A DNA stretch of 55,970 bases, taken from contig JAEUSQ010000041.1 of NCBI GenBank assembly GCA_016788705.1, positions 1 to 55,970 of the forward strand, in the 5' to 3' direction. The position numbers were made by a program, and so were the translations under genes. The number at the start of each line of letters is the position of its first letter. Position 1 is the stretch's first letter. Shown here piece after piece: positions 1-55,970 of this stretch. Origin of the DNA: Bacteroidetes Order II. bacterium. Lineage in GTDB: Bacteria; Bacteroidota; Rhodothermia; Rhodothermales; UBA2364. The notes below the pieces were generated by a model. It searched no databases and was not told the origin of the DNA. It was given only the letters and a program-made list of their open reading frames with translations.

Positions 1-2
1 CA

Positions 3-128
3 GCAAGCCTGAGTTTTGTCAGTGCGACTACGGCCACTGGCTCTTACGACAATGCCACTGGCCTCTGGACGCTCGGTAATATCGCCCCCGGAACCTATAG
101 CCTGACGATTAATGTAACGGTGAATTAA
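3..128 (+). CDS. DUF11-repeat protein, C-terminal end (5' part outside window)
   Basis: The open frame enters from the left edge and ends at tandem stop codons (TAA TAA). The 41 visible residues match the second half of a DUF11 repeat: an FVSAT strand, then [15 protein letters not shown], the same signature seen dozens of times in the giant gene at 8499-40079. The protein is therefore probably a secreted beta-sandwich repeat protein. It stops at SLTINVTVN, roughly 35 residues before a complete repeat would end, and carries no C-terminal T9SS sorting domain. That is odd for this family: either the gene is truncated here, or it is exported or anchored differently. A strong terminator follows at once, so this is the real transcript end. 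Confidence 0.8.
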
Positions 129-155
129 TAACTTCCGCCGCCTCCCTCCGAGCAT

Positions 156-187
156 CACCCCGTAGCCAAGCGTTGCGGGGTGTTTTT
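156..187 (+). terminator. Rho-independent terminator after the DUF11 gene
   Basis: Inverted arms CACCCCG (156-162) and CGGGGTG (176-182) enclose a 13-nt loop and are followed directly by five T residues. The position is 28 bases after the stop codon, as expected for an intrinsic terminator. Confidence 0.85.
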
Positions 188-213
188 AATGGTGTAAACA
201 GATCAGATAAAGG

Positions 214-609
214 TCATGGTGCGCCTTTCTGTTTGGCAAACTGGGATTGAAGGTATATAATCATGGGCTTGGGGCTACTTGCCCGCGCCGCTAACAGCTC
301 AATGTTATGACCAGCCTTCTGCTTTCCATCTGGTTGTTTTTTTTGCCAGGCCCGCAATCCGTCCAAAACCTCTGCAACCAAAATGAATACAGGCTGTTTG
401 GGCATCTGTTTTTTGAGGATATGGAGTTCGGTTAACCGCATATCCAGTTTTTGATGGCGGTTTTCATGAAAATCAATCCATGCCAGTCCTAAAAGGGCGC
501 GAAAGTATTGTAGCCGAGTATTGGAATTGTTGTTTGCCAGTGGAGTAATTTGTTTAAATTCAATTACTTCCAGTTCGTGTGGTGTCCTTAGTGCTTTACG
601 ACGCTCCAT
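214..609 (-). CDS. Hypothetical protein, 131 aa
   Basis: This is an open frame of 131 codons with an ATG start, lying convergent to the DUF11 gene and divergent from era. The product is basic, has no signal peptide or membrane segment, and contains a central stretch rich in Leu, Arg and Gln (residues about 30-75) that is probably helical. I do not recognise a family. Nothing larger overlaps it on either strand and it fills the gap between two clearly real genes, which supports a real gene, but no motif confirms translation. Its start lies 104 bases from the era start, so the two would share a divergent promoter region. Confidence 0.5.
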   Translation of the reverse strand: MERRKALRTPHELEVIEFKQITPLANNNSNTRLQYFRALLGLAWIDFHENRHQKLDMRLTELHILKKQMPKQPVFILVAEVLDGLRAWQKKQPDGKQKAGHNIELLAARASSPKPMIIYLQSQFAKQKGAP

Positions 610-713
610 TGATGCGCCAGGATATATTGCACCAATTCCTATTAAACCCGTGCCTATAAAGATTGTACCTTAAGGTCCGACATTGTTTCTTTTCTTTATT
701 CCAATCTGAGTTT

Positions 714-1628
714 ATGGAAGATCTGAGTTTATTGTTTAAAGTCCCGCCAGATTTCCGGTGCGGCTATGTGGCACTTGTGGGGCGTCCGAACGCGGGTAAA
801 AGCACCCTTATGAATGCCTTATTGGGGCTAAAGTTATCCATCGTTACCGCCAAGGCACAAACCACCCGACATCGGGTTTTGGGCATTCTGACCAATGAAC
901 AGGCACAAGTAATCTTTTTAGATACGCCTGGCATCATTAAACCAAACTATAAGTTGCAAGAACGCATGATGTCTTCGGTACAGGGGGCGGTAATGGATGC
1001 GGATTTGGTGGTTTTTTTAATAGATGCGCAACACGAGCATATGCATCCGGAAGTGTTGAACTATTTAAAAGACCGACCTGCCATCCTAGCGATCAATAAA
1101 ATGGATCTCGTTTCCAAAGAAAAAGTATTGCCTTTGGTTAGTCAATGTCTTGAACAACGTGATTTTGAAGCGGTAGTGCCTATTTCGGCTCTGAAAGGAA
1201 AGCAGTTAGATGTTTTATTACAAGAGATCACGTCCCGTTTGCCAAATGGCGTCCCTTTTTATCCACCAGATCAGGTGAGCGAGCACCCCGAACGATTTTT
1301 TATCGCCGAAACCATCCGCGAGAAAATATTCCAACGGTTTCATCAGGAAGTGCCATACGCCACACAGGTGAATATTGTGGCCTATGAAGCACGCGAAGAC
1401 CGTGCGGATCTGATTGATGCAGAGATTGTGGTGGAACGTGAAACCCAGAAAGGAATCCTAATTGGGAAAAAAGGAATTGCCTTAAAAGAAGTGGGAAGTG
1501 AAGCCCGAAAGGACATTGAAGCATTGATCGGTAAAAAAGTATTTTTGCAGTTACATGTAAAAGTTCGTGATGACTGGCGGAGCAAAGAGCACTTTCTGAA
1601 TGCTTACGGCTACCGAATTTCTTCCTGA
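714..1628 (+). CDS. era: GTPase Era
   Basis: Era is a cytoplasmic GTPase that binds the 3' end of 16S rRNA and acts in 30S subunit assembly. All GTPase motifs are visible: the P-loop GRPNAGKST (residues 23-31), DTPG (70-73), NKMD (128-131) and SAL (158-160). The C-terminal quarter holds the KH RNA-binding domain with the GILIGKKG loop followed by an Era-type end. The 304 residues from this ATG match the usual length of about 300. The frame could be extended 17 codons upstream to a TTG, but that segment has no Era-like sequence, so the ATG at 714 is preferred. No strong Shine-Dalgarno is present. The gene appears to be transcribed alone or with the LolA-like gene 70 bases downstream. Confidence 0.96.
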   Translation: MEDLSLLFKVPPDFRCGYVALVGRPNAGKSTLMNALLGLKLSIVTAKAQTTRHRVLGILTNEQAQVIFLDTPGIIKPNYKLQERMMSSVQGAVMDADLVVFLIDAQHEHMHPEVLNYLKDRPAILAINKMDLVSKEKVLPLVSQCLEQRDFEAVVPISALKGKQLDVLLQEITSRLPNGVPFYPPDQVSEHPERFFIAETIREKIFQRFHQEVPYATQVNIVAYEAREDRADLIDAEIVVERETQKGILIGKKGIALKEVGSEARKDIEALIGKKVFLQLHVKVRDDWRSKEHFLNAYGYRISS

Positions 1629-1698
1629 TAAGGGCGCTTGATCTTGATTCTAACGCCTGTTTGTAATTTGTTTATCATCATCAATCTTACATCAATCT

Positions 1699-2382
1699 AT
1701 GTGTTATCCTTGTCGTCTCTTCTTCTTGCTGATCGTAGCATTTCCGTTTGGACTCGCAGCCCAGCCCTATAAAGACGTGAAAAGTCTGCTAACAGCCGTG
1801 ACCCAGAAAACGGGTTGGGCTAAGTGGCAAACCGTGAAAAACATTCAGGTGAGCAGTCGGGTGGAGTATTTGAAAAAGGTTAGAACCGAAGTGTGGCAGA
1901 TGCCGGGACAATATTATAACAAGAGCATCACGACATCTGGGGGAAAGTCCGTGACGGTAACGGAAGTTCAAACACCGGAAAAAACTTGGCGATATGAAGG
2001 GGATACCAAGCGGACATTTTCGTCGGCGGGGCTGAAAGGCAAGATTTTTCCCGTTCATGAATTAACGCTCCTATACGATCCTGGAGCAAAATTAGCCCCA
2101 AACGAAGTCCTCAAAGGTAAAAGCTGCTATGTAGTTACTCAGCCAACCCGCGATAAAAAATTCCGTCATAAGTTTTATTTTGACCAAACAACGCTGTTGC
2201 TGGTGGCGGTTGATTGGAATTACTTCGATGTAAATATAGACCTACAATGGTATGAAGATTATCGCGTAATGAATGGATTTTGGTATCCATTTCGAGAAGT
2301 TATCAATAACCGCATGACAAAGGTGGTCAATGAAGTGACGTTTAATGTGGATACAACGGGTCTTTTCACGATGCCACGGTAA
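1699..2382 (+). CDS. LolA-like secreted protein (outer membrane lipoprotein-sorting family)
   Basis: The 227-residue product begins with a typical signal peptide: hydrophobic residues about 6-20, cleavage probably after LAA before QPYKD. The mature part is beta-rich and shows the layout of LolA/LolB-like half-barrel proteins: an early YLKKVRTEVWQMPG strand pair, a TWRYEGDTKRTF segment, a YVVTQPTRD strand, a FYFDQTTLLLVAVDW strand, and GFWYPFREVINN near the end. Proteins of this type bind acyl chains of lipoproteins or other lipids in the periplasm. In FCB bacteria many paralogues exist with unknown clients, so the exact cargo is not assigned. The lack of a Cys after the signal peptide suggests a soluble periplasmic protein. 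It lies between era and a DinB-family gene without obvious functional coupling. Confidence 0.7.
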   Translation: MCYPCRLFFLLIVAFPFGLAAQPYKDVKSLLTAVTQKTGWAKWQTVKNIQVSSRVEYLKKVRTEVWQMPGQYYNKSITTSGGKSVTVTEVQTPEKTWRYEGDTKRTFSSAGLKGKIFPVHELTLLYDPGAKLAPNEVLKGKSCYVVTQPTRDKKFRHKFYFDQTTLLLVAVDWNYFDVNIDLQWYEDYRVMNGFWYPFREVINNRMTKVVNEVTFNVDTTGLFTMPR

Positions 2383-2484
2383 TAAAAGAAGGGCGATGAT
2401 CCAGTTGGGTAGTTCCTTGCGTTTTATCCTAATATGGTATTGGTCATGTTGGCAGCCATCTGAAGACGAATCATCAACACATCT

Positions 2485-2973
2485 ATGATGCAACTCACCC
2501 ACTCCGCGATCAGTAGATTACGTTCTCAGCATGAGTCCATTCCTTTTATACTAAATGGAATGAATGAGCATATGTTACGTTATAGGCCAGATTCCCAAAA
2601 ATGGAGTATTTCAGAGCATGTGGCCCATTTGGCACGGTACCAAGAATTAATGCCTGAGCGGATCAAAAAGCTTCTCCTTGAAGAAAATCCTCATTTTCAA
2701 CGCTACGAAGCAGAACAAGACCCTCGGTTTTCTTATTGGTGCAAGATGGAATGGCGGGTGCTGTGGTCGGGTTTGGTGGCTGGGCGGCAAGAATTGATAA
2801 AATTGCTTATAGACCTTCGGCCTACAGACATCGAGCGGACGGCTGTTCATCCACTTTATGGGGCAATTCCCATTCCATTTTGGGTGGAATTTTTCCTGAT
2901 TCACGAAGCACATCATCTGTATGCCATTCTACAACTGGTGGGGAATATGCGGGCGTTACAGCGACAAGGATAG
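2485..2973 (+). CDS. DinB family protein (putative metal-dependent enzyme)
   Basis: The 162-residue product has the DinB/YfiT four-helix-bundle layout. A first histidine motif, SEHVAHLARYQE, lies at residues about 43-54 (His45 and His48), and a second, HEAHHLYAI, at about 140-148 (His140, His143, His144). Three such histidines usually bind a divalent metal, and family members often act as thiol-dependent transferases, for example with bacillithiol. No substrate can be named here. The N-terminal ILNGMNEHMLRYRPDSQKWSI resembles the usual DinB opening in which the protein 'pays' a Trp/Ser motif before the first His. The gene stands 102 bases after the LolA-like gene, and the next 365 bases are non-coding. 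Confidence 0.8.
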   Translation: MMQLTHSAISRLRSQHESIPFILNGMNEHMLRYRPDSQKWSISEHVAHLARYQELMPERIKKLLLEENPHFQRYEAEQDPRFSYWCKMEWRVLWSGLVAGRQELIKLLIDLRPTDIERTAVHPLYGAIPIPFWVEFFLIHEAHHLYAILQLVGNMRALQRQG

Positions 2974-3338
2974 GTGCTCTTTGCCTTCCCATACCGTAAC
3001 TTGGCCTCTTTAATCTCTTTTGGTGGGCGAGAAAATCGCACAAACGCGCAATGGAAAGCTTGGTGACTACGAAATGCGGTCATGTTTTGCACTTATCAAC
3101 CAATTCCTGATAGACGCTTTTTTAGAAAAGACCTGTTGCAGCTTAGTGATAGGTGTTTTTCCTTTATGAAGATTTCTGAACGGTGAGATTGGATTTTTAG
3201 TATGTTAAACAAAATGGTGTTTCTACATACATTTTGCTCCGGCAACAAATAGATCAAAGCAGTTCTTGTGTGGGCCTTAAGGGAAAATATGACAGTGGGC
3301 CTCACAACGCGCATGGTTACAGAATCAATATTTATAAG
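2974..3338. other. Intergenic region without an identifiable gene (365 bp)
   Basis: The region between the DinB-family gene and yigZ contains only weak reading frames that overlap each other on both strands and lack recognisable motifs. No tRNA or strong hairpin is visible. It presumably contains the yigZ promoter. The yigZ frame is open upstream to a TTG at 3234, but the extra residues do not look like the family. Confidence 0.5.
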
Positions 3339-3983
3339 ATGACAATGGCCAATCATGTGATAAAGCAAGGAGCTGTTCTGGACACCTATACAACCACCCA
3401 GTATCCAGCTCACGTTGAAATTCCCAAAATCAAGGGTTCTCGCTTTATTGGCGAGGCTCTTCCCCTGGAAGAAATCGGGATGGTTCCGGAAATGTTAAAG
3501 GTGATTCAAAAGCGAGAATACAATGCCTCTCATTGGTGTTGGGCGTATCGTTTTGGGGTAGATCCGGTGGAGGTGCGGAGCAATGATGATGGAGAACCGA
3601 GCGGGAGTGCGGGTTTACCGATTCTCCGGCAGATCGAACGAAGCGGTTTTACGTCGGTTTTGGTGGTGGTGACACGGTATTTTGGCGGAACCAAGTTGGG
3701 AACGGGCGGATTGGTTCGTGCCTATGGCGAGGCGGCGGAAGCGGTCTTGCAAATATGTGCACCTAAAGAAGTGATCCTTCGCAAAGAGGTTCGGTTGGCC
3801 TTTGCCTATCCAGATACCTCGGCGGCCATGCACTGCATTCAGCAATTCGATGCGCCGATTATTCAAACCCAATATTCGGACCTAACCGAATTGACCGTTG
3901 CAGTACGCAATTCGCAAGTGGAAGCATTGAAAACCAATTTTATAGAGGCATTGCGTGGAAAAGGACACGTTTCCTACCCATAA
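3339..3983 (+). CDS. yigZ: YigZ/IMPACT family protein
   Basis: The product (214 residues from this ATG) carries the UPF0029/IMPACT N-terminal domain. Diagnostic motifs are DGEPSGSAG (residues about 84-92) and VTRYFGGTKLGTGGLVRAYG (about 111-130), which are nearly invariant in the family. A C-terminal DUF1949-like ferredoxin-fold segment follows from about residue 140. Family members are cytoplasmic and are linked to translation control; their bacterial biochemical role is not settled. ATG codons at 3339 and 3345 are both possible starts, and neither has a clear ribosome-binding site. The frame upstream to the TTG at 3234 lacks family similarity. Confidence 0.9.
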   Translation: MTMANHVIKQGAVLDTYTTTQYPAHVEIPKIKGSRFIGEALPLEEIGMVPEMLKVIQKREYNASHWCWAYRFGVDPVEVRSNDDGEPSGSAGLPILRQIERSGFTSVLVVVTRYFGGTKLGTGGLVRAYGEAAEAVLQICAPKEVILRKEVRLAFAYPDTSAAMHCIQQFDAPIIQTQYSDLTELTVAVRNSQVEALKTNFIEALRGKGHVSYP

Positions 3984-4014
3984 AAAAGCCTTCAGACAAC
4001 TTGTCTGAAGGCTT
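3984..4014 (-). terminator. Rho-independent terminator for the minus-strand lipoprotein gene
   Basis: Perfect 14-bp arms AAGCCTTCAGACAA (3986-3999) and TTGTCTGAAGGCTT (4001-4014) form a long stem. Read on the minus strand, the stem is followed by a run of T residues (the A run at 3982-3987), so it mainly terminates the gene ending at 4046. It probably also stops yigZ transcripts arriving from the other side. Confidence 0.85.
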
Positions 4015-4045
4015 GATAAACGACAACACGTTACGTTAATTCAGA

Positions 4046-4744
4046 TCAGGCAACTACTTTTTTTATCTGTCCAATCAATGCCTTTCTTGCTTCTGGAAGT
4101 TGTCCATTATGGCATGTATCACAAGCTTCTTTACTAAGCCAGTTTTTGGGATTCCTTTTAGCGCGAATCAAGTATTGGTTGATTTTTGCTTCGGGGGTTG
4201 ATCCTTTAAGTCGAAGAATCGCTGGAACCAGTACGGTAGCATCGGGGTGATCATACCGATCCAGTATCGCAACATGTTCTGCAATTGCATGATCAACCTC
4301 TTTAGACTGAGGTACACGCGAGTGTACTTTCTCTATGAAGTCAATGGAGCTTGTTTGATCAAATACAAAGATCATCGGATTTTTGGCCGTTTCTAAACTA
4401 AGTCTTTCTGCATTAATCATTTTGTGTATCTCGCGCCAGTTTTTATTCTTATGCCAAGCCGCTAAGATCTTACCAGCACTAAGGTTTACTTGGTGATTCC
4501 ACTTCTGTAATTGAGCCGTTGCATTTTGGTCTTTTCTATTCGATTTAATGGTGTTTATCTGTAAATCTTCCGGGATGTTTGTTGGGCCTATAATGATGTA
4601 TTCTCTACTTGGCCCAGTTTGTTGGGCTAATTTCTCTTGTAGGTCACCTCTTTTCTTGTTTTCAGTTTTCGGAGTGTCGCATCCGGATACTAAAATGGTG
4701 ATTAGTAATAAGTACGGGATAAAAAATATAGAAAAGTATTTCAT
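4046..4744 (-). CDS. Lipoprotein with a single CxxCH haem-c-type motif
   Basis: The 232-residue product starts with a lipoprotein signal: hydrophobic residues 4-19, then the lipobox VSGC with the lipidated Cys at residue 22. The mature part is hydrophilic and mostly helical. Near the C-terminus lies CDTCH (Cys208, Cys211, His212), the attachment signature of c-type cytochromes. No obvious distal Met or His ligand can be assigned, and there is no similarity that I recognise to a known cytochrome family. It may therefore be a small membrane-attached cytochrome or the CxxCH may be incidental. It lies 39 bases downstream of the cysteine-rich miniprotein on the same strand and is followed by a strong terminator, so the two probably form one transcript. 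Confidence 0.7.
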   Translation of the reverse strand: MKYFSIFFIPYLLLITILVSGCDTPKTENKKRGDLQEKLAQQTGPSREYIIIGPTNIPEDLQINTIKSNRKDQNATAQLQKWNHQVNLSAGKILAAWHKNKNWREIHKMINAERLSLETAKNPMIFVFDQTSSIDFIEKVHSRVPQSKEVDHAIAEHVAILDRYDHPDATVLVPAILRLKGSTPEAKINQYLIRAKRNPKNWLSKEACDTCHNGQLPEARKALIGQIKKVVA

Positions 4745-4783
4745 TTTAGTTTGTATTATAATGATTAATGTTGTTATATAGTG

Positions 4784-5101
4784 TCACGCGCCACCGCAAT
4801 AACCAAAATTGAGCCAGGCCGTATTACAATTCCCTAACCACGAGCCGTAACCCGCATAGATGTAGTACTTAGCTGATGGTGGGATTGTTTGGTCATTGCA
4901 GGTACTGAACCAAAGCCAGAATCCACCATAATCGTTTACGGTTGTAACACATTGTCCTTGGGTGTCACCAACTGAGAAAAAATTGGTCCACGAGCACGTT
5001 CTATAACACAGTTCCTCTGCTGCTGTGGCAGTCATGCCCGAAAAAGGAGATCATATAGAAATTGCCGTGACAATGATCATGCTTTTAAAATACTTGAGCA
5101 T
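4784..5101 (-). pseudogene. Small six-cysteine secreted protein with in-frame TGA in its signal peptide
   Basis: The ATG at 5101-5099 is preceded by a very good Shine-Dalgarno (GGAGG on the minus strand at about 5108-5112). It opens a frame beginning MLKYFKSMIIVTAISI, a convincing signal-peptide start, which hits TGA at 5053-5051. The same frame then continues through SPFSGMTATAAEEL to the stop at 4784. Without the TGA the product would be about 105 residues with a cleavage site after TATA or TATAA. The mature part (about 80 residues) is rich in aromatic residues and Gly and has six Cys, suitable for three disulfides. As it stands, translation could only restart at the ATG at 5035, giving 83 residues without an export signal. 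Either a nonsense mutation, a sequencing error, or recoding explains this. I recognise no family. Confidence 0.6.
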
Positions 5102-5151
5102 GTTTTCCTCCAAATTTTGATTGTTAAAATTTTACGTTATGAGGTGTTATG

Positions 5152-5180
5152 GATTTAATGTTTGATGGTTTCCTTGTCAA
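5152..5180 (-). promoter_or_regulatory. Possible promoter of the miniprotein-lipoprotein unit
   Basis: On the minus strand a perfect TTGACA (5180-5175) is followed after 17 bases by TAAATC (5157-5152), then 50 bases of leader and a GGAGG ribosome site. This matches a general sigma-70 layout, although the main sigma factor of FCB bacteria prefers a different consensus, so use is uncertain. Confidence 0.4.
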
Positions 5181-5200
5181 GAGATACGCCATAAAAAATA

Positions 5201-5234
5201 AAAAAAAAGCCCTCTGTTACTTGACCAAAGGGCT
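5201..5234 (-). terminator. Rho-independent terminator after glgC
   Basis: Arms AGCCCT (5208-5213) and AGGGCT (5229-5234) form a hairpin. On the minus strand it runs into eight T residues (the A run at 5201-5208). The stem begins 23 bases after the glgC stop codon. Confidence 0.8.
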
Positions 5235-5256
5235 ATATAGCTAACGGAGAAAAAAT

Positions 5257-6519
5257 CTAAACCGCGCCGATGACAGTTCCACTGGGAATAATGGCTTTTT
5301 TCTTGATGATCACAATACCATCCACAATGCTGTATCCTTCTTCCTCTTTGTTGGGCAGGCCGGGTGCCCCGCGAATAATGACGGTATTGCCAATACGGGC
5401 ATTTTTATCTACGATGGCCCGTTCAATGTAACAGCTATGCCCAATCCCCATAGGAATAGAGCCTGAGTGATTGATTTGGTCTAAGGTTTCGTAATAATCA
5501 TGACCCATGATGATCGAATCTTTGATTACGGTGTCTTTCCCAATTCTTGAGCGAACCCCAACCACCGAATGGACAATCTCTTTGGCGTCAATAATGGTTC
5601 CTTCTGCCAAAATGGATTGCCAAATCTGGGTTCCCATCAGTTTAGAGGTAGGAAGGTTTCTTCTGCGGGTATAGACCGGATTTTCCTTATCGTAGAGGTC
5701 GAACTGTGAAATCGGATTGGTCATTTCAAGGTTGGCCTCATAAAAAGACTGAATGTTACCGATGTCTGTCCAATAACCATCATATAAATAACTCGAGACC
5801 TTGAGTCCGTTTTCAATGGCTATTGGAATAATGTTCTTGCCAAAATCCGTGGCTTCCGGATATCTTTTAAAGAGGTCTTTCAGGGTGCTTCGGTTGAAGA
5901 TGTAAATTCCCATAGAGGCCAAGTACACCTTTCCCTCACTCCGTTGTTTTTCCGGGACTTCGGAGGCCCAGTCTGCCAAAACATCTGATTTGGGTTTTTC
6001 GATAAAACGATTAATGGATTGCGTTTCATCTACCTTCATAATCCCAAAGGAAGTGGCATCTTTGGCATTCACCGGAATCGTGGCAATGGTCAGGTCGGCG
6101 CCAGATGCAATGTGAGCCTCGGCCATGTCCTCGAAACTCATTTGGTAGAGTTGGTCTCCGGAAAGAATGAGGATGTAGTCGTAGTCGTGGTTTTCGAGGT
6201 GGTGCATGGATTGGCGCACGGCGTCGGCTGTTCCTTGAAACCATTGGTCACTTTTGTAGGTCTGTTCTGCCGCCAAAATATCCACAAAGCCATGCGTGAA
6301 GGAATCGAAGTGGTAAGCATTTTTAATATGCTGATTCAGCGAGGCCGAGTTGAATTGCGTAAGGACAAAGATGCGGCGCACCCCCGAATTTAGGCAATTA
6401 GAGATCGGAATATCTATTAACCGAAACTTCCCCCCGATGGGAACTGCTGGTTTAGAGCGGTCTTTGGTGAGGGGGTACAGACGGGAGCCTACGCCACCGC
6501 CCAGAATGAGGCCGAGCAT
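5257..6519 (-). CDS. glgC: Glucose-1-phosphate adenylyltransferase (ADP-glucose pyrophosphorylase)
   Basis: GlgC makes ADP-glucose from glucose-1-phosphate and ATP, the committed step of bacterial glycogen synthesis. The N-terminus shows the nucleotidyltransferase signature GGGVGSRLYPLTKDRSKPA directly after the start, and FRLIDIPISNCLNSG follows. SGDQLY (around residue 120) holds the catalytic Asp, and IEKPKS is the glucose-1-phosphate site. The C-terminal third is a left-handed beta-helix with hexapeptide-like repeats. From this ATG the protein has 420 residues, typical for the family. Upstream in-frame ATGs at 6570 and 6618 would add 17 or 33 unconserved residues, and the latter overlaps glgA. 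It lies downstream of glgA, probably co-transcribed. Confidence 0.93.
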   Translation of the reverse strand: MLGLILGGGVGSRLYPLTKDRSKPAVPIGGKFRLIDIPISNCLNSGVRRIFVLTQFNSASLNQHIKNAYHFDSFTHGFVDILAAEQTYKSDQWFQGTADAVRQSMHHLENHDYDYILILSGDQLYQMSFEDMAEAHIASGADLTIATIPVNAKDATSFGIMKVDETQSINRFIEKPKSDVLADWASEVPEKQRSEGKVYLASMGIYIFNRSTLKDLFKRYPEATDFGKNIIPIAIENGLKVSSYLYDGYWTDIGNIQSFYEANLEMTNPISQFDLYDKENPVYTRRRNLPTSKLMGTQIWQSILAEGTIIDAKEIVHSVVGVRSRIGKDTVIKDSIIMGHDYYETLDQINHSGSIPMGIGHSCYIERAIVDKNARIGNTVIIRGAPGLPNKEEEGYSIVDGIVIIKKKAIIPSGTVIGAV

Positions 6520-6583
6520 CTTGATTTTTCGGTCTTGCGTGCCGGCATTTACATACAGTCCGTGTCTCATGGTTCTATGAGGA

Positions 6584-8020
6584 TTAAAGTGGTGAGGATA
6601 CGCCTTTATAGAGCGCAATATACGCCTCTGCAGATTTTTCCCAAGAAAAATTGAGGTCCATAATGCGCTTCCGAAATCCGGTTAACGTTTGTTCATCGTG
6701 ATACAATAGCGATGCACGATAGAGGGCATGGAGGGCGTCGTCTGTGGAGAAGTGGTCAAATCGGATGCCGCGTGGGTTTTCCTCGGACCAGTCACGGACG
6801 GTGTCGCGAAGACCCCCAACACTCCGGACGATGGGAATGGTGCCATACCTAAATGCATAGAGTTGATTTAGGCCACAAGGTTCAATCCGAGAGGGCATTA
6901 TCAGAAAATCGGAGCCGGCATAGAGTTGGTGCGCCAGAGACTCGTTGTATTCGATCGAAGCGTCAAAGCGCCAAAAGAAGCGATCTCGAAGTGCATAAAA
7001 AGTACGTTTGAGCGCTGGATCGCCCGTTCCGAGTATTAAAAAAGCCATTTTGGCATTGTTTTCCAACGCCCGTTCAATGACTCCCGGCAACAGGTCTGCC
7101 CCTTTTTCAGATACCAGCCTTCCAATAAATGTGACCAACGGCAATTCTGGATCTAAGCGGAAACGTTGACAAATCACTGCTTTGTTTTGGGCCTTGAATC
7201 GGTTCACATCGCCCTCAAAACGGTGGGCAATCAAAGGGTCGGTTGTCGGATTCCAAACCTGTGCATCAATGCCATTTAAAATCCCAGAAGACTTGTGCCA
7301 TTCGTTGTTGAGCAACCAGTTTAGATGGCTATCGGGTGCTTTCAATTCATCCAAATAACCCGGCGAAACGGTGTTTACACGCCACGCACACCGAATGGCC
7401 GATGCCAAGGGGTGGACGGTATCGGCCCAGTCTAATAAATTCCGTGCATGGGCTTCAAAAAGGGGCATTTTGTCTATATGCTGCCAACTGAAGGCACCTG
7501 TATAAGCCCCATTGTGGATGGTTAAAATTGTTGGAAGGTCTTTTAGTGCCCTAAATTCCGGACAATATTTTGCCATAAATGGGATAAGCCCCGTATGATG
7601 GTCGTGACAATGTAATATCTTTGGTTTTTCCCAGAATTGTGCCACCCACTGCAAAACCGCTTGTTGAAAACCTAACCACCGGGATACATCATCACCATAT
7701 CCATGCCCTTCCGGACTGGCGTAAATCCCATCGCGTTCGAATAACTCCGGAATATTGGCAACAAACAACGGGAAGCCAAGTGTATCATCAATTTCCCGTT
7801 CTATGGTGAAAGAAAGATGCCGATCGTGCAGACGAATGGTGCCACGATAGTCTTCAATAAACCGATGTTCTTTTACCCACTTGAGTGCATATTTAGGTAG
7901 AATAACAGCAGACGACACCCCATGTTCGCAAAGGTATTTAGGAAGTGCACCAACGACATCGCCGAGCCCCCCTGCTTTAGCAACAGGATAACATTCAGCG
8001 GAAATGTGTAAAATCTTCAT
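6584..8020 (-). CDS. glgA: Glycogen synthase (ADP-glucose type, GT5)
   Basis: GlgA transfers glucose from ADP-glucose onto the non-reducing end of alpha-1,4-glucan. The 478 residues equal the usual length. The opening MKILHISAECYPVAKAGGLGD contains the KxGGLGD motif (residues 15-21) that contacts ADP-glucose. A second KxGG-like element is not obvious, but the C-terminal domain shows IGRLVSEKGADLLP, the loop around residues 280-300, and MPSRIEPCGLNQLYAFRYG near residue 380, with the acidic catalytic Glu. HNGAYTGAFSW and NTVSPGYLDE are also typical GT5 segments. It begins a glgA-glgC unit read toward the left. No branching enzyme is present nearby. Confidence 0.95.
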   Translation of the reverse strand: MKILHISAECYPVAKAGGLGDVVGALPKYLCEHGVSSAVILPKYALKWVKEHRFIEDYRGTIRLHDRHLSFTIEREIDDTLGFPLFVANIPELFERDGIYASPEGHGYGDDVSRWLGFQQAVLQWVAQFWEKPKILHCHDHHTGLIPFMAKYCPEFRALKDLPTILTIHNGAYTGAFSWQHIDKMPLFEAHARNLLDWADTVHPLASAIRCAWRVNTVSPGYLDELKAPDSHLNWLLNNEWHKSSGILNGIDAQVWNPTTDPLIAHRFEGDVNRFKAQNKAVICQRFRLDPELPLVTFIGRLVSEKGADLLPGVIERALENNAKMAFLILGTGDPALKRTFYALRDRFFWRFDASIEYNESLAHQLYAGSDFLIMPSRIEPCGLNQLYAFRYGTIPIVRSVGGLRDTVRDWSEENPRGIRFDHFSTDDALHALYRASLLYHDEQTLTGFRKRIMDLNFSWEKSAEAYIALYKGVSSPL

Positions 8021-8498
8021 AGACGAGTGGGCTAAAGGTGGAAAGCCATAAGTTTCAAAATTGCTTCATCATGTTTATGTGAGTTTTGTATGGTAGGCTT
8101 GTGAAGAAGCAGGTTGAAAAAATGTACAGAACCGTTTTATGGCCCAACAAGTTACGGTGTATGAACCCCGAAAAGGAAGAGGGAAGGGCAAAAAAAGGAA
8201 AAAACCGTCTTTTTTGAACATTCCGTAGGGGATTGTTTTTTGAATTAAACCATTAACCTTTATGCCCTATCCAAACCCCGACACCTTAAACCCTTGCTAC
8301 AACGGTTCCATTTGGTGATATTTTTTTACTATTTTGAAATTATATCACCTCAAATTTTGCCTGTTGTTACGAAATATTATTGTCATGAAGCGAACGCGAA
8401 ATGTTTGTAATAAAACGATTCTGACCGCCGAAAGAAGTACTGCAACCCTCTTCCGGTATTCATTTTATCAAGACCATCCATCCACCGTTTATAGATCC
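8021..8498. other. Divergent control region between glgA and the giant gene (478 bp)
   Basis: This region must hold the promoters for glgA (leftward) and the giant gene (rightward). It contains an 8-bp inverted repeat at 8314-8349, described separately. The frame of the giant gene is open back to a TTG at 8334, with an ATG at 8385. Translation from 8385 would add a basic, unconserved 38-residue extension before the normal signal peptide. No RNA gene is visible. Confidence 0.6.
8314..8349. promoter_or_regulatory. Inverted repeat over the presumed promoter of the giant gene
   Basis: GGTGATAT (8314-8321) and ATATCACC (8342-8349) are perfect inverse copies separated by 20 bases. TTTG (8311-8314) and TATTTTG (8330-8336) lie inside or next to it and resemble the FCB-type -33/-7 elements, although the spacing is shorter than the consensus. 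A dimeric regulator or a leader hairpin could use this dyad. Confidence 0.4.
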
Positions 8499-11400
8499 AT
8501 GCACATGTTTGAACGTTGTGTAAGCCGCCTTGGGGCAGGCATTTTTAGTTTTGCAGCCTTTACCATGCTGTTGGTTTCTCCACAAGGGCTTTCGGCTCAG
8601 GAACAAACACTTCAAGATGCAGGAGGAGATCCTATATCAAAAATGGAGATGGCTAAACCACTTATTTTTGAGGATTTAGTGGTTCCGGAGCCTATGTTTT
8701 CAAATGTGAAAGATGGGGTCTCGGAGGTGGCAGACACGCCAAACGCTGTTCAGAATGTGCTATTCACCAATGTGACGGGCTTTGTTTATAATGATTATAA
8801 CAGCAACGGGGTAAAAGATACCTATGATATCGGGGTGCCTGGTGTCTTGGTCTCGGCCTATGGGAGTAATGGGGCGCTTATTACCTCTACCACCACGAAT
8901 GCAAGTGGTTCATATTCTTTGTCGGTTTCGAGCGGGACACAAGTTCGGATTGAGTTTACCCAGATACCCACAGGGTCTTATCCTACCAATGCAGGTAGTG
9001 GAAATGGAACAACGATACAGTTTGCCACCGCACCTGCTTCGAATGTGAACTTGGGGATTAACTATCCGGCAGATTACTGCGAGAATAATCCAAAGATGGC
9101 CACGCCCTTTTACGTAAATGGTAATCCGTTAGGGGGTGGTACTGCGGCAAGCTCAAATGCCTTCTGGACGTATAACTATTCTGATAGTGATTTCAGTTCG
9201 CCGACAGCCACAACCACCGCCAACAAAATTGGCGCTACTTGGGGGGTGGCCTATCAACGCGAATCGAAAAAACTTTTTGCGAGCGCCTTTATTAAGCGGC
9301 ATGCTGGTCTTGGGCCTCTCGGGACGGATGGGATCTACCTGATAGATTATTCTACTTCCACGCCCACTGTTTCTAATTACATTGATTTAGGTACGCTCGG
9401 TTTTGGTGCAGGCAATGATCCGCATACTGGCTTGCCAGCCAATAAAATTGATGCCAATTCAGACACAGGTGCTTTTGATGCAGTTGGTAAAGTGGGTTTA
9501 GGGGATATTGACCTTTCGGAAGATGGTAGCAAATTATATGTCATGAATTTGTTCACCCGCTCTTTGCTAAAAGTAAATATTGGTAGCCCAGCAAAAGCTG
9601 GAAGTGCGGTAACCGCTTCCGATATTTCAAGTTATCCTGTTCCAAACCCTGGTTGCACGGGTGGTGATTACCGTCCATTTGCAACCAAGGCTTATAGAGG
9701 GAAAGTTTATATCGGTATTGTGTGCAATGCTCAATCTTCTCAGGATGCCAATAACCTTCGAGCATTGGTTTATGAGTTTAATGAGTCCACCAGTTCCTTC
9801 AATACTACCCCAGTCTTTACCTCCGGTTTAAACTTTAACAGGGGCACTGCCATTACCAGTTACTCTGCGAATTGGCGTCCATGGATCACGACTTTCCCCA
9901 ATATCAACGATACATTTGTTATCGCATATCCGCAGCCCATTCTCAGTGATATTGAATTTGATGTTGATGGTGCGATGATTCTTGGTTTTACCGATAGGTT
10001 TGGCCATCAATCGGGTCGGGCAAACATTAATCCTGTAACGAATCAATTATTTAGTGGTGGGCAAGCCGGAGACATGTACCGGGCAGCGAAATCCGGATCT
10101 TCTTGGGTACTGGAAAACAACGGTACATCGGGAAGTTTTAGCTCCGGTGGTGCTGGAAATGGACAAGGTCCAGGTGGCGGTGAGTTTTTCTGGGCTGATG
10201 ATCAGTACGAACATGACCAGCAATTTCAGGGAGGTCTCGCCGTGCGCCCTGGATCGGGTGAAATCATTAGTGTTTCAGAAGACCCGATCAACGGTTCTTA
10301 TTGGGCGGGTGGTGTTATTTATAGTAGAAACAATACGGGCGCCTTTGTACGTGGAAACGTATTATATAAAGATTCTAATGATGTGAGTGGTTTTGGTAAG
10401 GCAGTTGGCCTCGGTGATGTTGAATTGCTTTGCTCGCCTGCCCCACTCGAAATCGGGAACCGCGTGTGGTTAGATACTGACTCAGATGGGATTCAAGACG
10501 CAGGTGAAGGGGGCATTTCGGGTGTAACGGTGCGTCTGTTCAAGAGTGGTAGCCAAGTGGCAACCACAACTACCGATACCAAAGGGGAATACTACTTTAA
10601 TAATGGAAACGTAACAGGCGGGCTTTTGCCAAATATGGCATATGAAATTCGCTTAGACAAAACCCAGACGGCTGTTACATCCTATTCTCTTTCAAATGCG
10701 AATGTTGGTACGAACGATGCAATAGACAGCGATGCCACAATGAGTGGCAATAACGCCATAATAGCACTCACGACGGGTGGTTATGGGGTTACCAATCATA
10801 CCTATGATTTTGGCTTTAATGCTGGCCCACCTCCTCCTGATGGTTGGGCATATGTTTGTACGGACGATAAAAATGTGGGGCTATATGGTAGAGGGGTCAA
10901 TGGCGCAACCCTTCCACAAACGATTTCGATTCCAAATAGTGGTGCTGTATTTCAGGTGGTGGCCGAGGTGGTGTATAAAGGTTCTAATCCAGGCGCCACC
11001 ACAACGTTTAAAGATGCTTCCGGAACAGCATATTCTGCAAATCGAATTACTCCTCCAGGTACTAGTTCGGATGTATGGGTTTATCGTGCGGTGCTTCCAG
11101 GAACCGCATCAGTTCGCTATGACAACACCAGTGCCCAATCCAGCCTCCAATCTTTTGTCGTATATCCGTTCTATATGGGAACGGGTGATGGTAAATCCAC
11201 CACAGGTAAATTTACGACCCTAAGTGGCTACAATGATATTCAAACCTTGACCCTCAATATTCCAACCGATGCAGGTAGTCGGGATTTGAAAGTGACCGTT
11301 CCAATTTCAGAATTGACAAATGATGGGCGTGCCCTCAAGGTGACGGCAACGGCTGGTGGCGTGAGTAACTCAGTCATTATCCGTGGGCCAGATACCAGTT

Positions 11401-14400
11401 TGGGGAATTGCTGTTTGGCCATGCCAATGGTGACGCTCACCAATGTTCCGGCAACGGCCACTTCTGTCACAATCACGATAGATACACGCAATGGCCAGGT
11501 GGTTTCGGGTGTAGATGGCCAGTCTTATGTGATTGCAGGAGCCTTGGAAGCGGAAGTGAATTGTGCCAAAGCCAAAATAGGGGATTATGTTTGGGAAGAC
11601 CGTAACCGTAACGGTCAACAGGATACAGGAGAACCTGGTATTCCCAATGTGCAGGTTAAGTTGTTGGATCCTTCAAACAATACCCTCAGCACTACGACGA
11701 CCGATGGCAGTGGGATGTACATGTTTGGCAACTTACAGGCTGGGACTTATAAAGTGATGTTTACAACTCCTTCTGGATATGTTCCGACCCTTAAAGATCA
11801 GGGTTCTGATACCAGTGACAGCGATAACGATCCAACCACAGGTATGACAGGAACTTATACATTGGTAGCTGGCCAAGAAAATAAAACGGTGGATGCTGGA
11901 TTCTATAAAGTTGCAGATCTTGAGTTAGTAAAAGTAGTGGATAATGCCAATCCTGTAACGGGTGGAACCGTTAACTTTACGATTTCTGTAACGAACAAAG
12001 GACCTGCCCAAGCCACAGGCGTAGAGGTGAAAGATTTGTTACCAACGAACTTGGTTTACCAAAGTGCCACTGCCAGCCAAGGCTCTTATACAAATGGAAC
12101 GGGTATCTGGACGGTTGGAACGCTTAATGTGAACCAGACGGCTACCCTGCAAATCCGTGCAACAGCCAATGGGACGGCTAAGAACTGTGCTGAAGTCACA
12201 AAGGCTAATGAGTTTGATTCCGATTCAACGCCAAACAATTACAACAATGGAACCGGGCCGAACGAAGACGACGATGATTGTAAAGACGTTGGCCCTGTAA
12301 ATAAGATTGACCTTGAACTTACCAAAGCCGTAAGTGCAACCTCTGCAAATATTGGCCAAAATGTTACTTGGACGGTCACGTTGGTTAATAAAGGCCCCAA
12401 TGCCGCAACGGGTGTTACGGTAAGGGAAAATGTACCTGCCGGAACCACTTTCGTAAGTGCAACCCCTTCTCGAGGTTCTTACAACCAATCAACTGGAATT
12501 TGGACGGTGGGCAATGTGGCTGTAAATGAGACACTCACGTTGGCGCTTGTTACCACTATTCAGCAAACGGGTAGTATTATAAATTATGCAGAAGTCAATG
12601 CCGCAAATGAAATGGATGTGGATTCTACACCGGGGAATGGTTCTACAAATGAAGATGATGATGACACCAAGTCTTTGAATGGAACCGGAAAGATTGATCT
12701 TGAACTGACAAAGACGGTAAATAACTCTACGCCGAATTTTAATGATAATGTCACGTTTACGGTGACCGTTCGGAATGTCGGCCAAATTGCCGCAACAGGG
12801 GTTGAGGTAAGTGATGTGTTACCCGCAGGGCTTCAGTATGTGAGTGCGACGGCTTCTCAAGGATCCTATGTTAATGCAAGCGGTATTTGGACGATCGGTG
12901 GAATGGCGGTTAATGCAAGCGTAAACCTGCAAATTGTGGCGAAGGTCGTCACGACCAATCAGGTGACCAATTATGCCCAGGTTTCGAAGGCCAACGAGAT
13001 GGATGTGGATTCTACGCCGGGTAATAATTCCACGAATGAAGATGACGATGACCAAGTTACTCTTGGGCCGAAGTCGCTGATTGATTTGGAATTGACAAAA
13101 CTGACCAATAAGACCACCGCTAATGTAGGAGATACCGTTGAATTTACAGTGTCGGTAGTGAATAAGGGGCCCAATACTGCCACAGGCGTTGCTTTAGAAG
13201 ACCTTCTCCCGAATGGTATGTCGTTCAGTGCTGCTACGCCAAGCCAAGGGAGTTATAATAATGCAACAGGTCTTTGGACGGTAGGGACATTGAATGTCAA
13301 TGCAACTGCTACCTTGCTGATTCGCACCATAGCCAATGCAACCGCAAAGAACTGTGCACAAGTAAAAGCCGCAGATCAGACCGATGTGGACTCGACACCG
13401 AACAACTTTAACAGTGTGACCGAGACACCAAACGAAGATGATGACGATTGTAAGAGTGTAACCGTAGCACCCAAGATTGATTTGGAATTGACCAAAACCG
13501 TAAATAATGCAAGTCCGGTTGCGGGAAATAACGTCACCTTTACCATTACCGTTACCAACAAAGGGCCGAGTGCTGCTACGGGTGTAAATGTGAAAGACCT
13601 ACTTCCGAATGGTCTTACCTTTGTATCTGCTACTCCAAGCGTCGGTAATTATAACAGTGCTACGGGTGTTTGGTCTATTGGCAATGTAGCCGTAAATGCA
13701 ACCCCCACCCTTGCGATCACGGCGACGGCAACCGGAAATCCTTCTATGGCCACCAACTGTGCCGAGGTGAGCAGTGCCACCGAAGTTGATGCCGACTCTA
13801 CGCCAAACAATGCTTCTGCAACCCATGAAGACGATGATGCCTGTGCCAAAGTCACTACTTCACCGCAGCGCATTGATCTGGAATTAACAAAAACGGTTAA
13901 CAATGCCAACCCGACAATTGGTGGAACGGTCTCCTTCACCTTGACGGTTATCAATAAAGGACCCCAAAATGCCACGGGTGTTGCGATAGATGACGTGTTG
14001 CCAGGTGGGTTCCAATATGTTTCTAATAGCGGTGGATATAACCCAACGACTGGTTTGTGGACGGTAGGGAACTTGAATGTGAATCAAACCGCCACGCTTA
14101 CGATTACCGGAACCGCAACGGGTACGCCCAATACGGTTCGTAATTGTGCAGAAGTGGGTACCGCTGATCAATTGGATACGGATTCTACGCCGCGAAACAA
14201 TGTCCAAACCGAGGATGACTATGCCTGTGCGCAATTTACCGTACAACCAAGAATTGATCTGGAAGTAAATAAGGTGGCCAATACCAACAGTGTTCCTGTA
14301 GGTGGAGAAGCCAGCTTTACCATTACTGTGGTGAATAAAGGGCCAAGTGAGGCGACGGGGGTTGTGCTTAAAGACTTGTTGCCTGCGACCGCCACGTTTG

Positions 14401-17400
14401 TGGGCGCCTCGGCGAGCCAAGGAAGTTATGTAAATGCCAGCGGGTTATGGACGGTGGGCAACCTGGCAATAAATGGTTCTGCTACCTTACTGCTCACGGC
14501 TAAAATCAACAGTACCACCAATAACTGTGTGGAAGTGAATGCGGCGAATCAAACCGATATAGACTCTACACCCAATAACAACTCTACGACGGAAGATGAT
14601 GATGCCTGTGCAACCATTTCCACGACGCCCGTTATTGACCTTGAATTAACGAAAACCGCCAGTACTACCACACCTGTAATTGGCCAAAATGTGACGTTTA
14701 CAATTTCGGTTGTAAACAAAGGGCCGAGCAATGCAACAGGAGTGACTGTCAGTGACCTTTTACCAACTGGCTTACAATTTGTATCGGCAAATCCTGCGGC
14801 GGCATATAATGCTGCGACGGGCGCTTGGACCATTGGTAATGTGGCAGTAAATCAGACGGTGACGCTCCAGATTGTGGCAAAGCCAACAACTACAGAACAA
14901 GTTCGGAATTATGCGCAAGTAGCAACGGCGAATGAAACCGATATAGACTCGACACCGGGCAATAATTCCAATACCGAAGACGACGACGATGCGGTGGTGC
15001 TTTCTACAAGACCACAAATTGATCTGGAACTGACCAAGACAGTAAACACCACCAGTCCGCAATTGGGCGGCACGGTCACCTTCACCCTTTCGGTAGTGAA
15101 CAAAGGCCCTGCTCCGGCAACAAATGTGACGGTTTCGGATCAGTTGCCAGCCGGACTGACCTTTGTGTCGGCAAGCGGTGTAAATGGATCATACAACAAT
15201 ACGACGGGTATTTGGAGTATTGGCAATATTGCTGTGAATCAAGTGGTAAGCCTGCAAATTACCGCAACCGTAAATAGTACGAATCCGATCACGAACTATG
15301 CCCAGGTTAATTTTGCAACCGAAACCGATATAGATTCCACTCCTGGAAACAACTCCACAACAGAAGACGACGACGATCAGGTTACCATACAAGGAGCAGC
15401 AAAAATTGACCTTGAACTGACCAAAACAGTCAATACTACTGCGCCCAATATCAACGACAATGTGACCTTCACCGTTACAGTCGTGAACAAAGGGCCGAAC
15501 AATGGTACTGGTATAGAAGTTCGTGATGCCTTGCCAGCCGGATTGCAGTTTGTCTCTTCTTCTGCAACACAAGGCAGCTATGTGGCTTCTACCGGAATTT
15601 GGACTATCGGAAACCTTGCCATCAATCAAACAGTGCAGCTACAAATTGTGGCTAAAGTTACCACAACCAATACGGTTATCAATTATGCGCAGGTGAATAA
15701 AGCCAATGAGCAAGATATTGATTCCACGCCGGGCAACAATTCTACGACAGAGGATGATGACGATCAGGTGATCCTTTCTGGAAAGCCGGTGATTGACCTT
15801 GAATTGACCAAATCTGTTAATACAACTACACCTGCCATCAATGGTGATGTAACCTATACGATAACGGTTGTCAATAAAGGGCCAAGCAATGCGACAGGTG
15901 TGACGGTTTCGGATCTTCTGGCTTTGGGTCAGACCTTTAAATCTGCGACAGCAACACAGGGCGGCTATACAAGCGCAACAGGTTCTTGGAATATTGGAAA
16001 CCTCGCCGTAGGTCAGTCTGTTCGATTAGATATTGTAACAACGGTCACCACAACGGATCCACTCCGGAACTATGCGCAAGTTGCAACAGCGAATGAAACA
16101 GATATTGATTCCACACCGGGCAATAATTCCAATACCGAAGACGACGACGATGCTGTGTTGATTCAGGCCGCAAAGAAGATAGACCTCGAGTTGACAAAAT
16201 CTGTAAACAACAATGCGCCGATAGTGGGTCAAAATGTGATTTTCACGCTTTCACTTATCAATAAAGGTCCCAGTGGCGCGACAGGTGTGGCAGTAAAAGA
16301 TGCCTTGCCAGCGGGATTAGCCTTTGTTTCGGCAAGTCCATCTGTTGGTTCATTTGACAATGGAAGTGGTATCTGGACAGTAGGCAACCTTGCGAATGGA
16401 CAAGCGGTGACTCTTCAGATTACAGCTACGGTAAATACGAGAGACCTCGTGACCAACTACACCCAAGTGAGTGCGGCCAATGAACCTGATGTGGACTCTA
16501 CGCCGAACAATAATTCCACAACCGAAGATGATGATGATCAGGTTAGTTTACAAGGAACGCCTCGTATAGACCTTGAGTTGACCAAAACGGTGGACAACAA
16601 TAAGCCAGCAATTAACTCGAATGTCACCTTTACCATAACGGTGGTGAATAAAGGTCCAAATAATGGTACCGGAATAGAAGTTAAAGACGTATTGCCAACA
16701 GGTCTTCAATATGTTTCCTCTTCTTCGACACAAGGAGGGTTTAATCCTACATCGGGCATTTGGACGGTCGGTAATTTAGCCGTCAATCAGTCAGTCGAGT
16801 TAACTTTGGTGGCGAAAATGACGACTGCAAACACGGTGGTTAATTATGCCCAAATAAACAAAGCCAATGAAACCGATGTGGATTCTACGCCGGGTAATAA
16901 TTCGACAACAGAGGATGATGACGATCAGGTAACGCTTACTGGCGAGGCGAGAATTGACTTAAGCCTTACGAAAGTCGTAAACAATTCGGCACCTGTTGCG
17001 GGTACATCAGTGACCTTTACGGTGACCGTTCGCAATGACGGGCCTTCCCCAGCAACGGGTGTGAACGTAAAAGACCTTTTACCCGCTGGTCTCACCTATC
17101 AAAACTTTACAACGGCTTCGGGAAGTTACAACAACGCAACAGGAATCTGGAGTGTGGGTAACTTGGCGGTGAATACCACTGCCAGCCTGCAAATTACTGC
17201 GTTGGCTACGGGTACTCCGGCAACGGTTGATAACTGTGCGGAGGTAAGTGCCGCAGGTCAAACGGATGTGGATTCCACACCCGGCAATGCCGCGAACGTA
17301 AAAGAAGATGACGATGCGTGTGCAAAGGTAACCACCTCGCCACAACGCATTGACCTTGAACTCACGAAAGTGGTGAACAATGCAACACCTGTTGTTGGAG

Positions 17401-20400
17401 AAAATGTGACCTTTACTGTAACGGTTCAAAACAAAGGGCCACAAAATGCCACTAATGTTCAGGTTTCGGATTTTCTCCCGAATGGAATGGAGTATGTGTC
17501 GTCCAGCAGTTCGGTGGGTGGCTACAATGCTGCGACGGGTTCGTGGGTCATTGGCAACTTGGCGGTAAATCAATCGGTCGCCCTTCAAATAGTGGCGAAA
17601 GCCAATGGGACTGCTACCAATTGTGCGGAGGTATCCCGTGCTTCTGAAATGGATGTTGACTCGCAACCGGGTAATAATTCTACAAATGAAGACGACGATG
17701 AATGTCGGACAGTAACTGTGCAGCCACGTATTGATTTGGAATTGACCAAGGTGGTGGATAACAATATCCCCAAGGTGGGTGAGAATGTCACCTTTACGAT
17801 TCGTGTCGTAAATCGTGGCCCAAGCAATGCGACCGGTGTGGCCGTTAAAGACTTGTTGCCTACGGGCTTAATATATGTTTCCAATACGCCGAGTGCCGGT
17901 ACTTATGTGCCTGCCACTGGCATTTGGACTATCGGTAATATGCCCGTAAATGCAGCGGAAAACCTGTTAATTACTGCTAACGTTGCAGCCGCTGGGCAGA
18001 TTGTCAACTATGCGCAAGTGAGTGCGGCCAACGAAACCGATATAGATTCCACACCAAATAATAACTCCACAACCGAAGACGACGATGACCAAGTGGTGAT
18101 TTCAGGACAGCCGATTGTGGATTTGGAATTGCAAAAAACGGCCAGCAAGCAAGAAGTTTTGGTGGGCGAAAATGTGGTCTTTACTATTCGTGTTGCGAAT
18201 ACTAGTGCTTATTCCGCTACCAATGTTAAAGTGGTAGATGTTTTACCTTCTGGCTTTACCTTTGTTAGTGCAAGTGACCCTGCATTTGATGCCGCCACTA
18301 AACAATGGACTGTTGGAACTTTGGCAGCAGGTGCTAGCAAAACATTAAATCTAACGGTCACGGCAAATCAGGCCATTGCGATGACGAACTGTGCCGAGAT
18401 CAGTAACCAAAGTGAAGCTGATCTTGACTCTACGCCTTCAAATGGGGTGAGTACAGAAGATGATTATGGATGTGCCCAAGTGAATGTAAAACCGCGTACC
18501 GCAAGCTTAGACATTACCAAGGCGGTGGATAAAGTGGTTGCGAATGTGGGTGAAACCGTGATTTATAGCATTACAGTGCGGAATAACGGCGATCAGACAC
18601 TCCCCGAATTGACGGTAAATGACACGCAAGCATTGCAACTGAACACCCCCCAATATACCCTATCGGGTGATGCTACCGGAAGTGGGGCATGGACGGGAAC
18701 GCTCAAAATTACGCCTTTAGGTGGTTTGGCTCCCAATGAAGTTGTGACGGTTCGCATCTCAGGTACGGTCCCAACTTCGTTGTTGGGAAGCAACTTCCGT
18801 AATACGGCAACGGTGTCTGCTCCAAATGTGGATCCAAAGACCTCGAACGAAGTTGAGACACGTGTTCCGGTGGCAAACCTGACCATTAATAAGCAAGTGG
18901 ACAAGACCGCAGCCTCTCCAGGTGACCCACTTTCCTACACCCTTACGGTAACAAATGTAGGGGATGCGCCAGCCACCAGTATTCTGGTTAATGATGGTGC
19001 GGCGGTAACAAACCTTACCAACCCAACCTATACGGTAACGGGTGGAACTCCTGCAAGTGGTAATTGGACCGGTTCGTTGACTATTACACCAGGTGGAATA
19101 GGCTTGGCGAAAAATCAATCCATTATCATCCGTATTAATGGAACGGTTCCTGCTACTGCTACCCCAGGCACAGTTTTGGTAAATAGCGCTTCGGTTGCTT
19201 CACCGCAAGATCCGAATGGAACAACCCCTTCAAATCCTGTGCAGACAGTAATTGGAGGTGCCGATTTGGTGGTTGCGAAAGATGTGGACAAAACCGCTGC
19301 CCAGGCGGGAGACCAATTGCTATATCGGATTACGATTACCAACAAAGGAACGGCAACGGCCAGTAATGTGGTACTTCAGGATGCGGTGCCATTAGCTTCT
19401 CCAAAATATGCGATTGGTGCGGACTTTTTGTATGCCACAGGTGGTACGGCCTGGCCTTCGAGCAATAGCCTTACGTTGCCTAACTCTATTGCACCGAATA
19501 CAACCGTAACCGTCTTTATTCGCGGTATCATCCCAACTAATACACCTTCTGGTGCTGTTGTGCAAAATATTGCGCAGGCTTCCTCACCCAATGATCCAGA
19601 TGGGCCAGCAGTGAGTCCGCCAGTCCAAACGGTGATTAATGCCGCTGATCTTGCAGTGACGAAAACCGTAAACAAAACTGCCGCACAACCCGGAGACTTT
19701 ATTGCTTACACCATCACCATTACAAACAATGGAAATGGCGATGCAAAAACCATCTTGGTGAGTGACGCAGGCGCAATGGCCTTACAGAATCCGACTTATA
19801 CCGCAGTCAATGCGGCTCCCACTGGACCTGCTGCGTGGACAGGTCAATTGACCTTTACACCGGTAAATCCTCTTAAGAAAGGGGAAAGTATCACGGTCTA
19901 TATTTCGGGAACGGTTCCTGCCAGTACCGCTCCGGGAACCATTATCCCCAATACGGCACAAGTAAGCTCGCCGGAAGACCCAACGAGTCCAGTAACATCT
20001 ACACCTGTTCAAACCGTGATTGGAGCAGCAGATTTGGTGGTCACCAAAGAGGTGAGTCAAACAGCGGCGCAACCGGGCGATCAACTTATGTATAAGATCG
20101 TGGTGAAAAATCAAGGAACGGCTACCGCTACCAACGTATCCGTTACCGATGCCGTACCGCTTTCCACACCGAAGTATGCAATTGGTGCAGACTTTAACTA
20201 TGCTACGGCTGGAACGGCGTGGCCGGGAACGATCACCCTTCCGACAGCATTGGCTCCGAATGCAACGGCTACGATCTATATTCGTGGTTTGGTTCCGGCA
20301 GTACCGCCTGGATCAGTTTTGCAAAACATTGCGCAGGCCTCTTCACCCAATGATCCTAATGGTTCCGAAAAGTCTAATCCTGTGCAAACGGTCATTAACG

Positions 20401-23400
20401 CCGCAGATTTGGTGGTGGATAAAACCGTAAATAAAAATGCAGCGAATGCGGGAGATGTCTTAACCTATACCATTACAATCAGGAATAACGGAAATGCGAC
20501 AGCCAATACCATTACGCTGAATGATGCTGGAGCACTCGCATTGCAAAATCCAACGTTTACGGTAACGGGTGGCGTCCCAGCGAGTGGTACCTTTACTGGA
20601 ACCATCAACCTTATTCCAACAGGTGGTCTGGTTCCAAACGAAGTGATGACAGTGTTGATCACTGGAACAATTCCAACAACAACTGCTCCGGGAACGGTTA
20701 TTCCAAACGTAGCACAAGTAAGCTCGCCCGAAGACCCAACCAGTCCGGTGCAATCCCCAGAAGTCCAAACGGTCATTGGGGCAGCAGACCTTACGGTAAA
20801 CAAAACCGTTGACAAAGCAAACGCACAGGTTGGTGATCAATTAACCTATACCCTTACCGTCACCAATAATGGTACTGCAAATGCGAAAACGGTTTTGGTG
20901 GATGATCCGCAAGTGGTTGCTTCGTTGCAAAACGTAACTTATACCGTAACAGGTGGAACGCCAACTTCTGGAACATGGACGGGCAGCCTGAACATCACCC
21001 CAACAGGTGATTTGGTTCCGGGCGAGAGCATGACCATAGTTATCAAAGGAACGATTCCGGCTACGACTACACCAGGTACCGTCATTCCGAATACCGCGCA
21101 AGTCTCGTCGCCGCAAGACCCGACCAGTCCAAACCAATCGCCGACTGTTCAAACGGTTGTCGGTGGTGCGAACTTGAGTGTGAATAAGACGGTAAACAAA
21201 ACCGCCGCTCAAGTAGGAGACCAATTGGTTTATACAATTACGGTGACGAATAACGGAACCTCGTCCGCAAATACGGTGACGCTCGATGATCCGGGTGTAT
21301 TGGCACTCAGCAATCCAACTTATACTGTTAATGGTGGAACACCTGCTGCGGGTGCATGGCCCACTTCTGGTTCGTTGGTTATCACGCCGACAGGTGGATT
21401 GGTGGCTGGCGAAAGCATGACAATTACGATTGTTGGTATTATTCCGGCGACAACAGCGCCTGGAACAAGTATCAAAAACACGGCACAAGTTTCCTCCCCA
21501 CAAGATCCGGGCGATCCGAAGAAGTCTCCGACGGTGGAGACCATTATTGGTGTCGCGGATTTGGTGATTGATAAGAAGGTGGACAAAGCCGCCGCCCAAG
21601 CAGGTGACATCCTAACCTATACGCTCACGATTACCAATAATGGTGTCGCGGCTGCTGCATCGGTGAAAGTGGATGACGCACAAGCGGCTTCCGAATTACA
21701 AAACGTGTCTTATACCGTAAATGGTGGAACACCTGCCTCCGGCACTTGGACTGGAAGTCTGACCGTTACACCAACGGGCGGGTTGGTTCCGGGCGAGAGT
21801 ATGACGGTGGTGATAACCGGAACAATTCCTGCAAATACGACCGCTGGAAAGGTGATATCGAATACGGCGCAAGCCTCGTCGCCGCAAGACCCAACCAGTC
21901 CTGTAACCAGCCCGGAGGTCAATACCGTTGTTGGTGGTGCCGATCTTGTCATTGTGAAAGCGGTGAATAAATCGGTTGCACAAGCCGGAGACCAATTGAT
22001 CTATACGATTACGGTAACAAACAATGGAACCGCTGCCGCAAATTCGGTAAAAGTGGATGATGCTCAAGCAACTTCGGCGCTTCAAAATCCAACCTTTACC
22101 CTTACAGGCGGCATACCCGCAAGTGGAGTATGGACGGGAAGTCTGAACATTACGCCAACAGGTGGCCTTGTATCGGGCGAGAGCATGACATTGGTGATTA
22201 CGGGCAATCTTCCTTCCAACGTTCCTGCTGGGACTTCCATTCCAAACTCGGCACAAGTTTCTTCTCCGCAAGACCCGAAAGGAACCAAAACCTCGCCAAC
22301 CGTTACGACGGTAATTGGTGCGGCAGACCTTACGGTATTTAAAGAGGTGAGCAAAACCGCCGCTCAAGCCGGAGACGAACTGCTCTACAAGATTACGGTT
22401 ACGAACAAAGGAACCGCTACCGCAACAGGTATAACCCTGACCGATGCACTACCATTGACTACTGCTAGGTATAATGTGGGAGCAGACTTTGCTTATGCAA
22501 CGGGTGGAACGGCATGGCCAACTAATAATACGGTTAGCCTCTCGAACTTAGCACCCAATGCGGCTGTTACGGTCTTTGTGCGCGGGCTGATCCCAACGAA
22601 TACGCCAGCTGGCTCCGTCATCCCGAATACCGCACAGGCTTCCTCGCCTACAGATCCATCGAATCCAAACCCATCCAATACGGTAACAACGGTGATTGGT
22701 GCGGCGGACTTGGTGGTGCAAAAATCGGTGGATAAATCGGCGGCACAATCCGGTGACCAATTGCGCTATGTGATTACCGTAACCAATACCGGAACGGCAA
22801 CTGCTACGAGTGTCCAATTGACCGATAACCTCTCGATTGGTTCTGCACGATACAATGTGGGGGCGGACTTGAGCTACCCAGCAGGTGGCACGGCGTGGCC
22901 CACAACCAATACCATAGGTTTGGGGAATTTGGCCGCTGGAGCCAGTACAACGGTTTATGTTCGTGGTCTGATTCCGGCTGTTCCTGCTGGAAGTGTGATT
23001 GAAAACATCGCACAAGCGTCATCGCCCAATGATCCGACAGGGCCAGCGCAATCTCCCGTTGTGAAAACGGTGATTAATGCTGCAGACCTTACAGTTACGA
23101 AAGCCGTTGATAGATCTGCTGCACAAGCGGGTGATCGGTTAACCTATACGCTGACCATTACCAACAACGGAAATGCCCCAGCAAATACCGTTCGTTTGGA
23201 AGACTCGGTACTGCTGACGAACCCAACCTTTACGGTAACGGGTGGAACCCCAGCGAGTGGGAATTATACTGGAATCATCAACCTGATTCCGACAGGTGGC
23301 TTGGTGCAGAACGAGAGCATGACTGTCACGATTACAGGACTTATTCCAACGAATACCCCCATCGGAACGGTTATCAATAACGTTGCACAAGTGTCTTCGC

Positions 23401-26400
23401 CTGAAGACCCAACGGCTCCGGTTAAGTCGCCAAATGTGCAAACGGTTATTGGCGCGGCAGACTTGGTGGTAGCCAAAACGGTAAATAAAACTGCTGCTGC
23501 TACTGGGGATATGATCCTTTATGTGGTGACGGTTTCCAACCAAGGTACCGCAACCGCTAATAATGTGGTGGTAAACGATGATGTGCCGTTGACGAATCCG
23601 AAATACAATATAGGGGCTGATTTTGCATATGCAACCGCCGGAACCACTTGGCCGAGCAATGCAAGTATTACGTTGCCCACCTCTCTTTCACCGGGCGCTT
23701 CGGCTACCATCTATATTCGTGGACGTATTCCGAATGTAGTACCGGGCGCGATTTTAGAGAACATCGCACAAGCATCCTCGCCGAACGATCCGACGAGTCC
23801 CGCACAATCGCCCAAGGTCCAAACGGTGGTTAATGCAGCAGACTTGGCCGTGAATAAAACGGTGAATAAAGTGGCAGCCAATGTGGGTGAGGAATTGGTT
23901 TATACCCTTACCATCACCAACAATGGAAATGCGACGGCCAATACCATCACCCTGAACGATCCGGTCTCCATTAGTAACCCAACGTTTACGGCAAGTGGTG
24001 CAACGCCCGCAAGTGGAAACTGGACAGGTTCAACTGTATTTACGCCAACGGGCGGCTTGGCTTCTGGAGCCTCGATGACGGTTACGATTCGCGGAACGAT
24101 TGCTGCCAATACGCCTATCGGAACCGTAATCAACAATACCGCTCAGGTGACCTCGCCGCAAGACCCAACAAGCCCTGTCAATTCTCCGACGGTTCAGACG
24201 GTCGTTGGTGGTGGAAACTTGCGCATCACGAAGGCGGTGGATAAGACGGCGGCTCAAGCGGGTGATCAGTTGACCTATACGATTAACGTAACCAATAACG
24301 GAACAGGTGTTGTTAATACCCTGACGATAGATGATACCAATGCACTTGCCCTAACCAATCCGACCTATGCCCTGATCGGCGGAACGCCAACATCGGGAGC
24401 TTGGACAGGTTCTTTGGTGGTGACACCAACGGCTGGTTTGGTATCGAACGAAACCCTGACCTTGACCATCACCGGAACCATTCCTTCAGGTGCAGCGGCT
24501 GGAACGATCTTACAAAACATTGCACAGGTGTCCTCGCCACAAGACCCAACAGGGCCAAAACAGTCTGCACCAGTACAAACGGTTGTGGGTGCGGCTCAAC
24601 TCAGCATTGTGAAAGACGTGGACAAAACAGCGGTACAAGTAGGGGATGAGGTGATGTATCGGGTGACGGTTACGAATAAAGGGACGGCCACGGCCACTTC
24701 GGTGACACTTGCAGATGCTGTTCCGTTGACTAATCCGAAGTACAACCTGAATGCGGACTTTAATTATGCAACAACTGGAACGGCTTGGCCAGCGAGCAAC
24801 ATCCTGACCATACCTGCCTTGGCTCCAAATGCTGCTACAACGGTCTTTATTCGCGGCCTTGTGCCCTCGAACATACCGTCGGGTTCGGTTTTGGAAAACG
24901 TTGCTACTGTTTCTTCACCACAAGATCCAAATGGTCAGCAGGCCTCGGCGCCAGTTAGATCGGTTGTGAACGCGGCAGATTTGGTGATTACGAAAACAGC
25001 AGACAAAGCCACTGCGGCGGCTGGTCAAAGCCTGACCTATACCTTGACCGTTAAGAACAACGGAAATGCAACGGCCAATACCGTAACCGTTGACGATGGG
25101 CCAGCCTTGGCGCTCCAAAATCCGACCTATACGGTAAATGGTGGAACGCCTACAAGTGGTGCTTGGACGGGTTCTGTAGTTATCACGCCAACTGCTGGCC
25201 TGGTTTCTGGCGAGAGCATGACCATCACCATTACCGGAACGATTCCATCTAATACGACGGCTGGTACCGTGATCAACAACGTAGCACAGGCTTCTTCTCC
25301 GCAAGACCCGACGAGCCCGGTTCAGTCGCCAAACGTACAAACCGTTATTGGTGGTGCGAATTTGGTGATTGTGAAAGATGTAAATAAATCTTCTGCACAA
25401 GCGGGTGATGAATTACTCTATCGAATAACGGTTACCAATCAAGGCAGTGTAACAGCGACTAATGTGGTGGTGAATGATGCCTTGTTGCTAACAAATGCTC
25501 GTTATAATGTTAATTCGGACTTTGTGTATCCGACTGCCGGAACCGCCTGGCCTGCCGGTAATAGCATTAATATCCCTAATCTGGCGGCCAATGGCTCTGT
25601 AACCATCTTTATTCGTGGGTTGATTCCAAGCCTGCCTTCGGGATCGGTACTGAACAACGTGGCAACGGTCTCCTCGCCGAACGATCCGACGGGGCCAAAA
25701 CAATCCAATATCGTGCAAACCATTTTGGGTGGTGCCGACATTGCACTGTCTAAATTGGTTGATAAATCAAGCGCTAAAGTGGGTGACCAACTCAGCTATA
25801 CCTTGATTGTGCGGAATAATGGTACGTCGCGTGCTAATACAATCAACCTGACCGATAACATCGGGCTGACAAATACATCGTACCGTATTAACAATGGCGC
25901 TGTCGTATCGCCTTGGCCAGGAACGTTGAATATGACCTCTGCTTCGGTTAGTGCCATGCCGCTCGATCCGAACCAAGAAATCCGCATTGTAATTTCGGGT
26001 ATTATTCCAACTGGTCTTGAAAACACGGTATTGAACAATGTAGCAGTGGCCTCTTCTCCAGAAGATCCGACTTCTCCGGTCACTTCAAATACGGTCTCGA
26101 CAGCTATTGTCTCGGAAAATCCCGCTTTGGCTGTTACCAAAAGGGTGACCAATATCACAACGGCTTCCAATAGCAATAGTGTGACTTTCCAAATTCAGGT
26201 AGTGAATACTGGAAATACGGACTTGACCAACTTGAATGTAACCGACGACCTGGTGAATACTTTCATTAACACCGCCAGACCTATCGCGGGTGATTATAGT
26301 AGCATTTCAGGTGGAACGGTTCAATTTACGGCAGGTACAGGAACCTTTAATCCATCATATAATGGGAAGAATAGCGGTTCGGTAAATCTACTTGCTCCAG

Positions 26401-29400
26401 GGGCATCCTTACCAAAAGGGGCTACTGCAACCATTACCTTTACAGTGAACGGAGTGGTTCCTGCTTCGAGCGCGGATTACACGAATACCACGAATGTGGA
26501 TGGAACAGCACCAACCGGGCAAAAAGTGGTAGGTGTTGCTTCAACAACCTTTGGATTTGGTGTACCGCTGATAAACGTGTTTAAGACTGTGGCAGGCGCA
26601 CCAATTCAAAAGGCTGATGGCTCGATGGATGTAAAATATCGGATTACGGTAACAAACCCGGGAACTGTTCGGGTGACCAATGTCCGTCTTACCGACCGTC
26701 TTATCCCAGATGTTTTCCCAGCTACTTTCACTGTTACGGTACCTGGAAAACCCGCAATCGTTGGATCTGCAGGGACCTTTAACTTGACCCCCAATGTCTT
26801 GTATGACGGAAATGTAAATCCAGATGTCTTACTGCAAAATCCAAGCAATTATTTGGATCCAAATGCAAGTGTTACATTTGAGTTTACGACCAATATACAA
26901 ACCAACGGAAGTACCAATGTTGGGCCTTTTACCAACAAAGCCTGTGCGGAAGCCAGTGGTAGCAGCCTCGGTGCAAATGCCTGTGGTAGTGCTGATCCCG
27001 TATCATTGGTCCGTTTCGCGTCCGATATTGCGGTTGAAAAAACCGTAGATAAAGCCGTTGCAAATGTAGGAGACAAAGTAACTTTTACCATTGTTGCCAA
27101 AAACCTTGGACCAAACAATGCTACGGGTGTTGTACTGACGGACTTGTTGCCGAGCGGCCTCTCCCTTTCGGCGGCCTCTGCGTCTTCCGGAACCTACAAT
27201 TCGGGTAATGGGCAATGGGCAATTGGAGACCTCGTGGTTGGAGAAAGTAAGGTGCTGACGATTGTGGCCAATGTGGCTACTTCAGGTAGCTTCGTCAATA
27301 CGGCAACCCGTACTGCGTCATCTCCAACTGATCCGAACGCATCGAATGATGTTTCTCGTGCAACTGTTTGTGCAGGAACAGGATGTGGTGGTCAATTTGC
27401 GGATGTTGGCATTACAAAAGGCGTCTCTGACTTGAGTCCTTCCGTAGGAAGCAAGGTGATTTTTACCATTGACCTGTATAACCGAGGTCCTTTCGATGCG
27501 ACCAATGTGGTGGTGAGCGATCCATTACCTGCTGGACTGACCTTTGTAAGCGCAACAAAAGGTGCATACAATGCTGGGATTCGTACTTGGTCTTATACTC
27601 AGCCATTTATAGGTGCAGGAGAAACCAAGCGTTTCTTCATTGAAGCCCAGGTGGATGCGGCAGGAACCTTAACAAACGTTGTGAACATCACCTCGTTAGA
27701 TCAAACAGATCCAGTAACCTCTAATAACAGTGACTTCGCCATCGTAAACCCACAAGGTCCGGTTGCAGATATTGAGGTTCTGAAAAGTGCAGACAAAGCA
27801 GCGGTTAACCTCGGAGAAAACGTAACCTTCACCATCTTGGTCACCAACAATGGGCCGACTGCCGCAACGAATGTCTCCGTGAGTGATAAGTTGCCTGGTA
27901 GCATGACGTTCATATCGGCCAGCCCAAGTGCAGGCACGTACAATGCTGCAACGGGTGTATGGACGATTGGAAACCTCGCGGTGAATCAGACCGTGAACCT
28001 GAAAATCGTTGGGAATGCGACACAAAATGGGACTACAACCAATGTTGCTACACGGCTTTCCTCGTCACCGACGGATCCTGTGAACGCAAACGACCAATCA
28101 GAAGCGACTGTTTGTGCTGGCCCTTCTTGTTCTGCTCAGGTAGCAGATGTAGCGGTGGATAAAGAAGTGGTCAGTGGAACCATTACACCGGAGGTAGGTG
28201 CATCGGTATTGTACAACATTGTGGTTAAAAATAATGGGCCATTTGATGCCACAAATGTGGTGCTGAACGATGTGATTCCCGCTGGCCTGACCTATAAAGC
28301 CGCTACGGGCGGTACGTATAACAATGCAAACCGCACATGGGCTATAACAATACCCTTGCTTAAGAATGGTGAAAGTAAGACGTATCGAATTGAAGTTCGC
28401 GTAGATCAAGTCGGCGAGATCATTAACTCGGTCCGGGTCATCGGGCTGGATCAAACCGATCCTGTACGTTCCAATAATGAGGATTCGGCAACCATCAACC
28501 CCAATACGCCACAAGCGGATATTAAGGTTGAAAAGTATGTAAGCAAGACCGTTGCGAATGTGGGCGAAAATGTGACCTTTACGGTTGCTGTCACCAACAA
28601 TGGTCCTCAAGCTGCGACCGGAGTGAAAGTGGGTGATACCCTACCAACGGGTCTAACGTTGGTTCAATCCTCGGCGACTCAAGGAACTTATGCAGGTGGT
28701 GTTTGGGATGTGGGCGCATTGGCCGTAGGCGAAAGCCGCGTATTGACGGTGGTTGCAAATGTTTCTGCAAATGGCAACTTTACCAACACGGCTATCCGTT
28801 CGGCATCCTCTCCTGCGGATCCAAACCCGTCTAACGATAGCTCGTCCGCAAAAGTATGCGCGGGTTCTGGCTGTGCCGTGAACTTTGCAGACGTTGGCGT
28901 TCGTAAATCGGTAAATAATCCGATTCCGAATGTGGGCGAAAATGTGACCTTCACGATTGAAGTTTATAATAATGGGCCGTCTGATGCAACCGATGTAAAA
29001 GTAAATGATGTTATTCCAACCGGATTAACATACCGCACGGCTACGGGAGGGGCATTCGATAACGCTGGAACACCTAAATGGGCAGTAACCATTCCACTAC
29101 TTAAAGTGGGCGAACGGGTGTTCTACAATATTGTAATGACGGCAAACAGCACGGCGACCATTTCCAATACAGCCGTGATTGAACGCCTTGATCAAACCGA
29201 CCCAGTGGGTGGTAATAATGCCTTTACCGTCACCCTCAACCCGGTTGAGGCTGCAGATGTTCGCCTCACCAAATCGGCCAATAAAGTGGTGACCCAGGTT
29301 GGTGAACAAGTAACCTTTACGGTTACCGTAACCAATGATGGACCTAATACGGCCACCAATGTCCGTGTTCAGGATTTTGTACCTGCTGGTTTGACAGTTA

Positions 29401-32400
29401 CGGGTGTATCTACGACTAAAGGGACTTGGGCCGCTCCCGAATGGAATGTTGGTTCGCTGACACGAAATGAAAGCGCCACTTTACAAATGGTGGTGACGGT
29501 TACAGCCAATGGTCGCTACGAAAACATTGCACAAGTTTCGGCGATGAACCAACGTGATCCAGACTCGACGCCGGGCAACTCAAATCCGGACGAAGATGAT
29601 CAGGCTTCGGCCACCATTTGTGCTGGAACAGGCTGTGGAACCACCCAATTTACCGATTTGGCTGTGACCAAGGTGGTAGATAAAGTGGCGAATGCCGTTG
29701 GGGATGTCGTGACGTTTACGGTAACTGTTCGTAACAATGGCCCTGCTCCTGCTACTGGGGTTGTATTAACCGATCAATTACCTGCAAATTATAATGTTAC
29801 CTTGGCTACGCCGAGTCGGGGGACGATTACCGGAACAGGTGTTGCCCGTACATGGAGTATTGGCAATATGGCCGTAGGAGAAGCGGTTGTTATGCAGATC
29901 GTTGGGATTCCGACAAGTGATGGCATCTTCCCGAACACGGTTACGGTTCGTGGCGATCAATCCGATCTATTGGAATACAACAACGAAGCCCGTGCAACCT
30001 TCTGTGCTGGAACTGCTTGTGGTACGGTTCAGAATGCGGATTTGCAAATCTTTAAAGTGGTGGATAAACTGGCTCCGCAAGTGGGTGAAAATGTTCGCTT
30101 TACGATAACTGCCTCCAATGATGGCCCAGCTAATGCAACGGGGGTTCGGGTAACGGATATTTTGCCTGCTGGATTACAGTTCGTGTCGGCTTCGAATGTG
30201 AGCTATAACCCAGCCAATAACGATAATATCTGGGATGTAGGGAATTTGCAAGCCGGACAAAAAGTCCAGATGGAAATTGTGGCAAAAGTACTGGATCTCA
30301 CGGGAACCATTACCAACACTGCTTCCATTACAGGTAACCAAACTGATCCGGTTCCTTCAAATAATGAGGCTTCGGCAGTGATCTCCAGTCAGGCGGTTGT
30401 GGACCTGCTCTTGGACAAAACCGTGGACCGTGAAACGCCTTCTGTGGGTGAAAATGTTACCTTTACTATTGTTGTTTCAAATGCCAGTACCCGACAAGCA
30501 ACAGGTGTTAAAGTAACCGACTTATTGCCAACAGGGGTAAGCTATGTCTCGCAATCCCTAACAGCGGGTACATACGACAAAAACACAGGTCTCTGGACGG
30601 TTGGTACGTTGAATCCGGGACAATCACAAACCTTGAGTTTGACTGTTAAGGTAGAAAGCGCTCAATCGGTCATTAACTTTGCATTGGTGAGTGGCTTAGA
30701 CCAAATAGATCCTACACCCGCCAGTGATTTTGCACGGATTACGCCGATTCAGTCGGTTGATATTGCCATTGAAAAGACTGTAGATGTTGCTTCTCCAAAG
30801 GTCGGGGATACGGTTAAGTTTACCGTCTCTGCAACCAACCTGAGTGCTGTCACCGCCACCAATGTCCGTGTAAGTGATGCCTTGCCAAATGGCCTTACCC
30901 TCACGAATGTATCTTCGACGAAAGGGACTTTCGACCCGGTAACGGGAATTTGGAATGTAGGAACACTCCAGCCTGGTGCAGCCAATAAAGGCCAATTGGT
31001 GATTACAGCATTGGTGAATACCTCTGAACGCATTGCCAATATTGCAACCCTCGTTGGGGTAGATCAAACAGATACCAATCCTGCAAATAACCAAGCAATT
31101 GCCGTAATTGCTCCTGGAGTCTCGGCAGACTTGCAGATTCAAAAGTCGGTCAGTAAAGACAAGCCTGGACTGAACGAGACCATAACGTTTACGCTAACCG
31201 TTCGAAACCTCGGTCCTGGAACTGCGACAAACCTTCTGGTATCGGATGTACTGCCTTCCAGCAGCGACTTACAGTATATCTCATCCAGTCCAGCGGGTGT
31301 ATATAATAGTGCGACCAATACCGTTACTTGGACCGTTCCGACGTTGGCTGCAAATGCACCGCCACTTACCTACACCATCACCGCGAAAACGCTTTTGGGT
31401 GGTTCAAAAACCAACGTAGCGACGGTTCGTGGGGATCAGACGGATCCAAATCCAAACAATAACTCGGATAATGTTTCTATCTGTGTGGATTGTCCGGCGG
31501 ATCAAGTGGATATTGCTGTAACAAAATCGGCAGATAAATTGGAGCCGAAGTTTGGGGAAGTGGTTCGCTTTACGATTACAGCACGCAACAATAGCACAAC
31601 TGCAGCAACAGGCGTGGTGTTGGAAGACATCTTGCCAGCAGGCCTAAATCTTGTTCCGGTATCGAACCCGGATGTGACGGCGGTTGGGACGTTGGTAAAA
31701 TGGAATGTGGGTTCACTTACTGCTAACCAGACGAAATCGTTGACATTAGATGTACAGGTAAATACCTATTCCGTATCTACGAATATTGTTACATTGACCA
31801 AAGTAAATCAGCAAGACACAAATCCGGATAACAACACAGCGTATGTTACGGTGGTCCCGAAGGTGGATCCATCTAATGGTGTTGATCTCTTTATGCAGAA
31901 GTTTGTCTCAGGTGCAAACCGCGTAAACAAAGGTGACAATGTAACCTTCAAGTTGGTTGTAACGAATGTGGGTTCGGTTGATGCCACCAATGTGACGGTG
32001 GATGATGTCCTTCCGGCAACAGGCGTTCAGTTGGTCTCTGCAAATCCAGCATCCAGTTTCAATAGCACAACTGGAATTTGGAATGCAGGAACGCTGAAGG
32101 CTGGTGATAGTCAAACGCTCGAAATTACGGTAAAAGCCAATGAAGCGGGATGTTATGCGAATGTTGCTAAGGTATTTGGCTCTACACCCGCAGATAGCAA
32201 CCTGTCTAATAATGGGGCTGTTGCACAGTTCTGCGCTGGTGCACCTATCCCAGTAGCCGATCTTGAGCTGTCAAAAACCGTGAATAACCCAACGCCAAAA
32301 GTAGGAGATACGGTTGAGTTTGAGATTACCCTTTCGAACCGTGGGCCAGCACCTGCTACCGGAATTGAAGTATCTGATGTGCTCCCGGCGAATATTACGT

Positions 32401-35400
32401 TTATAAGCGCTACACCGGAAACAGGGGCATACAATACGGCTACCCATGTTTGGTCGTTAGGTCAATTACTGAGTGGTCAGGCCAAGAAACTGAAAGTCAC
32501 TGCTACGGTGACAAACGCTACGCCGGATATCAACTTTGTGGCTGTAACCAAGTTGAACGAACAAGACCCTACGCCAGCCAAGGCCCAAGTAACCGTAACG
32601 CCGCTTAGTGGGACCCGTGCTGCCGATGTTCAAATTACCAAGATTGACCAAAATGACCCCGTTAAACCTGGTGACGACTTGGTCTATACGATCTCGGTGG
32701 TTAATGCCGGGCCAGATACTGCCGATAACGTGGAAATCTCGGATATCTTGCCGAATGGTCTTACGTTCCAAAGCGTGGACGTGTACCCAACTTCAGGGTG
32801 GACAGTGAATACAAGTCAGGCAAATACGGCCGCACGCCGAATTGCTGCGACAACGGCAACCATGCCTGCTGGCTCGGTCGCTACCTTCGTTGTAAGAACC
32901 AAAGTGAATTCGAATGTAACCGTTGGAACCGAACTTGAAAACCTTGCTTCGGTAACCACTACTACACCAGATCCAAAGGCAGACAACAACAGCGACAAAA
33001 CAACAACAACGGTTTCCGACAAACCATTGGAACAAGCCGCCGATCTGCAAATCCAAAAAGTAGATCAGTCGGATCCGGTGAAGCCAGGAAGCATATTGAC
33101 CTATACGCTGCAACTTACGAATGCAGGTCCGGCAACGGCACAAAATGTCTTGTTGACGGATGTATTACCCAGCAATACCACCTTTGCCTCGGTACAAGTC
33201 AATCCGCCAACTGGATGGTCTATCTCGGCTCCGCCTGTAGGTGGAACGGGTAGTGTGGTACTGTCTAACCCAACGTTACAAATGGGCTTTGCCACCGTTA
33301 CCATCTCGGTCAATGTGGCTTCAAACCTTGCGGATGGGACGCTTTTATACAACACGGCAACCATTAGTGGAAGTTTACCGGATCCGAACAAAGACAATAA
33401 CACATCAACGGCCACCACTTTGGTGCGCCAAGAGTCTCCAGTCTTTGCTGCAGATCTTCGGGTAACCAAGTTTGATTTGGTTGATCCAGTGAAAGCAGGT
33501 GAAACTCTCACTTATACGATAACAGTTACCAATGCTGGACCTGCTACGGCAACCGATGTCGTATTGGTGGATGCGCTACCTGCCTTTATGACCTTCCAAA
33601 ACCTGAGTGGTGTTCCAAGCAACTGGAATGTAACAACACCCAGCATTGGACAAGGTGGCAATATTCGTCTTACCGCTTCTAACTTCCCGGTAGGTTCATT
33701 TACCTTCACCATAGGGACCAAAGTGGATCAAACGGTTCCGGATAATGCGCTTTTGACGAATGTTTCGGCTGTTTCGGCTTCGAGTTTCGACCCGAATCCG
33801 GATAACAATACCGATACTGAAACTACCTTGATTAAGAACGGACAAGTATCTGACCTCAGCATTCTGAAGGTGGCTTCGGCGACAAAAGTATCGCCAGGTC
33901 AGACACTTAATTATACAATTACGGTTACGAACATTGGCCCGAATCCGGCAGAAAACGTTCGTGTAACGGATATTCTACCTGCTTCGCTAAAGTTTGTATC
34001 GGTTGCCAATGTACCTGCTGGCTGGACCGTTCTGGCGCAACCCGCAGCTGGAGCTTCAGGTCAGGTGGTGTTGACTGCGGCAAATGTGCCATTAGGCTCT
34101 TATACCTTTAACATCAACACATTGGTGGACAACGCGGCAACCAGTCCTTCCTCCGTGAATAACGTCGCTACGGTGCTCTCTACGACGATAGATCCGAATC
34201 CGTCGAATAATTCCAGTGTTGTGGAAACTATGATTGGTGAGCCACAGAATCGGGCCGATATCTCTGTGACGAAGCTTGGTCCAGCGACCGCGCAACCAGG
34301 CAATAACATTACCTATTCGATTCTGGTAGCGAACAACAGTGCAACCATTTCTGCCCAAAACGTGGAAGTTTCGGACGTCTTGCCTGCCAATGTTTCCTTT
34401 GTTTCTATCACTGGTGTACCGGGTTCGTGGACCGCATCTACGCCGCAAGCGGGTACTTCTGGAAGCATTTTGCTCTCTACAGCAAGTTTTGCTCCGGGTT
34501 CGTTCCAAGTACAGATAACGGTGAAGGTGGCAAACAATGCCGTAGCTGGAACTGCCGTGGTCAATACGGTTGTGGCTACTTCCTCCACACCGGATCAGAA
34601 TACGGTAAATAATACCAGTACCGTAACGACGACCATCGAACAACGTCCGGGTGTGGCCAATCTTTCAATCCAGAAACAAGATGACCGTGACCCTGTACGT
34701 GCGGGAGAATCCATTACTTATACCATTACGGTGAACAATGCCGGACCCGATTCTGCACAAAATGTGAAGGTGACGGATACCTTGCCTTCTGGAGTCGTCT
34801 TCCGTTCGGTAAGTGGCGTTCCCGTAGGATGTAACGCGAATACACCACAAGTTGGGACAAATGGCTCTCTCTTGCTTGCCTGTGCAACGGTTCAGCCCGG
34901 TAACTTTGCCTTCCAAGTGGTTGTGGACGTGAATGCTGCCATTCCGGAAGGTACCCTCTTGGTGAATAATGCCATTGTAACTTCGGAGACCAACGACCCA
35001 GATGCTTCTAACAACATCGCAACACAAACCACCCAAGTGGGCGGAAGCGGTGCTGACCTTAGCATTATCAAGTCGGACTTTCCGGACCCAGTAACTCCTG
35101 GAAACCAGTTGAAGTACACGCTTACGGTACGTAATGCTGGCCCTTCTACGGCAAGTAATGTGACCATCACCGATGTGTTGCCGGGGAACCTTCGCTTCTC
35201 GAGTGTGGTGAATGCACCTGCCGGATGGGCACTCGGTGTACCAACCGTTGGTACAAATGGTATCGTTCGGCTTACTGCGGCTAACTTCCCGGTAGGATCC
35301 TTCTCCTTCGATATCATTGGCGAGGTAGATGCAAATACTCCTACGGGTGATGTTATTGCAAACACGGCATTCATCAATAGTATTACACCCGATCCGAATC

Positions 35401-38400
35401 CGTTGAACAATGCCTCGACCGTAACAACCAATACGCCGGGGACACCGACCGCACAGGCCGATCTGCAAATTGCCAAGACCGATAGCCCCGACCCTGTAGA
35501 TGCAAATGGAACCATCACTTATACCGTCACTGTGACAAACTTAGGCCCGGATACAGCGCGGAGTGTGGTCATTAATGATCCACTTCCCAATACCCTAAAC
35601 TTCCAATCGGTCTCTGGATTGCCATCAGGGTGGTCGGTTGTTTCGCAACCTGCAGTAGGTGGGAAAGGAAACCTTCAACTCTCTACGTCGAGTTTTGCAC
35701 CGGGCTACTTTAGCTTTACGGTTCGGGCAACAGTGGACGGAAACGCGGTTCCGGGAACGGCTGTCTTGAACGGTATCGGCATTGGTGCTGTTACGGGCGA
35801 TCCGAATCCATTTAATAATAATTCCTCGGCGCAGACTTATATAAAGATTCCGCCGCCAGGAACGACAGACCTTACTATTGACAAGAGTGACGTGAACGAT
35901 CCGGTCGCTCCGGGTGGAACCATCACCTATATCGTTAAGGTTACGAATAATGGACCGGATGCGGCACAAAACGTGACCATCTCGGACGCGATTCCTGCGA
36001 ATACCACCTTTGTGGGTCTAAACAACCTTCCGGCTGGATGGACCATTACGAATCTGCCTCCAGTGGGTGGAAGCGGAACGCTTACACTTGCCAACTCCTT
36101 TATTCCGGCAGGTGGTGTCTCTAACTTTAATGTTCTGGTTCGGGTGAATGCCGGATTGGCAGATGGAGCCATCATTACCAATACGGCGGTGGTGAACTCT
36201 TCCACAACATCCGAAACCAACTTGAACAATAACTCGGACACCGAGACAACGACCATTAAAACGGTAACGGGTCCCGATCTCTCGGTGACAAAGACCACTG
36301 GTACACCTACGGTTGAGCCGGGTGGCTTAATTACCTACACCTTGACGATTACCAACTCTGGGCCTTCTGCTGCTTCCAATGTGACGGTAACGGATGCCTT
36401 GCCTGGTGAACTGACTTTTGTAAGTGCCTCTAATGCACCACAAGGCTGGAATCTTACGCTACCAGCATTGGGTACGAATGGAACCATAACCATGAGCACG
36501 CCAAACTTTGCCCAAGGTACTGTTACCATTAACATTACGGGCCGAGTTGGCGGACAAGTGGCTGATGGAACTATTATCGCAAACACCGCAAGTGTTAGTA
36601 CAACTGGTGGAAACCCAGATCCAAACCCGAATAACAATAGCTCTACCACCACTACCACGGTACAAGGGCCTAAGTTCTCGGATCTATCTGTGGTGAAAAC
36701 TGCGCTATCGGGCACGGTTCTTCCGGGAGCAACCCTCACGTATAACCTAACGGTTACCAATGCGGGGCCTGCTGTTGCTCAGAATGTAGTGGTAACAGAC
36801 GTATTGCCCTCCAATACTGTCTTGGAGAGTTTTACAAACCTGCCCACAAACTGGACCGCAGATACTTCGATCCCAGGCAGTGTTATCTTCAGAACGGCGT
36901 CTATGCCAATCGGAACCGTAACCATGTCTCTTATCGTAAAAGTAGCGCCAACCACGCCTGCCAATACGGCACTGATTAATAATGTAACGGCTTCTTCCAC
37001 TACGCCCGATCCTAATCCGGGAAACAACGGAACCACTACCGTTACCATAGTAACTGGAATACCTACCAGTAGTACGGCAAACTTGACGGTGATCAAAACG
37101 GCATCGCCCAATCCGGTGGAAGTGAATGGTATCCAGACGTACCTGATTACTGTGATCAACCAAGGTCCGGATACGGCGGTAAATCCGGTTGTAGCGGATA
37201 ACCTGCCAGCAAATGCCAACTTCCAAAGCATCAGTAATGTGCCAAGTGGTTGGAGCATCACCACGCCATCGGTTGGTACCAGTGGTCAGATAAAAATGAC
37301 TGCTCCATCCTTCCCTGTAGGCTCCTTTACGTTTATCGTGACAACCAGAGTATCGGCAAGTACAACCAATGGCCAAGCGGTAATTAATGGTGCAACAGTT
37401 GCTTCTACCAGTAACGACCCGAATCCGTCGGATAATACTTCGGTAACGGTAACCGTAGTGAATACACCGCTCCAACTGGCTAATCTCTCGATTACAAAGG
37501 TAGCAAATGCCTCACAGGTTGCACCGGGTGGAACGATTGATTATACCCTTTCGGTAACCAATGCCGGACCTTCGGTAGCACAAAATGTGATTGTTCAGGA
37601 TGTTATCCCAGCCAATACAACCTTTGTAGCGCTTACAGGGGCAATAGGAGGTTGGAGTGTTCAAACACCAGTTGTGGGTACGCGCGGCGTGGTGACGCTT
37701 CGGGCGTCGAATGTCCCTGTTGGTACGACGCTCTTTGTGCTGCGGGTTAAAACAAATGAAGGACTCAATGCCGGAACCCAAATTGCTAACGTAGCTTCGG
37801 TTCTTTCCGATAATCCGGATACAAACCCGAATGACAATGTGACGCCTCCAGTTGTTGTAGTTATTTCTGGACCGCAAGGACTTGACCTGAGTATTCGAAA
37901 GGTTGCAAACAAATATCAACCGCAGAATGGTGACTTGGTAACGTTCAGTATCACTGCTACAAACAATACCATTGGCACCACAGCGACCAATGTGGTGGTC
38001 ACAGACCTTCTACAAACTGGTCTTTCGTACTTCGGTTCAACGGCAACGCAAGGATCGTATAACCCTGCAACTGGACGGTGGACCATCGGAACTCTGACAG
38101 GCGGCCAGAACGTTACCCTTCAATTGCAAGCAACGGTAAACGCTAACGCACCGGCAATTGTAGTGAATACCGCTTCGGTCACGGGTACAGAAATTGATAC
38201 AAATCCAACCAACAATGTATCAACAGTGTACCTGAATCCGGTTGGATGCTCCAGTGGCCACGATGGAGGGATTGAATCTGAGGGTTCGATGGCCATCGCG
38301 CTGGCCAATCGCCTTTACGAACGTCGCTTCCAAGCGGCCCTCCTCGAAGAGAAAGGGGAACTGCCTTCGTTTAATATCTTCACGCATGGTGAAACGATTT

Positions 38401-40079
38401 TGAACAAGACAGATGCGAATCCGGATGGATTCAAGTTGAACTGGACAAATTCTGCCGCCGCTGCAGGCCGTATCGGAACATTAATCCCAGATATTGGTCC
38501 GGAAAATAGCCAAGCAATTGATAACACACCTACCGATCTACCACGCATTACCAATGCCGTCGAAGTGGTAGGGGTGGACTACTTCAAGCAGGAAGATAGC
38601 CGCTTTAAGCGACTCGGTGCGATTCTCGCGATGACGACGCTCGGCACAGAACTCTACGAACATACCAAAGCCGTCTGTGACCGTTTTGGTGGTGGGGAAC
38701 TGCGCAGTGTAGAACACATTGACGTGAACGGGCAGCCATTTGTGATGATTCATACCTATACGCCAGATGGTAAATTAGACTATGGAATCAGTTTTGTGGC
38801 TTACAAAAAAGCAGGAACTTGGACCATAGACAGCCGCCATGTTTTGGCTGATTACAAAGTGCAGGCTGGAGCCGAAGAAGTATATAACTTCCAAGTTTGG
38901 GGTTCTGTGCCTAACTATGCTGAATTCCTGCTGAAAGACCTGTTAAGCAGAATGGCAGTACAGGGGCCTGTCACGTATCTGAACACGGCGCAAAACAAAC
39001 CCGAATTGCCGGATGTGTACATCAAGTCTGGACGCTATGAGAGTGGAAAACTGATGCTGAATGTTGTGAACAATGTAGGCGCAACGGAACTGGTACTAAC
39101 CGGAAAAATTCGGACCAGTGAAACGGTTCCTGCAGCCAATGCCCAAACGGCTAGCATTCGCATTCCGCTACCTGCAGGCACTCACGTAACCGTTGAGGCA
39201 AATGTGGACATTAACGGGGATTTTGTGAACGATCCAATTTACGATGTCCCGTTTGTGGTCTCGAACAACAAAACGGCTACCAAAGACCAGCTCTACTTTG
39301 CAGATGGTACTTGGGCGTACAATAGTTCGTTGGGGAATGCGAATGTGAGCCTATTTAATACCAGTGCTCAAGCCTCTTATGTGCCAGTGAGTGGATACTA
39401 CTACCTCAATCGTGCAGCCGAAATTACTGGTACTGTATCCGACTGGGTAAGTATGTATCGCACGTTGCGTCCAGGTGGCTCGCCCGTTGATGTTAGTTCC
39501 TACGACTTCATTACATTCAATGCCTCCGGTTCGGGTACCGTAGAAGTACAATTACAAAAAGCGGGGATCAATACCTGGGATCACTTTAGCAAGACGATCT
39601 CGCTCAGTCCTACAACGCGGAAATACACCATCAACTTCTCTGAGTTTGCCCGTGCGAATGGCGTGCGTGGCCAGTTCAAAGCAAGTGCTACGGATGTAAA
39701 CCTGCTGGCGTTGTACATGCGTGGCCGCAGCGCAAATACACCTTTCTCAATGAAGATCACGGATGTGCGCTTCGGAAAGATTGGTGTACCGAACGAAGCA
39801 TCGGATGAGTTGCCAAGAACAGTAGCGCTGAATGGAAACTATCCGAATCCATTTAATCCTTCCACCAGCATCAGTTTTGAATTGCCGCAAGCCATTGAGG
39901 TTCGTCTCGAGGTGTACGACCTGCTTGGTAAGCGTGTATCCACGTTGGTTGATGGGTTCATGAATGCTGGACGCCACGAAGCAACGTTCGATGCTACCAA
40001 TCTACCAAGTGGTACCTATCTCTACCGCCTGACAGTTGGCAATGCCATTCTTACGAAGAAAATGACGCTACTGAAATAA
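8499..40079 (+). CDS. Giant secreted DUF11-repeat surface protein with T9SS sorting domain (about 10,526 aa)
   Basis: One uninterrupted frame encodes about 10,526 residues. It starts with a signal peptide (MHMFERC, a hydrophobic core, cleavage near LSAQEQ). Approximate layout: SdrD-B-like domain 92-190; beta-rich region 191-647; SdrD-B 650-775; unknown domain 780-1020; SdrD-B 1025-1137; DUF11 blocks of 17 repeats (1139-3334), 20 repeats (3335-5871), two divergent repeats (5872-6173), 15 repeats (6174-8040), 13 repeats (8041-9794) and one cap repeat; unique region 9916-10437; T9SS type A domain 10438-10526. DUF11 domains are Ig-like beta sandwiches found in surface proteins. The protein is inferred to be an extracellular, surface-anchored filament for adhesion, biofilm or an S-layer-like coat. 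The ATG at 8499 was chosen because it gives a normal signal peptide; ATG 8505, ATG 8385 and TTG 8334 are alternatives. It seems monocistronic. Confidence 0.95.
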   Translation: MHMFERCVSRLGAGIFSFAAFTMLLVSPQGLSAQEQTLQDAGGDPISKMEMAKPLIFEDLVVPEPMFSNVKDGVSEVADTPNAVQNVLFTNVTGFVYNDYNSNGVKDTYDIGVPGVLVSAYGSNGALITSTTTNASGSYSLSVSSGTQVRIEFTQIPTGSYPTNAGSGNGTTIQFATAPASNVNLGINYPADYCENNPKMATPFYVNGNPLGGGTAASSNAFWTYNYSDSDFSSPTATTTANKIGATWGVAYQRESKKLFASAFIKRHAGLGPLGTDGIYLIDYSTSTPTVSNYIDLGTLGFGAGNDPHTGLPANKIDANSDTGAFDAVGKVGLGDIDLSEDGSKLYVMNLFTRSLLKVNIGSPAKAGSAVTASDISSYPVPNPGCTGGDYRPFATKAYRGKVYIGIVCNAQSSQDANNLRALVYEFNESTSSFNTTPVFTSGLNFNRGTAITSYSANWRPWITTFPNINDTFVIAYPQPILSDIEFDVDGAMILGFTDRFGHQSGRANINPVTNQLFSGGQAGDMYRAAKSGSSWVLENNGTSGSFSSGGAGNGQGPGGGEFFWADDQYEHDQQFQGGLAVRPGSGEIISVSEDPINGSYWAGGVIYSRNNTGAFVRGNVLYKDSNDVSGFGKAVGLGDVELLCSPAPLEIGNRVWLDTDSDGIQDAGEGGISGVTVRLFKSGSQVATTTTDTKGEYYFNNGNVTGGLLPNMAYEIRLDKTQTAVTSYSLSNANVGTNDAIDSDATMSGNNAIIALTTGGYGVTNHTYDFGFNAGPPPPDGWAYVCTDDKNVGLYGRGVNGATLPQTISIPNSGAVFQVVAEVVYKGSNPGATTTFKDASGTAYSANRITPPGTSSDVWVYRAVLPGTASVRYDNTSAQSSLQSFVVYPFYMGTGDGKSTTGKFTTLSGYNDIQTLTLNIPTDAGSRDLKVTVPISELTNDGRALKVTATAGGVSNSVIIRGPDTSLGNCCLAMPMVTLTNVPATATSVTITIDTRNGQVVSGVDGQSYVIAGALEAEVNCAKAKIGDYVWEDRNRNGQQDTGEPGIPNVQVKLLDPSNNTLSTTTTDGSGMYMFGNLQAGTYKVMFTTPSGYVPTLKDQGSDTSDSDNDPTTGMTGTYTLVAGQENKTVDAGFYKVADLELVKVVDNANPVTGGTVNFTISVTNKGPAQATGVEVKDLLPTNLVYQSATASQGSYTNGTGIWTVGTLNVNQTATLQIRATANGTAKNCAEVTKANEFDSDSTPNNYNNGTGPNEDDDDCKDVGPVNKIDLELTKAVSATSANIGQNVTWTVTLVNKGPNAATGVTVRENVPAGTTFVSATPSRGSYNQSTGIWTVGNVAVNETLTLALVTTIQQTGSIINYAEVNAANEMDVDSTPGNGSTNEDDDDTKSLNGTGKIDLELTKTVNNSTPNFNDNVTFTVTVRNVGQIAATGVEVSDVLPAGLQYVSATASQGSYVNASGIWTIGGMAVNASVNLQIVAKVVTTNQVTNYAQVSKANEMDVDSTPGNNSTNEDDDDQVTLGPKSLIDLELTKLTNKTTANVGDTVEFTVSVVNKGPNTATGVALEDLLPNGMSFSAATPSQGSYNNATGLWTVGTLNVNATATLLIRTIANATAKNCAQVKAADQTDVDSTPNNFNSVTETPNEDDDDCKSVTVAPKIDLELTKTVNNASPVAGNNVTFTITVTNKGPSAATGVNVKDLLPNGLTFVSATPSVGNYNSATGVWSIGNVAVNATPTLAITATATGNPSMATNCAEVSSATEVDADSTPNNASATHEDDDACAKVTTSPQRIDLELTKTVNNANPTIGGTVSFTLTVINKGPQNATGVAIDDVLPGGFQYVSNSGGYNPTTGLWTVGNLNVNQTATLTITGTATGTPNTVRNCAEVGTADQLDTDSTPRNNVQTEDDYACAQFTVQPRIDLEVNKVANTNSVPVGGEASFTITVVNKGPSEATGVVLKDLLPATATFVGASASQGSYVNASGLWTVGNLAINGSATLLLTAKINSTTNNCVEVNAANQTDIDSTPNNNSTTEDDDACATISTTPVIDLELTKTASTTTPVIGQNVTFTISVVNKGPSNATGVTVSDLLPTGLQFVSANPAAAYNAATGAWTIGNVAVNQTVTLQIVAKPTTTEQVRNYAQVATANETDIDSTPGNNSNTEDDDDAVVLSTRPQIDLELTKTVNTTSPQLGGTVTFTLSVVNKGPAPATNVTVSDQLPAGLTFVSASGVNGSYNNTTGIWSIGNIAVNQVVSLQITATVNSTNPITNYAQVNFATETDIDSTPGNNSTTEDDDDQVTIQGAAKIDLELTKTVNTTAPNINDNVTFTVTVVNKGPNNGTGIEVRDALPAGLQFVSSSATQGSYVASTGIWTIGNLAINQTVQLQIVAKVTTTNTVINYAQVNKANEQDIDSTPGNNSTTEDDDDQVILSGKPVIDLELTKSVNTTTPAINGDVTYTITVVNKGPSNATGVTVSDLLALGQTFKSATATQGGYTSATGSWNIGNLAVGQSVRLDIVTTVTTTDPLRNYAQVATANETDIDSTPGNNSNTEDDDDAVLIQAAKKIDLELTKSVNNNAPIVGQNVIFTLSLINKGPSGATGVAVKDALPAGLAFVSASPSVGSFDNGSGIWTVGNLANGQAVTLQITATVNTRDLVTNYTQVSAANEPDVDSTPNNNSTTEDDDDQVSLQGTPRIDLELTKTVDNNKPAINSNVTFTITVVNKGPNNGTGIEVKDVLPTGLQYVSSSSTQGGFNPTSGIWTVGNLAVNQSVELTLVAKMTTANTVVNYAQINKANETDVDSTPGNNSTTEDDDDQVTLTGEARIDLSLTKVVNNSAPVAGTSVTFTVTVRNDGPSPATGVNVKDLLPAGLTYQNFTTASGSYNNATGIWSVGNLAVNTTASLQITALATGTPATVDNCAEVSAAGQTDVDSTPGNAANVKEDDDACAKVTTSPQRIDLELTKVVNNATPVVGENVTFTVTVQNKGPQNATNVQVSDFLPNGMEYVSSSSSVGGYNAATGSWVIGNLAVNQSVALQIVAKANGTATNCAEVSRASEMDVDSQPGNNSTNEDDDECRTVTVQPRIDLELTKVVDNNIPKVGENVTFTIRVVNRGPSNATGVAVKDLLPTGLIYVSNTPSAGTYVPATGIWTIGNMPVNAAENLLITANVAAAGQIVNYAQVSAANETDIDSTPNNNSTTEDDDDQVVISGQPIVDLELQKTASKQEVLVGENVVFTIRVANTSAYSATNVKVVDVLPSGFTFVSASDPAFDAATKQWTVGTLAAGASKTLNLTVTANQAIAMTNCAEISNQSEADLDSTPSNGVSTEDDYGCAQVNVKPRTASLDITKAVDKVVANVGETVIYSITVRNNGDQTLPELTVNDTQALQLNTPQYTLSGDATGSGAWTGTLKITPLGGLAPNEVVTVRISGTVPTSLLGSNFRNTATVSAPNVDPKTSNEVETRVPVANLTINKQVDKTAASPGDPLSYTLTVTNVGDAPATSILVNDGAAVTNLTNPTYTVTGGTPASGNWTGSLTITPGGIGLAKNQSIIIRINGTVPATATPGTVLVNSASVASPQDPNGTTPSNPVQTVIGGADLVVAKDVDKTAAQAGDQLLYRITITNKGTATASNVVLQDAVPLASPKYAIGADFLYATGGTAWPSSNSLTLPNSIAPNTTVTVFIRGIIPTNTPSGAVVQNIAQASSPNDPDGPAVSPPVQTVINAADLAVTKTVNKTAAQPGDFIAYTITITNNGNGDAKTILVSDAGAMALQNPTYTAVNAAPTGPAAWTGQLTFTPVNPLKKGESITVYISGTVPASTAPGTIIPNTAQVSSPEDPTSPVTSTPVQTVIGAADLVVTKEVSQTAAQPGDQLMYKIVVKNQGTATATNVSVTDAVPLSTPKYAIGADFNYATAGTAWPGTITLPTALAPNATATIYIRGLVPAVPPGSVLQNIAQASSPNDPNGSEKSNPVQTVINAADLVVDKTVNKNAANAGDVLTYTITIRNNGNATANTITLNDAGALALQNPTFTVTGGVPASGTFTGTINLIPTGGLVPNEVMTVLITGTIPTTTAPGTVIPNVAQVSSPEDPTSPVQSPEVQTVIGAADLTVNKTVDKANAQVGDQLTYTLTVTNNGTANAKTVLVDDPQVVASLQNVTYTVTGGTPTSGTWTGSLNITPTGDLVPGESMTIVIKGTIPATTTPGTVIPNTAQVSSPQDPTSPNQSPTVQTVVGGANLSVNKTVNKTAAQVGDQLVYTITVTNNGTSSANTVTLDDPGVLALSNPTYTVNGGTPAAGAWPTSGSLVITPTGGLVAGESMTITIVGIIPATTAPGTSIKNTAQVSSPQDPGDPKKSPTVETIIGVADLVIDKKVDKAAAQAGDILTYTLTITNNGVAAAASVKVDDAQAASELQNVSYTVNGGTPASGTWTGSLTVTPTGGLVPGESMTVVITGTIPANTTAGKVISNTAQASSPQDPTSPVTSPEVNTVVGGADLVIVKAVNKSVAQAGDQLIYTITVTNNGTAAANSVKVDDAQATSALQNPTFTLTGGIPASGVWTGSLNITPTGGLVSGESMTLVITGNLPSNVPAGTSIPNSAQVSSPQDPKGTKTSPTVTTVIGAADLTVFKEVSKTAAQAGDELLYKITVTNKGTATATGITLTDALPLTTARYNVGADFAYATGGTAWPTNNTVSLSNLAPNAAVTVFVRGLIPTNTPAGSVIPNTAQASSPTDPSNPNPSNTVTTVIGAADLVVQKSVDKSAAQSGDQLRYVITVTNTGTATATSVQLTDNLSIGSARYNVGADLSYPAGGTAWPTTNTIGLGNLAAGASTTVYVRGLIPAVPAGSVIENIAQASSPNDPTGPAQSPVVKTVINAADLTVTKAVDRSAAQAGDRLTYTLTITNNGNAPANTVRLEDSVLLTNPTFTVTGGTPASGNYTGIINLIPTGGLVQNESMTVTITGLIPTNTPIGTVINNVAQVSSPEDPTAPVKSPNVQTVIGAADLVVAKTVNKTAAATGDMILYVVTVSNQGTATANNVVVNDDVPLTNPKYNIGADFAYATAGTTWPSNASITLPTSLSPGASATIYIRGRIPNVVPGAILENIAQASSPNDPTSPAQSPKVQTVVNAADLAVNKTVNKVAANVGEELVYTLTITNNGNATANTITLNDPVSISNPTFTASGATPASGNWTGSTVFTPTGGLASGASMTVTIRGTIAANTPIGTVINNTAQVTSPQDPTSPVNSPTVQTVVGGGNLRITKAVDKTAAQAGDQLTYTINVTNNGTGVVNTLTIDDTNALALTNPTYALIGGTPTSGAWTGSLVVTPTAGLVSNETLTLTITGTIPSGAAAGTILQNIAQVSSPQDPTGPKQSAPVQTVVGAAQLSIVKDVDKTAVQVGDEVMYRVTVTNKGTATATSVTLADAVPLTNPKYNLNADFNYATTGTAWPASNILTIPALAPNAATTVFIRGLVPSNIPSGSVLENVATVSSPQDPNGQQASAPVRSVVNAADLVITKTADKATAAAGQSLTYTLTVKNNGNATANTVTVDDGPALALQNPTYTVNGGTPTSGAWTGSVVITPTAGLVSGESMTITITGTIPSNTTAGTVINNVAQASSPQDPTSPVQSPNVQTVIGGANLVIVKDVNKSSAQAGDELLYRITVTNQGSVTATNVVVNDALLLTNARYNVNSDFVYPTAGTAWPAGNSINIPNLAANGSVTIFIRGLIPSLPSGSVLNNVATVSSPNDPTGPKQSNIVQTILGGADIALSKLVDKSSAKVGDQLSYTLIVRNNGTSRANTINLTDNIGLTNTSYRINNGAVVSPWPGTLNMTSASVSAMPLDPNQEIRIVISGIIPTGLENTVLNNVAVASSPEDPTSPVTSNTVSTAIVSENPALAVTKRVTNITTASNSNSVTFQIQVVNTGNTDLTNLNVTDDLVNTFINTARPIAGDYSSISGGTVQFTAGTGTFNPSYNGKNSGSVNLLAPGASLPKGATATITFTVNGVVPASSADYTNTTNVDGTAPTGQKVVGVASTTFGFGVPLINVFKTVAGAPIQKADGSMDVKYRITVTNPGTVRVTNVRLTDRLIPDVFPATFTVTVPGKPAIVGSAGTFNLTPNVLYDGNVNPDVLLQNPSNYLDPNASVTFEFTTNIQTNGSTNVGPFTNKACAEASGSSLGANACGSADPVSLVRFASDIAVEKTVDKAVANVGDKVTFTIVAKNLGPNNATGVVLTDLLPSGLSLSAASASSGTYNSGNGQWAIGDLVVGESKVLTIVANVATSGSFVNTATRTASSPTDPNASNDVSRATVCAGTGCGGQFADVGITKGVSDLSPSVGSKVIFTIDLYNRGPFDATNVVVSDPLPAGLTFVSATKGAYNAGIRTWSYTQPFIGAGETKRFFIEAQVDAAGTLTNVVNITSLDQTDPVTSNNSDFAIVNPQGPVADIEVLKSADKAAVNLGENVTFTILVTNNGPTAATNVSVSDKLPGSMTFISASPSAGTYNAATGVWTIGNLAVNQTVNLKIVGNATQNGTTTNVATRLSSSPTDPVNANDQSEATVCAGPSCSAQVADVAVDKEVVSGTITPEVGASVLYNIVVKNNGPFDATNVVLNDVIPAGLTYKAATGGTYNNANRTWAITIPLLKNGESKTYRIEVRVDQVGEIINSVRVIGLDQTDPVRSNNEDSATINPNTPQADIKVEKYVSKTVANVGENVTFTVAVTNNGPQAATGVKVGDTLPTGLTLVQSSATQGTYAGGVWDVGALAVGESRVLTVVANVSANGNFTNTAIRSASSPADPNPSNDSSSAKVCAGSGCAVNFADVGVRKSVNNPIPNVGENVTFTIEVYNNGPSDATDVKVNDVIPTGLTYRTATGGAFDNAGTPKWAVTIPLLKVGERVFYNIVMTANSTATISNTAVIERLDQTDPVGGNNAFTVTLNPVEAADVRLTKSANKVVTQVGEQVTFTVTVTNDGPNTATNVRVQDFVPAGLTVTGVSTTKGTWAAPEWNVGSLTRNESATLQMVVTVTANGRYENIAQVSAMNQRDPDSTPGNSNPDEDDQASATICAGTGCGTTQFTDLAVTKVVDKVANAVGDVVTFTVTVRNNGPAPATGVVLTDQLPANYNVTLATPSRGTITGTGVARTWSIGNMAVGEAVVMQIVGIPTSDGIFPNTVTVRGDQSDLLEYNNEARATFCAGTACGTVQNADLQIFKVVDKLAPQVGENVRFTITASNDGPANATGVRVTDILPAGLQFVSASNVSYNPANNDNIWDVGNLQAGQKVQMEIVAKVLDLTGTITNTASITGNQTDPVPSNNEASAVISSQAVVDLLLDKTVDRETPSVGENVTFTIVVSNASTRQATGVKVTDLLPTGVSYVSQSLTAGTYDKNTGLWTVGTLNPGQSQTLSLTVKVESAQSVINFALVSGLDQIDPTPASDFARITPIQSVDIAIEKTVDVASPKVGDTVKFTVSATNLSAVTATNVRVSDALPNGLTLTNVSSTKGTFDPVTGIWNVGTLQPGAANKGQLVITALVNTSERIANIATLVGVDQTDTNPANNQAIAVIAPGVSADLQIQKSVSKDKPGLNETITFTLTVRNLGPGTATNLLVSDVLPSSSDLQYISSSPAGVYNSATNTVTWTVPTLAANAPPLTYTITAKTLLGGSKTNVATVRGDQTDPNPNNNSDNVSICVDCPADQVDIAVTKSADKLEPKFGEVVRFTITARNNSTTAATGVVLEDILPAGLNLVPVSNPDVTAVGTLVKWNVGSLTANQTKSLTLDVQVNTYSVSTNIVTLTKVNQQDTNPDNNTAYVTVVPKVDPSNGVDLFMQKFVSGANRVNKGDNVTFKLVVTNVGSVDATNVTVDDVLPATGVQLVSANPASSFNSTTGIWNAGTLKAGDSQTLEITVKANEAGCYANVAKVFGSTPADSNLSNNGAVAQFCAGAPIPVADLELSKTVNNPTPKVGDTVEFEITLSNRGPAPATGIEVSDVLPANITFISATPETGAYNTATHVWSLGQLLSGQAKKLKVTATVTNATPDINFVAVTKLNEQDPTPAKAQVTVTPLSGTRAADVQITKIDQNDPVKPGDDLVYTISVVNAGPDTADNVEISDILPNGLTFQSVDVYPTSGWTVNTSQANTAARRIAATTATMPAGSVATFVVRTKVNSNVTVGTELENLASVTTTTPDPKADNNSDKTTTTVSDKPLEQAADLQIQKVDQSDPVKPGSILTYTLQLTNAGPATAQNVLLTDVLPSNTTFASVQVNPPTGWSISAPPVGGTGSVVLSNPTLQMGFATVTISVNVASNLADGTLLYNTATISGSLPDPNKDNNTSTATTLVRQESPVFAADLRVTKFDLVDPVKAGETLTYTITVTNAGPATATDVVLVDALPAFMTFQNLSGVPSNWNVTTPSIGQGGNIRLTASNFPVGSFTFTIGTKVDQTVPDNALLTNVSAVSASSFDPNPDNNTDTETTLIKNGQVSDLSILKVASATKVSPGQTLNYTITVTNIGPNPAENVRVTDILPASLKFVSVANVPAGWTVLAQPAAGASGQVVLTAANVPLGSYTFNINTLVDNAATSPSSVNNVATVLSTTIDPNPSNNSSVVETMIGEPQNRADISVTKLGPATAQPGNNITYSILVANNSATISAQNVEVSDVLPANVSFVSITGVPGSWTASTPQAGTSGSILLSTASFAPGSFQVQITVKVANNAVAGTAVVNTVVATSSTPDQNTVNNTSTVTTTIEQRPGVANLSIQKQDDRDPVRAGESITYTITVNNAGPDSAQNVKVTDTLPSGVVFRSVSGVPVGCNANTPQVGTNGSLLLACATVQPGNFAFQVVVDVNAAIPEGTLLVNNAIVTSETNDPDASNNIATQTTQVGGSGADLSIIKSDFPDPVTPGNQLKYTLTVRNAGPSTASNVTITDVLPGNLRFSSVVNAPAGWALGVPTVGTNGIVRLTAANFPVGSFSFDIIGEVDANTPTGDVIANTAFINSITPDPNPLNNASTVTTNTPGTPTAQADLQIAKTDSPDPVDANGTITYTVTVTNLGPDTARSVVINDPLPNTLNFQSVSGLPSGWSVVSQPAVGGKGNLQLSTSSFAPGYFSFTVRATVDGNAVPGTAVLNGIGIGAVTGDPNPFNNNSSAQTYIKIPPPGTTDLTIDKSDVNDPVAPGGTITYIVKVTNNGPDAAQNVTISDAIPANTTFVGLNNLPAGWTITNLPPVGGSGTLTLANSFIPAGGVSNFNVLVRVNAGLADGAIITNTAVVNSSTTSETNLNNNSDTETTTIKTVTGPDLSVTKTTGTPTVEPGGLITYTLTITNSGPSAASNVTVTDALPGELTFVSASNAPQGWNLTLPALGTNGTITMSTPNFAQGTVTINITGRVGGQVADGTIIANTASVSTTGGNPDPNPNNNSSTTTTTVQGPKFSDLSVVKTALSGTVLPGATLTYNLTVTNAGPAVAQNVVVTDVLPSNTVLESFTNLPTNWTADTSIPGSVIFRTASMPIGTVTMSLIVKVAPTTPANTALINNVTASSTTPDPNPGNNGTTTVTIVTGIPTSSTANLTVIKTASPNPVEVNGIQTYLITVINQGPDTAVNPVVADNLPANANFQSISNVPSGWSITTPSVGTSGQIKMTAPSFPVGSFTFIVTTRVSASTTNGQAVINGATVASTSNDPNPSDNTSVTVTVVNTPLQLANLSITKVANASQVAPGGTIDYTLSVTNAGPSVAQNVIVQDVIPANTTFVALTGAIGGWSVQTPVVGTRGVVTLRASNVPVGTTLFVLRVKTNEGLNAGTQIANVASVLSDNPDTNPNDNVTPPVVVVISGPQGLDLSIRKVANKYQPQNGDLVTFSITATNNTIGTTATNVVVTDLLQTGLSYFGSTATQGSYNPATGRWTIGTLTGGQNVTLQLQATVNANAPAIVVNTASVTGTEIDTNPTNNVSTVYLNPVGCSSGHDGGIESEGSMAIALANRLYERRFQAALLEEKGELPSFNIFTHGETILNKTDANPDGFKLNWTNSAAAAGRIGTLIPDIGPENSQAIDNTPTDLPRITNAVEVVGVDYFKQEDSRFKRLGAILAMTTLGTELYEHTKAVCDRFGGGELRSVEHIDVNGQPFVMIHTYTPDGKLDYGISFVAYKKAGTWTIDSRHVLADYKVQAGAEEVYNFQVWGSVPNYAEFLLKDLLSRMAVQGPVTYLNTAQNKPELPDVYIKSGRYESGKLMLNVVNNVGATELVLTGKIRTSETVPAANAQTASIRIPLPAGTHVTVEANVDINGDFVNDPIYDVPFVVSNNKTATKDQLYFADGTWAYNSSLGNANVSLFNTSAQASYVPVSGYYYLNRAAEITGTVSDWVSMYRTLRPGGSPVDVSSYDFITFNASGSGTVEVQLQKAGINTWDHFSKTISLSPTTRKYTINFSEFARANGVRGQFKASATDVNLLALYMRGRSANTPFSMKITDVRFGKIGVPNEASDELPRTVALNGNYPNPFNPSTSISFELPQAIEVRLEVYDLLGKRVSTLVDGFMNAGRHEATFDATNLPSGTYLYRLTVGNAILTKKMTLLK
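8772..9070 (+). other. First SdrD-B-like domain of the giant protein
   Basis: This segment encodes VTGFVYNDYNSNGVKDTYDIG, then GVLVSAYG and a TTTNASGSYSLSV strand. That is the pattern of prealbumin-like SdrD B domains, in which the Asp/Asn loop (DYNSNGVKD) binds calcium. Confidence 0.75.
9071..10440 (+). other. N-terminal beta-rich, propeller-like region of the giant protein
   Basis: About 455 residues lie between two SdrD-B domains. The strand-turn patterns LSEDGSKLYVMN and YRGKVYIGIVCN recall beta-propeller blades. A ligand-binding role at the distal tip is an inference. I do not recognise a named family. Confidence 0.4.
10447..10825 (+). other. Second SdrD-B-like domain of the giant protein
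   Basis: The canonical opening IGNRVWLDTDSDGIQDAGEG is followed by GVTVRLFKSG, a TTTDTKGEYYFNNG strand and a HTYDFGF ending. The DTDSDGIQD loop is a clear EF-hand-like calcium site. Confidence 0.85.
10840..11571 (+). other. Unrecognised domain between the second and third SdrD-B domains
   Basis: About 240 residues starting GWAYVCTDDKNVGLYGRG contain four Cys (including GNCCLAMP) and strands such as LTLNIPTD and SVTITIDTRN. It is probably an all-beta module. I cannot assign a family. Confidence 0.4.
11572..11910 (+). other. Third SdrD-B-like domain of the giant protein
   Basis: KIGDYVWEDRNRNGQQDTGE opens a standard SdrD-B module that continues with VQVKLLDPSN, TTDGSGMYMFGNL and ends DAGFYKV. 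It immediately precedes the DUF11 array. Confidence 0.85.
11913..18500 (+). repeat. DUF11 block 1: 17 repeats of about 129 residues
   Basis: Seventeen consecutive repeats start at about 11913, 12303, 12689, 13077, 13472, 13869, 14250, 14629, 15015, 15401, 15788, 16175, 16562, 16949, 17346, 17728 and 18113. Most begin IDLELTK(T/V)VN, continue with FTxTVxNKGPxxATGVxVxDxLP and GxWTxGNLAVNQ, and end with an acidic tail of the type DxDSTPGNNSTTEDDDD. Eight repeats have a Cys pair (NCAEV and DDxCxxV) and nine have neither (NYAQV and DDDDQV). Confidence 0.93.
18501..26112 (+). repeat. DUF11 block 2: 20 repeats of about 127 residues in two subtypes
   Basis: Twenty repeats start at about 18501, 18873, 19260, 19645, 20029, 20403, 20785, 21169, 21557, 21938, 22322, 22706, 23084, 23457, 23840, 24212, 24595, 24976, 25357 and 25735. 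They share an opening of the ADLVVxKxVxKTAAQAGDQL type and an ending of the AQxSSPxDPT type. One subtype carries NPTYTVTGGTPASG with GGLVxGESMTxTI; the other carries a YNVGADFxYATGGTAWP segment with AxxTVFIRGLIP. The acidic tails of block 1 are absent. Confidence 0.92.
26113..27017 (+). repeat. Two divergent repeats at the seam between blocks 2 and 3
   Basis: Two longer repeats begin at PALAVTKRVTN and PLINVFKTVAG. They keep the VTFQIQVVNTG and YRITVTNPG strands but have insertions and no close relatives elsewhere in the array. Their positions mark the change from one repeat type to another. Confidence 0.7.
27018..32621 (+). repeat. DUF11 block 3: 15 repeats of about 125 residues with Cys-pair linkers
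   Basis: Repeats start at about 27018, 27400, 27765, 28143, 28516, 28890, 29253, 29652, 30035, 30400, 30757, 31127, 31507, 31881 and 32259. They open with ADIxVxK and VGENVTFTIxVxNNGP. Many linkers contain CAGxxC (for example VCAGTGC, VCAGPSC, ICAGTGC), in the first six repeats strictly at every second junction. Confidence 0.9.
32622..37882 (+). repeat. DUF11 block 4: 13 repeats of about 135 residues
   Basis: Repeats start at about 32622, 33041, 33452, 33850, 34256, 34658, 35054, 35458, 35867, 36275, 36679, 37079 and 37482. The hallmarks are a DPVxPGxxLTYTI opening, VxDxLPxxxxF, GWxVxTPxVGTxG and an ending of the type TPDPNPxNNxSTxTT. Each is about 10 residues longer than the other types because of the GW-containing hairpin. 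Confidence 0.92.
37883..38245 (+). repeat. Terminal cap repeat of block 1/3 type
   Basis: This last DUF11 repeat opens LDLSIRKVANKYQ and has QGSYNPATGRWTIGTL, which is the block 1/3 signature rather than the neighbouring block 4 type. It joins the array to the unique C-terminal region. Confidence 0.75.
38246..39809 (+). other. Unique C-terminal region of the giant protein
   Basis: About 520 non-repetitive residues lie between the array and the sorting domain. The first part is helical (AIALANRLYERRFQAALLEE) and contains a segment with FVMIHTYTPDGK. The last third (about 39300-39790) looks like a galactose-binding-type beta sandwich (YDFITFNASGSG, VEVQLQKAG, KYTINFSEF), similar in pattern to carbohydrate-binding modules. 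The family assignment is tentative. Confidence 0.45.
39810..40076 (+). other. T9SS type A sorting domain
   Basis: The last 89 residues carry GNYPNPFNPSTSISFELP, then VRLEVYDLLGKRVSTL, AGRHEATFDATNLPSGTYLY and end KKMTLLK. This is the standard C-terminal domain that targets proteins through the type IX secretion system and allows surface attachment. Confidence 0.92.
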
Positions 40080-40099
40080 GTAGTGAAGGGTAATATCGT

Positions 40100-40136
40100 A
40101 ACGGGCACTTCTGTAAATGAGGTGCCCGTTTTTTTT
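40100..40136 (+). terminator. Rho-independent terminator of the giant gene
   Basis: AACGGGCAC (40100-40108) and GTGCCCGTT (40122-40130) form a perfect 9-bp stem followed by a run of T residues through 40136. It begins 20 bases after the stop codon. Confidence 0.9.
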
Positions 40137-40628
40137 AATTACCGCTTATTATTCTATCAAAGCCTCAAAACCAGATTGTTGCTCGCAAAGTTGAGGATAC
40201 TAAAACAGAAGAAGACACCAAGCGGCTAATGAGAGAGGAAAGGCGGGTGTTGTTATGATAAACGCTGTACGCCCAAGCGGTACATCTAAGGAGAAGAATG
40301 TACCGCGAACAGAAAAATATTTTTTAACTACATCGTGTAATGGTTCTGAAAAATCCAATCTTGACGGAATGTTTTGGTAGGCTTAGTCTTTGAGGGTTAA
40401 ATACTTGTAAAAATAGATAAATTAAATGTGAATAGAGTGATTCTCAGAAACGTTAATGAGCCGCTTACATCAATCGCTAATTAGGAGCGTTATGGGCAAT
40501 CTACTATCCCAAAAGACATAACCCCTACGTCTGCGTGAGGACAAGGGTTATAAGAAATTGGTGCTTCAAAACTGCGTTGTATTGATGACCGTGGCTAAAA
40601 ATTCTGGAAGGAGGTGGAATGAAAAAAG
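40137..40628. other. Non-coding region between the giant gene and rnr (492 bp)
   Basis: Both flanking genes end here. No credible gene is visible; short open frames have no motifs. The region holds a perfect 9-bp inverted repeat at 40277-40306 and a weaker hairpin at 40518-40551 (ATAACCC and GGGTTAT) that might act as the rnr terminator on the minus strand. Confidence 0.5.
40277..40306. other. Perfect inverted repeat in the non-coding region
   Basis: GCGGTACAT (40277-40285) and ATGTACCGC (40298-40306) enclose a 12-nt loop that contains AAGGAG. On the plus strand it is followed a few bases later by a T run (ATATTTTTTAA), so it could be a terminator or part of a small RNA. Confidence 0.4.
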
Positions 40629-42800
40629 TCAAGACCGACGGCGGCTTGTGGGTTTAGCAGAGGCCGTTTCTGGACGAACCAAGGCCAAGTCAATCTTTCT
40701 AGAATCTACGTCTGCCTTTGCTACGAGAACACGTATAGGCTCACCAATACGGAACGTTTTACGATGGCGTCGGCCAGTGAGGCAATAGCGCTTCTCATCG
40801 TAATCATAGAAATCGTCATCCAGATCGCGAAGTGGAATCATGCCTTCCACCAACAATTCGGTGAGGGTAACATAGATGCCAAAATTGGTTACGCCACTAA
40901 TCACTCCGTTGTATTCCGATCCAACATGTCGAAGCATATACGCCGCCTGCTTTAAGCGAATAGATTCGCGTTCGGCCTCTTCGGCCTCTTTTTCTTTGGT
41001 GGAACAATGTAAACAAGACGCACGGAGTTGGTCTTCATCCGGTAAAGTGGCTTCTGGAATGGCGTAACGTTTTAGTAGTCGGTGGGCAATTAAGTCAGGA
41101 TAACGCCGAATTGGTGAAGTGAAGTGGCTATAAAAAGGGAATCCAAGTCCATAGTGTCCGATGTTCTCTACCGTGTATTTGGCCTTAGACATGGCCCGCA
41201 GGGCTGCATCTTCAATAAGAAGTGCCTGTGGTTTCCCGTGGACTTGTGCCATCATTTCATTCAGGTCTGCTGCTCGAATATTACCGCTTGTATGGGGCAT
41301 CACATAGCCAAAAAGTTTTAGATACTCCGCCAATTGAACCATCCGTTCTGCATTCGGTACATCATGGGTACGATAGATAAAAGGAGGAACTTGTTTAAAG
41401 GCGTGATTAATGTGAATGGCCACTATTTTATTTGCTAATAACATCCATTCTTCGATGAGCCAATTAGCTTCTTTCGTAATTTTTGCATATATTTCTAGTG
41501 GAGTACCATCGCCTGCAAGTTTTACTTTAACTTCTGGCCGATTAAAGCGAACAGATCCATTGGCAAACCGATCATGCCGTAAATGTGCCGCAATGTTCCA
41601 AGCAAGAGCAAGGTCGGGTGCAAAAGGGTGTGTGGTGTCTGTTCCTTCTAAAATTGCTTGGGCTTCTTCATAGGTAAAACGTTGTTGGGAGTGTATAATG
41701 GTTTCAACAATCTGATAGGATTGCACTTCTCCGCGCCCATTTACTTCAAACAGAACAGAGAAGGTAAGTTTGTCTTCATTTGGTCTTAAAGAGCAGACGC
41801 CGTTCGAGAGTTTTTCGGGGAGCATGGGAATAACCCTGTCCACCAAATAGACACTGGTTGCACGCAATGATGCTTCCTCGTCAAGGGCAGAGTGGGGCTG
41901 AACATAATAGCTTACATCCGCAATATGTACCCCAACCTCAAACCGATCCTCCTCCAGTTGCTCGATGTGTAGTGCGTCGTCAAAGTCTTTGGCATCATAA
42001 GGATCAATCGTGAAAACGCGCTTTTGGCGTAGGTCTAGCCTACGAGCTTGTTCGGATGCTGGAATGGAAAGGGGGATGGCTTCTGCGGCGGCTATGACAC
42101 CCGGCGGAAAATTGGCCCTAATATCACGAGAAAGGGCCAACGAAAGTACCTGCACGTTTGGATCGTCCGATTTGCCAATGCGTTGAAGTACTCTTCCTTC
42201 AAAAACGCCTAAATGTTGATTAAAGCGTTCCATTGATATCAATACAACATCTCCATCTTGGGCATCTGTTGGATCTTTCGGGCTGATCAATACGTCTGAA
42301 AGTAAGCGTGGATCTTGTGGCCGAACATACCGAAGCCCGTCTTCTTCGTCTTCAATAAGGGTTCCAACGGTTTGCGTCCGCTTTCGGGATACAACTTCTT
42401 CTACTCGGCCTTCCTGTCTGCGATTACTCCTGCGATTGGGTGCAAAAAGGCTTATTTTTACGGTATCTCCGTCTATGGCGTACCCCAAAAGCCCTTGTGG
42501 AATGTAAATATCTTCTTCAATTCCTTCGGTGGTAACAAAGCCAAAGCCTTGTGGGTGTACCGTAAGGGTGCCTGTCTGAAGGTGGGGCATCTGATCTTGG
42601 AACTGGATTTTTCCACCGGAAACTTTTGCAAGATGACCTTCCGCAACCAATTCGGACAGTTGCTTCTGGAAAATTAAATAGGCTTTTTGGTCTCGGATGT
42701 TGAGTCTTTTGGCTAAATCTTTTGGGCGAAAGGATTGGTTTTTGTTCTTAGAAAGAACGGTTAAAATTAAATTGCGAATAATATGGGGTTCTGGTTTCAT
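40629..42800 (-). CDS. rnr: Ribonuclease R
   Basis: RNase R is a processive 3'-5' exoribonuclease that degrades structured RNA. The 723-residue product has the full layout: an N-terminal winged-helix segment (residues 1-65), cold-shock domains with GFGFV (about 85-200), and the RNB catalytic domain with DPYDAKDFDDALHIE (266-280), the metal-binding aspartates. HIADVSYYV and LRPNEDKLTFSVLFE follow, and SHFTSPIRRYPDLIAHRLL lies near residue 565. A C-terminal S1 domain (about 625-710: GVISGVTNFGIYVTL) and a basic tail complete it. It is the last gene of an apparent aroB-tamB-rnr series, 65 bases after the tamB stop; a tandem repeat lies in that gap. Confidence 0.95.
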   Translation of the reverse strand: MKPEPHIIRNLILTVLSKNKNQSFRPKDLAKRLNIRDQKAYLIFQKQLSELVAEGHLAKVSGGKIQFQDQMPHLQTGTLTVHPQGFGFVTTEGIEEDIYIPQGLLGYAIDGDTVKISLFAPNRRSNRRQEGRVEEVVSRKRTQTVGTLIEDEEDGLRYVRPQDPRLLSDVLISPKDPTDAQDGDVVLISMERFNQHLGVFEGRVLQRIGKSDDPNVQVLSLALSRDIRANFPPGVIAAAEAIPLSIPASEQARRLDLRQKRVFTIDPYDAKDFDDALHIEQLEEDRFEVGVHIADVSYYVQPHSALDEEASLRATSVYLVDRVIPMLPEKLSNGVCSLRPNEDKLTFSVLFEVNGRGEVQSYQIVETIIHSQQRFTYEEAQAILEGTDTTHPFAPDLALAWNIAAHLRHDRFANGSVRFNRPEVKVKLAGDGTPLEIYAKITKEANWLIEEWMLLANKIVAIHINHAFKQVPPFIYRTHDVPNAERMVQLAEYLKLFGYVMPHTSGNIRAADLNEMMAQVHGKPQALLIEDAALRAMSKAKYTVENIGHYGLGFPFYSHFTSPIRRYPDLIAHRLLKRYAIPEATLPDEDQLRASCLHCSTKEKEAEEAERESIRLKQAAYMLRHVGSEYNGVISGVTNFGIYVTLTELLVEGMIPLRDLDDDFYDYDEKRYCLTGRRHRKTFRIGEPIRVLVAKADVDSRKIDLALVRPETASAKPTSRRRS

Positions 42801-42825
42801 GTTAAAGTCAGGATAAAAGTTTTAA

Positions 42826-42876
42826 TGCCCATCAGTGGGTGGTGCCCATCAGTGGGTGGTGCCCATCAGTGGGTGG
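42826..42876. repeat. Three perfect 17-bp tandem repeats at the tamB-rnr junction
   Basis: The unit TGCCCATCAGTGGGTGG occurs at 42826-42842, 42843-42859 and 42860-42876 without mismatch. The third copy contains the last codons and the stop of the tamB gene. Each unit contains the small palindrome CCCA-TCAG-TGGG, so the transcript could fold into three short hairpins just before the rnr start. Confidence 0.9.
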
Positions 42877-45800
42877 GACGAGCAATTGCTGCAAAGGCGC
42901 TATCTGGGAGTTCTGTAATCGTTCTGCGCTTTTTCCGCTTAAACATCTTGTTCCAGTTAGAAAAAGTACGTTGTAAGTTAAAACCAATCCCTACGGACTC
43001 CCCAGAAACCACATCATTTGTTCCTAAAAGGCGGTCGTTTTTGCGGTAAAAAGCCTCTATAGAGACGTATGGCGAGATTTTATATTCAAAAACAACTTCG
43101 CCGCTGAACTGATTTTGAAGGGCGCCGTCTGCATTGTCAAAATTAGGCACGATGCCTTCTCCACGGATTACAATGCGTTCATCAAACAAGCGCAGGGCAA
43201 TACCCGCCTGAAGCCCCAGCTCGTTTAAGCGGGTGATGTCTTTTCCTTGATAAATGCCAAGATTGATGTCGGCATTGGGAATCACTTGGTTTACCACACG
43301 GTTTAGATAGGCCGATACCAATTGGGCCAAACTGGTAAATACCACTTGTTGCCCAGCCTCCGAGACGGTGGCGTTGGGATTGTTCGGGTTGATAATTGCA
43401 GAGGCCAGAGAAAATGAGTTAGTTAGTAGTACACTAAAGGCATACGAGGTTGCACGATCTTCTCGATTAAATTCCGTTTCAAGGCCTGCATAGTTGCCAA
43501 ATTCTCCAGCACGTTGATCACGATCAATTGCTAAACGCAGATCAACGATAGGTGAATTAACGTCTCCGTTAATGTCCATCCCCACTTTTATCGGAATACG
43601 GGAAACATTCTGGGTATCTAATCCAGGCAAAATGCCTTCGAGGCCATCCGTTCGGGCATTTGTTTTGTAAGAAGCTGGAATGGCCAAGTGGGCATTAATT
43701 GGATCTCCGGACCACGTCATGCGTCCACCGCGTTCAAGTTTAAATGGTTTTCGGAAAATGTCGAAGGCAGTAAAAAGATAATCCCCAGATTCTACATTAA
43801 AATCTCCAAACATCTTAAAACTGGCATCAACGTATTGCATCTGTAATTCCCCAAATCCAACTGCATGGATGACATCGTTCAGGAGAGGATCAAAGACCAG
43901 ATGAATCGTAGAACCAGAAGGTGCTCGGATATTGGCATTCATTTCTAATCCATCAAGGAAAGTCCGTTCTCCTGTCCCACGTCCGGAAAGTAGGTTCTGC
44001 CGTTTAACAGGCTTGGGTACTTGTCCCAACGAGTCGGTGAAGGTGATAAAAACTTCATCATTACTTAAGCCACTTCCTGTGATCGGAATAAACAATTGGC
44101 TATTGGGCGTGGTCGTAAGGTCTGGCGCATCAATAAATGCTTTGTACAATGGGCCTTTTATCGAAGCAGGGCCTGAAGCCCAAATGTATCCGTACCAATA
44201 TAAGTCTTTAGAGTCTCCCACATTAATGAGTTGCAATTTGTCTAAGTTAAAGGCCATATCCAACGAAAAGAAATCGTAATTATTAAACAAAATGCTGCCA
44301 TTAACACCAGATCTTCCCCCTGTTTTATCTGCAATCGTCATGCTGTTCAGGTGTATCCCACGTTCATCCACCGAAACAGGGCCAGAAAGCCCATATTCTA
44401 AATTAAAATAGGGTACTAAAAAATTACTTTCTACTAAGAATAAATCTGCAGCAAAAAGAGGCTTTTCAAAATTACCATGTATGGTTCCGGAACCATATCC
44501 CCAACCTGTCACCCGGTCAATTTCGTTCGGAAATAAGGTTTTGAAGAAGAATAAGTCCAAACGCCGTAGGTCTAAGGCCACGTCAATAAACCCCGGATTC
44601 CGATTTCCTTTCTCTTTGCTACCCGTGGGTAGCCCGATTCTTCCAGAGGCGTCTATGTCGGTGTTCCGTACCCAAAAATTAGTTTGCAGGGGTTGTCGGG
44701 CCTGTAAATTAAAAGATAGAACGTTTTTCGAAGGTTCAAAACTCCCCCACAAACGCAATGTTCCAAAATCGGTGCCGTTCAATACACTGTTTTCGACCGT
44801 GATGGCGCCGTTCAGGTCTGGAGATTGAAAGAGTTTGCGCACGGAGAATTCACCTTGTACCGTACCATCAAATTTATCACGCCCTTTCATGTTACGGGTC
44901 AAGTCGCCGATATCAATGTGTTCAACATAGACTTTTACCTCATCTTCGGGTAAAGCGGATACAATGCCATTTGCGCGAATGGTGTGGTTGGGCATCTTAG
45001 GATTGTTGTCGAGCCTTTCCACCATCAAGTTATTCAGGATGATGGCATCTGCATATAAATCAATGACTTGATCTTTTGGAATTCGCCATTCATAGGCTGT
45101 TGAAGACAAAGAAAGTTCCACAAACGTAAGGCGATTTTTGTCTTGTAGTAAGTCAAGATTGGCCCATGTCCGTAATGCGCCTAATGTTGCTAGATTAGAC
45201 GAGGTGAGGTATAATTGCCCACCCCCATATTGATAACTGAATTCAAGGTTGGTCTTGCCAAAATGTTGACCTGCTACCACGATACTGTCCAATCGCCCGA
45301 TGACGGAAGCTTGAAGGTTATTCGTCAGGTTGTAGGCATATTTGCTATCAGCAGAAAAAGTAAGGTCAAAGTTTTTTAAACGGGCAGTACCGGCAGATAA
45401 GGAGTCTCCCCGGATGTTGAGTTCGACAGAACTGGTGTTCGGGCTTCCGAGGGAGCGCCACGTCAATTCCACAGAATCATCAAAATAAGGGAAGTTGGGT
45501 ATCAGGTTGGTGAGAAAAGCACCACGTTTAATTTTCACGTAGGCTTCGGTAAGTTTTGGTAGCCGATCAAGGGGGTGTGGGCCCATTTTTTGGGCCATTT
45601 TGTTGCGCTCTGAATCTATGGCGGCCCAATTCATCACAGGTAGCGCCTGAGAGGAGTCTGGCCGAAATCGCTTTGCTTTTTCAGCGGTAATGGTTCTATT
45701 AATGGCATCAAGCCAATACTGACCCATTTCCAAAAAGACATCTAATTTGTAACCACTTTCTAAAGAAACCGTAGCCAAATCTCCAGACATTTCCAGATTG

Positions 45801-47608
45801 ATTCCTTTTTGGGCATTTTCACGGACGTTGAGGGTGGTGAATAGTTCGGTAGTACGGGTTTCTTTCCCGTTAACTACGAAAAGAGAAGGTTTTAAGTCCA
45901 GAATGGCGCTACCCTGAAAGTCGGAAAGTTTGCTGCCAGAACCAGTTAGCTCAATTCTTCCAGTTAACCGGGTAGTGATGTTGGCCTTGGGGTCAACCCA
46001 TCCAATATTAAACCGTTCTGTTTCGGCACGGACATTAAAACTGGGTTTTGAACGCTGCAAATTGATCTTCCCTGTTGTTTGTACATACCCCCCTTCTTTT
46101 GCCAGCATGGCCAATCCATCAAATTGACGGTTTTTAATACGGCCATCCAATCGTAAAGAATCTGCTTTATACCGATCAAAGGCAACATCACGGAGGCGCA
46201 GGAAAAGTTGGGCATCAAAATCTTCTAAACGAGTCCCAGAGCCTTCAATTCGTGATAGTCCGGTAATACGTGAAGTTAATTTGGGATTTTGAAGAACAAA
46301 TCCCAAATTAAGGCGATCTGTATTAAGGTCTAATTTATAAAATAAGGGTGTATTGCCTGAGCTTCTCAAATGGGCAAATCCATTAATCTCTCCCGTCTTC
46401 GGGTGTTGAATGCGGAGGTTGCTCTTAAAGGAAAAGTCTGGATTGGTGAGACCAATGTGTCCGCCACCGTCTAATGAAATACTTACCTTTCTAAGGTGTC
46501 GGAAAGAGGCCAAACCAGCCTTGGGCAACCACCGTTCTAGATCGGGGAGGGAAAGGAGGTTATCCGTAATACCCAACCGGAAGGACACAGAATCTCGGTA
46601 TGTGGTGGTTTCACCTCTTCCAGAGAAGATGGTCTCGCCTTGACGAAAAGCAATATTCTCAAGGGTGTAAGTTGGGTTTTGTCCACGAACTTTTAGGGCA
46701 AGTGTCAAATCCTGTAAAGGGAGTTTCGGAAAAAGCGTCTTCCAGTCATCGGCACGAATATCGGCCTGTTGAAGATTTATTTGGAAAGGCGCATTTTTAA
46801 ACAAGGTCAGATTAAACGGTTTCGCAGCAAAAGAATTTCCACGCGCAGAAGCCCTTAGTCGGATCGAAGACCCTCCGGCCTGAAGGAAAAAATGGTTTAA
46901 AATGGCTTGGTTTTCATCAAATAACAATTGCCCTTCTAGTTTTCGAAGGGTGAAACCTTGTTTCGGGAGTTGAAAGGAAAGCCCCGTTAGGTCTATTAAT
47001 TTATAAGGCTTACGCCAATCTAAAGACGCACTCAGGTTTAGATCAGAAACCTTGGTGTGGGTAAAATCAAAGACCTGACCTTCTTGTACGAGTTTAGGGG
47101 GTGAGGCATCGCTTGATGTTTGGAGGATACCTTGTCGAAGGTTGATCTCGGCAGAGGCAAAATTCCATTCAATCCGATTGGGATTGGGGGCGCGTTTGTT
47201 TCGTGGCTCAAAAACCGAAAGAATGTCCCAAGTGCCTGAAGGCTGCTGGTGTATGGTGATATTTGGTCGGAATAAGGTGATCCGTCTGATCGAAATTGTC
47301 TGTTCGAGCATACTCCACCAATCGGGTGACGCAACAAGCGAGTCAATCGTGGCCACTACCTTACCCGTAGGTGTTTTTAGGACTACTTTTGTAGCAAAAA
47401 GTTCATTTAGGAGGTTGCCTTGTAATTTTCCAATCTCGATACTGCCTTTGAATTCTTGATTAAAAACCTGTATTATTTGTTCTCGGAGGGCGTTTCTACC
47501 AACGCGGGTTCGGGTTAGCCCCCAATAAAGCAACAAACAAACTGTCGCCAGAAAAAGTACAAGGCGCAATAATCGAAAGGGGGCACGGTATATGTGTCTA
47601 AGCGGCAA
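42866..47608 (-). CDS. tamB: TamB-like translocation and assembly module protein (DUF490/AsmA-like)
   Basis: TamB-type proteins are long periplasm-spanning beta-helical proteins that act in outer-membrane protein insertion or phospholipid transport. The 1580-residue product has an N-terminal membrane anchor (about residues 12-30, LLRLVLFLATVCLLLYW) followed by TRVGRNALREQIIQVFN, the usual opening of the family. Long beta-strand repeats make up the body. The C-terminal 400 residues match the DUF490 pattern: GELQMQYVDASFKMFGDFNVE, GDYLFTAFDIFRKPF, LERGGRMTWSGDPINAHL, and later LNELGLQAGIALRLFDERI and ISPYVSIEAFYRK. No tamA gene is adjacent. It begins 139 bases after aroB; its last codons lie inside a tandem repeat. 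Confidence 0.9.
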   Translation of the reverse strand: MPLRHIYRAPFRLLRLVLFLATVCLLLYWGLTRTRVGRNALREQIIQVFNQEFKGSIEIGKLQGNLLNELFATKVVLKTPTGKVVATIDSLVASPDWWSMLEQTISIRRITLFRPNITIHQQPSGTWDILSVFEPRNKRAPNPNRIEWNFASAEINLRQGILQTSSDASPPKLVQEGQVFDFTHTKVSDLNLSASLDWRKPYKLIDLTGLSFQLPKQGFTLRKLEGQLLFDENQAILNHFFLQAGGSSIRLRASARGNSFAAKPFNLTLFKNAPFQINLQQADIRADDWKTLFPKLPLQDLTLALKVRGQNPTYTLENIAFRQGETIFSGRGETTTYRDSVSFRLGITDNLLSLPDLERWLPKAGLASFRHLRKVSISLDGGGHIGLTNPDFSFKSNLRIQHPKTGEINGFAHLRSSGNTPLFYKLDLNTDRLNLGFVLQNPKLTSRITGLSRIEGSGTRLEDFDAQLFLRLRDVAFDRYKADSLRLDGRIKNRQFDGLAMLAKEGGYVQTTGKINLQRSKPSFNVRAETERFNIGWVDPKANITTRLTGRIELTGSGSKLSDFQGSAILDLKPSLFVVNGKETRTTELFTTLNVRENAQKGINLEMSGDLATVSLESGYKLDVFLEMGQYWLDAINRTITAEKAKRFRPDSSQALPVMNWAAIDSERNKMAQKMGPHPLDRLPKLTEAYVKIKRGAFLTNLIPNFPYFDDSVELTWRSLGSPNTSSVELNIRGDSLSAGTARLKNFDLTFSADSKYAYNLTNNLQASVIGRLDSIVVAGQHFGKTNLEFSYQYGGGQLYLTSSNLATLGALRTWANLDLLQDKNRLTFVELSLSSTAYEWRIPKDQVIDLYADAIILNNLMVERLDNNPKMPNHTIRANGIVSALPEDEVKVYVEHIDIGDLTRNMKGRDKFDGTVQGEFSVRKLFQSPDLNGAITVENSVLNGTDFGTLRLWGSFEPSKNVLSFNLQARQPLQTNFWVRNTDIDASGRIGLPTGSKEKGNRNPGFIDVALDLRRLDLFFFKTLFPNEIDRVTGWGYGSGTIHGNFEKPLFAADLFLVESNFLVPYFNLEYGLSGPVSVDERGIHLNSMTIADKTGGRSGVNGSILFNNYDFFSLDMAFNLDKLQLINVGDSKDLYWYGYIWASGPASIKGPLYKAFIDAPDLTTTPNSQLFIPITGSGLSNDEVFITFTDSLGQVPKPVKRQNLLSGRGTGERTFLDGLEMNANIRAPSGSTIHLVFDPLLNDVIHAVGFGELQMQYVDASFKMFGDFNVESGDYLFTAFDIFRKPFKLERGGRMTWSGDPINAHLAIPASYKTNARTDGLEGILPGLDTQNVSRIPIKVGMDINGDVNSPIVDLRLAIDRDQRAGEFGNYAGLETEFNREDRATSYAFSVLLTNSFSLASAIINPNNPNATVSEAGQQVVFTSLAQLVSAYLNRVVNQVIPNADINLGIYQGKDITRLNELGLQAGIALRLFDERIVIRGEGIVPNFDNADGALQNQFSGEVVFEYKISPYVSIEAFYRKNDRLLGTNDVVSGESVGIGFNLQRTFSNWNKMFKRKKRRTITELPDSAFAAIARPTH

Positions 47609-47747
47609 CGGTGGGTCTTAGGATGATAAAGTGACTTTACGTCTGGTTATAGATGACATTGACGGAAGACCGTAAATAAGGATTCACAGGTGTATGTTGG
47701 CGTTTTAAACCAATTGCCGTATTTGGTTTCCCTTCCGTTAAAAATGC

Positions 47748-48845
47748 TCAAAAGGAAGACAAGGCAAACTTCCACGCTGCTTGTATGGCTTGTTGTTCAA
47801 CGTCTTGGGTAACATATGCCGCACCAATTTTGGAAAGCAGCACAAATCGTATGTTCCCAGATTGTGCTTTTTTGTCAGCTTTCATGGCCTCTATAAGCGC
47901 TGCAATCTCTAAGTCTTTTATGGCAGCCGATATGGGTAATGCTTTTACTAAACTCAAGGCCTTTTCAAATGGAAATTCCGGATTTTGGTACTTACTTACA
48001 TGTAATGCAGCCGCTATGCCAATCGTTACCGCCTCGCCATGTAAAAACGTTTTATAAGCGGTTACTTGTTCTAAGGCATGTGCAAAGGTATGCCCAAAGT
48101 TAAGATGGGCGCGTATGCCTTGCTCCGTTTCGTCTTTGGACACGATTTTCGCCTTTATTTCAACAGACCGACGGATCAGGGGTGCTATTACTTCAGGTGT
48201 TCGGTTTAAAACCGCTTCCCATTCCAAAACCAAGTTGTCAAAAAGGGCTTCATCGGTAATAAGGGCATGTTTAACTACTTCTGCCAGTCCACTATGCCAT
48301 TCTCGGATAGGCAACGATTGGACAGTATCCACGTCGCACAACACAAAACGGGGTTGGTGAAATGCACCAATTAGATTTTTTCCCACCACATGGTTAATAC
48401 CGGTTTTTCCACCAATAGAGCTATCTACTTGTGCCATAAGGGTGGTTGGGACCTGAATAAAAGGTACACCCCGTAAAATAGAAGCCGCTGCAAATCCCGT
48501 AAGGTCTCCAATAACGCCGCCGCCTAAGGCTATCAACGGAGTCTTTCGGTCTGCATAACCCAAAAAGTGATCATATATTGCCGATAAATAGGTGAGCGAC
48601 TTAGTGGTCTCGCCCGCAGGAAAGACAATCCACTTTGGTTGATAACCATTTGCTACCAAGGCCGCTTGCACCTTCGGACGATATATTTTTTCAACATGCT
48701 CGTCGGTTATAATGCCCAGTTGAGGGTTTTTCAGCCCGTGCGCTTGCATTAAGTGTGGCAAGTCGGTTAAGTGCTGAAAATAGATGGAATAACTCCTGTC
48801 TATGGTCGTGGGTAAGGGAAGAAAAAGAGGAGGGAACATTTTCAT
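47748..48845 (-). CDS. aroB: 3-dehydroquinate synthase
   Basis: AroB converts DAHP to 3-dehydroquinate in the shikimate pathway, using NAD and a divalent metal. The 365-residue protein shows the expected motifs: GGGVIGDLTGF (residues 108-118) for NAD, VPTTLMAQVDSSIGGKTGIN (132-151), a Glu in SGLAEVVKHALI, and the metal-ligand histidines in LNFGHTFAHALE and HGEAVTIGIA. The length is normal. The gene faces the methyltransferase gene at 48908 across a 62-bp divergent spacer that must contain both promoters, and it is followed by tamB on the same strand. No other shikimate gene lies nearby. Confidence 0.95.
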   Translation of the reverse strand: MKMFPPLFLPLPTTIDRSYSIYFQHLTDLPHLMQAHGLKNPQLGIITDEHVEKIYRPKVQAALVANGYQPKWIVFPAGETTKSLTYLSAIYDHFLGYADRKTPLIALGGGVIGDLTGFAAASILRGVPFIQVPTTLMAQVDSSIGGKTGINHVVGKNLIGAFHQPRFVLCDVDTVQSLPIREWHSGLAEVVKHALITDEALFDNLVLEWEAVLNRTPEVIAPLIRRSVEIKAKIVSKDETEQGIRAHLNFGHTFAHALEQVTAYKTFLHGEAVTIGIAAALHVSKYQNPEFPFEKALSLVKALPISAAIKDLEIAALIEAMKADKKAQSGNIRFVLLSKIGAAYVTQDVEQQAIQAAWKFALSSF

Positions 48846-48907
48846 AAATTTGGAAGGTGGATCAGGTCGTTTTCACTACATTAAGCAAAAAAACAGGTTG
48901 TTAAGCT

Positions 48908-49498
48908 ATGCAAGAAGCCGAGCAAGTATTGCCAAGAATTTTAGACTTTACCAAAAGCCTGATGGCCCAAACACTGAAAGAAGGCGATGTGACCATTGAT
49001 GCAACACTGGGGAATGGATATGATGCCCTTTTTCTTCGGCGGCAAGTGGGAAGCACTGGCTTTGTCTGGGGCTTCGACATACAAGAGACGGCGCTTAAAG
49101 CAGCCACCATACATTTTAACCACCATTTTCCAGGTTCTACAAACCATTCCTTTGTCTTGAAAAGTCATGCGAATATGCGCGAAGTCTTGGGAGAAGGAGC
49201 CGTTGGGAGCATAGGCGGGGTGATGTTTAATTTAGGGTATTTGCCGGGAAGCGACAAAACAGTGGTTACCCAATCAGACACAACCCTTTCTGCTTTGGAA
49301 CAAGCAATAAAATTGTTACGCATCGGCGGACTGTTGACGGTGGTTGCTTATCCAGGGCATGTGGGTGGCGCAAAGGAGGCTATAGAAGTATTACGATTTT
49401 TTATGGACATACCTGCAAAAACAGGAGAGGTGGTACAATATCAATTCTTAAACAAACAAAATCCTGCTCCGTTTTTGTTGGCGATGACAAAAAAATGA
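48908..49498 (+). CDS. mnmM: SAM-dependent methyltransferase, MnmM (YtqB) family
   Basis: The 196-residue protein is a Rossmann-fold methyltransferase of the 'putative rRNA methylase' family, which includes MnmM (YtqB). In Bacillus that enzyme makes the last methylation of mnm5s2U34 in tRNA. SAM motif I is DATLGNGYDA (residues 31-40), motif II ends with GFDIQETAL, and the diagnostic NLGYLPGSDK lies at 108-117, with VVAYPGHVGG following. The start is the first ATG downstream of the divergent aroB promoter region. The assignment to the family is firm; the tRNA substrate is inferred from the family. Confidence 0.85.
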   Translation: MQEAEQVLPRILDFTKSLMAQTLKEGDVTIDATLGNGYDALFLRRQVGSTGFVWGFDIQETALKAATIHFNHHFPGSTNHSFVLKSHANMREVLGEGAVGSIGGVMFNLGYLPGSDKTVVTQSDTTLSALEQAIKLLRIGGLLTVVAYPGHVGGAKEAIEVLRFFMDIPAKTGEVVQYQFLNKQNPAPFLLAMTKK

Positions 49499-49948
49499 TT
49501 ATTTGGTCTATAATAAAGATCAAACTTTATAATTAATTCTATTTAATCTGGGAAAATAAAAAAATATTATCAATAATGATCATTCAATTATTTTAGATCT
49601 GATCATTCAATATAATTACGCTACAGCATGTTGTGAAATGGTCTGTCCATTTTCTTATTCTATTGTATTTCCAAGCCAAAACCTCTAAGTGGTTTGTTGT
49701 ATTGTCCAAAGATGTTCGTAAGAAAAAAATCAGGTCTTGTGGAGTAAGGAAAATAGCAACGGTTACTTCTGGGGACTCAACTGATTGTTCCTTTTTATGG
49801 TTTTGTTGTTGGGAACATTTTGTGAAGCGTGGTAGGGTAGGGGTATTTCCCAAAGAATATGCAAAATCATCCAACTTATTTTTGTAGTTTACAAAGATTA
49901 ATCAGCATTCAAAAATCCTTGTGCCTTGTGGAAATTGTCAGTCATGCT
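49499..49948. other. AT-rich gap between the methyltransferase and scpB genes (450 bp)
   Basis: This segment is much more AT-rich than its neighbours. It has complementary open frames on both strands, neither of which has recognisable motifs, so I do not call a gene. A 12-bp direct repeat, TGATCATTCAAT, occurs at 49577-49588 and 49600-49611. The scpB promoter is expected in the right half. A frame in phase with scpB is open back to 49859. Confidence 0.5.
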
Positions 49949-50620
49949 ATGTTGCTGGATTTGTCTGAAGCGGCTTTGGATCGGGTCATAGAAGCCTTGG
50001 TCTTTGCCTCAGATACGCCCCTGACATTTGCCGTTTTTGCGGAAGTACTTGCTCGCGCAACGGGTATGCAAACAGTACCTGATGAAGCAGCATTAATAGC
50101 TGCCGTGGAAAGAATTAATATCCGTTATGCGAATACAGGAAATGCGTTGCGGATTGAAAAATGGGCGGGTGGATACCGTATGGCCACCATTCCCGAAGTA
50201 GCTCCGTTTCTTCGCACGCTTTTTGCAACCCGGACAATCCAAAAACTCTCACGATCGGTCATGGAGACCCTTTCGGTAGTAGCCTATAAACAACCCGTCA
50301 CCAAGCCAGAAATTGATTTTATCCGAGGGGTAAACTCGGATTATGCCCTCCGACGATTATTGGAAACCGGATTTATTGAAGTGGCTGGTCGAAGCGATGC
50401 CGTAGGACATCCTTTACTTTATGCTACAACAACTTTTTTTCTCGAACAATTTGGTCTTGCGGATATTTCTGGTTTGCCTCAGTTACGTGAGGTCGAAGAG
50501 TTGTTAAAAGATCCTGCATTCGAGATGGAGAGAGAGGAATTGATCAAATTAGAGAAAATGGAAGCCCACGAAGCCAAACAACCCCAATTACATGCCATCC
50601 AAGACCCCCCGACCTACTGA
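49949..50620 (+). CDS. scpB: Segregation and condensation protein B
   Basis: ScpB dimers bind ScpA and regulate the SMC complex in chromosome segregation. From the ATG at 49949 the product has 223 residues, a normal length; 30 extra codons upstream lack similarity. The two winged-helix domains are visible: the first with IEALVFASDTPLTF and WAGGYRMATIPEVAPFLRTL, the second with SVMETLSVVAYKQPVTKPEIDFIRGVNSDYALRRLLE, which is the family signature. The usual partner scpA is not in the window. The gene overlaps rluB by 29 bases, so translation of the two is probably coupled. Confidence 0.94.
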   Translation: MLLDLSEAALDRVIEALVFASDTPLTFAVFAEVLARATGMQTVPDEAALIAAVERINIRYANTGNALRIEKWAGGYRMATIPEVAPFLRTLFATRTIQKLSRSVMETLSVVAYKQPVTKPEIDFIRGVNSDYALRRLLETGFIEVAGRSDAVGHPLLYATTTFFLEQFGLADISGLPQLREVEELLKDPAFEMEREELIKLEKMEAHEAKQPQLHAIQDPPTY

Positions 50621-51494
50621 TTTTTCTTCCACAAATCGCCCTAAAAAAAAATCGGGTAGGATGGAAGTGGCCGATACGACTAAGCCTCGTGCTGCGCGTC
50701 CGATGAAGCGGGTGCCTAAGAAAGGGGATAAATCCGGTCAAAAACCGTTGGGCGAGGCGATTACAGTCCCCATGCGCCTAAATCGCTATCTTGCGGCGTC
50801 AGGTGTTGCCTCACGAAGAAAGGCCGACGAATTAATTGCATCGGGACAAGTTTCTGTGAATGATCAGGTCGTAACCGAAATGGGCGTGGTGGTAGCGCCC
50901 GGCGATCGGGTGGTGATGAATGGCAAAACCCTAACCCCTCAAGATTATCTTTATATCCTGCTTAATAAACCGGAAAATACCATTACAACGGTGGAAGACG
51001 ATCGGGGACGAAAAACGGTAATGGACTTGGTGGCGCTTCCCGAAAAACACATGGCCCGTATTTATCCGGTCGGGCGGCTGGACCGCGACACGGTGGGCGT
51101 TTTGTTATTGACCAATGACGGCGAACTGGCAAACCGATTAATGCACCCGCAATTCGAAATAGAAAAGTACTACCTCGCCGAGACTGCCAAAAGTGTAAAA
51201 CCTTCTACGCTGGAGATATTGATGGATGGGGTTGAATTGGGAGAAGATGGCTGGGCGAAAATGGACGAAGCTGATTATATCGCTCTCCCTGAACGTACCA
51301 AAATAGGGATTAAACTTCATGAAGGTAAAAACCGACAAATCCGACGTATGCTCGAAGCGGTAGGCCACGAAGTGAAATTCTTGGAACGGGTGCGCTATGC
51401 GGGATTAACCGTCGAAGGGTTGCGACGGGGGAAATGGCGACATCTTACGCCCGCAGAGGTGCGACAACTACGAAAAATGGTCAAACTCCGGTAA
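50592..51494 (+). CDS. rluB: 23S rRNA pseudouridine synthase of the RluB/RsuA family
   Basis: The 300-residue enzyme isomerises a uridine in large-subunit rRNA (U2605 in E. coli RluB). A basic, probably disordered 55-residue N-terminus is followed by an S4 RNA-binding domain (about residues 61-108: MRLNRYLAASGVASRRKADELI). The catalytic motif is GRLDRDT at 161-167 with the active-site Asp164. Later motifs are KIGIKLHEGKNRQIRRMLEAVGHEV. RluB and RluF/RluE are similar; the S4 domain and length favour RluB. It overlaps the end of scpB and is followed after eight bases by the GDSL hydrolase. Confidence 0.9.
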   Translation: MPSKTPRPTDFSSTNRPKKKSGRMEVADTTKPRAARPMKRVPKKGDKSGQKPLGEAITVPMRLNRYLAASGVASRRKADELIASGQVSVNDQVVTEMGVVVAPGDRVVMNGKTLTPQDYLYILLNKPENTITTVEDDRGRKTVMDLVALPEKHMARIYPVGRLDRDTVGVLLLTNDGELANRLMHPQFEIEKYYLAETAKSVKPSTLEILMDGVELGEDGWAKMDEADYIALPERTKIGIKLHEGKNRQIRRMLEAVGHEVKFLERVRYAGLTVEGLRRGKWRHLTPAEVRQLRKMVKLR

Positions 51495-51502
51495 CCAGAT
51501 TG

Positions 51503-52240
51503 ATGGCCGCGCAGATATATAAATACTGTTGGAAATGGGTAATCTTGCTTTTTGCCCTTGCTGCGATCGCATGGTGGTTTGTGCAAAAACAATGCTCTGT
51601 TAGCGATATAGAAGAGATGCTTTCGCAATACGTCTTGAAGCGTCGGCTTGGTGCTTCTGCCTATTATAAAGATCGGGTAACCTTTTTTAACTTGCAAACA
51701 AAACCTTGCCGGGTGGCTTTGTTGGGGGATTCGTTAATCGACATTGGTGATTGGGCCGAGTTGGGGCAGGACTTCGGCGTGGTGAATCGTGGAATCTCTG
51801 GTGATACCATTATTGGTTTAACGGCTCGTCTTCGAGAAAGCCTTGCTTGTAACCCACAGAAAGTAGTGGTACTCATCGGGATCAATGACCTGATTGCCGG
51901 AGCGTCGCCCGAAACGATAGAAAACGGTCTCAAAAATCTCTTACTTGTCTTAAAAAAAGAACAAAAAGCCCTGATCTGGCATTCGCTTTTGCCCATAAAC
52001 GGTGCAAAGTTTTTGCATAGTTTGCACCATGGCGAAATGTTTAATCGAAAAATCCAGCAAATCAACCACAACCTTCGCGCCTTTTGTTCCATCCATCACA
52101 TAGAAACAGTGGATGTTTTTATGAAACTCGTTGATACAACCGGACAGTTACGGCCAGAATGGACACACGACGGACTACATCTAAACGGTCTTGGGTATCT
52201 TGCATGGTACAAACAACTTCAACCTTTTTTAAAAGTATAA
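51503..52240 (+). CDS. Membrane-anchored SGNH/GDSL hydrolase
   Basis: The 245-residue protein has an N-terminal membrane segment (about residues 11-26) and an SGNH hydrolase domain outside or periplasmic. All four blocks are visible: GDS (75-77, catalytic Ser), Gly in NRGISGDT (95-102), GIND (126-129, oxyanion Asn), and DGLH (223-226, catalytic Asp and His). Such enzymes hydrolyse esters, for example acyl or acetyl groups on lipids or glycans; the substrate is unknown. An upstream in-frame ATG at 51434 would overlap rluB and lacks the anchor context, so the ATG at 51503 was chosen. It is likely co-transcribed with rluB and guaB. Confidence 0.85.
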   Translation: MAAQIYKYCWKWVILLFALAAIAWWFVQKQCSVSDIEEMLSQYVLKRRLGASAYYKDRVTFFNLQTKPCRVALLGDSLIDIGDWAELGQDFGVVNRGISGDTIIGLTARLRESLACNPQKVVVLIGINDLIAGASPETIENGLKNLLLVLKKEQKALIWHSLLPINGAKFLHSLHHGEMFNRKIQQINHNLRAFCSIHHIETVDVFMKLVDTTGQLRPEWTHDGLHLNGLGYLAWYKQLQPFLKV

Positions 52241-52257
52241 CTATTTCACGAACATAA

Positions 52258-53739
<1,482 letters not shown>

Positions 53740-53754
53740 GGATTTTTCCTTGTG

Positions 53755-53781
53755 TTGACCTTGTAATAATTCCTACCTTTA
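53755..53781 (+). promoter_or_regulatory. Possible FCB-type promoter before the glycosyltransferase gene
   Basis: TACCTTTA (53774-53781) resembles the TAnnTTTG -7 element of Bacteroidota promoters (one mismatch), with TTG 16 bases upstream. It lies 39 bases before the start codon at 53821. The spacing is a little short, so the call is weak. Confidence 0.3.
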
Positions 53782-53820
53782 GCCCGTGTTCAAACCCTCA
53801 CCACCTCCTTCACGACCAAT

Positions 53821-55131
53821 ATGATTCCGGAAACGCCTCACCTGCGCGTCTTGGTCATTGCCTACTATTTCCCCCCTATGGGTGGAAGTGGTGTGCAGCG
53901 CATTACCAAGTTCGTCAAGTACCTTACCCAATTTGGGTGGGAACCCGAAGTACTAACTGTAGAACCCCAAGGGTATTTTGCCTACGATGAAAGCTTGTTG
54001 GAAGAAATTCCTGATGTCCCCATTCATCGGGTGGCCTCAAAAGATTTAAATCGCTTGTTCAAAAAGGGGACAACCATTGCCATGCCGGCGTCTTCTGTTC
54101 AGAAAAAATGGTCGTGGCTCAGTGGCTGGACGATGGTCCCAGATTCCAAAATCGGTTGGAAAGCGGATGCGGTTGAGGCAGGGAAAAAGATTCTGGAGAA
54201 CAAGCGCTTTGATATGATTCTTTCAACAGCACCACCTTTTACCGCGCATCTGGTGGCGATGGAGCTGAGCCAAGTCAGTGGTGTACCGTTTATCGCCGAT
54301 TTTCGCGAACCGTGGTTAGATAATTCGCGGCTGAAAATGCCTACCCAACGCCACAAACGGAAACACTTGGAACTCGAAACCAAAGTTGTAAGACATGCCT
54401 CACGGCTGGTAACCATCAATAGAGGTATCAAAGAAGGTCTTATTCAACGCCACACAGGTGCAGGTGGATACAATACCATCCAAATCATTTCACATGGATT
54501 CGATCCAGAGGACTTTCCGGTACACGGAACTTATATGGACGGCATCATGCGTTTTGTGTATTCGGGTATGTTTTATGATGCACAAAAGCCGGATACGTTC
54601 TTGCATGCTTTTCATGATTTTATCAACCGACGTCCGGATGCCGCGTCTCACGTGTTGGCCGAATTTGTAGGGTTGACACCTGAAGACGGTCCGGAATTGG
54701 TTCAAAAACTAAAACTCGAAGACCATGTTGTCTTTGAAGGATATATCCCACACCGATTGGCAGTGCAAAAAATCTGGTTGGCAGATGTGTTGTGGATGAC
54801 CTTGGGAGACCAGCCCCATGTGGAAAAAATGTCCACGAGTAAATTATACGAATATTTTGGTACACAAAAACCTATTCTTGGACTGGTACCAGAAGGCGAA
54901 GAAGCCCAGCAAATTCGCGCTTATGGCGCAGGGGTTGTTGTGGAACCGCAGGACATTCGTGCAACCTCAAGGGCTATTGAGCAATATTACGATTTATGGC
55001 GAAAGCGGTCCTTGCCTCGTCCTGATGTTGGATTTGTGGGACGCTTCGATCGCCGTTTACTCACCAGAGAACTGGCTAAGGTAATGTCGGGTGTCTTGAT
55101 GCAAATGAATGAATACTATACCACGCTCTAA
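53821..55131 (+). CDS. Glycosyltransferase, GT4 family (GT-B fold)
   Basis: The 436-residue cytoplasmic protein is a GT-B glycosyltransferase of the type used for surface polysaccharides. The N-terminus shows VLVIAYYFPPMGGSGVQRITK, the typical glycine-rich acceptor-side loop of family 4, and FIADFREPWLDN near residue 160. The C-terminal domain contains VFEGYIPHRLAVQKIWLADV and STSKLYEYFGTQKPILGLVPEGEEA, with the conserved Glu in the sugar-nucleotide site. Sugar donor and acceptor cannot be deduced. There is no polysaccharide cluster around it. Its last 23 bases overlap the start of the next gene, which suggests coupled translation with a HATPase protein. Confidence 0.85.
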   Translation: MIPETPHLRVLVIAYYFPPMGGSGVQRITKFVKYLTQFGWEPEVLTVEPQGYFAYDESLLEEIPDVPIHRVASKDLNRLFKKGTTIAMPASSVQKKWSWLSGWTMVPDSKIGWKADAVEAGKKILENKRFDMILSTAPPFTAHLVAMELSQVSGVPFIADFREPWLDNSRLKMPTQRHKRKHLELETKVVRHASRLVTINRGIKEGLIQRHTGAGGYNTIQIISHGFDPEDFPVHGTYMDGIMRFVYSGMFYDAQKPDTFLHAFHDFINRRPDAASHVLAEFVGLTPEDGPELVQKLKLEDHVVFEGYIPHRLAVQKIWLADVLWMTLGDQPHVEKMSTSKLYEYFGTQKPILGLVPEGEEAQQIRAYGAGVVVEPQDIRATSRAIEQYYDLWRKRSLPRPDVGFVGRFDRRLLTRELAKVMSGVLMQMNEYYTTL

Positions 55132-55558
55132 GGCTGATCCTGCACATGTAAAAGTAGCATTGGTGCATTTGTTATTGGCCAGTATTGCGGAACATGCTTC
55201 GGTGATTTTGGCCATGCTTCAGGCTTGTGCGTTGGATTTTGAGTGGCCGCCCGAATTGTCCGAACGCGTTTATCAGGCCGGGACAGAAGGCTTTATTAAT
55301 GGAATGGAGCATGGGAATGGTTACCAGCCTGAAAAAAAAATAGCTTTTACCCTAATAGATACACCAAGCAGGGTGGAATTGGTTATCCAAGACCAAGGAA
55401 GGGGGTTTAACCCAAAAACATTACCAGATCCGCTTGTGCCAGAAAATTTATTAAAAGCTTCTGGACGCGGCATTTTTTTGATTAGACATTGGGCAGATGA
55501 GGTCCAATTTGAAGACGAGGGCAGAAGGCTTGTCCTTCAATTCTTTAAAACGGCTTAG
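55109..55558 (+). CDS. Anti-sigma-factor-like ATP-binding protein (RsbW/HATPase_c_2 family)
   Basis: The 149-residue protein is a single GHKL ATPase domain. The N box is visible as Glu60, Asn64 and HGN at 68-70, the G1 box as DQGRGF (95-100), and the G2 box as GRGIFLI (119-125). This is the layout of RsbW/SpoIIAB-type kinases that bind sigma factors or phosphorylate anti-sigma antagonists. No sigma factor or STAS-domain partner is in the window, so the regulated target is unknown. It overlaps the glycosyltransferase gene by 23 bases and is probably the last gene of that transcript. Confidence 0.85.
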   Translation: MNTIPRSKADPAHVKVALVHLLLASIAEHASVILAMLQACALDFEWPPELSERVYQAGTEGFINGMEHGNGYQPEKKIAFTLIDTPSRVELVIQDQGRGFNPKTLPDPLVPENLLKASGRGIFLIRHWADEVQFEDEGRRLVLQFFKTA

Positions 55559-55646
55559 GATGTTTTTGCCTCAGTAGAAAATCCTAAGCAAGGGATTCAT
55601 TTCCGTCAAGGCTTTCACTCCCTATTCCATCGTTAGTCAACAAATT

Positions 55647-55970
55647 TTACAAGTCATTAATTTCATTATCATTCAGTCCTGTCAATTCTGCAATTTCTGA
55701 CGTTGACATTCCCTTTTCTTTCATTTTTTTTGCGATCTCAAGATTTCTTGTCTCGATTCCTTTCTCGATTCCTTTCTCGATTCCTTTCTCGAATCCCTCT
55801 TGAACGCCTTCTTCGCGAGATGTATCTACCACATTTTTCAAATCGCGGTAGTATTTCAGGCTGTCTTCATATGCAACTCTTTCCTGTGGTGAGAACTTGG
55901 CTATTTCTGCCGCCTCGAATAATTTTTGAAATATCCTGTCCTGTAGTTTTGGTGGACGGTCTCGGAGGTT
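55647..55970 (-). CDS. Rpn/PD-(D/E)XK nuclease family transposase-like protein, C-terminal end (5' part outside window)
   Basis: The frame is open from the right edge to the stop at 55647 (107 visible residues). The visible part includes LQDRIFQKLFEAAEIAKFSP, then ERVAYEDSLKYYRDLKNV and a Gly-Lys-Ile-Glu repeat (GFEKGIEKGIEKGIE). It ends with a helix-turn-helix-like tail (MSTSEIAELTGLNDNEI). This is the typical C-terminus of the PD-(D/E)XK family transposase/Rpn recombination-promoting nuclease proteins. The nuclease core itself lies beyond the window. Internal ATG or TTG codons would give only a fragment, so the gene must start outside. Confidence 0.75.
   Translation of the reverse strand, partial: NLRDRPPKLQDRIFQKLFEAAEIAKFSPQERVAYEDSLKYYRDLKNVVDTSREEGVQEGFEKGIEKGIEKGIETRNLEIAKKMKEKGMSTSEIAELTGLNDNEINDL
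55752..55799. repeat. 12-bp in-frame tandem repeat in the Rpn-family gene
   Basis: CTCGATTCCTTT occurs three times (55752-55763, 55764-55775, 55776-55787), followed by an imperfect fourth copy to 55799. On the minus strand each unit encodes four residues (KGIE). Such repeats change copy number easily by slippage without breaking the frame. Confidence 0.85.

Follow-up and report, generated by a model that had tools for sequence, protein, structure and literature searches.

A giant protein of 68 DUF11 repeats from the UBA2364 genus, probably a T9SS-exported surface fibre

A single 31.6-kb gene in a bacterium of the UBA2364 genus encodes a protein which is probably a T9SS-exported, single-polypeptide surface fibre, covalently stiffened along its length and presenting a diversifying head. 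This reading is based on the sequence, the domains, a conserved residue triad, conservation among relatives and the presence of genes for SprA and PorU, from which we infer the bonds, export, length, oligomeric state and ligand. The window analysed is an entire contig (C41, 55,970 bp) of the source genome, G000, which comprises 4.28 Mb in 66 contigs with a completeness of 99.9%. The genus sample consisted of G000, G001 (Bacteroidetes bacterium UBA2364) and the sister species G002; a literature search found no description of the habitat of UBA2364. Three features had been missed in the original prediction for this gene: the triad in all of the repeats, the frozen length of the chain as against its diverged head, and a CBM11-like fold near the C-terminus.

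The gene lies on the forward strand, as do all window features given below, in a stop-to-stop frame at 8319-40079 (10,586 codons, no internal stops, no Ns; stop codon at 40077-40079). The single open frame of about 10,526 codons first proposed stood as a frame, and its start was moved from ATG 8499 to ATG 8505, which gives a CDS at 8505-40079 of about 10,524 aa (alternative ATGs are at 8499 and 8385). The start is probably ATG 8505 because the G002 orthologue has Lys in place of the 8499 ATG of G000, while it retains both the ATG equivalent to 8505 and the signal peptide that follows it. No clear protein-level conservation was seen upstream of ATG 8505, and protein constraint is much weaker over the first 100 codons with the upstream stretch included. 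The giant gene stands alone, with glgA and glgC divergent from it upstream, and genes for an RNB-domain ribonuclease and for tamB convergent to it downstream. An intrinsic terminator with a 12-bp stem and a T-run (40100-40130) lies about 20 bp 3' of the stop, which is weak evidence alone since shuffled sequence gives 0.8 terminators on average.

The chain begins with a predicted Sec signal peptide (8505-8597, MFERCVSRLGAGIFSFAAFTMLLVSPQGLSA), placed by eye and conserved in three species. After it come SdrD_B domain 1 with its DxNxxGxxD loop (8775-9074), the genus-specific head or 'tip' domain of about 465 aa (9060-10454), SdrD_B domain 2 (10449-10823), a linker region (aa 820-1060, 10842-11564) whose sole match is the edge of the next domain, and SdrD_B domain 3 (aa 1063-1173, 11571-11903). 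The three SdrD_B stretches score 242 bits, and the limits of the first two domains were set by eye. The stalk consists of DUF11 repeats 1-17 (class I, a period of about 129 aa with acidic DxDSTP...EDDDD linkers, 11916-18452), repeats 18-37 (class II, 18507-26075), the divergent repeats 38-39 (a period of about 150 aa, 26127-26915), repeats 40-54 (class III, 27024-32585), repeats 55-67 (class IV, a period of about 135 aa, 32625-37841) and repeat 68 (37884-38228). It is followed by a conserved C-terminal region of about 530 aa (38235-39824) and a T9SS type-A C-terminal sorting domain (39840-40064). Among tail types it matches type A alone, with 42.5 bits to TIGR04183 (cut-off 23), and it scores 41.5 bits to Por_Secre_tail (PF18962; cut-off 27).

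This layout from profile searches bears out the domain order originally proposed, including the three SdrD-B-type domains near the N-terminus and the T9SS sorting domain at the end. The proposed count of about 68 DUF11-type repeats proved to be exactly 68 domains over the Pfam cut-off (PF01345). The proposed four repeat classes are visible as repeats 1-17, 18-37, 40-54 and 55-67, with one blurred boundary: I/III, II and IV form clearly distinct groups on clustering, but class III is looser and lies near class I. Repeats 38-39 are odd in this clustering and repeat 68 is closest to class I.

The DUF11 repeats carry the evidence for covalent stiffening. A DUF11 domain has been solved (9IFR) and the family renamed CLIPPER; its Lys, Asp and Asn residues form an intramolecular isopeptide bond which makes the domain resistant to heat and to proteases, and the triad residues are missing from some members of the family (PMC12617251). 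In the giant, at the positions corresponding to Lys715, Asp748 and Asn806 of 9IFR (PMC12617251), Lys and Asn are each present in 68/68 repeats and the third, catalytic position is Asp in 67/68 and Glu in one, with the triad Asn of repeat 39 falling beyond that repeat's Pfam match. One further position, another Asn, is invariant in all 68, and the triad is kept in 68/68 repeats of the G002 orthologue. From these residues we infer that a Lys-Asn isopeptide bond would form in the repeats. AF2 predicted three consecutive repeats as a chain of Ig-type domains, each an Ig-like beta-sandwich (pLDDT 92), and Foldseek matched this model to multi-domain Ig chains such as integrin legs, a match which is informative for fold only.

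The genus also encodes two paralogous fibres. The larger has about 11,600 aa and 89 DUF11 domains; it was found at G001:C48 and G002:C18, and no orthologue of it was seen in G000. The smaller, a 7.6-kaa fibre with about 41 DUF11 domains, lies at G000:C59:8585-31429 and also at G001:C39 and G002:C14. The triad is present in 84/89 repeats of the larger paralogue and in 36-37 of 40-41 repeats of the smaller. In the DUF11 domains of shorter proteins at the fetched loci it was found in 7/17, a small sample scored with a model built on the giant.

The two ends of the chain differ in how widely they occur. Relatives of the head were found in 3/99 genomes searched, all within the genus. Neither Pfam, NCBIfam nor PDB sequences gave a useful match to the head, and no relative of it was found in a viral collection. 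The C-terminal region had been called unique, a description which did not hold: it is common to shorter T9SS-type Bacteroidota proteins. It is present in 13/40 relatives and occurs in Flavobacteriia (for example Mesonia, Polaribacter and Brumimicrobium), mostly in shorter proteins, and in the alignment a T9SS-type tail comes after it. Its second half (39300-39791) is predicted to be a CBM11-like beta-sandwich, with a VIA-align Z of 14.4 and an rmsd of 3.1 over 142 aligned residues, in a model of middling quality (mean pLDDT 63.6 for the region). This likeness is one of fold only, and a shared fold shows no function; a CBM beside the anchor would fit a role in holding on to surface polysaccharide. 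The structural matches cover the second half only, leaving out the first half (aa 9951-10300), and window positions 38235-39284, with the motifs EVYNFQVW and YxHTKxxCDR, had no Pfam family match.

The source genome encodes SprA (1602 bits) and PorU (1031 bits), the translocon and sortase that would export such a protein, and has 81 matches to T9SS tails. The T9SS is known to export large folded proteins, for example the 6,497-aa SprB (PMC9251779). The giant polypeptide would be carried into the periplasm by Sec, and each DUF11 bead would fold and then close its Lys-Asn isopeptide bond. The C-terminal T9SS signal would be visible only once the whole chain had been made, so the T9SS would have to pass a thread of roughly 1 MDa, made of domains which cannot be unfolded, through SprA. 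Outside the cell, the 68 cross-linked beads would form a protease-resistant stalk, hard to unfold, which keeps the N-terminal head at a distance from the cell. A known DUF11 protein, GhlA, has 6,596 aa with 49 DUF11 domains and forms hook filaments of about 180 nm (PMC13319060). Extrapolating from it, at about 3.7 nm per bead (180 nm / 49 DUF11), the giant would be about 250 nm long, and GhlA's mass per residue would give it a mass of about 1.07 MDa. The filament of hundreds of nanometres first envisaged is a fair extrapolation from the measured GhlA filament.

The most serious alternative for the function of the giant is a predatory grappling hook, an oligomeric hook filament which catches prey for killing by a T6SS, as in Aureispira ixotrophy, where the heptameric hook GhpA is T9SS-secreted and acts in predation together with the T6SS (PMC11205867). 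A profile search of the PDB with the repeats returned GhpA as the best match (E 5.5e-8, with 9IFR at 5.7e-6), and the GhlA filament itself consists of DUF11. The source genome also has a T6SS cluster in addition to the T9SS (PAAR, VgrG-like, ClpV-like, TssF, TssE, Hcp, TssC, TssB and TssA; G000:C12:42746-57013). However, DUF11-like beads in common do not by themselves make a hook, the T6SS is common, and the cluster is on a different contig. The head and C-terminal region gave no meaningful E-value to GhpA or any other PDB chain, so the relationship with GhpA was not found outside the DUF11-like domains, although divergent relatives may escape such a search. On balance we consider this hook reading unlikely.

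The giant might instead be an SprB-type motility adhesin moved along the cell by gliding machinery, and it does resemble SprB in being a giant T9SS surface filament. However, no GldJ scored above cut-off in the genome, where only 26-bit fragments were found (a divergent GldJ could be missed), and the giant's tail is of type A. Type-B T9SS tails had no match in the genome, but that search was blank in the controls too. A gliding role is therefore the less likely one, and we regard it as very improbable.

That the gene is an assembly collapse, a chimera or a decayed repeat gene would be in keeping with the 46-N scaffold gap inside the array of the G001 copy (DDTM01000056.1) and with other DUF11 genes breaking contigs in the genus genomes, but it can practically be dismissed given the independently assembled G002 orthologue (10,542 codons), which has the same array without an indel, a dN/dS of about 0.03, and an array in which no stretch of 50 bp or longer recurs exactly and DNA identity between repeats does not exceed 72%. 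At that level of identity short reads can resolve the array, and both flanks of the G001 gap match. The original prediction of one intact gene thus stands.

These orthologues also show how closely the length of the protein is kept. Against the two orthologues dN/dS is about 0.03-0.04. In the comparison with G002, where synonymous change is at or close to saturation (pS about 0.7-0.8), the 9,874 residues from aa 691 to the end, counted from ATG 8385, align with 0 indels at 88-93% identity (about 91% overall). Against G001 (dS about 0.56), 0 indels were found in about 10,500 aligned residues. In flanking genes used as a control there were 4 indel events over about 4,900 residues against G001 (glgC, rnr, tamB and an unnamed gene) and 1 over 923 residues against G002 (glgC and glgA), with 6 further events against G002 in a weakly conserved UPF0029 gene. 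At flanking-gene rates, zero indels would have a P of about 1e-4 or below by our own estimate from this small control set. The same behaviour is seen in the 11.6-kaa and 7.6-kaa paralogues when their orthologues are compared. Exact conservation of length despite saturated synonymous change is unexpected in a repeat protein, and it suggests a fixed working length of the fibre.

The head behaves differently. In the same numbering, aa 101-690 are 54-76% identical to G002, with indels, and 91-98% identical to G001. This pattern may reflect either fast evolution in the G002 lineage or replacement by a divergent allele, two cases which saturated synonymous sites in the head do not separate; the divergence may stem from recombination with another allele and not from selection. 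Because the head varies between species while the stalk and anchor are constant, the head may be a binding tip for attaching to surfaces, partner cells or prey. A surface fibre of this design would serve as an adhesive or capture fibre.

Other genes in the genus suggest a further use of DUF11. In many genes of the three genomes the protein ends in a DUF11 domain which breaks off at precisely position 88 of the repeat HMM and so falls eleven positions short of the reactive Asn; all nine with a complete end retain Lys and Asp. The DNA pattern for this ending, L-T-[ILM/V-like]-[NT]-V-T-V-N-stop, occurs at 16 sites in the three genus genomes and 0 in 193 others, and a reversed control pattern occurs at 0 sites. 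One of the 16 lies in the window itself (3-128, forward strand), where another gene ends with its last DUF11 stopping before the Asn strand; the same fragment is also found at the end of contig C54. The 7.6-kaa fibre shows the converse. After its signal peptide it begins in all three species with QDPQPYLPKV-[AS]-GTIRNCAEVSA..., the final strand of a DUF11 with its Asn, standing as an orphan without any earlier part of the domain.

Lys and Asp kept without Asn in one protein, and the Asn strand alone in another, fit an intermolecular donor-strand isopeptide pair. We are led to suspect, tentatively and with rather more doubt than confidence, that the genus loads interchangeable heads, from at least a dozen cut-DUF11 genes, onto giant fibres via a naturally split DUF11. 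The Asn strand would complement the cut DUF11 as a donor strand and be locked to it by an isopeptide bond between the two proteins, and the giant of the window would be the fused, one-piece version of head and fibre. Several cut-DUF11 genes share the SdrD_B-head-SdrD_B module with the giant. Some lie beside ECF sigma factor and Ser/Thr kinase-TPR genes (G000:C17, C24, C57; G002:C31, C51), with neighbour domains confirmed for C17, the sigma factor confirmed for C57 and the other loci assigned by eye; this arrangement suggests dedicated regulation. Alternatively, the cut DUF11 might be a new secretion signal; the two ends tested against T9SS tail families contained no recognised tail, and a known T9SS tail was rejected as an explanation in the absence of any such family match. 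Read-through or frameshifting past the ends was also rejected, as a loose N-x-A-x-V-like motif appeared in 2/16 downstream stretches and none resembled the last strand; several of the stops are followed by terminator-like hairpins, judged by eye. The literature searched describes no split DUF11 pair; for archaeal threads, which have donor strands, an isopeptide bond of different chemistry has been proposed (PMC9715654). If the split-domain reading is true, bacteria have evolved tag/catcher chemistry of their own to swap adhesin heads, in parallel to the engineered pairs.

Several known systems resemble the giant in part. The CLIPPER domain of 9IFR belongs to the same Pfam family as its repeats, with Lys, Asp and Asn in corresponding positions; the giant strings 68 of them together, each with the triad, and its bond is predicted. 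The staphylococcal MSCRAMM proteins SdrD and SdrC likewise have SdrD_B domains and carry a head on a repeat stalk, whereas the giant has a T9SS tail and a DUF11 stalk and does not match them outside SdrD_B: the full-length MSCRAMM model NF012181 scores 133 bits, coming from SdrD_B, against a cut-off of 2500. SprB of Flavobacterium johnsoniae is also a giant T9SS-secreted surface filament, and differs in that GldJ was not found in G000 and the giant's tail is of type A. Its repeats presumably differ from those of the giant. GhpA of Aureispira sp. CCB-QB1 (PDB 9flp and others) is a giant Bacteroidota T9SS substrate with DUF11-like domains, but it is a heptamer of 5,898 aa, and no match to it was found in the giant's head or C-terminal region. 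GhlA of Litorilinea aerophila (Chloroflexota; PMC13319060) is likewise a giant made mostly of tandem DUF11 beads, and it forms a surface filament. It has 49 of these beads and lacks a signal peptide, whereas the present giant has 68 and carries, besides a signal peptide, the SdrD_B domains, the head and a T9SS tail. The original prediction also did not take into account that such DUF11 fibres have by now been observed as grappling hooks. The giant belongs with these known giant adhesive fibres, as one of the larger members and with an unusually fixed length.

Follow-up and report, generated by a model that had tools for sequence, protein, structure and literature searches.

The window analysed here, a stretch of 55,970 nucleotides from Bacteroidetes Order II. 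bacterium, encodes a putative giant secreted fibre protein (Table 1). The tandem DUF11 repeats of its block 1 raise the question of why a repeat bears either two cysteines or none, and what such a pair would do in a fibre of this length.

Cysteine pairs in a putative giant fibre protein

A profile search divided the open reading frame into SdrD_B domains, DUF11 repeats and, at the C-terminus, a Por_Secre_tail, the type IX sorting domain PF18962 (E 2.4e-10). In total, 81 Por_Secre_tail matches were found across the genome. Since the sequence combines a type IX sorting tail with a signal-peptide-like N-terminus, the protein is expected outside the cytoplasm and should exit it. The genome also encodes a 433-aa frame that combines VKOR with thioredoxin domains, and besides this another VKOR and additional DsbA-like proteins, so oxidative folding is available as judged from its gene content.

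Repeat boundaries in block 1 were set by cuts at the [IVA]DLEL/IDLSL starts, resulting in repeats of 127-132 aa each, and all 17 match DUF11 above the curated cut-off (17 stretches for PF01345 and 17 for TIGR01451). Exactly two cysteines are found in each of the eight Cys-type repeats and none in the other nine, while repeats with a single cysteine are absent (0/17). The preliminary description had listed repeats 1, 4-7, 14, 15 and 17 as bearing the pair and repeats 2, 3, 8-13 and 16 as lacking it, with no singletons; both statements are exact, and the codons occur solely as pairs. The first cysteine (F-Cys) is located in the motif N-C-[AV]-[EQ]-[VI], directly after an invariant Asn, and the second (G-Cys) in E-D-D-x-x-C, 27-32 residues or 81-96 bases away. 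The form of the second motif, given as DDxC in the preliminary description, is corrected accordingly. Likewise, the Tyr named as the alternative at the F-Cys site occupies it in 9/9 non-Cys repeats of block 1, but in other genomes the position is mostly Ile, Thr, Val or Ser.

Under independence, a perfect match of two 8/17 labels would be expected with 1/24,310, which is not a real probability as the repeats are related; the homologues described below provide a better test. Over the whole fibre, the 34 cysteines of residues 1194-9971 all form local pairs (17 pairs, gap ≤32 residues), a degree of pairing matched by 0/100,000 random placements.

Elsewhere in the fibre, Cys pairs also occur in other placements that are unrelated in sequence, including the C-x4-C pairs near the repeat end in block 3.

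Table 1. Features of the putative fibre protein in the window; residues are numbered along the open reading frame unless assigned to a repeat
Feature	Position	Strand	Details
Open reading frame, putative giant secreted fibre protein	8334-40079	+	10,581 aa; whole block 1 inside
N-terminus, signal-peptide-like			residues ~57-90; by eye
C-terminus, Por_Secre_tail	~39840-40064	+	profile match
Block 1, 17 tandem DUF11/CLIPPER repeats	11913-18500	+	order C Y Y C C C C Y Y Y Y Y Y C C Y C
Repeat 1, Cys pair and intervening loop	12186-12281	+	codons 12186, 12279; residues 1285, 1316
Repeats 2 and 3, Tyr type, Cys-free	12306-13079	+	repeat 2: Glu at predicted catalytic Asp position
Repeat 4, Cys pair	13353-13451	+	codons 13353, 13449; residues 1674, 1706
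Repeat 5, Lys7, predicted isopeptide Lys	13494-13496	+	invariant across block 1; same alignment column as Lys-715 in 9IFR
Repeat 5, Asn94, predicted isopeptide Asn	13755-13757	+	directly before F-Cys; aligns with Asn-806 of 9IFR
Repeat 5, Cys pair	13758-13844	+	codons 13758, 13842; residues 1809, 1837; modelled strands 90-100, 121-129 of repeat
Repeat 6, Cys pair	14145-14228	+	codons 14145, 14226; residues 1938, 1965
Repeat 7, Cys pair	14526-14609	+	codons 14526, 14607; residues 2065, 2092
Repeats 8-13, Tyr type, Cys-free	14634-16952	+	
Repeat 14, Cys pair	17235-17321	+	codons 17235, 17319; residues 2968, 2996
Repeat 15, Cys pair	17622-17705	+	codons 17622, 17703; residues 3097, 3124
Repeat 16, Tyr type, Cys-free	17730-18116	+	
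Repeat 17, Cys pair	18390-18473	+	codons 18390, 18471; residues 3353, 3380

Pairing in homologues and the history of the mosaic

Homologous repeats were sampled with a contig DNA pattern in which the Cys position was left free, together with profile matches in 296 genomes of the phylum, and the arrays were fetched. This first set, blind to Cys except via the query profile, comprised 898 different repeats, 507 of which bear the D-x-D-[ST]-x-P-x-N loop. Among these 507, both cysteines were present in 37, the first alone in none, the second alone in four and neither in 461, with five unplaceable. The enlarged set of 996 different repeats from 162 loci includes arrays added by searching for the first Cys. 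In this set, every repeat with F-Cys has G-Cys as well (80/80, from 30 loci in several families), 19-36 residues downstream. As the pairing is kept over such varied spacing, the position of the partner is set by the strand rather than by a constant distance in the sequence. G-Cys without F-Cys was limited to four repeats, all from locus L064, with a substitute Cys inside the same loop, and any Cys in the corresponding interval was found in 14/475 motif-bearing repeats without F-Cys. The abundant single-Cys repeats that would speak against the bond proposed in the preliminary description did not turn up.

Although uncommon, the Cys type is found repeatedly, in several families of the phylum as well as one alphaproteobacterial bin (L151). 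At some loci, for instance L120 and L139, only one Cys repeat exists among the repeats seen, and that repeat still contains both cysteines. Viral contigs, also scanned, yielded no match. When a separate pattern targeted G-Cys, most of its matches were unlike DUF11 loops, and it was set aside.

The order of Cys and Tyr repeats in block 1 is the same in two other species of the genus, that is, in three species in total, one of the two congeners having an assembly gap after repeat 2. Block 1 of one congener shows 91.3% protein identity and a different codon for 54% of the identical residues, and the Cys/Tyr state agrees at 27/27 positions compared. Because order and states agree despite this silent-codon turnover, the mosaic is, as read from these sequences, old and retained. 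The "on/off module" of the preliminary description stands in so far as a fixed mosaic is common to the three species, but nothing indicates switching.

The base identity of the segments around the F-G loop (FG segments) is 57.7% between Cys repeats and 55.5% between Cys and Tyr repeats, which indicates that the Cys-type segments are old and that recent copying of a Cys cassette is no explanation; on this ground, recent gene conversion was dismissed as the origin of the pairing. A tree of the repeats built without the FG segment is poorly resolved, the repeat being short, and its best version has at least 16 state changes for the first Cys and 17 for the second. On well-supported branches only, three independent paired changes were counted, all concordant. 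The number of independent Cys-pair events is thus uncertain.

Predicted strand context and crosslinks

AlphaFold2 models of two Cys repeats (5 and 6, mean pLDDT 95.8) and two Tyr repeats (10 and 11, mean pLDDT 97.5) both showed the CnaA-like Ig beta-sandwich fold, and model matches included the pilin domains of BcpA and S. sanguinis PilA (Z ~11) as well as integrin Ig-like domains. In the two-repeat Cys model, C95 of repeat 5 falls within strand 90-100 and C123 within 121-129, while in repeat 6 C224 falls within strand 220-229 and C251 within 249-255. Structure prediction, which the preliminary description had called for, hence places the two cysteines not in distant strands but in the last two, and either strand pair can accommodate a register in which the two lie directly opposite each other. 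Both cysteines are expected on the outer face of the sheet, alternating with the inward isopeptide Asn and hydrophobics. The acidic stretch between them is the loop that connects the penultimate strand (F) to the last (G), predicted to be ordered in both types (block pLDDT 83-94 in the Cys model and 96-98 in the Tyr model), so that the earlier view of a disulfide that "ties down" an acidic tail has to be rephrased. The Asp/Glu pattern of this loop suggests Ca2+ binding.

Covariation offers modest support for the F-G register from sequences without cysteine. In 453 Cys-free repeats, the top F-G mutual-information pair was F-2/G+7 (z 2.6, with support overall at z ~2-3), and its antiparallel register coincides with that of the Cys pair. 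When Cys repeats were included, the Cys pair itself ranked top among F-G pairs (z 5.8). In a mean-field model, the Cys-pair register has the top mean coupling, with single pairs of other registers scoring above. An intradomain disulfide in the Cys-type repeats, as advanced in the preliminary description, is well supported as a prediction, with homologue pairing, modelled strand placement and F-G covariation together arguing strongly for it.

DUF11 was renamed CLIPPER after the crystal structure 9IFR from Acinetobacter silvestris, in which an isopeptide bond connects Lys-715 to Asn-806 with Asp-748 nearby; such CnaA-like isopeptides bridge the first and penultimate strands (PMC12617251). The alignment profile of the block-1 repeats retrieved 9IFR as the sole PDB relative, while a PDB search with a single repeat gave chance matches only. 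In the profile alignment, Lys7 corresponds to Lys-715 and Asn94 to Asn-806. Lys7 and Asn94 are present in 17/17 repeats and Asp41 in 16/17, with Glu in repeat 2, and block 1 thereby matches the Lys-Asp-Asn triad at 9IFR positions 715, 748 and 806. As the isopeptide joins the first and penultimate strands, the last strand falls outside the clamp, and this unclamped strand is the likely target of the staple in the modelled fold. The best Pfam domain-model match ends near repeat residue 116, short of that strand, so the F-G feature straddles the model edge and is easily missed.

Taken jointly, these results probably reflect an F-G disulfide that complements the predicted A-F isopeptide, with the Cys repeats locked and the Tyr repeats partly extensible. 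In every repeat, the Lys-Asp(Glu)-Asn triad would form the CLIPPER isopeptide from strand A to strand F, which alone would leave strand G and the acidic loop preceding it off the covalent path. In a Cys-type repeat, a disulfide from strand F (N-C-A-E/Q-V) to strand G (E-D-D-x-x-C), starting beside the isopeptide Asn, would close this gap and bridge nearly the whole domain covalently from A to G. With the isopeptide only, loop and strand G of a Tyr-type repeat could in principle peel under load. The fibre would then combine, in a fixed mosaic, units that are fully locked with units that can extend in part. From the isopeptide Asn to the Lys of the next repeat, the chain amounts to ~43 residues in the Tyr type versus ~17 in the Cys type when counted through the predicted disulfide, equivalent to ~16 nm versus ~6 nm of free chain per repeat at ~0.36-0.4 nm/residue. 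Since the Tyr repeats, too, have an F-G loop predicted to be well ordered, this loop may be held in place there already, with Ca2+ as a candidate, and any mechanical benefit of the disulfide could be minor.

Alternative readings and known systems

The disulfide could also be real and yet generic, a stability or protease-resistance feature with no special mechanical role and a meaningless repeat order, the Cys pair being exchangeable with hydrophobic or polar cross-strand pairs such as Tyr-Gln, Ile-Ser or Thr-Ser at the same site. This account has a smaller but appreciable chance of being correct, as many different residue pairs occupy the Cys sites of non-Cys repeats and several other Cys-pair placements exist in the same protein, and disulfides beside isopeptides are widespread, with a share of 29.7% among CLIPPER domains, "at various sites" (PMC12617251). 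It fits poorly, however, with a mosaic that three species share unchanged although their silent codons have turned over strongly, and with a first Cys that always adjoins the isopeptide Asn, precisely where the crosslink path would be completed.

Two readings without an intradomain bond were also considered, and both are highly improbable. According to one, a single FG segment with both cysteines was copied by duplication or gene conversion and the pairing reflects descent without any physical bond. Repeats 5 and 14 indeed have an identical downstream stretch (EDDDACAKVTTSPQRIDL), and a single conversion tract could carry both sites over so short a distance; against this stand the age of the Cys-type FG segments, the unbroken pairing across 30 loci with loops differing in length and sequence, and the local pairing of all fibre cysteines, sequence-unrelated placements included. 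According to the other, the cysteines bond one repeat to the next or one fibre to another, for which their predicted outward orientation, deduced from strand alternation, would be suitable. Such bonds need not have two Cys per repeat, however, and the pairing within repeats is perfect even where the neighbours (repeats 1 and 17) or all other repeats seen (L120, L139) are without Cys. A further proposal goes beyond the bond itself, namely that selection shaped the Cys/Tyr order as a mechanical programme, with fully locked and partly extensible repeats at fixed positions that determine how stiffness is distributed along a very long fibre, which disulfide reduction could soften; it is considered rather doubtful. 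Redox-tuned titin Ig domains are a parallel for softening by disulfide reduction.

With regard to the favoured F-G disulfide and its partly extensible Tyr repeats, CnaA shock-absorber pilins were reportedly described by Echelman et al. in 2016. According to a review, pilin isopeptides block unfolding totally or only partly, and the partial case, in which some chain is extensible as proposed for the Tyr repeats, is compatible with a shock absorber; in that review's account of these pilins, no per-repeat disulfide is described as closing the remaining gap (PMC8355295).

The CLIPPER domain of 9IFR is much like block 1 in its family by profile, the Lys/Asp/Asn positions, the CnaA-like fold and the arrangement as tandem repeats of a long surface protein that is secreted, and it contains a disulfide, as is predicted for the Cys-type repeats (PMC12617251). 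The 9IFR disulfide, however, is formed by the tetrapeptide C-T-T-C within the last strand (PMC12617251), and no such C-x-x-C pair was found in block 1, where the bond would span the penultimate and last strands over the acidic loop. The Gram-positive pilins FimP, FimA and SpaA combine isopeptides and disulfides in Ig-like stalk domains, with a metal-binding loop present, and in the FimP N-domain a Cys comes directly after the presumed isopeptide residue, which is Lys in FimP (PMC3485203). In contrast to block 1, the FimP disulfides are located in CnaB-type domains and on other strands, and FimP belongs to sortase-polymerised pilins instead of one giant repeat chain (PMC3485203). The adhesin of Mobiluncus mulieris, with 51 Ig-like domains, resembles the block-1 fibre as a giant single chain; its repeated Ig-like domains have isopeptide and disulfide crosslinks, such as are predicted here, and the disulfide joins adjacent strands of one sheet. 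It differs in that strands 2 and 5 of the isopeptide domain are connected instead of the last two, in its Gram-positive origin and in the presence of ester-bond domains (PMC10619420).

In the main texts of open-licence papers, no description was found of an F-G staple beside the isopeptide Asn, nor of such perfect Cys pairing or a Cys/Tyr mosaic kept across species. Disulfides beside isopeptides in CLIPPER domains have already been reported in general, and the predicted F-G staple is a recurring variant of this known family. CLIPPER is a very common class of surface domains in bacteria and archaea. If the reading is right, one natural array would present closely related Ig-like repeats that differ in whether a second covalent bond exists exactly where the isopeptide leaves a gap, and it would thus serve as a ready test of load sharing by two crosslinks in CLIPPER stalks.

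Cysteine pairs in the other blocks of the fibre

The Cys pairs of block 3 of the DUF11 fibre protein are placed differently from those of block 1, and each Cys-bearing block-3 repeat contains exactly two Cys, with single Cys found in none. Five C-x4-C pairs of the ATVCAGTGC type are located close to the repeat end, accompanied by one C-x2-C pair and a single pair with the Cys 13 apart. In another pair, formed by residues 7940 and 7967, the first Cys lies three residues ahead of the predicted isopeptide Asn. One block-4 repeat carries Cys8833 and Cys8850, paired in a domain region different from that of the other pairs, and its sister repeats bear Trp and Ala at these sites. Block 2, comprising ~20 DUF11-like repeats, is entirely free of Cys.

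Features of the fibre and related genes
Feature	Location	Remark
Repeat 2 (block 1)	12306-12692	
Block 2	18500-26900	
Block 3	26943-32234	
Cys pair, block 4	34830-34883	
Giant DUF11 fibre gene, window's own genome (G000)	contig C59	frame 7,615 aa
Giant DUF11 fibre genes, relatives (G001; G002)	C48; C18	frames about 11,600 aa

Isopeptide triad of repeat 2 and further fibre genes

The predicted catalytic Asp of the isopeptide triad is replaced by Glu in repeat 2 of all three species, namely the window's and two congeners, and the predicted isopeptide may therefore form differently or not at all. Additional giant DUF11 fibre genes are present in the genus.

Substitute cysteine and acidic loop

Four repeats of the homologous Saprospirales locus L064 retain the second (G-strand) Cys without the first (F-strand), featuring a replacement Cys within an enlarged acidic loop (GDGDCSDDNGDEDDGDC), apparently another local pair. 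The acidic loop D-x-D-S-x-P-x-N ... E-D-D, conserved in both Cys and non-Cys repeats of block 1 (11913-18500) and homologues, is of high predicted order with no predicted secondary structure, and it looks like a metal (Ca2+) site.
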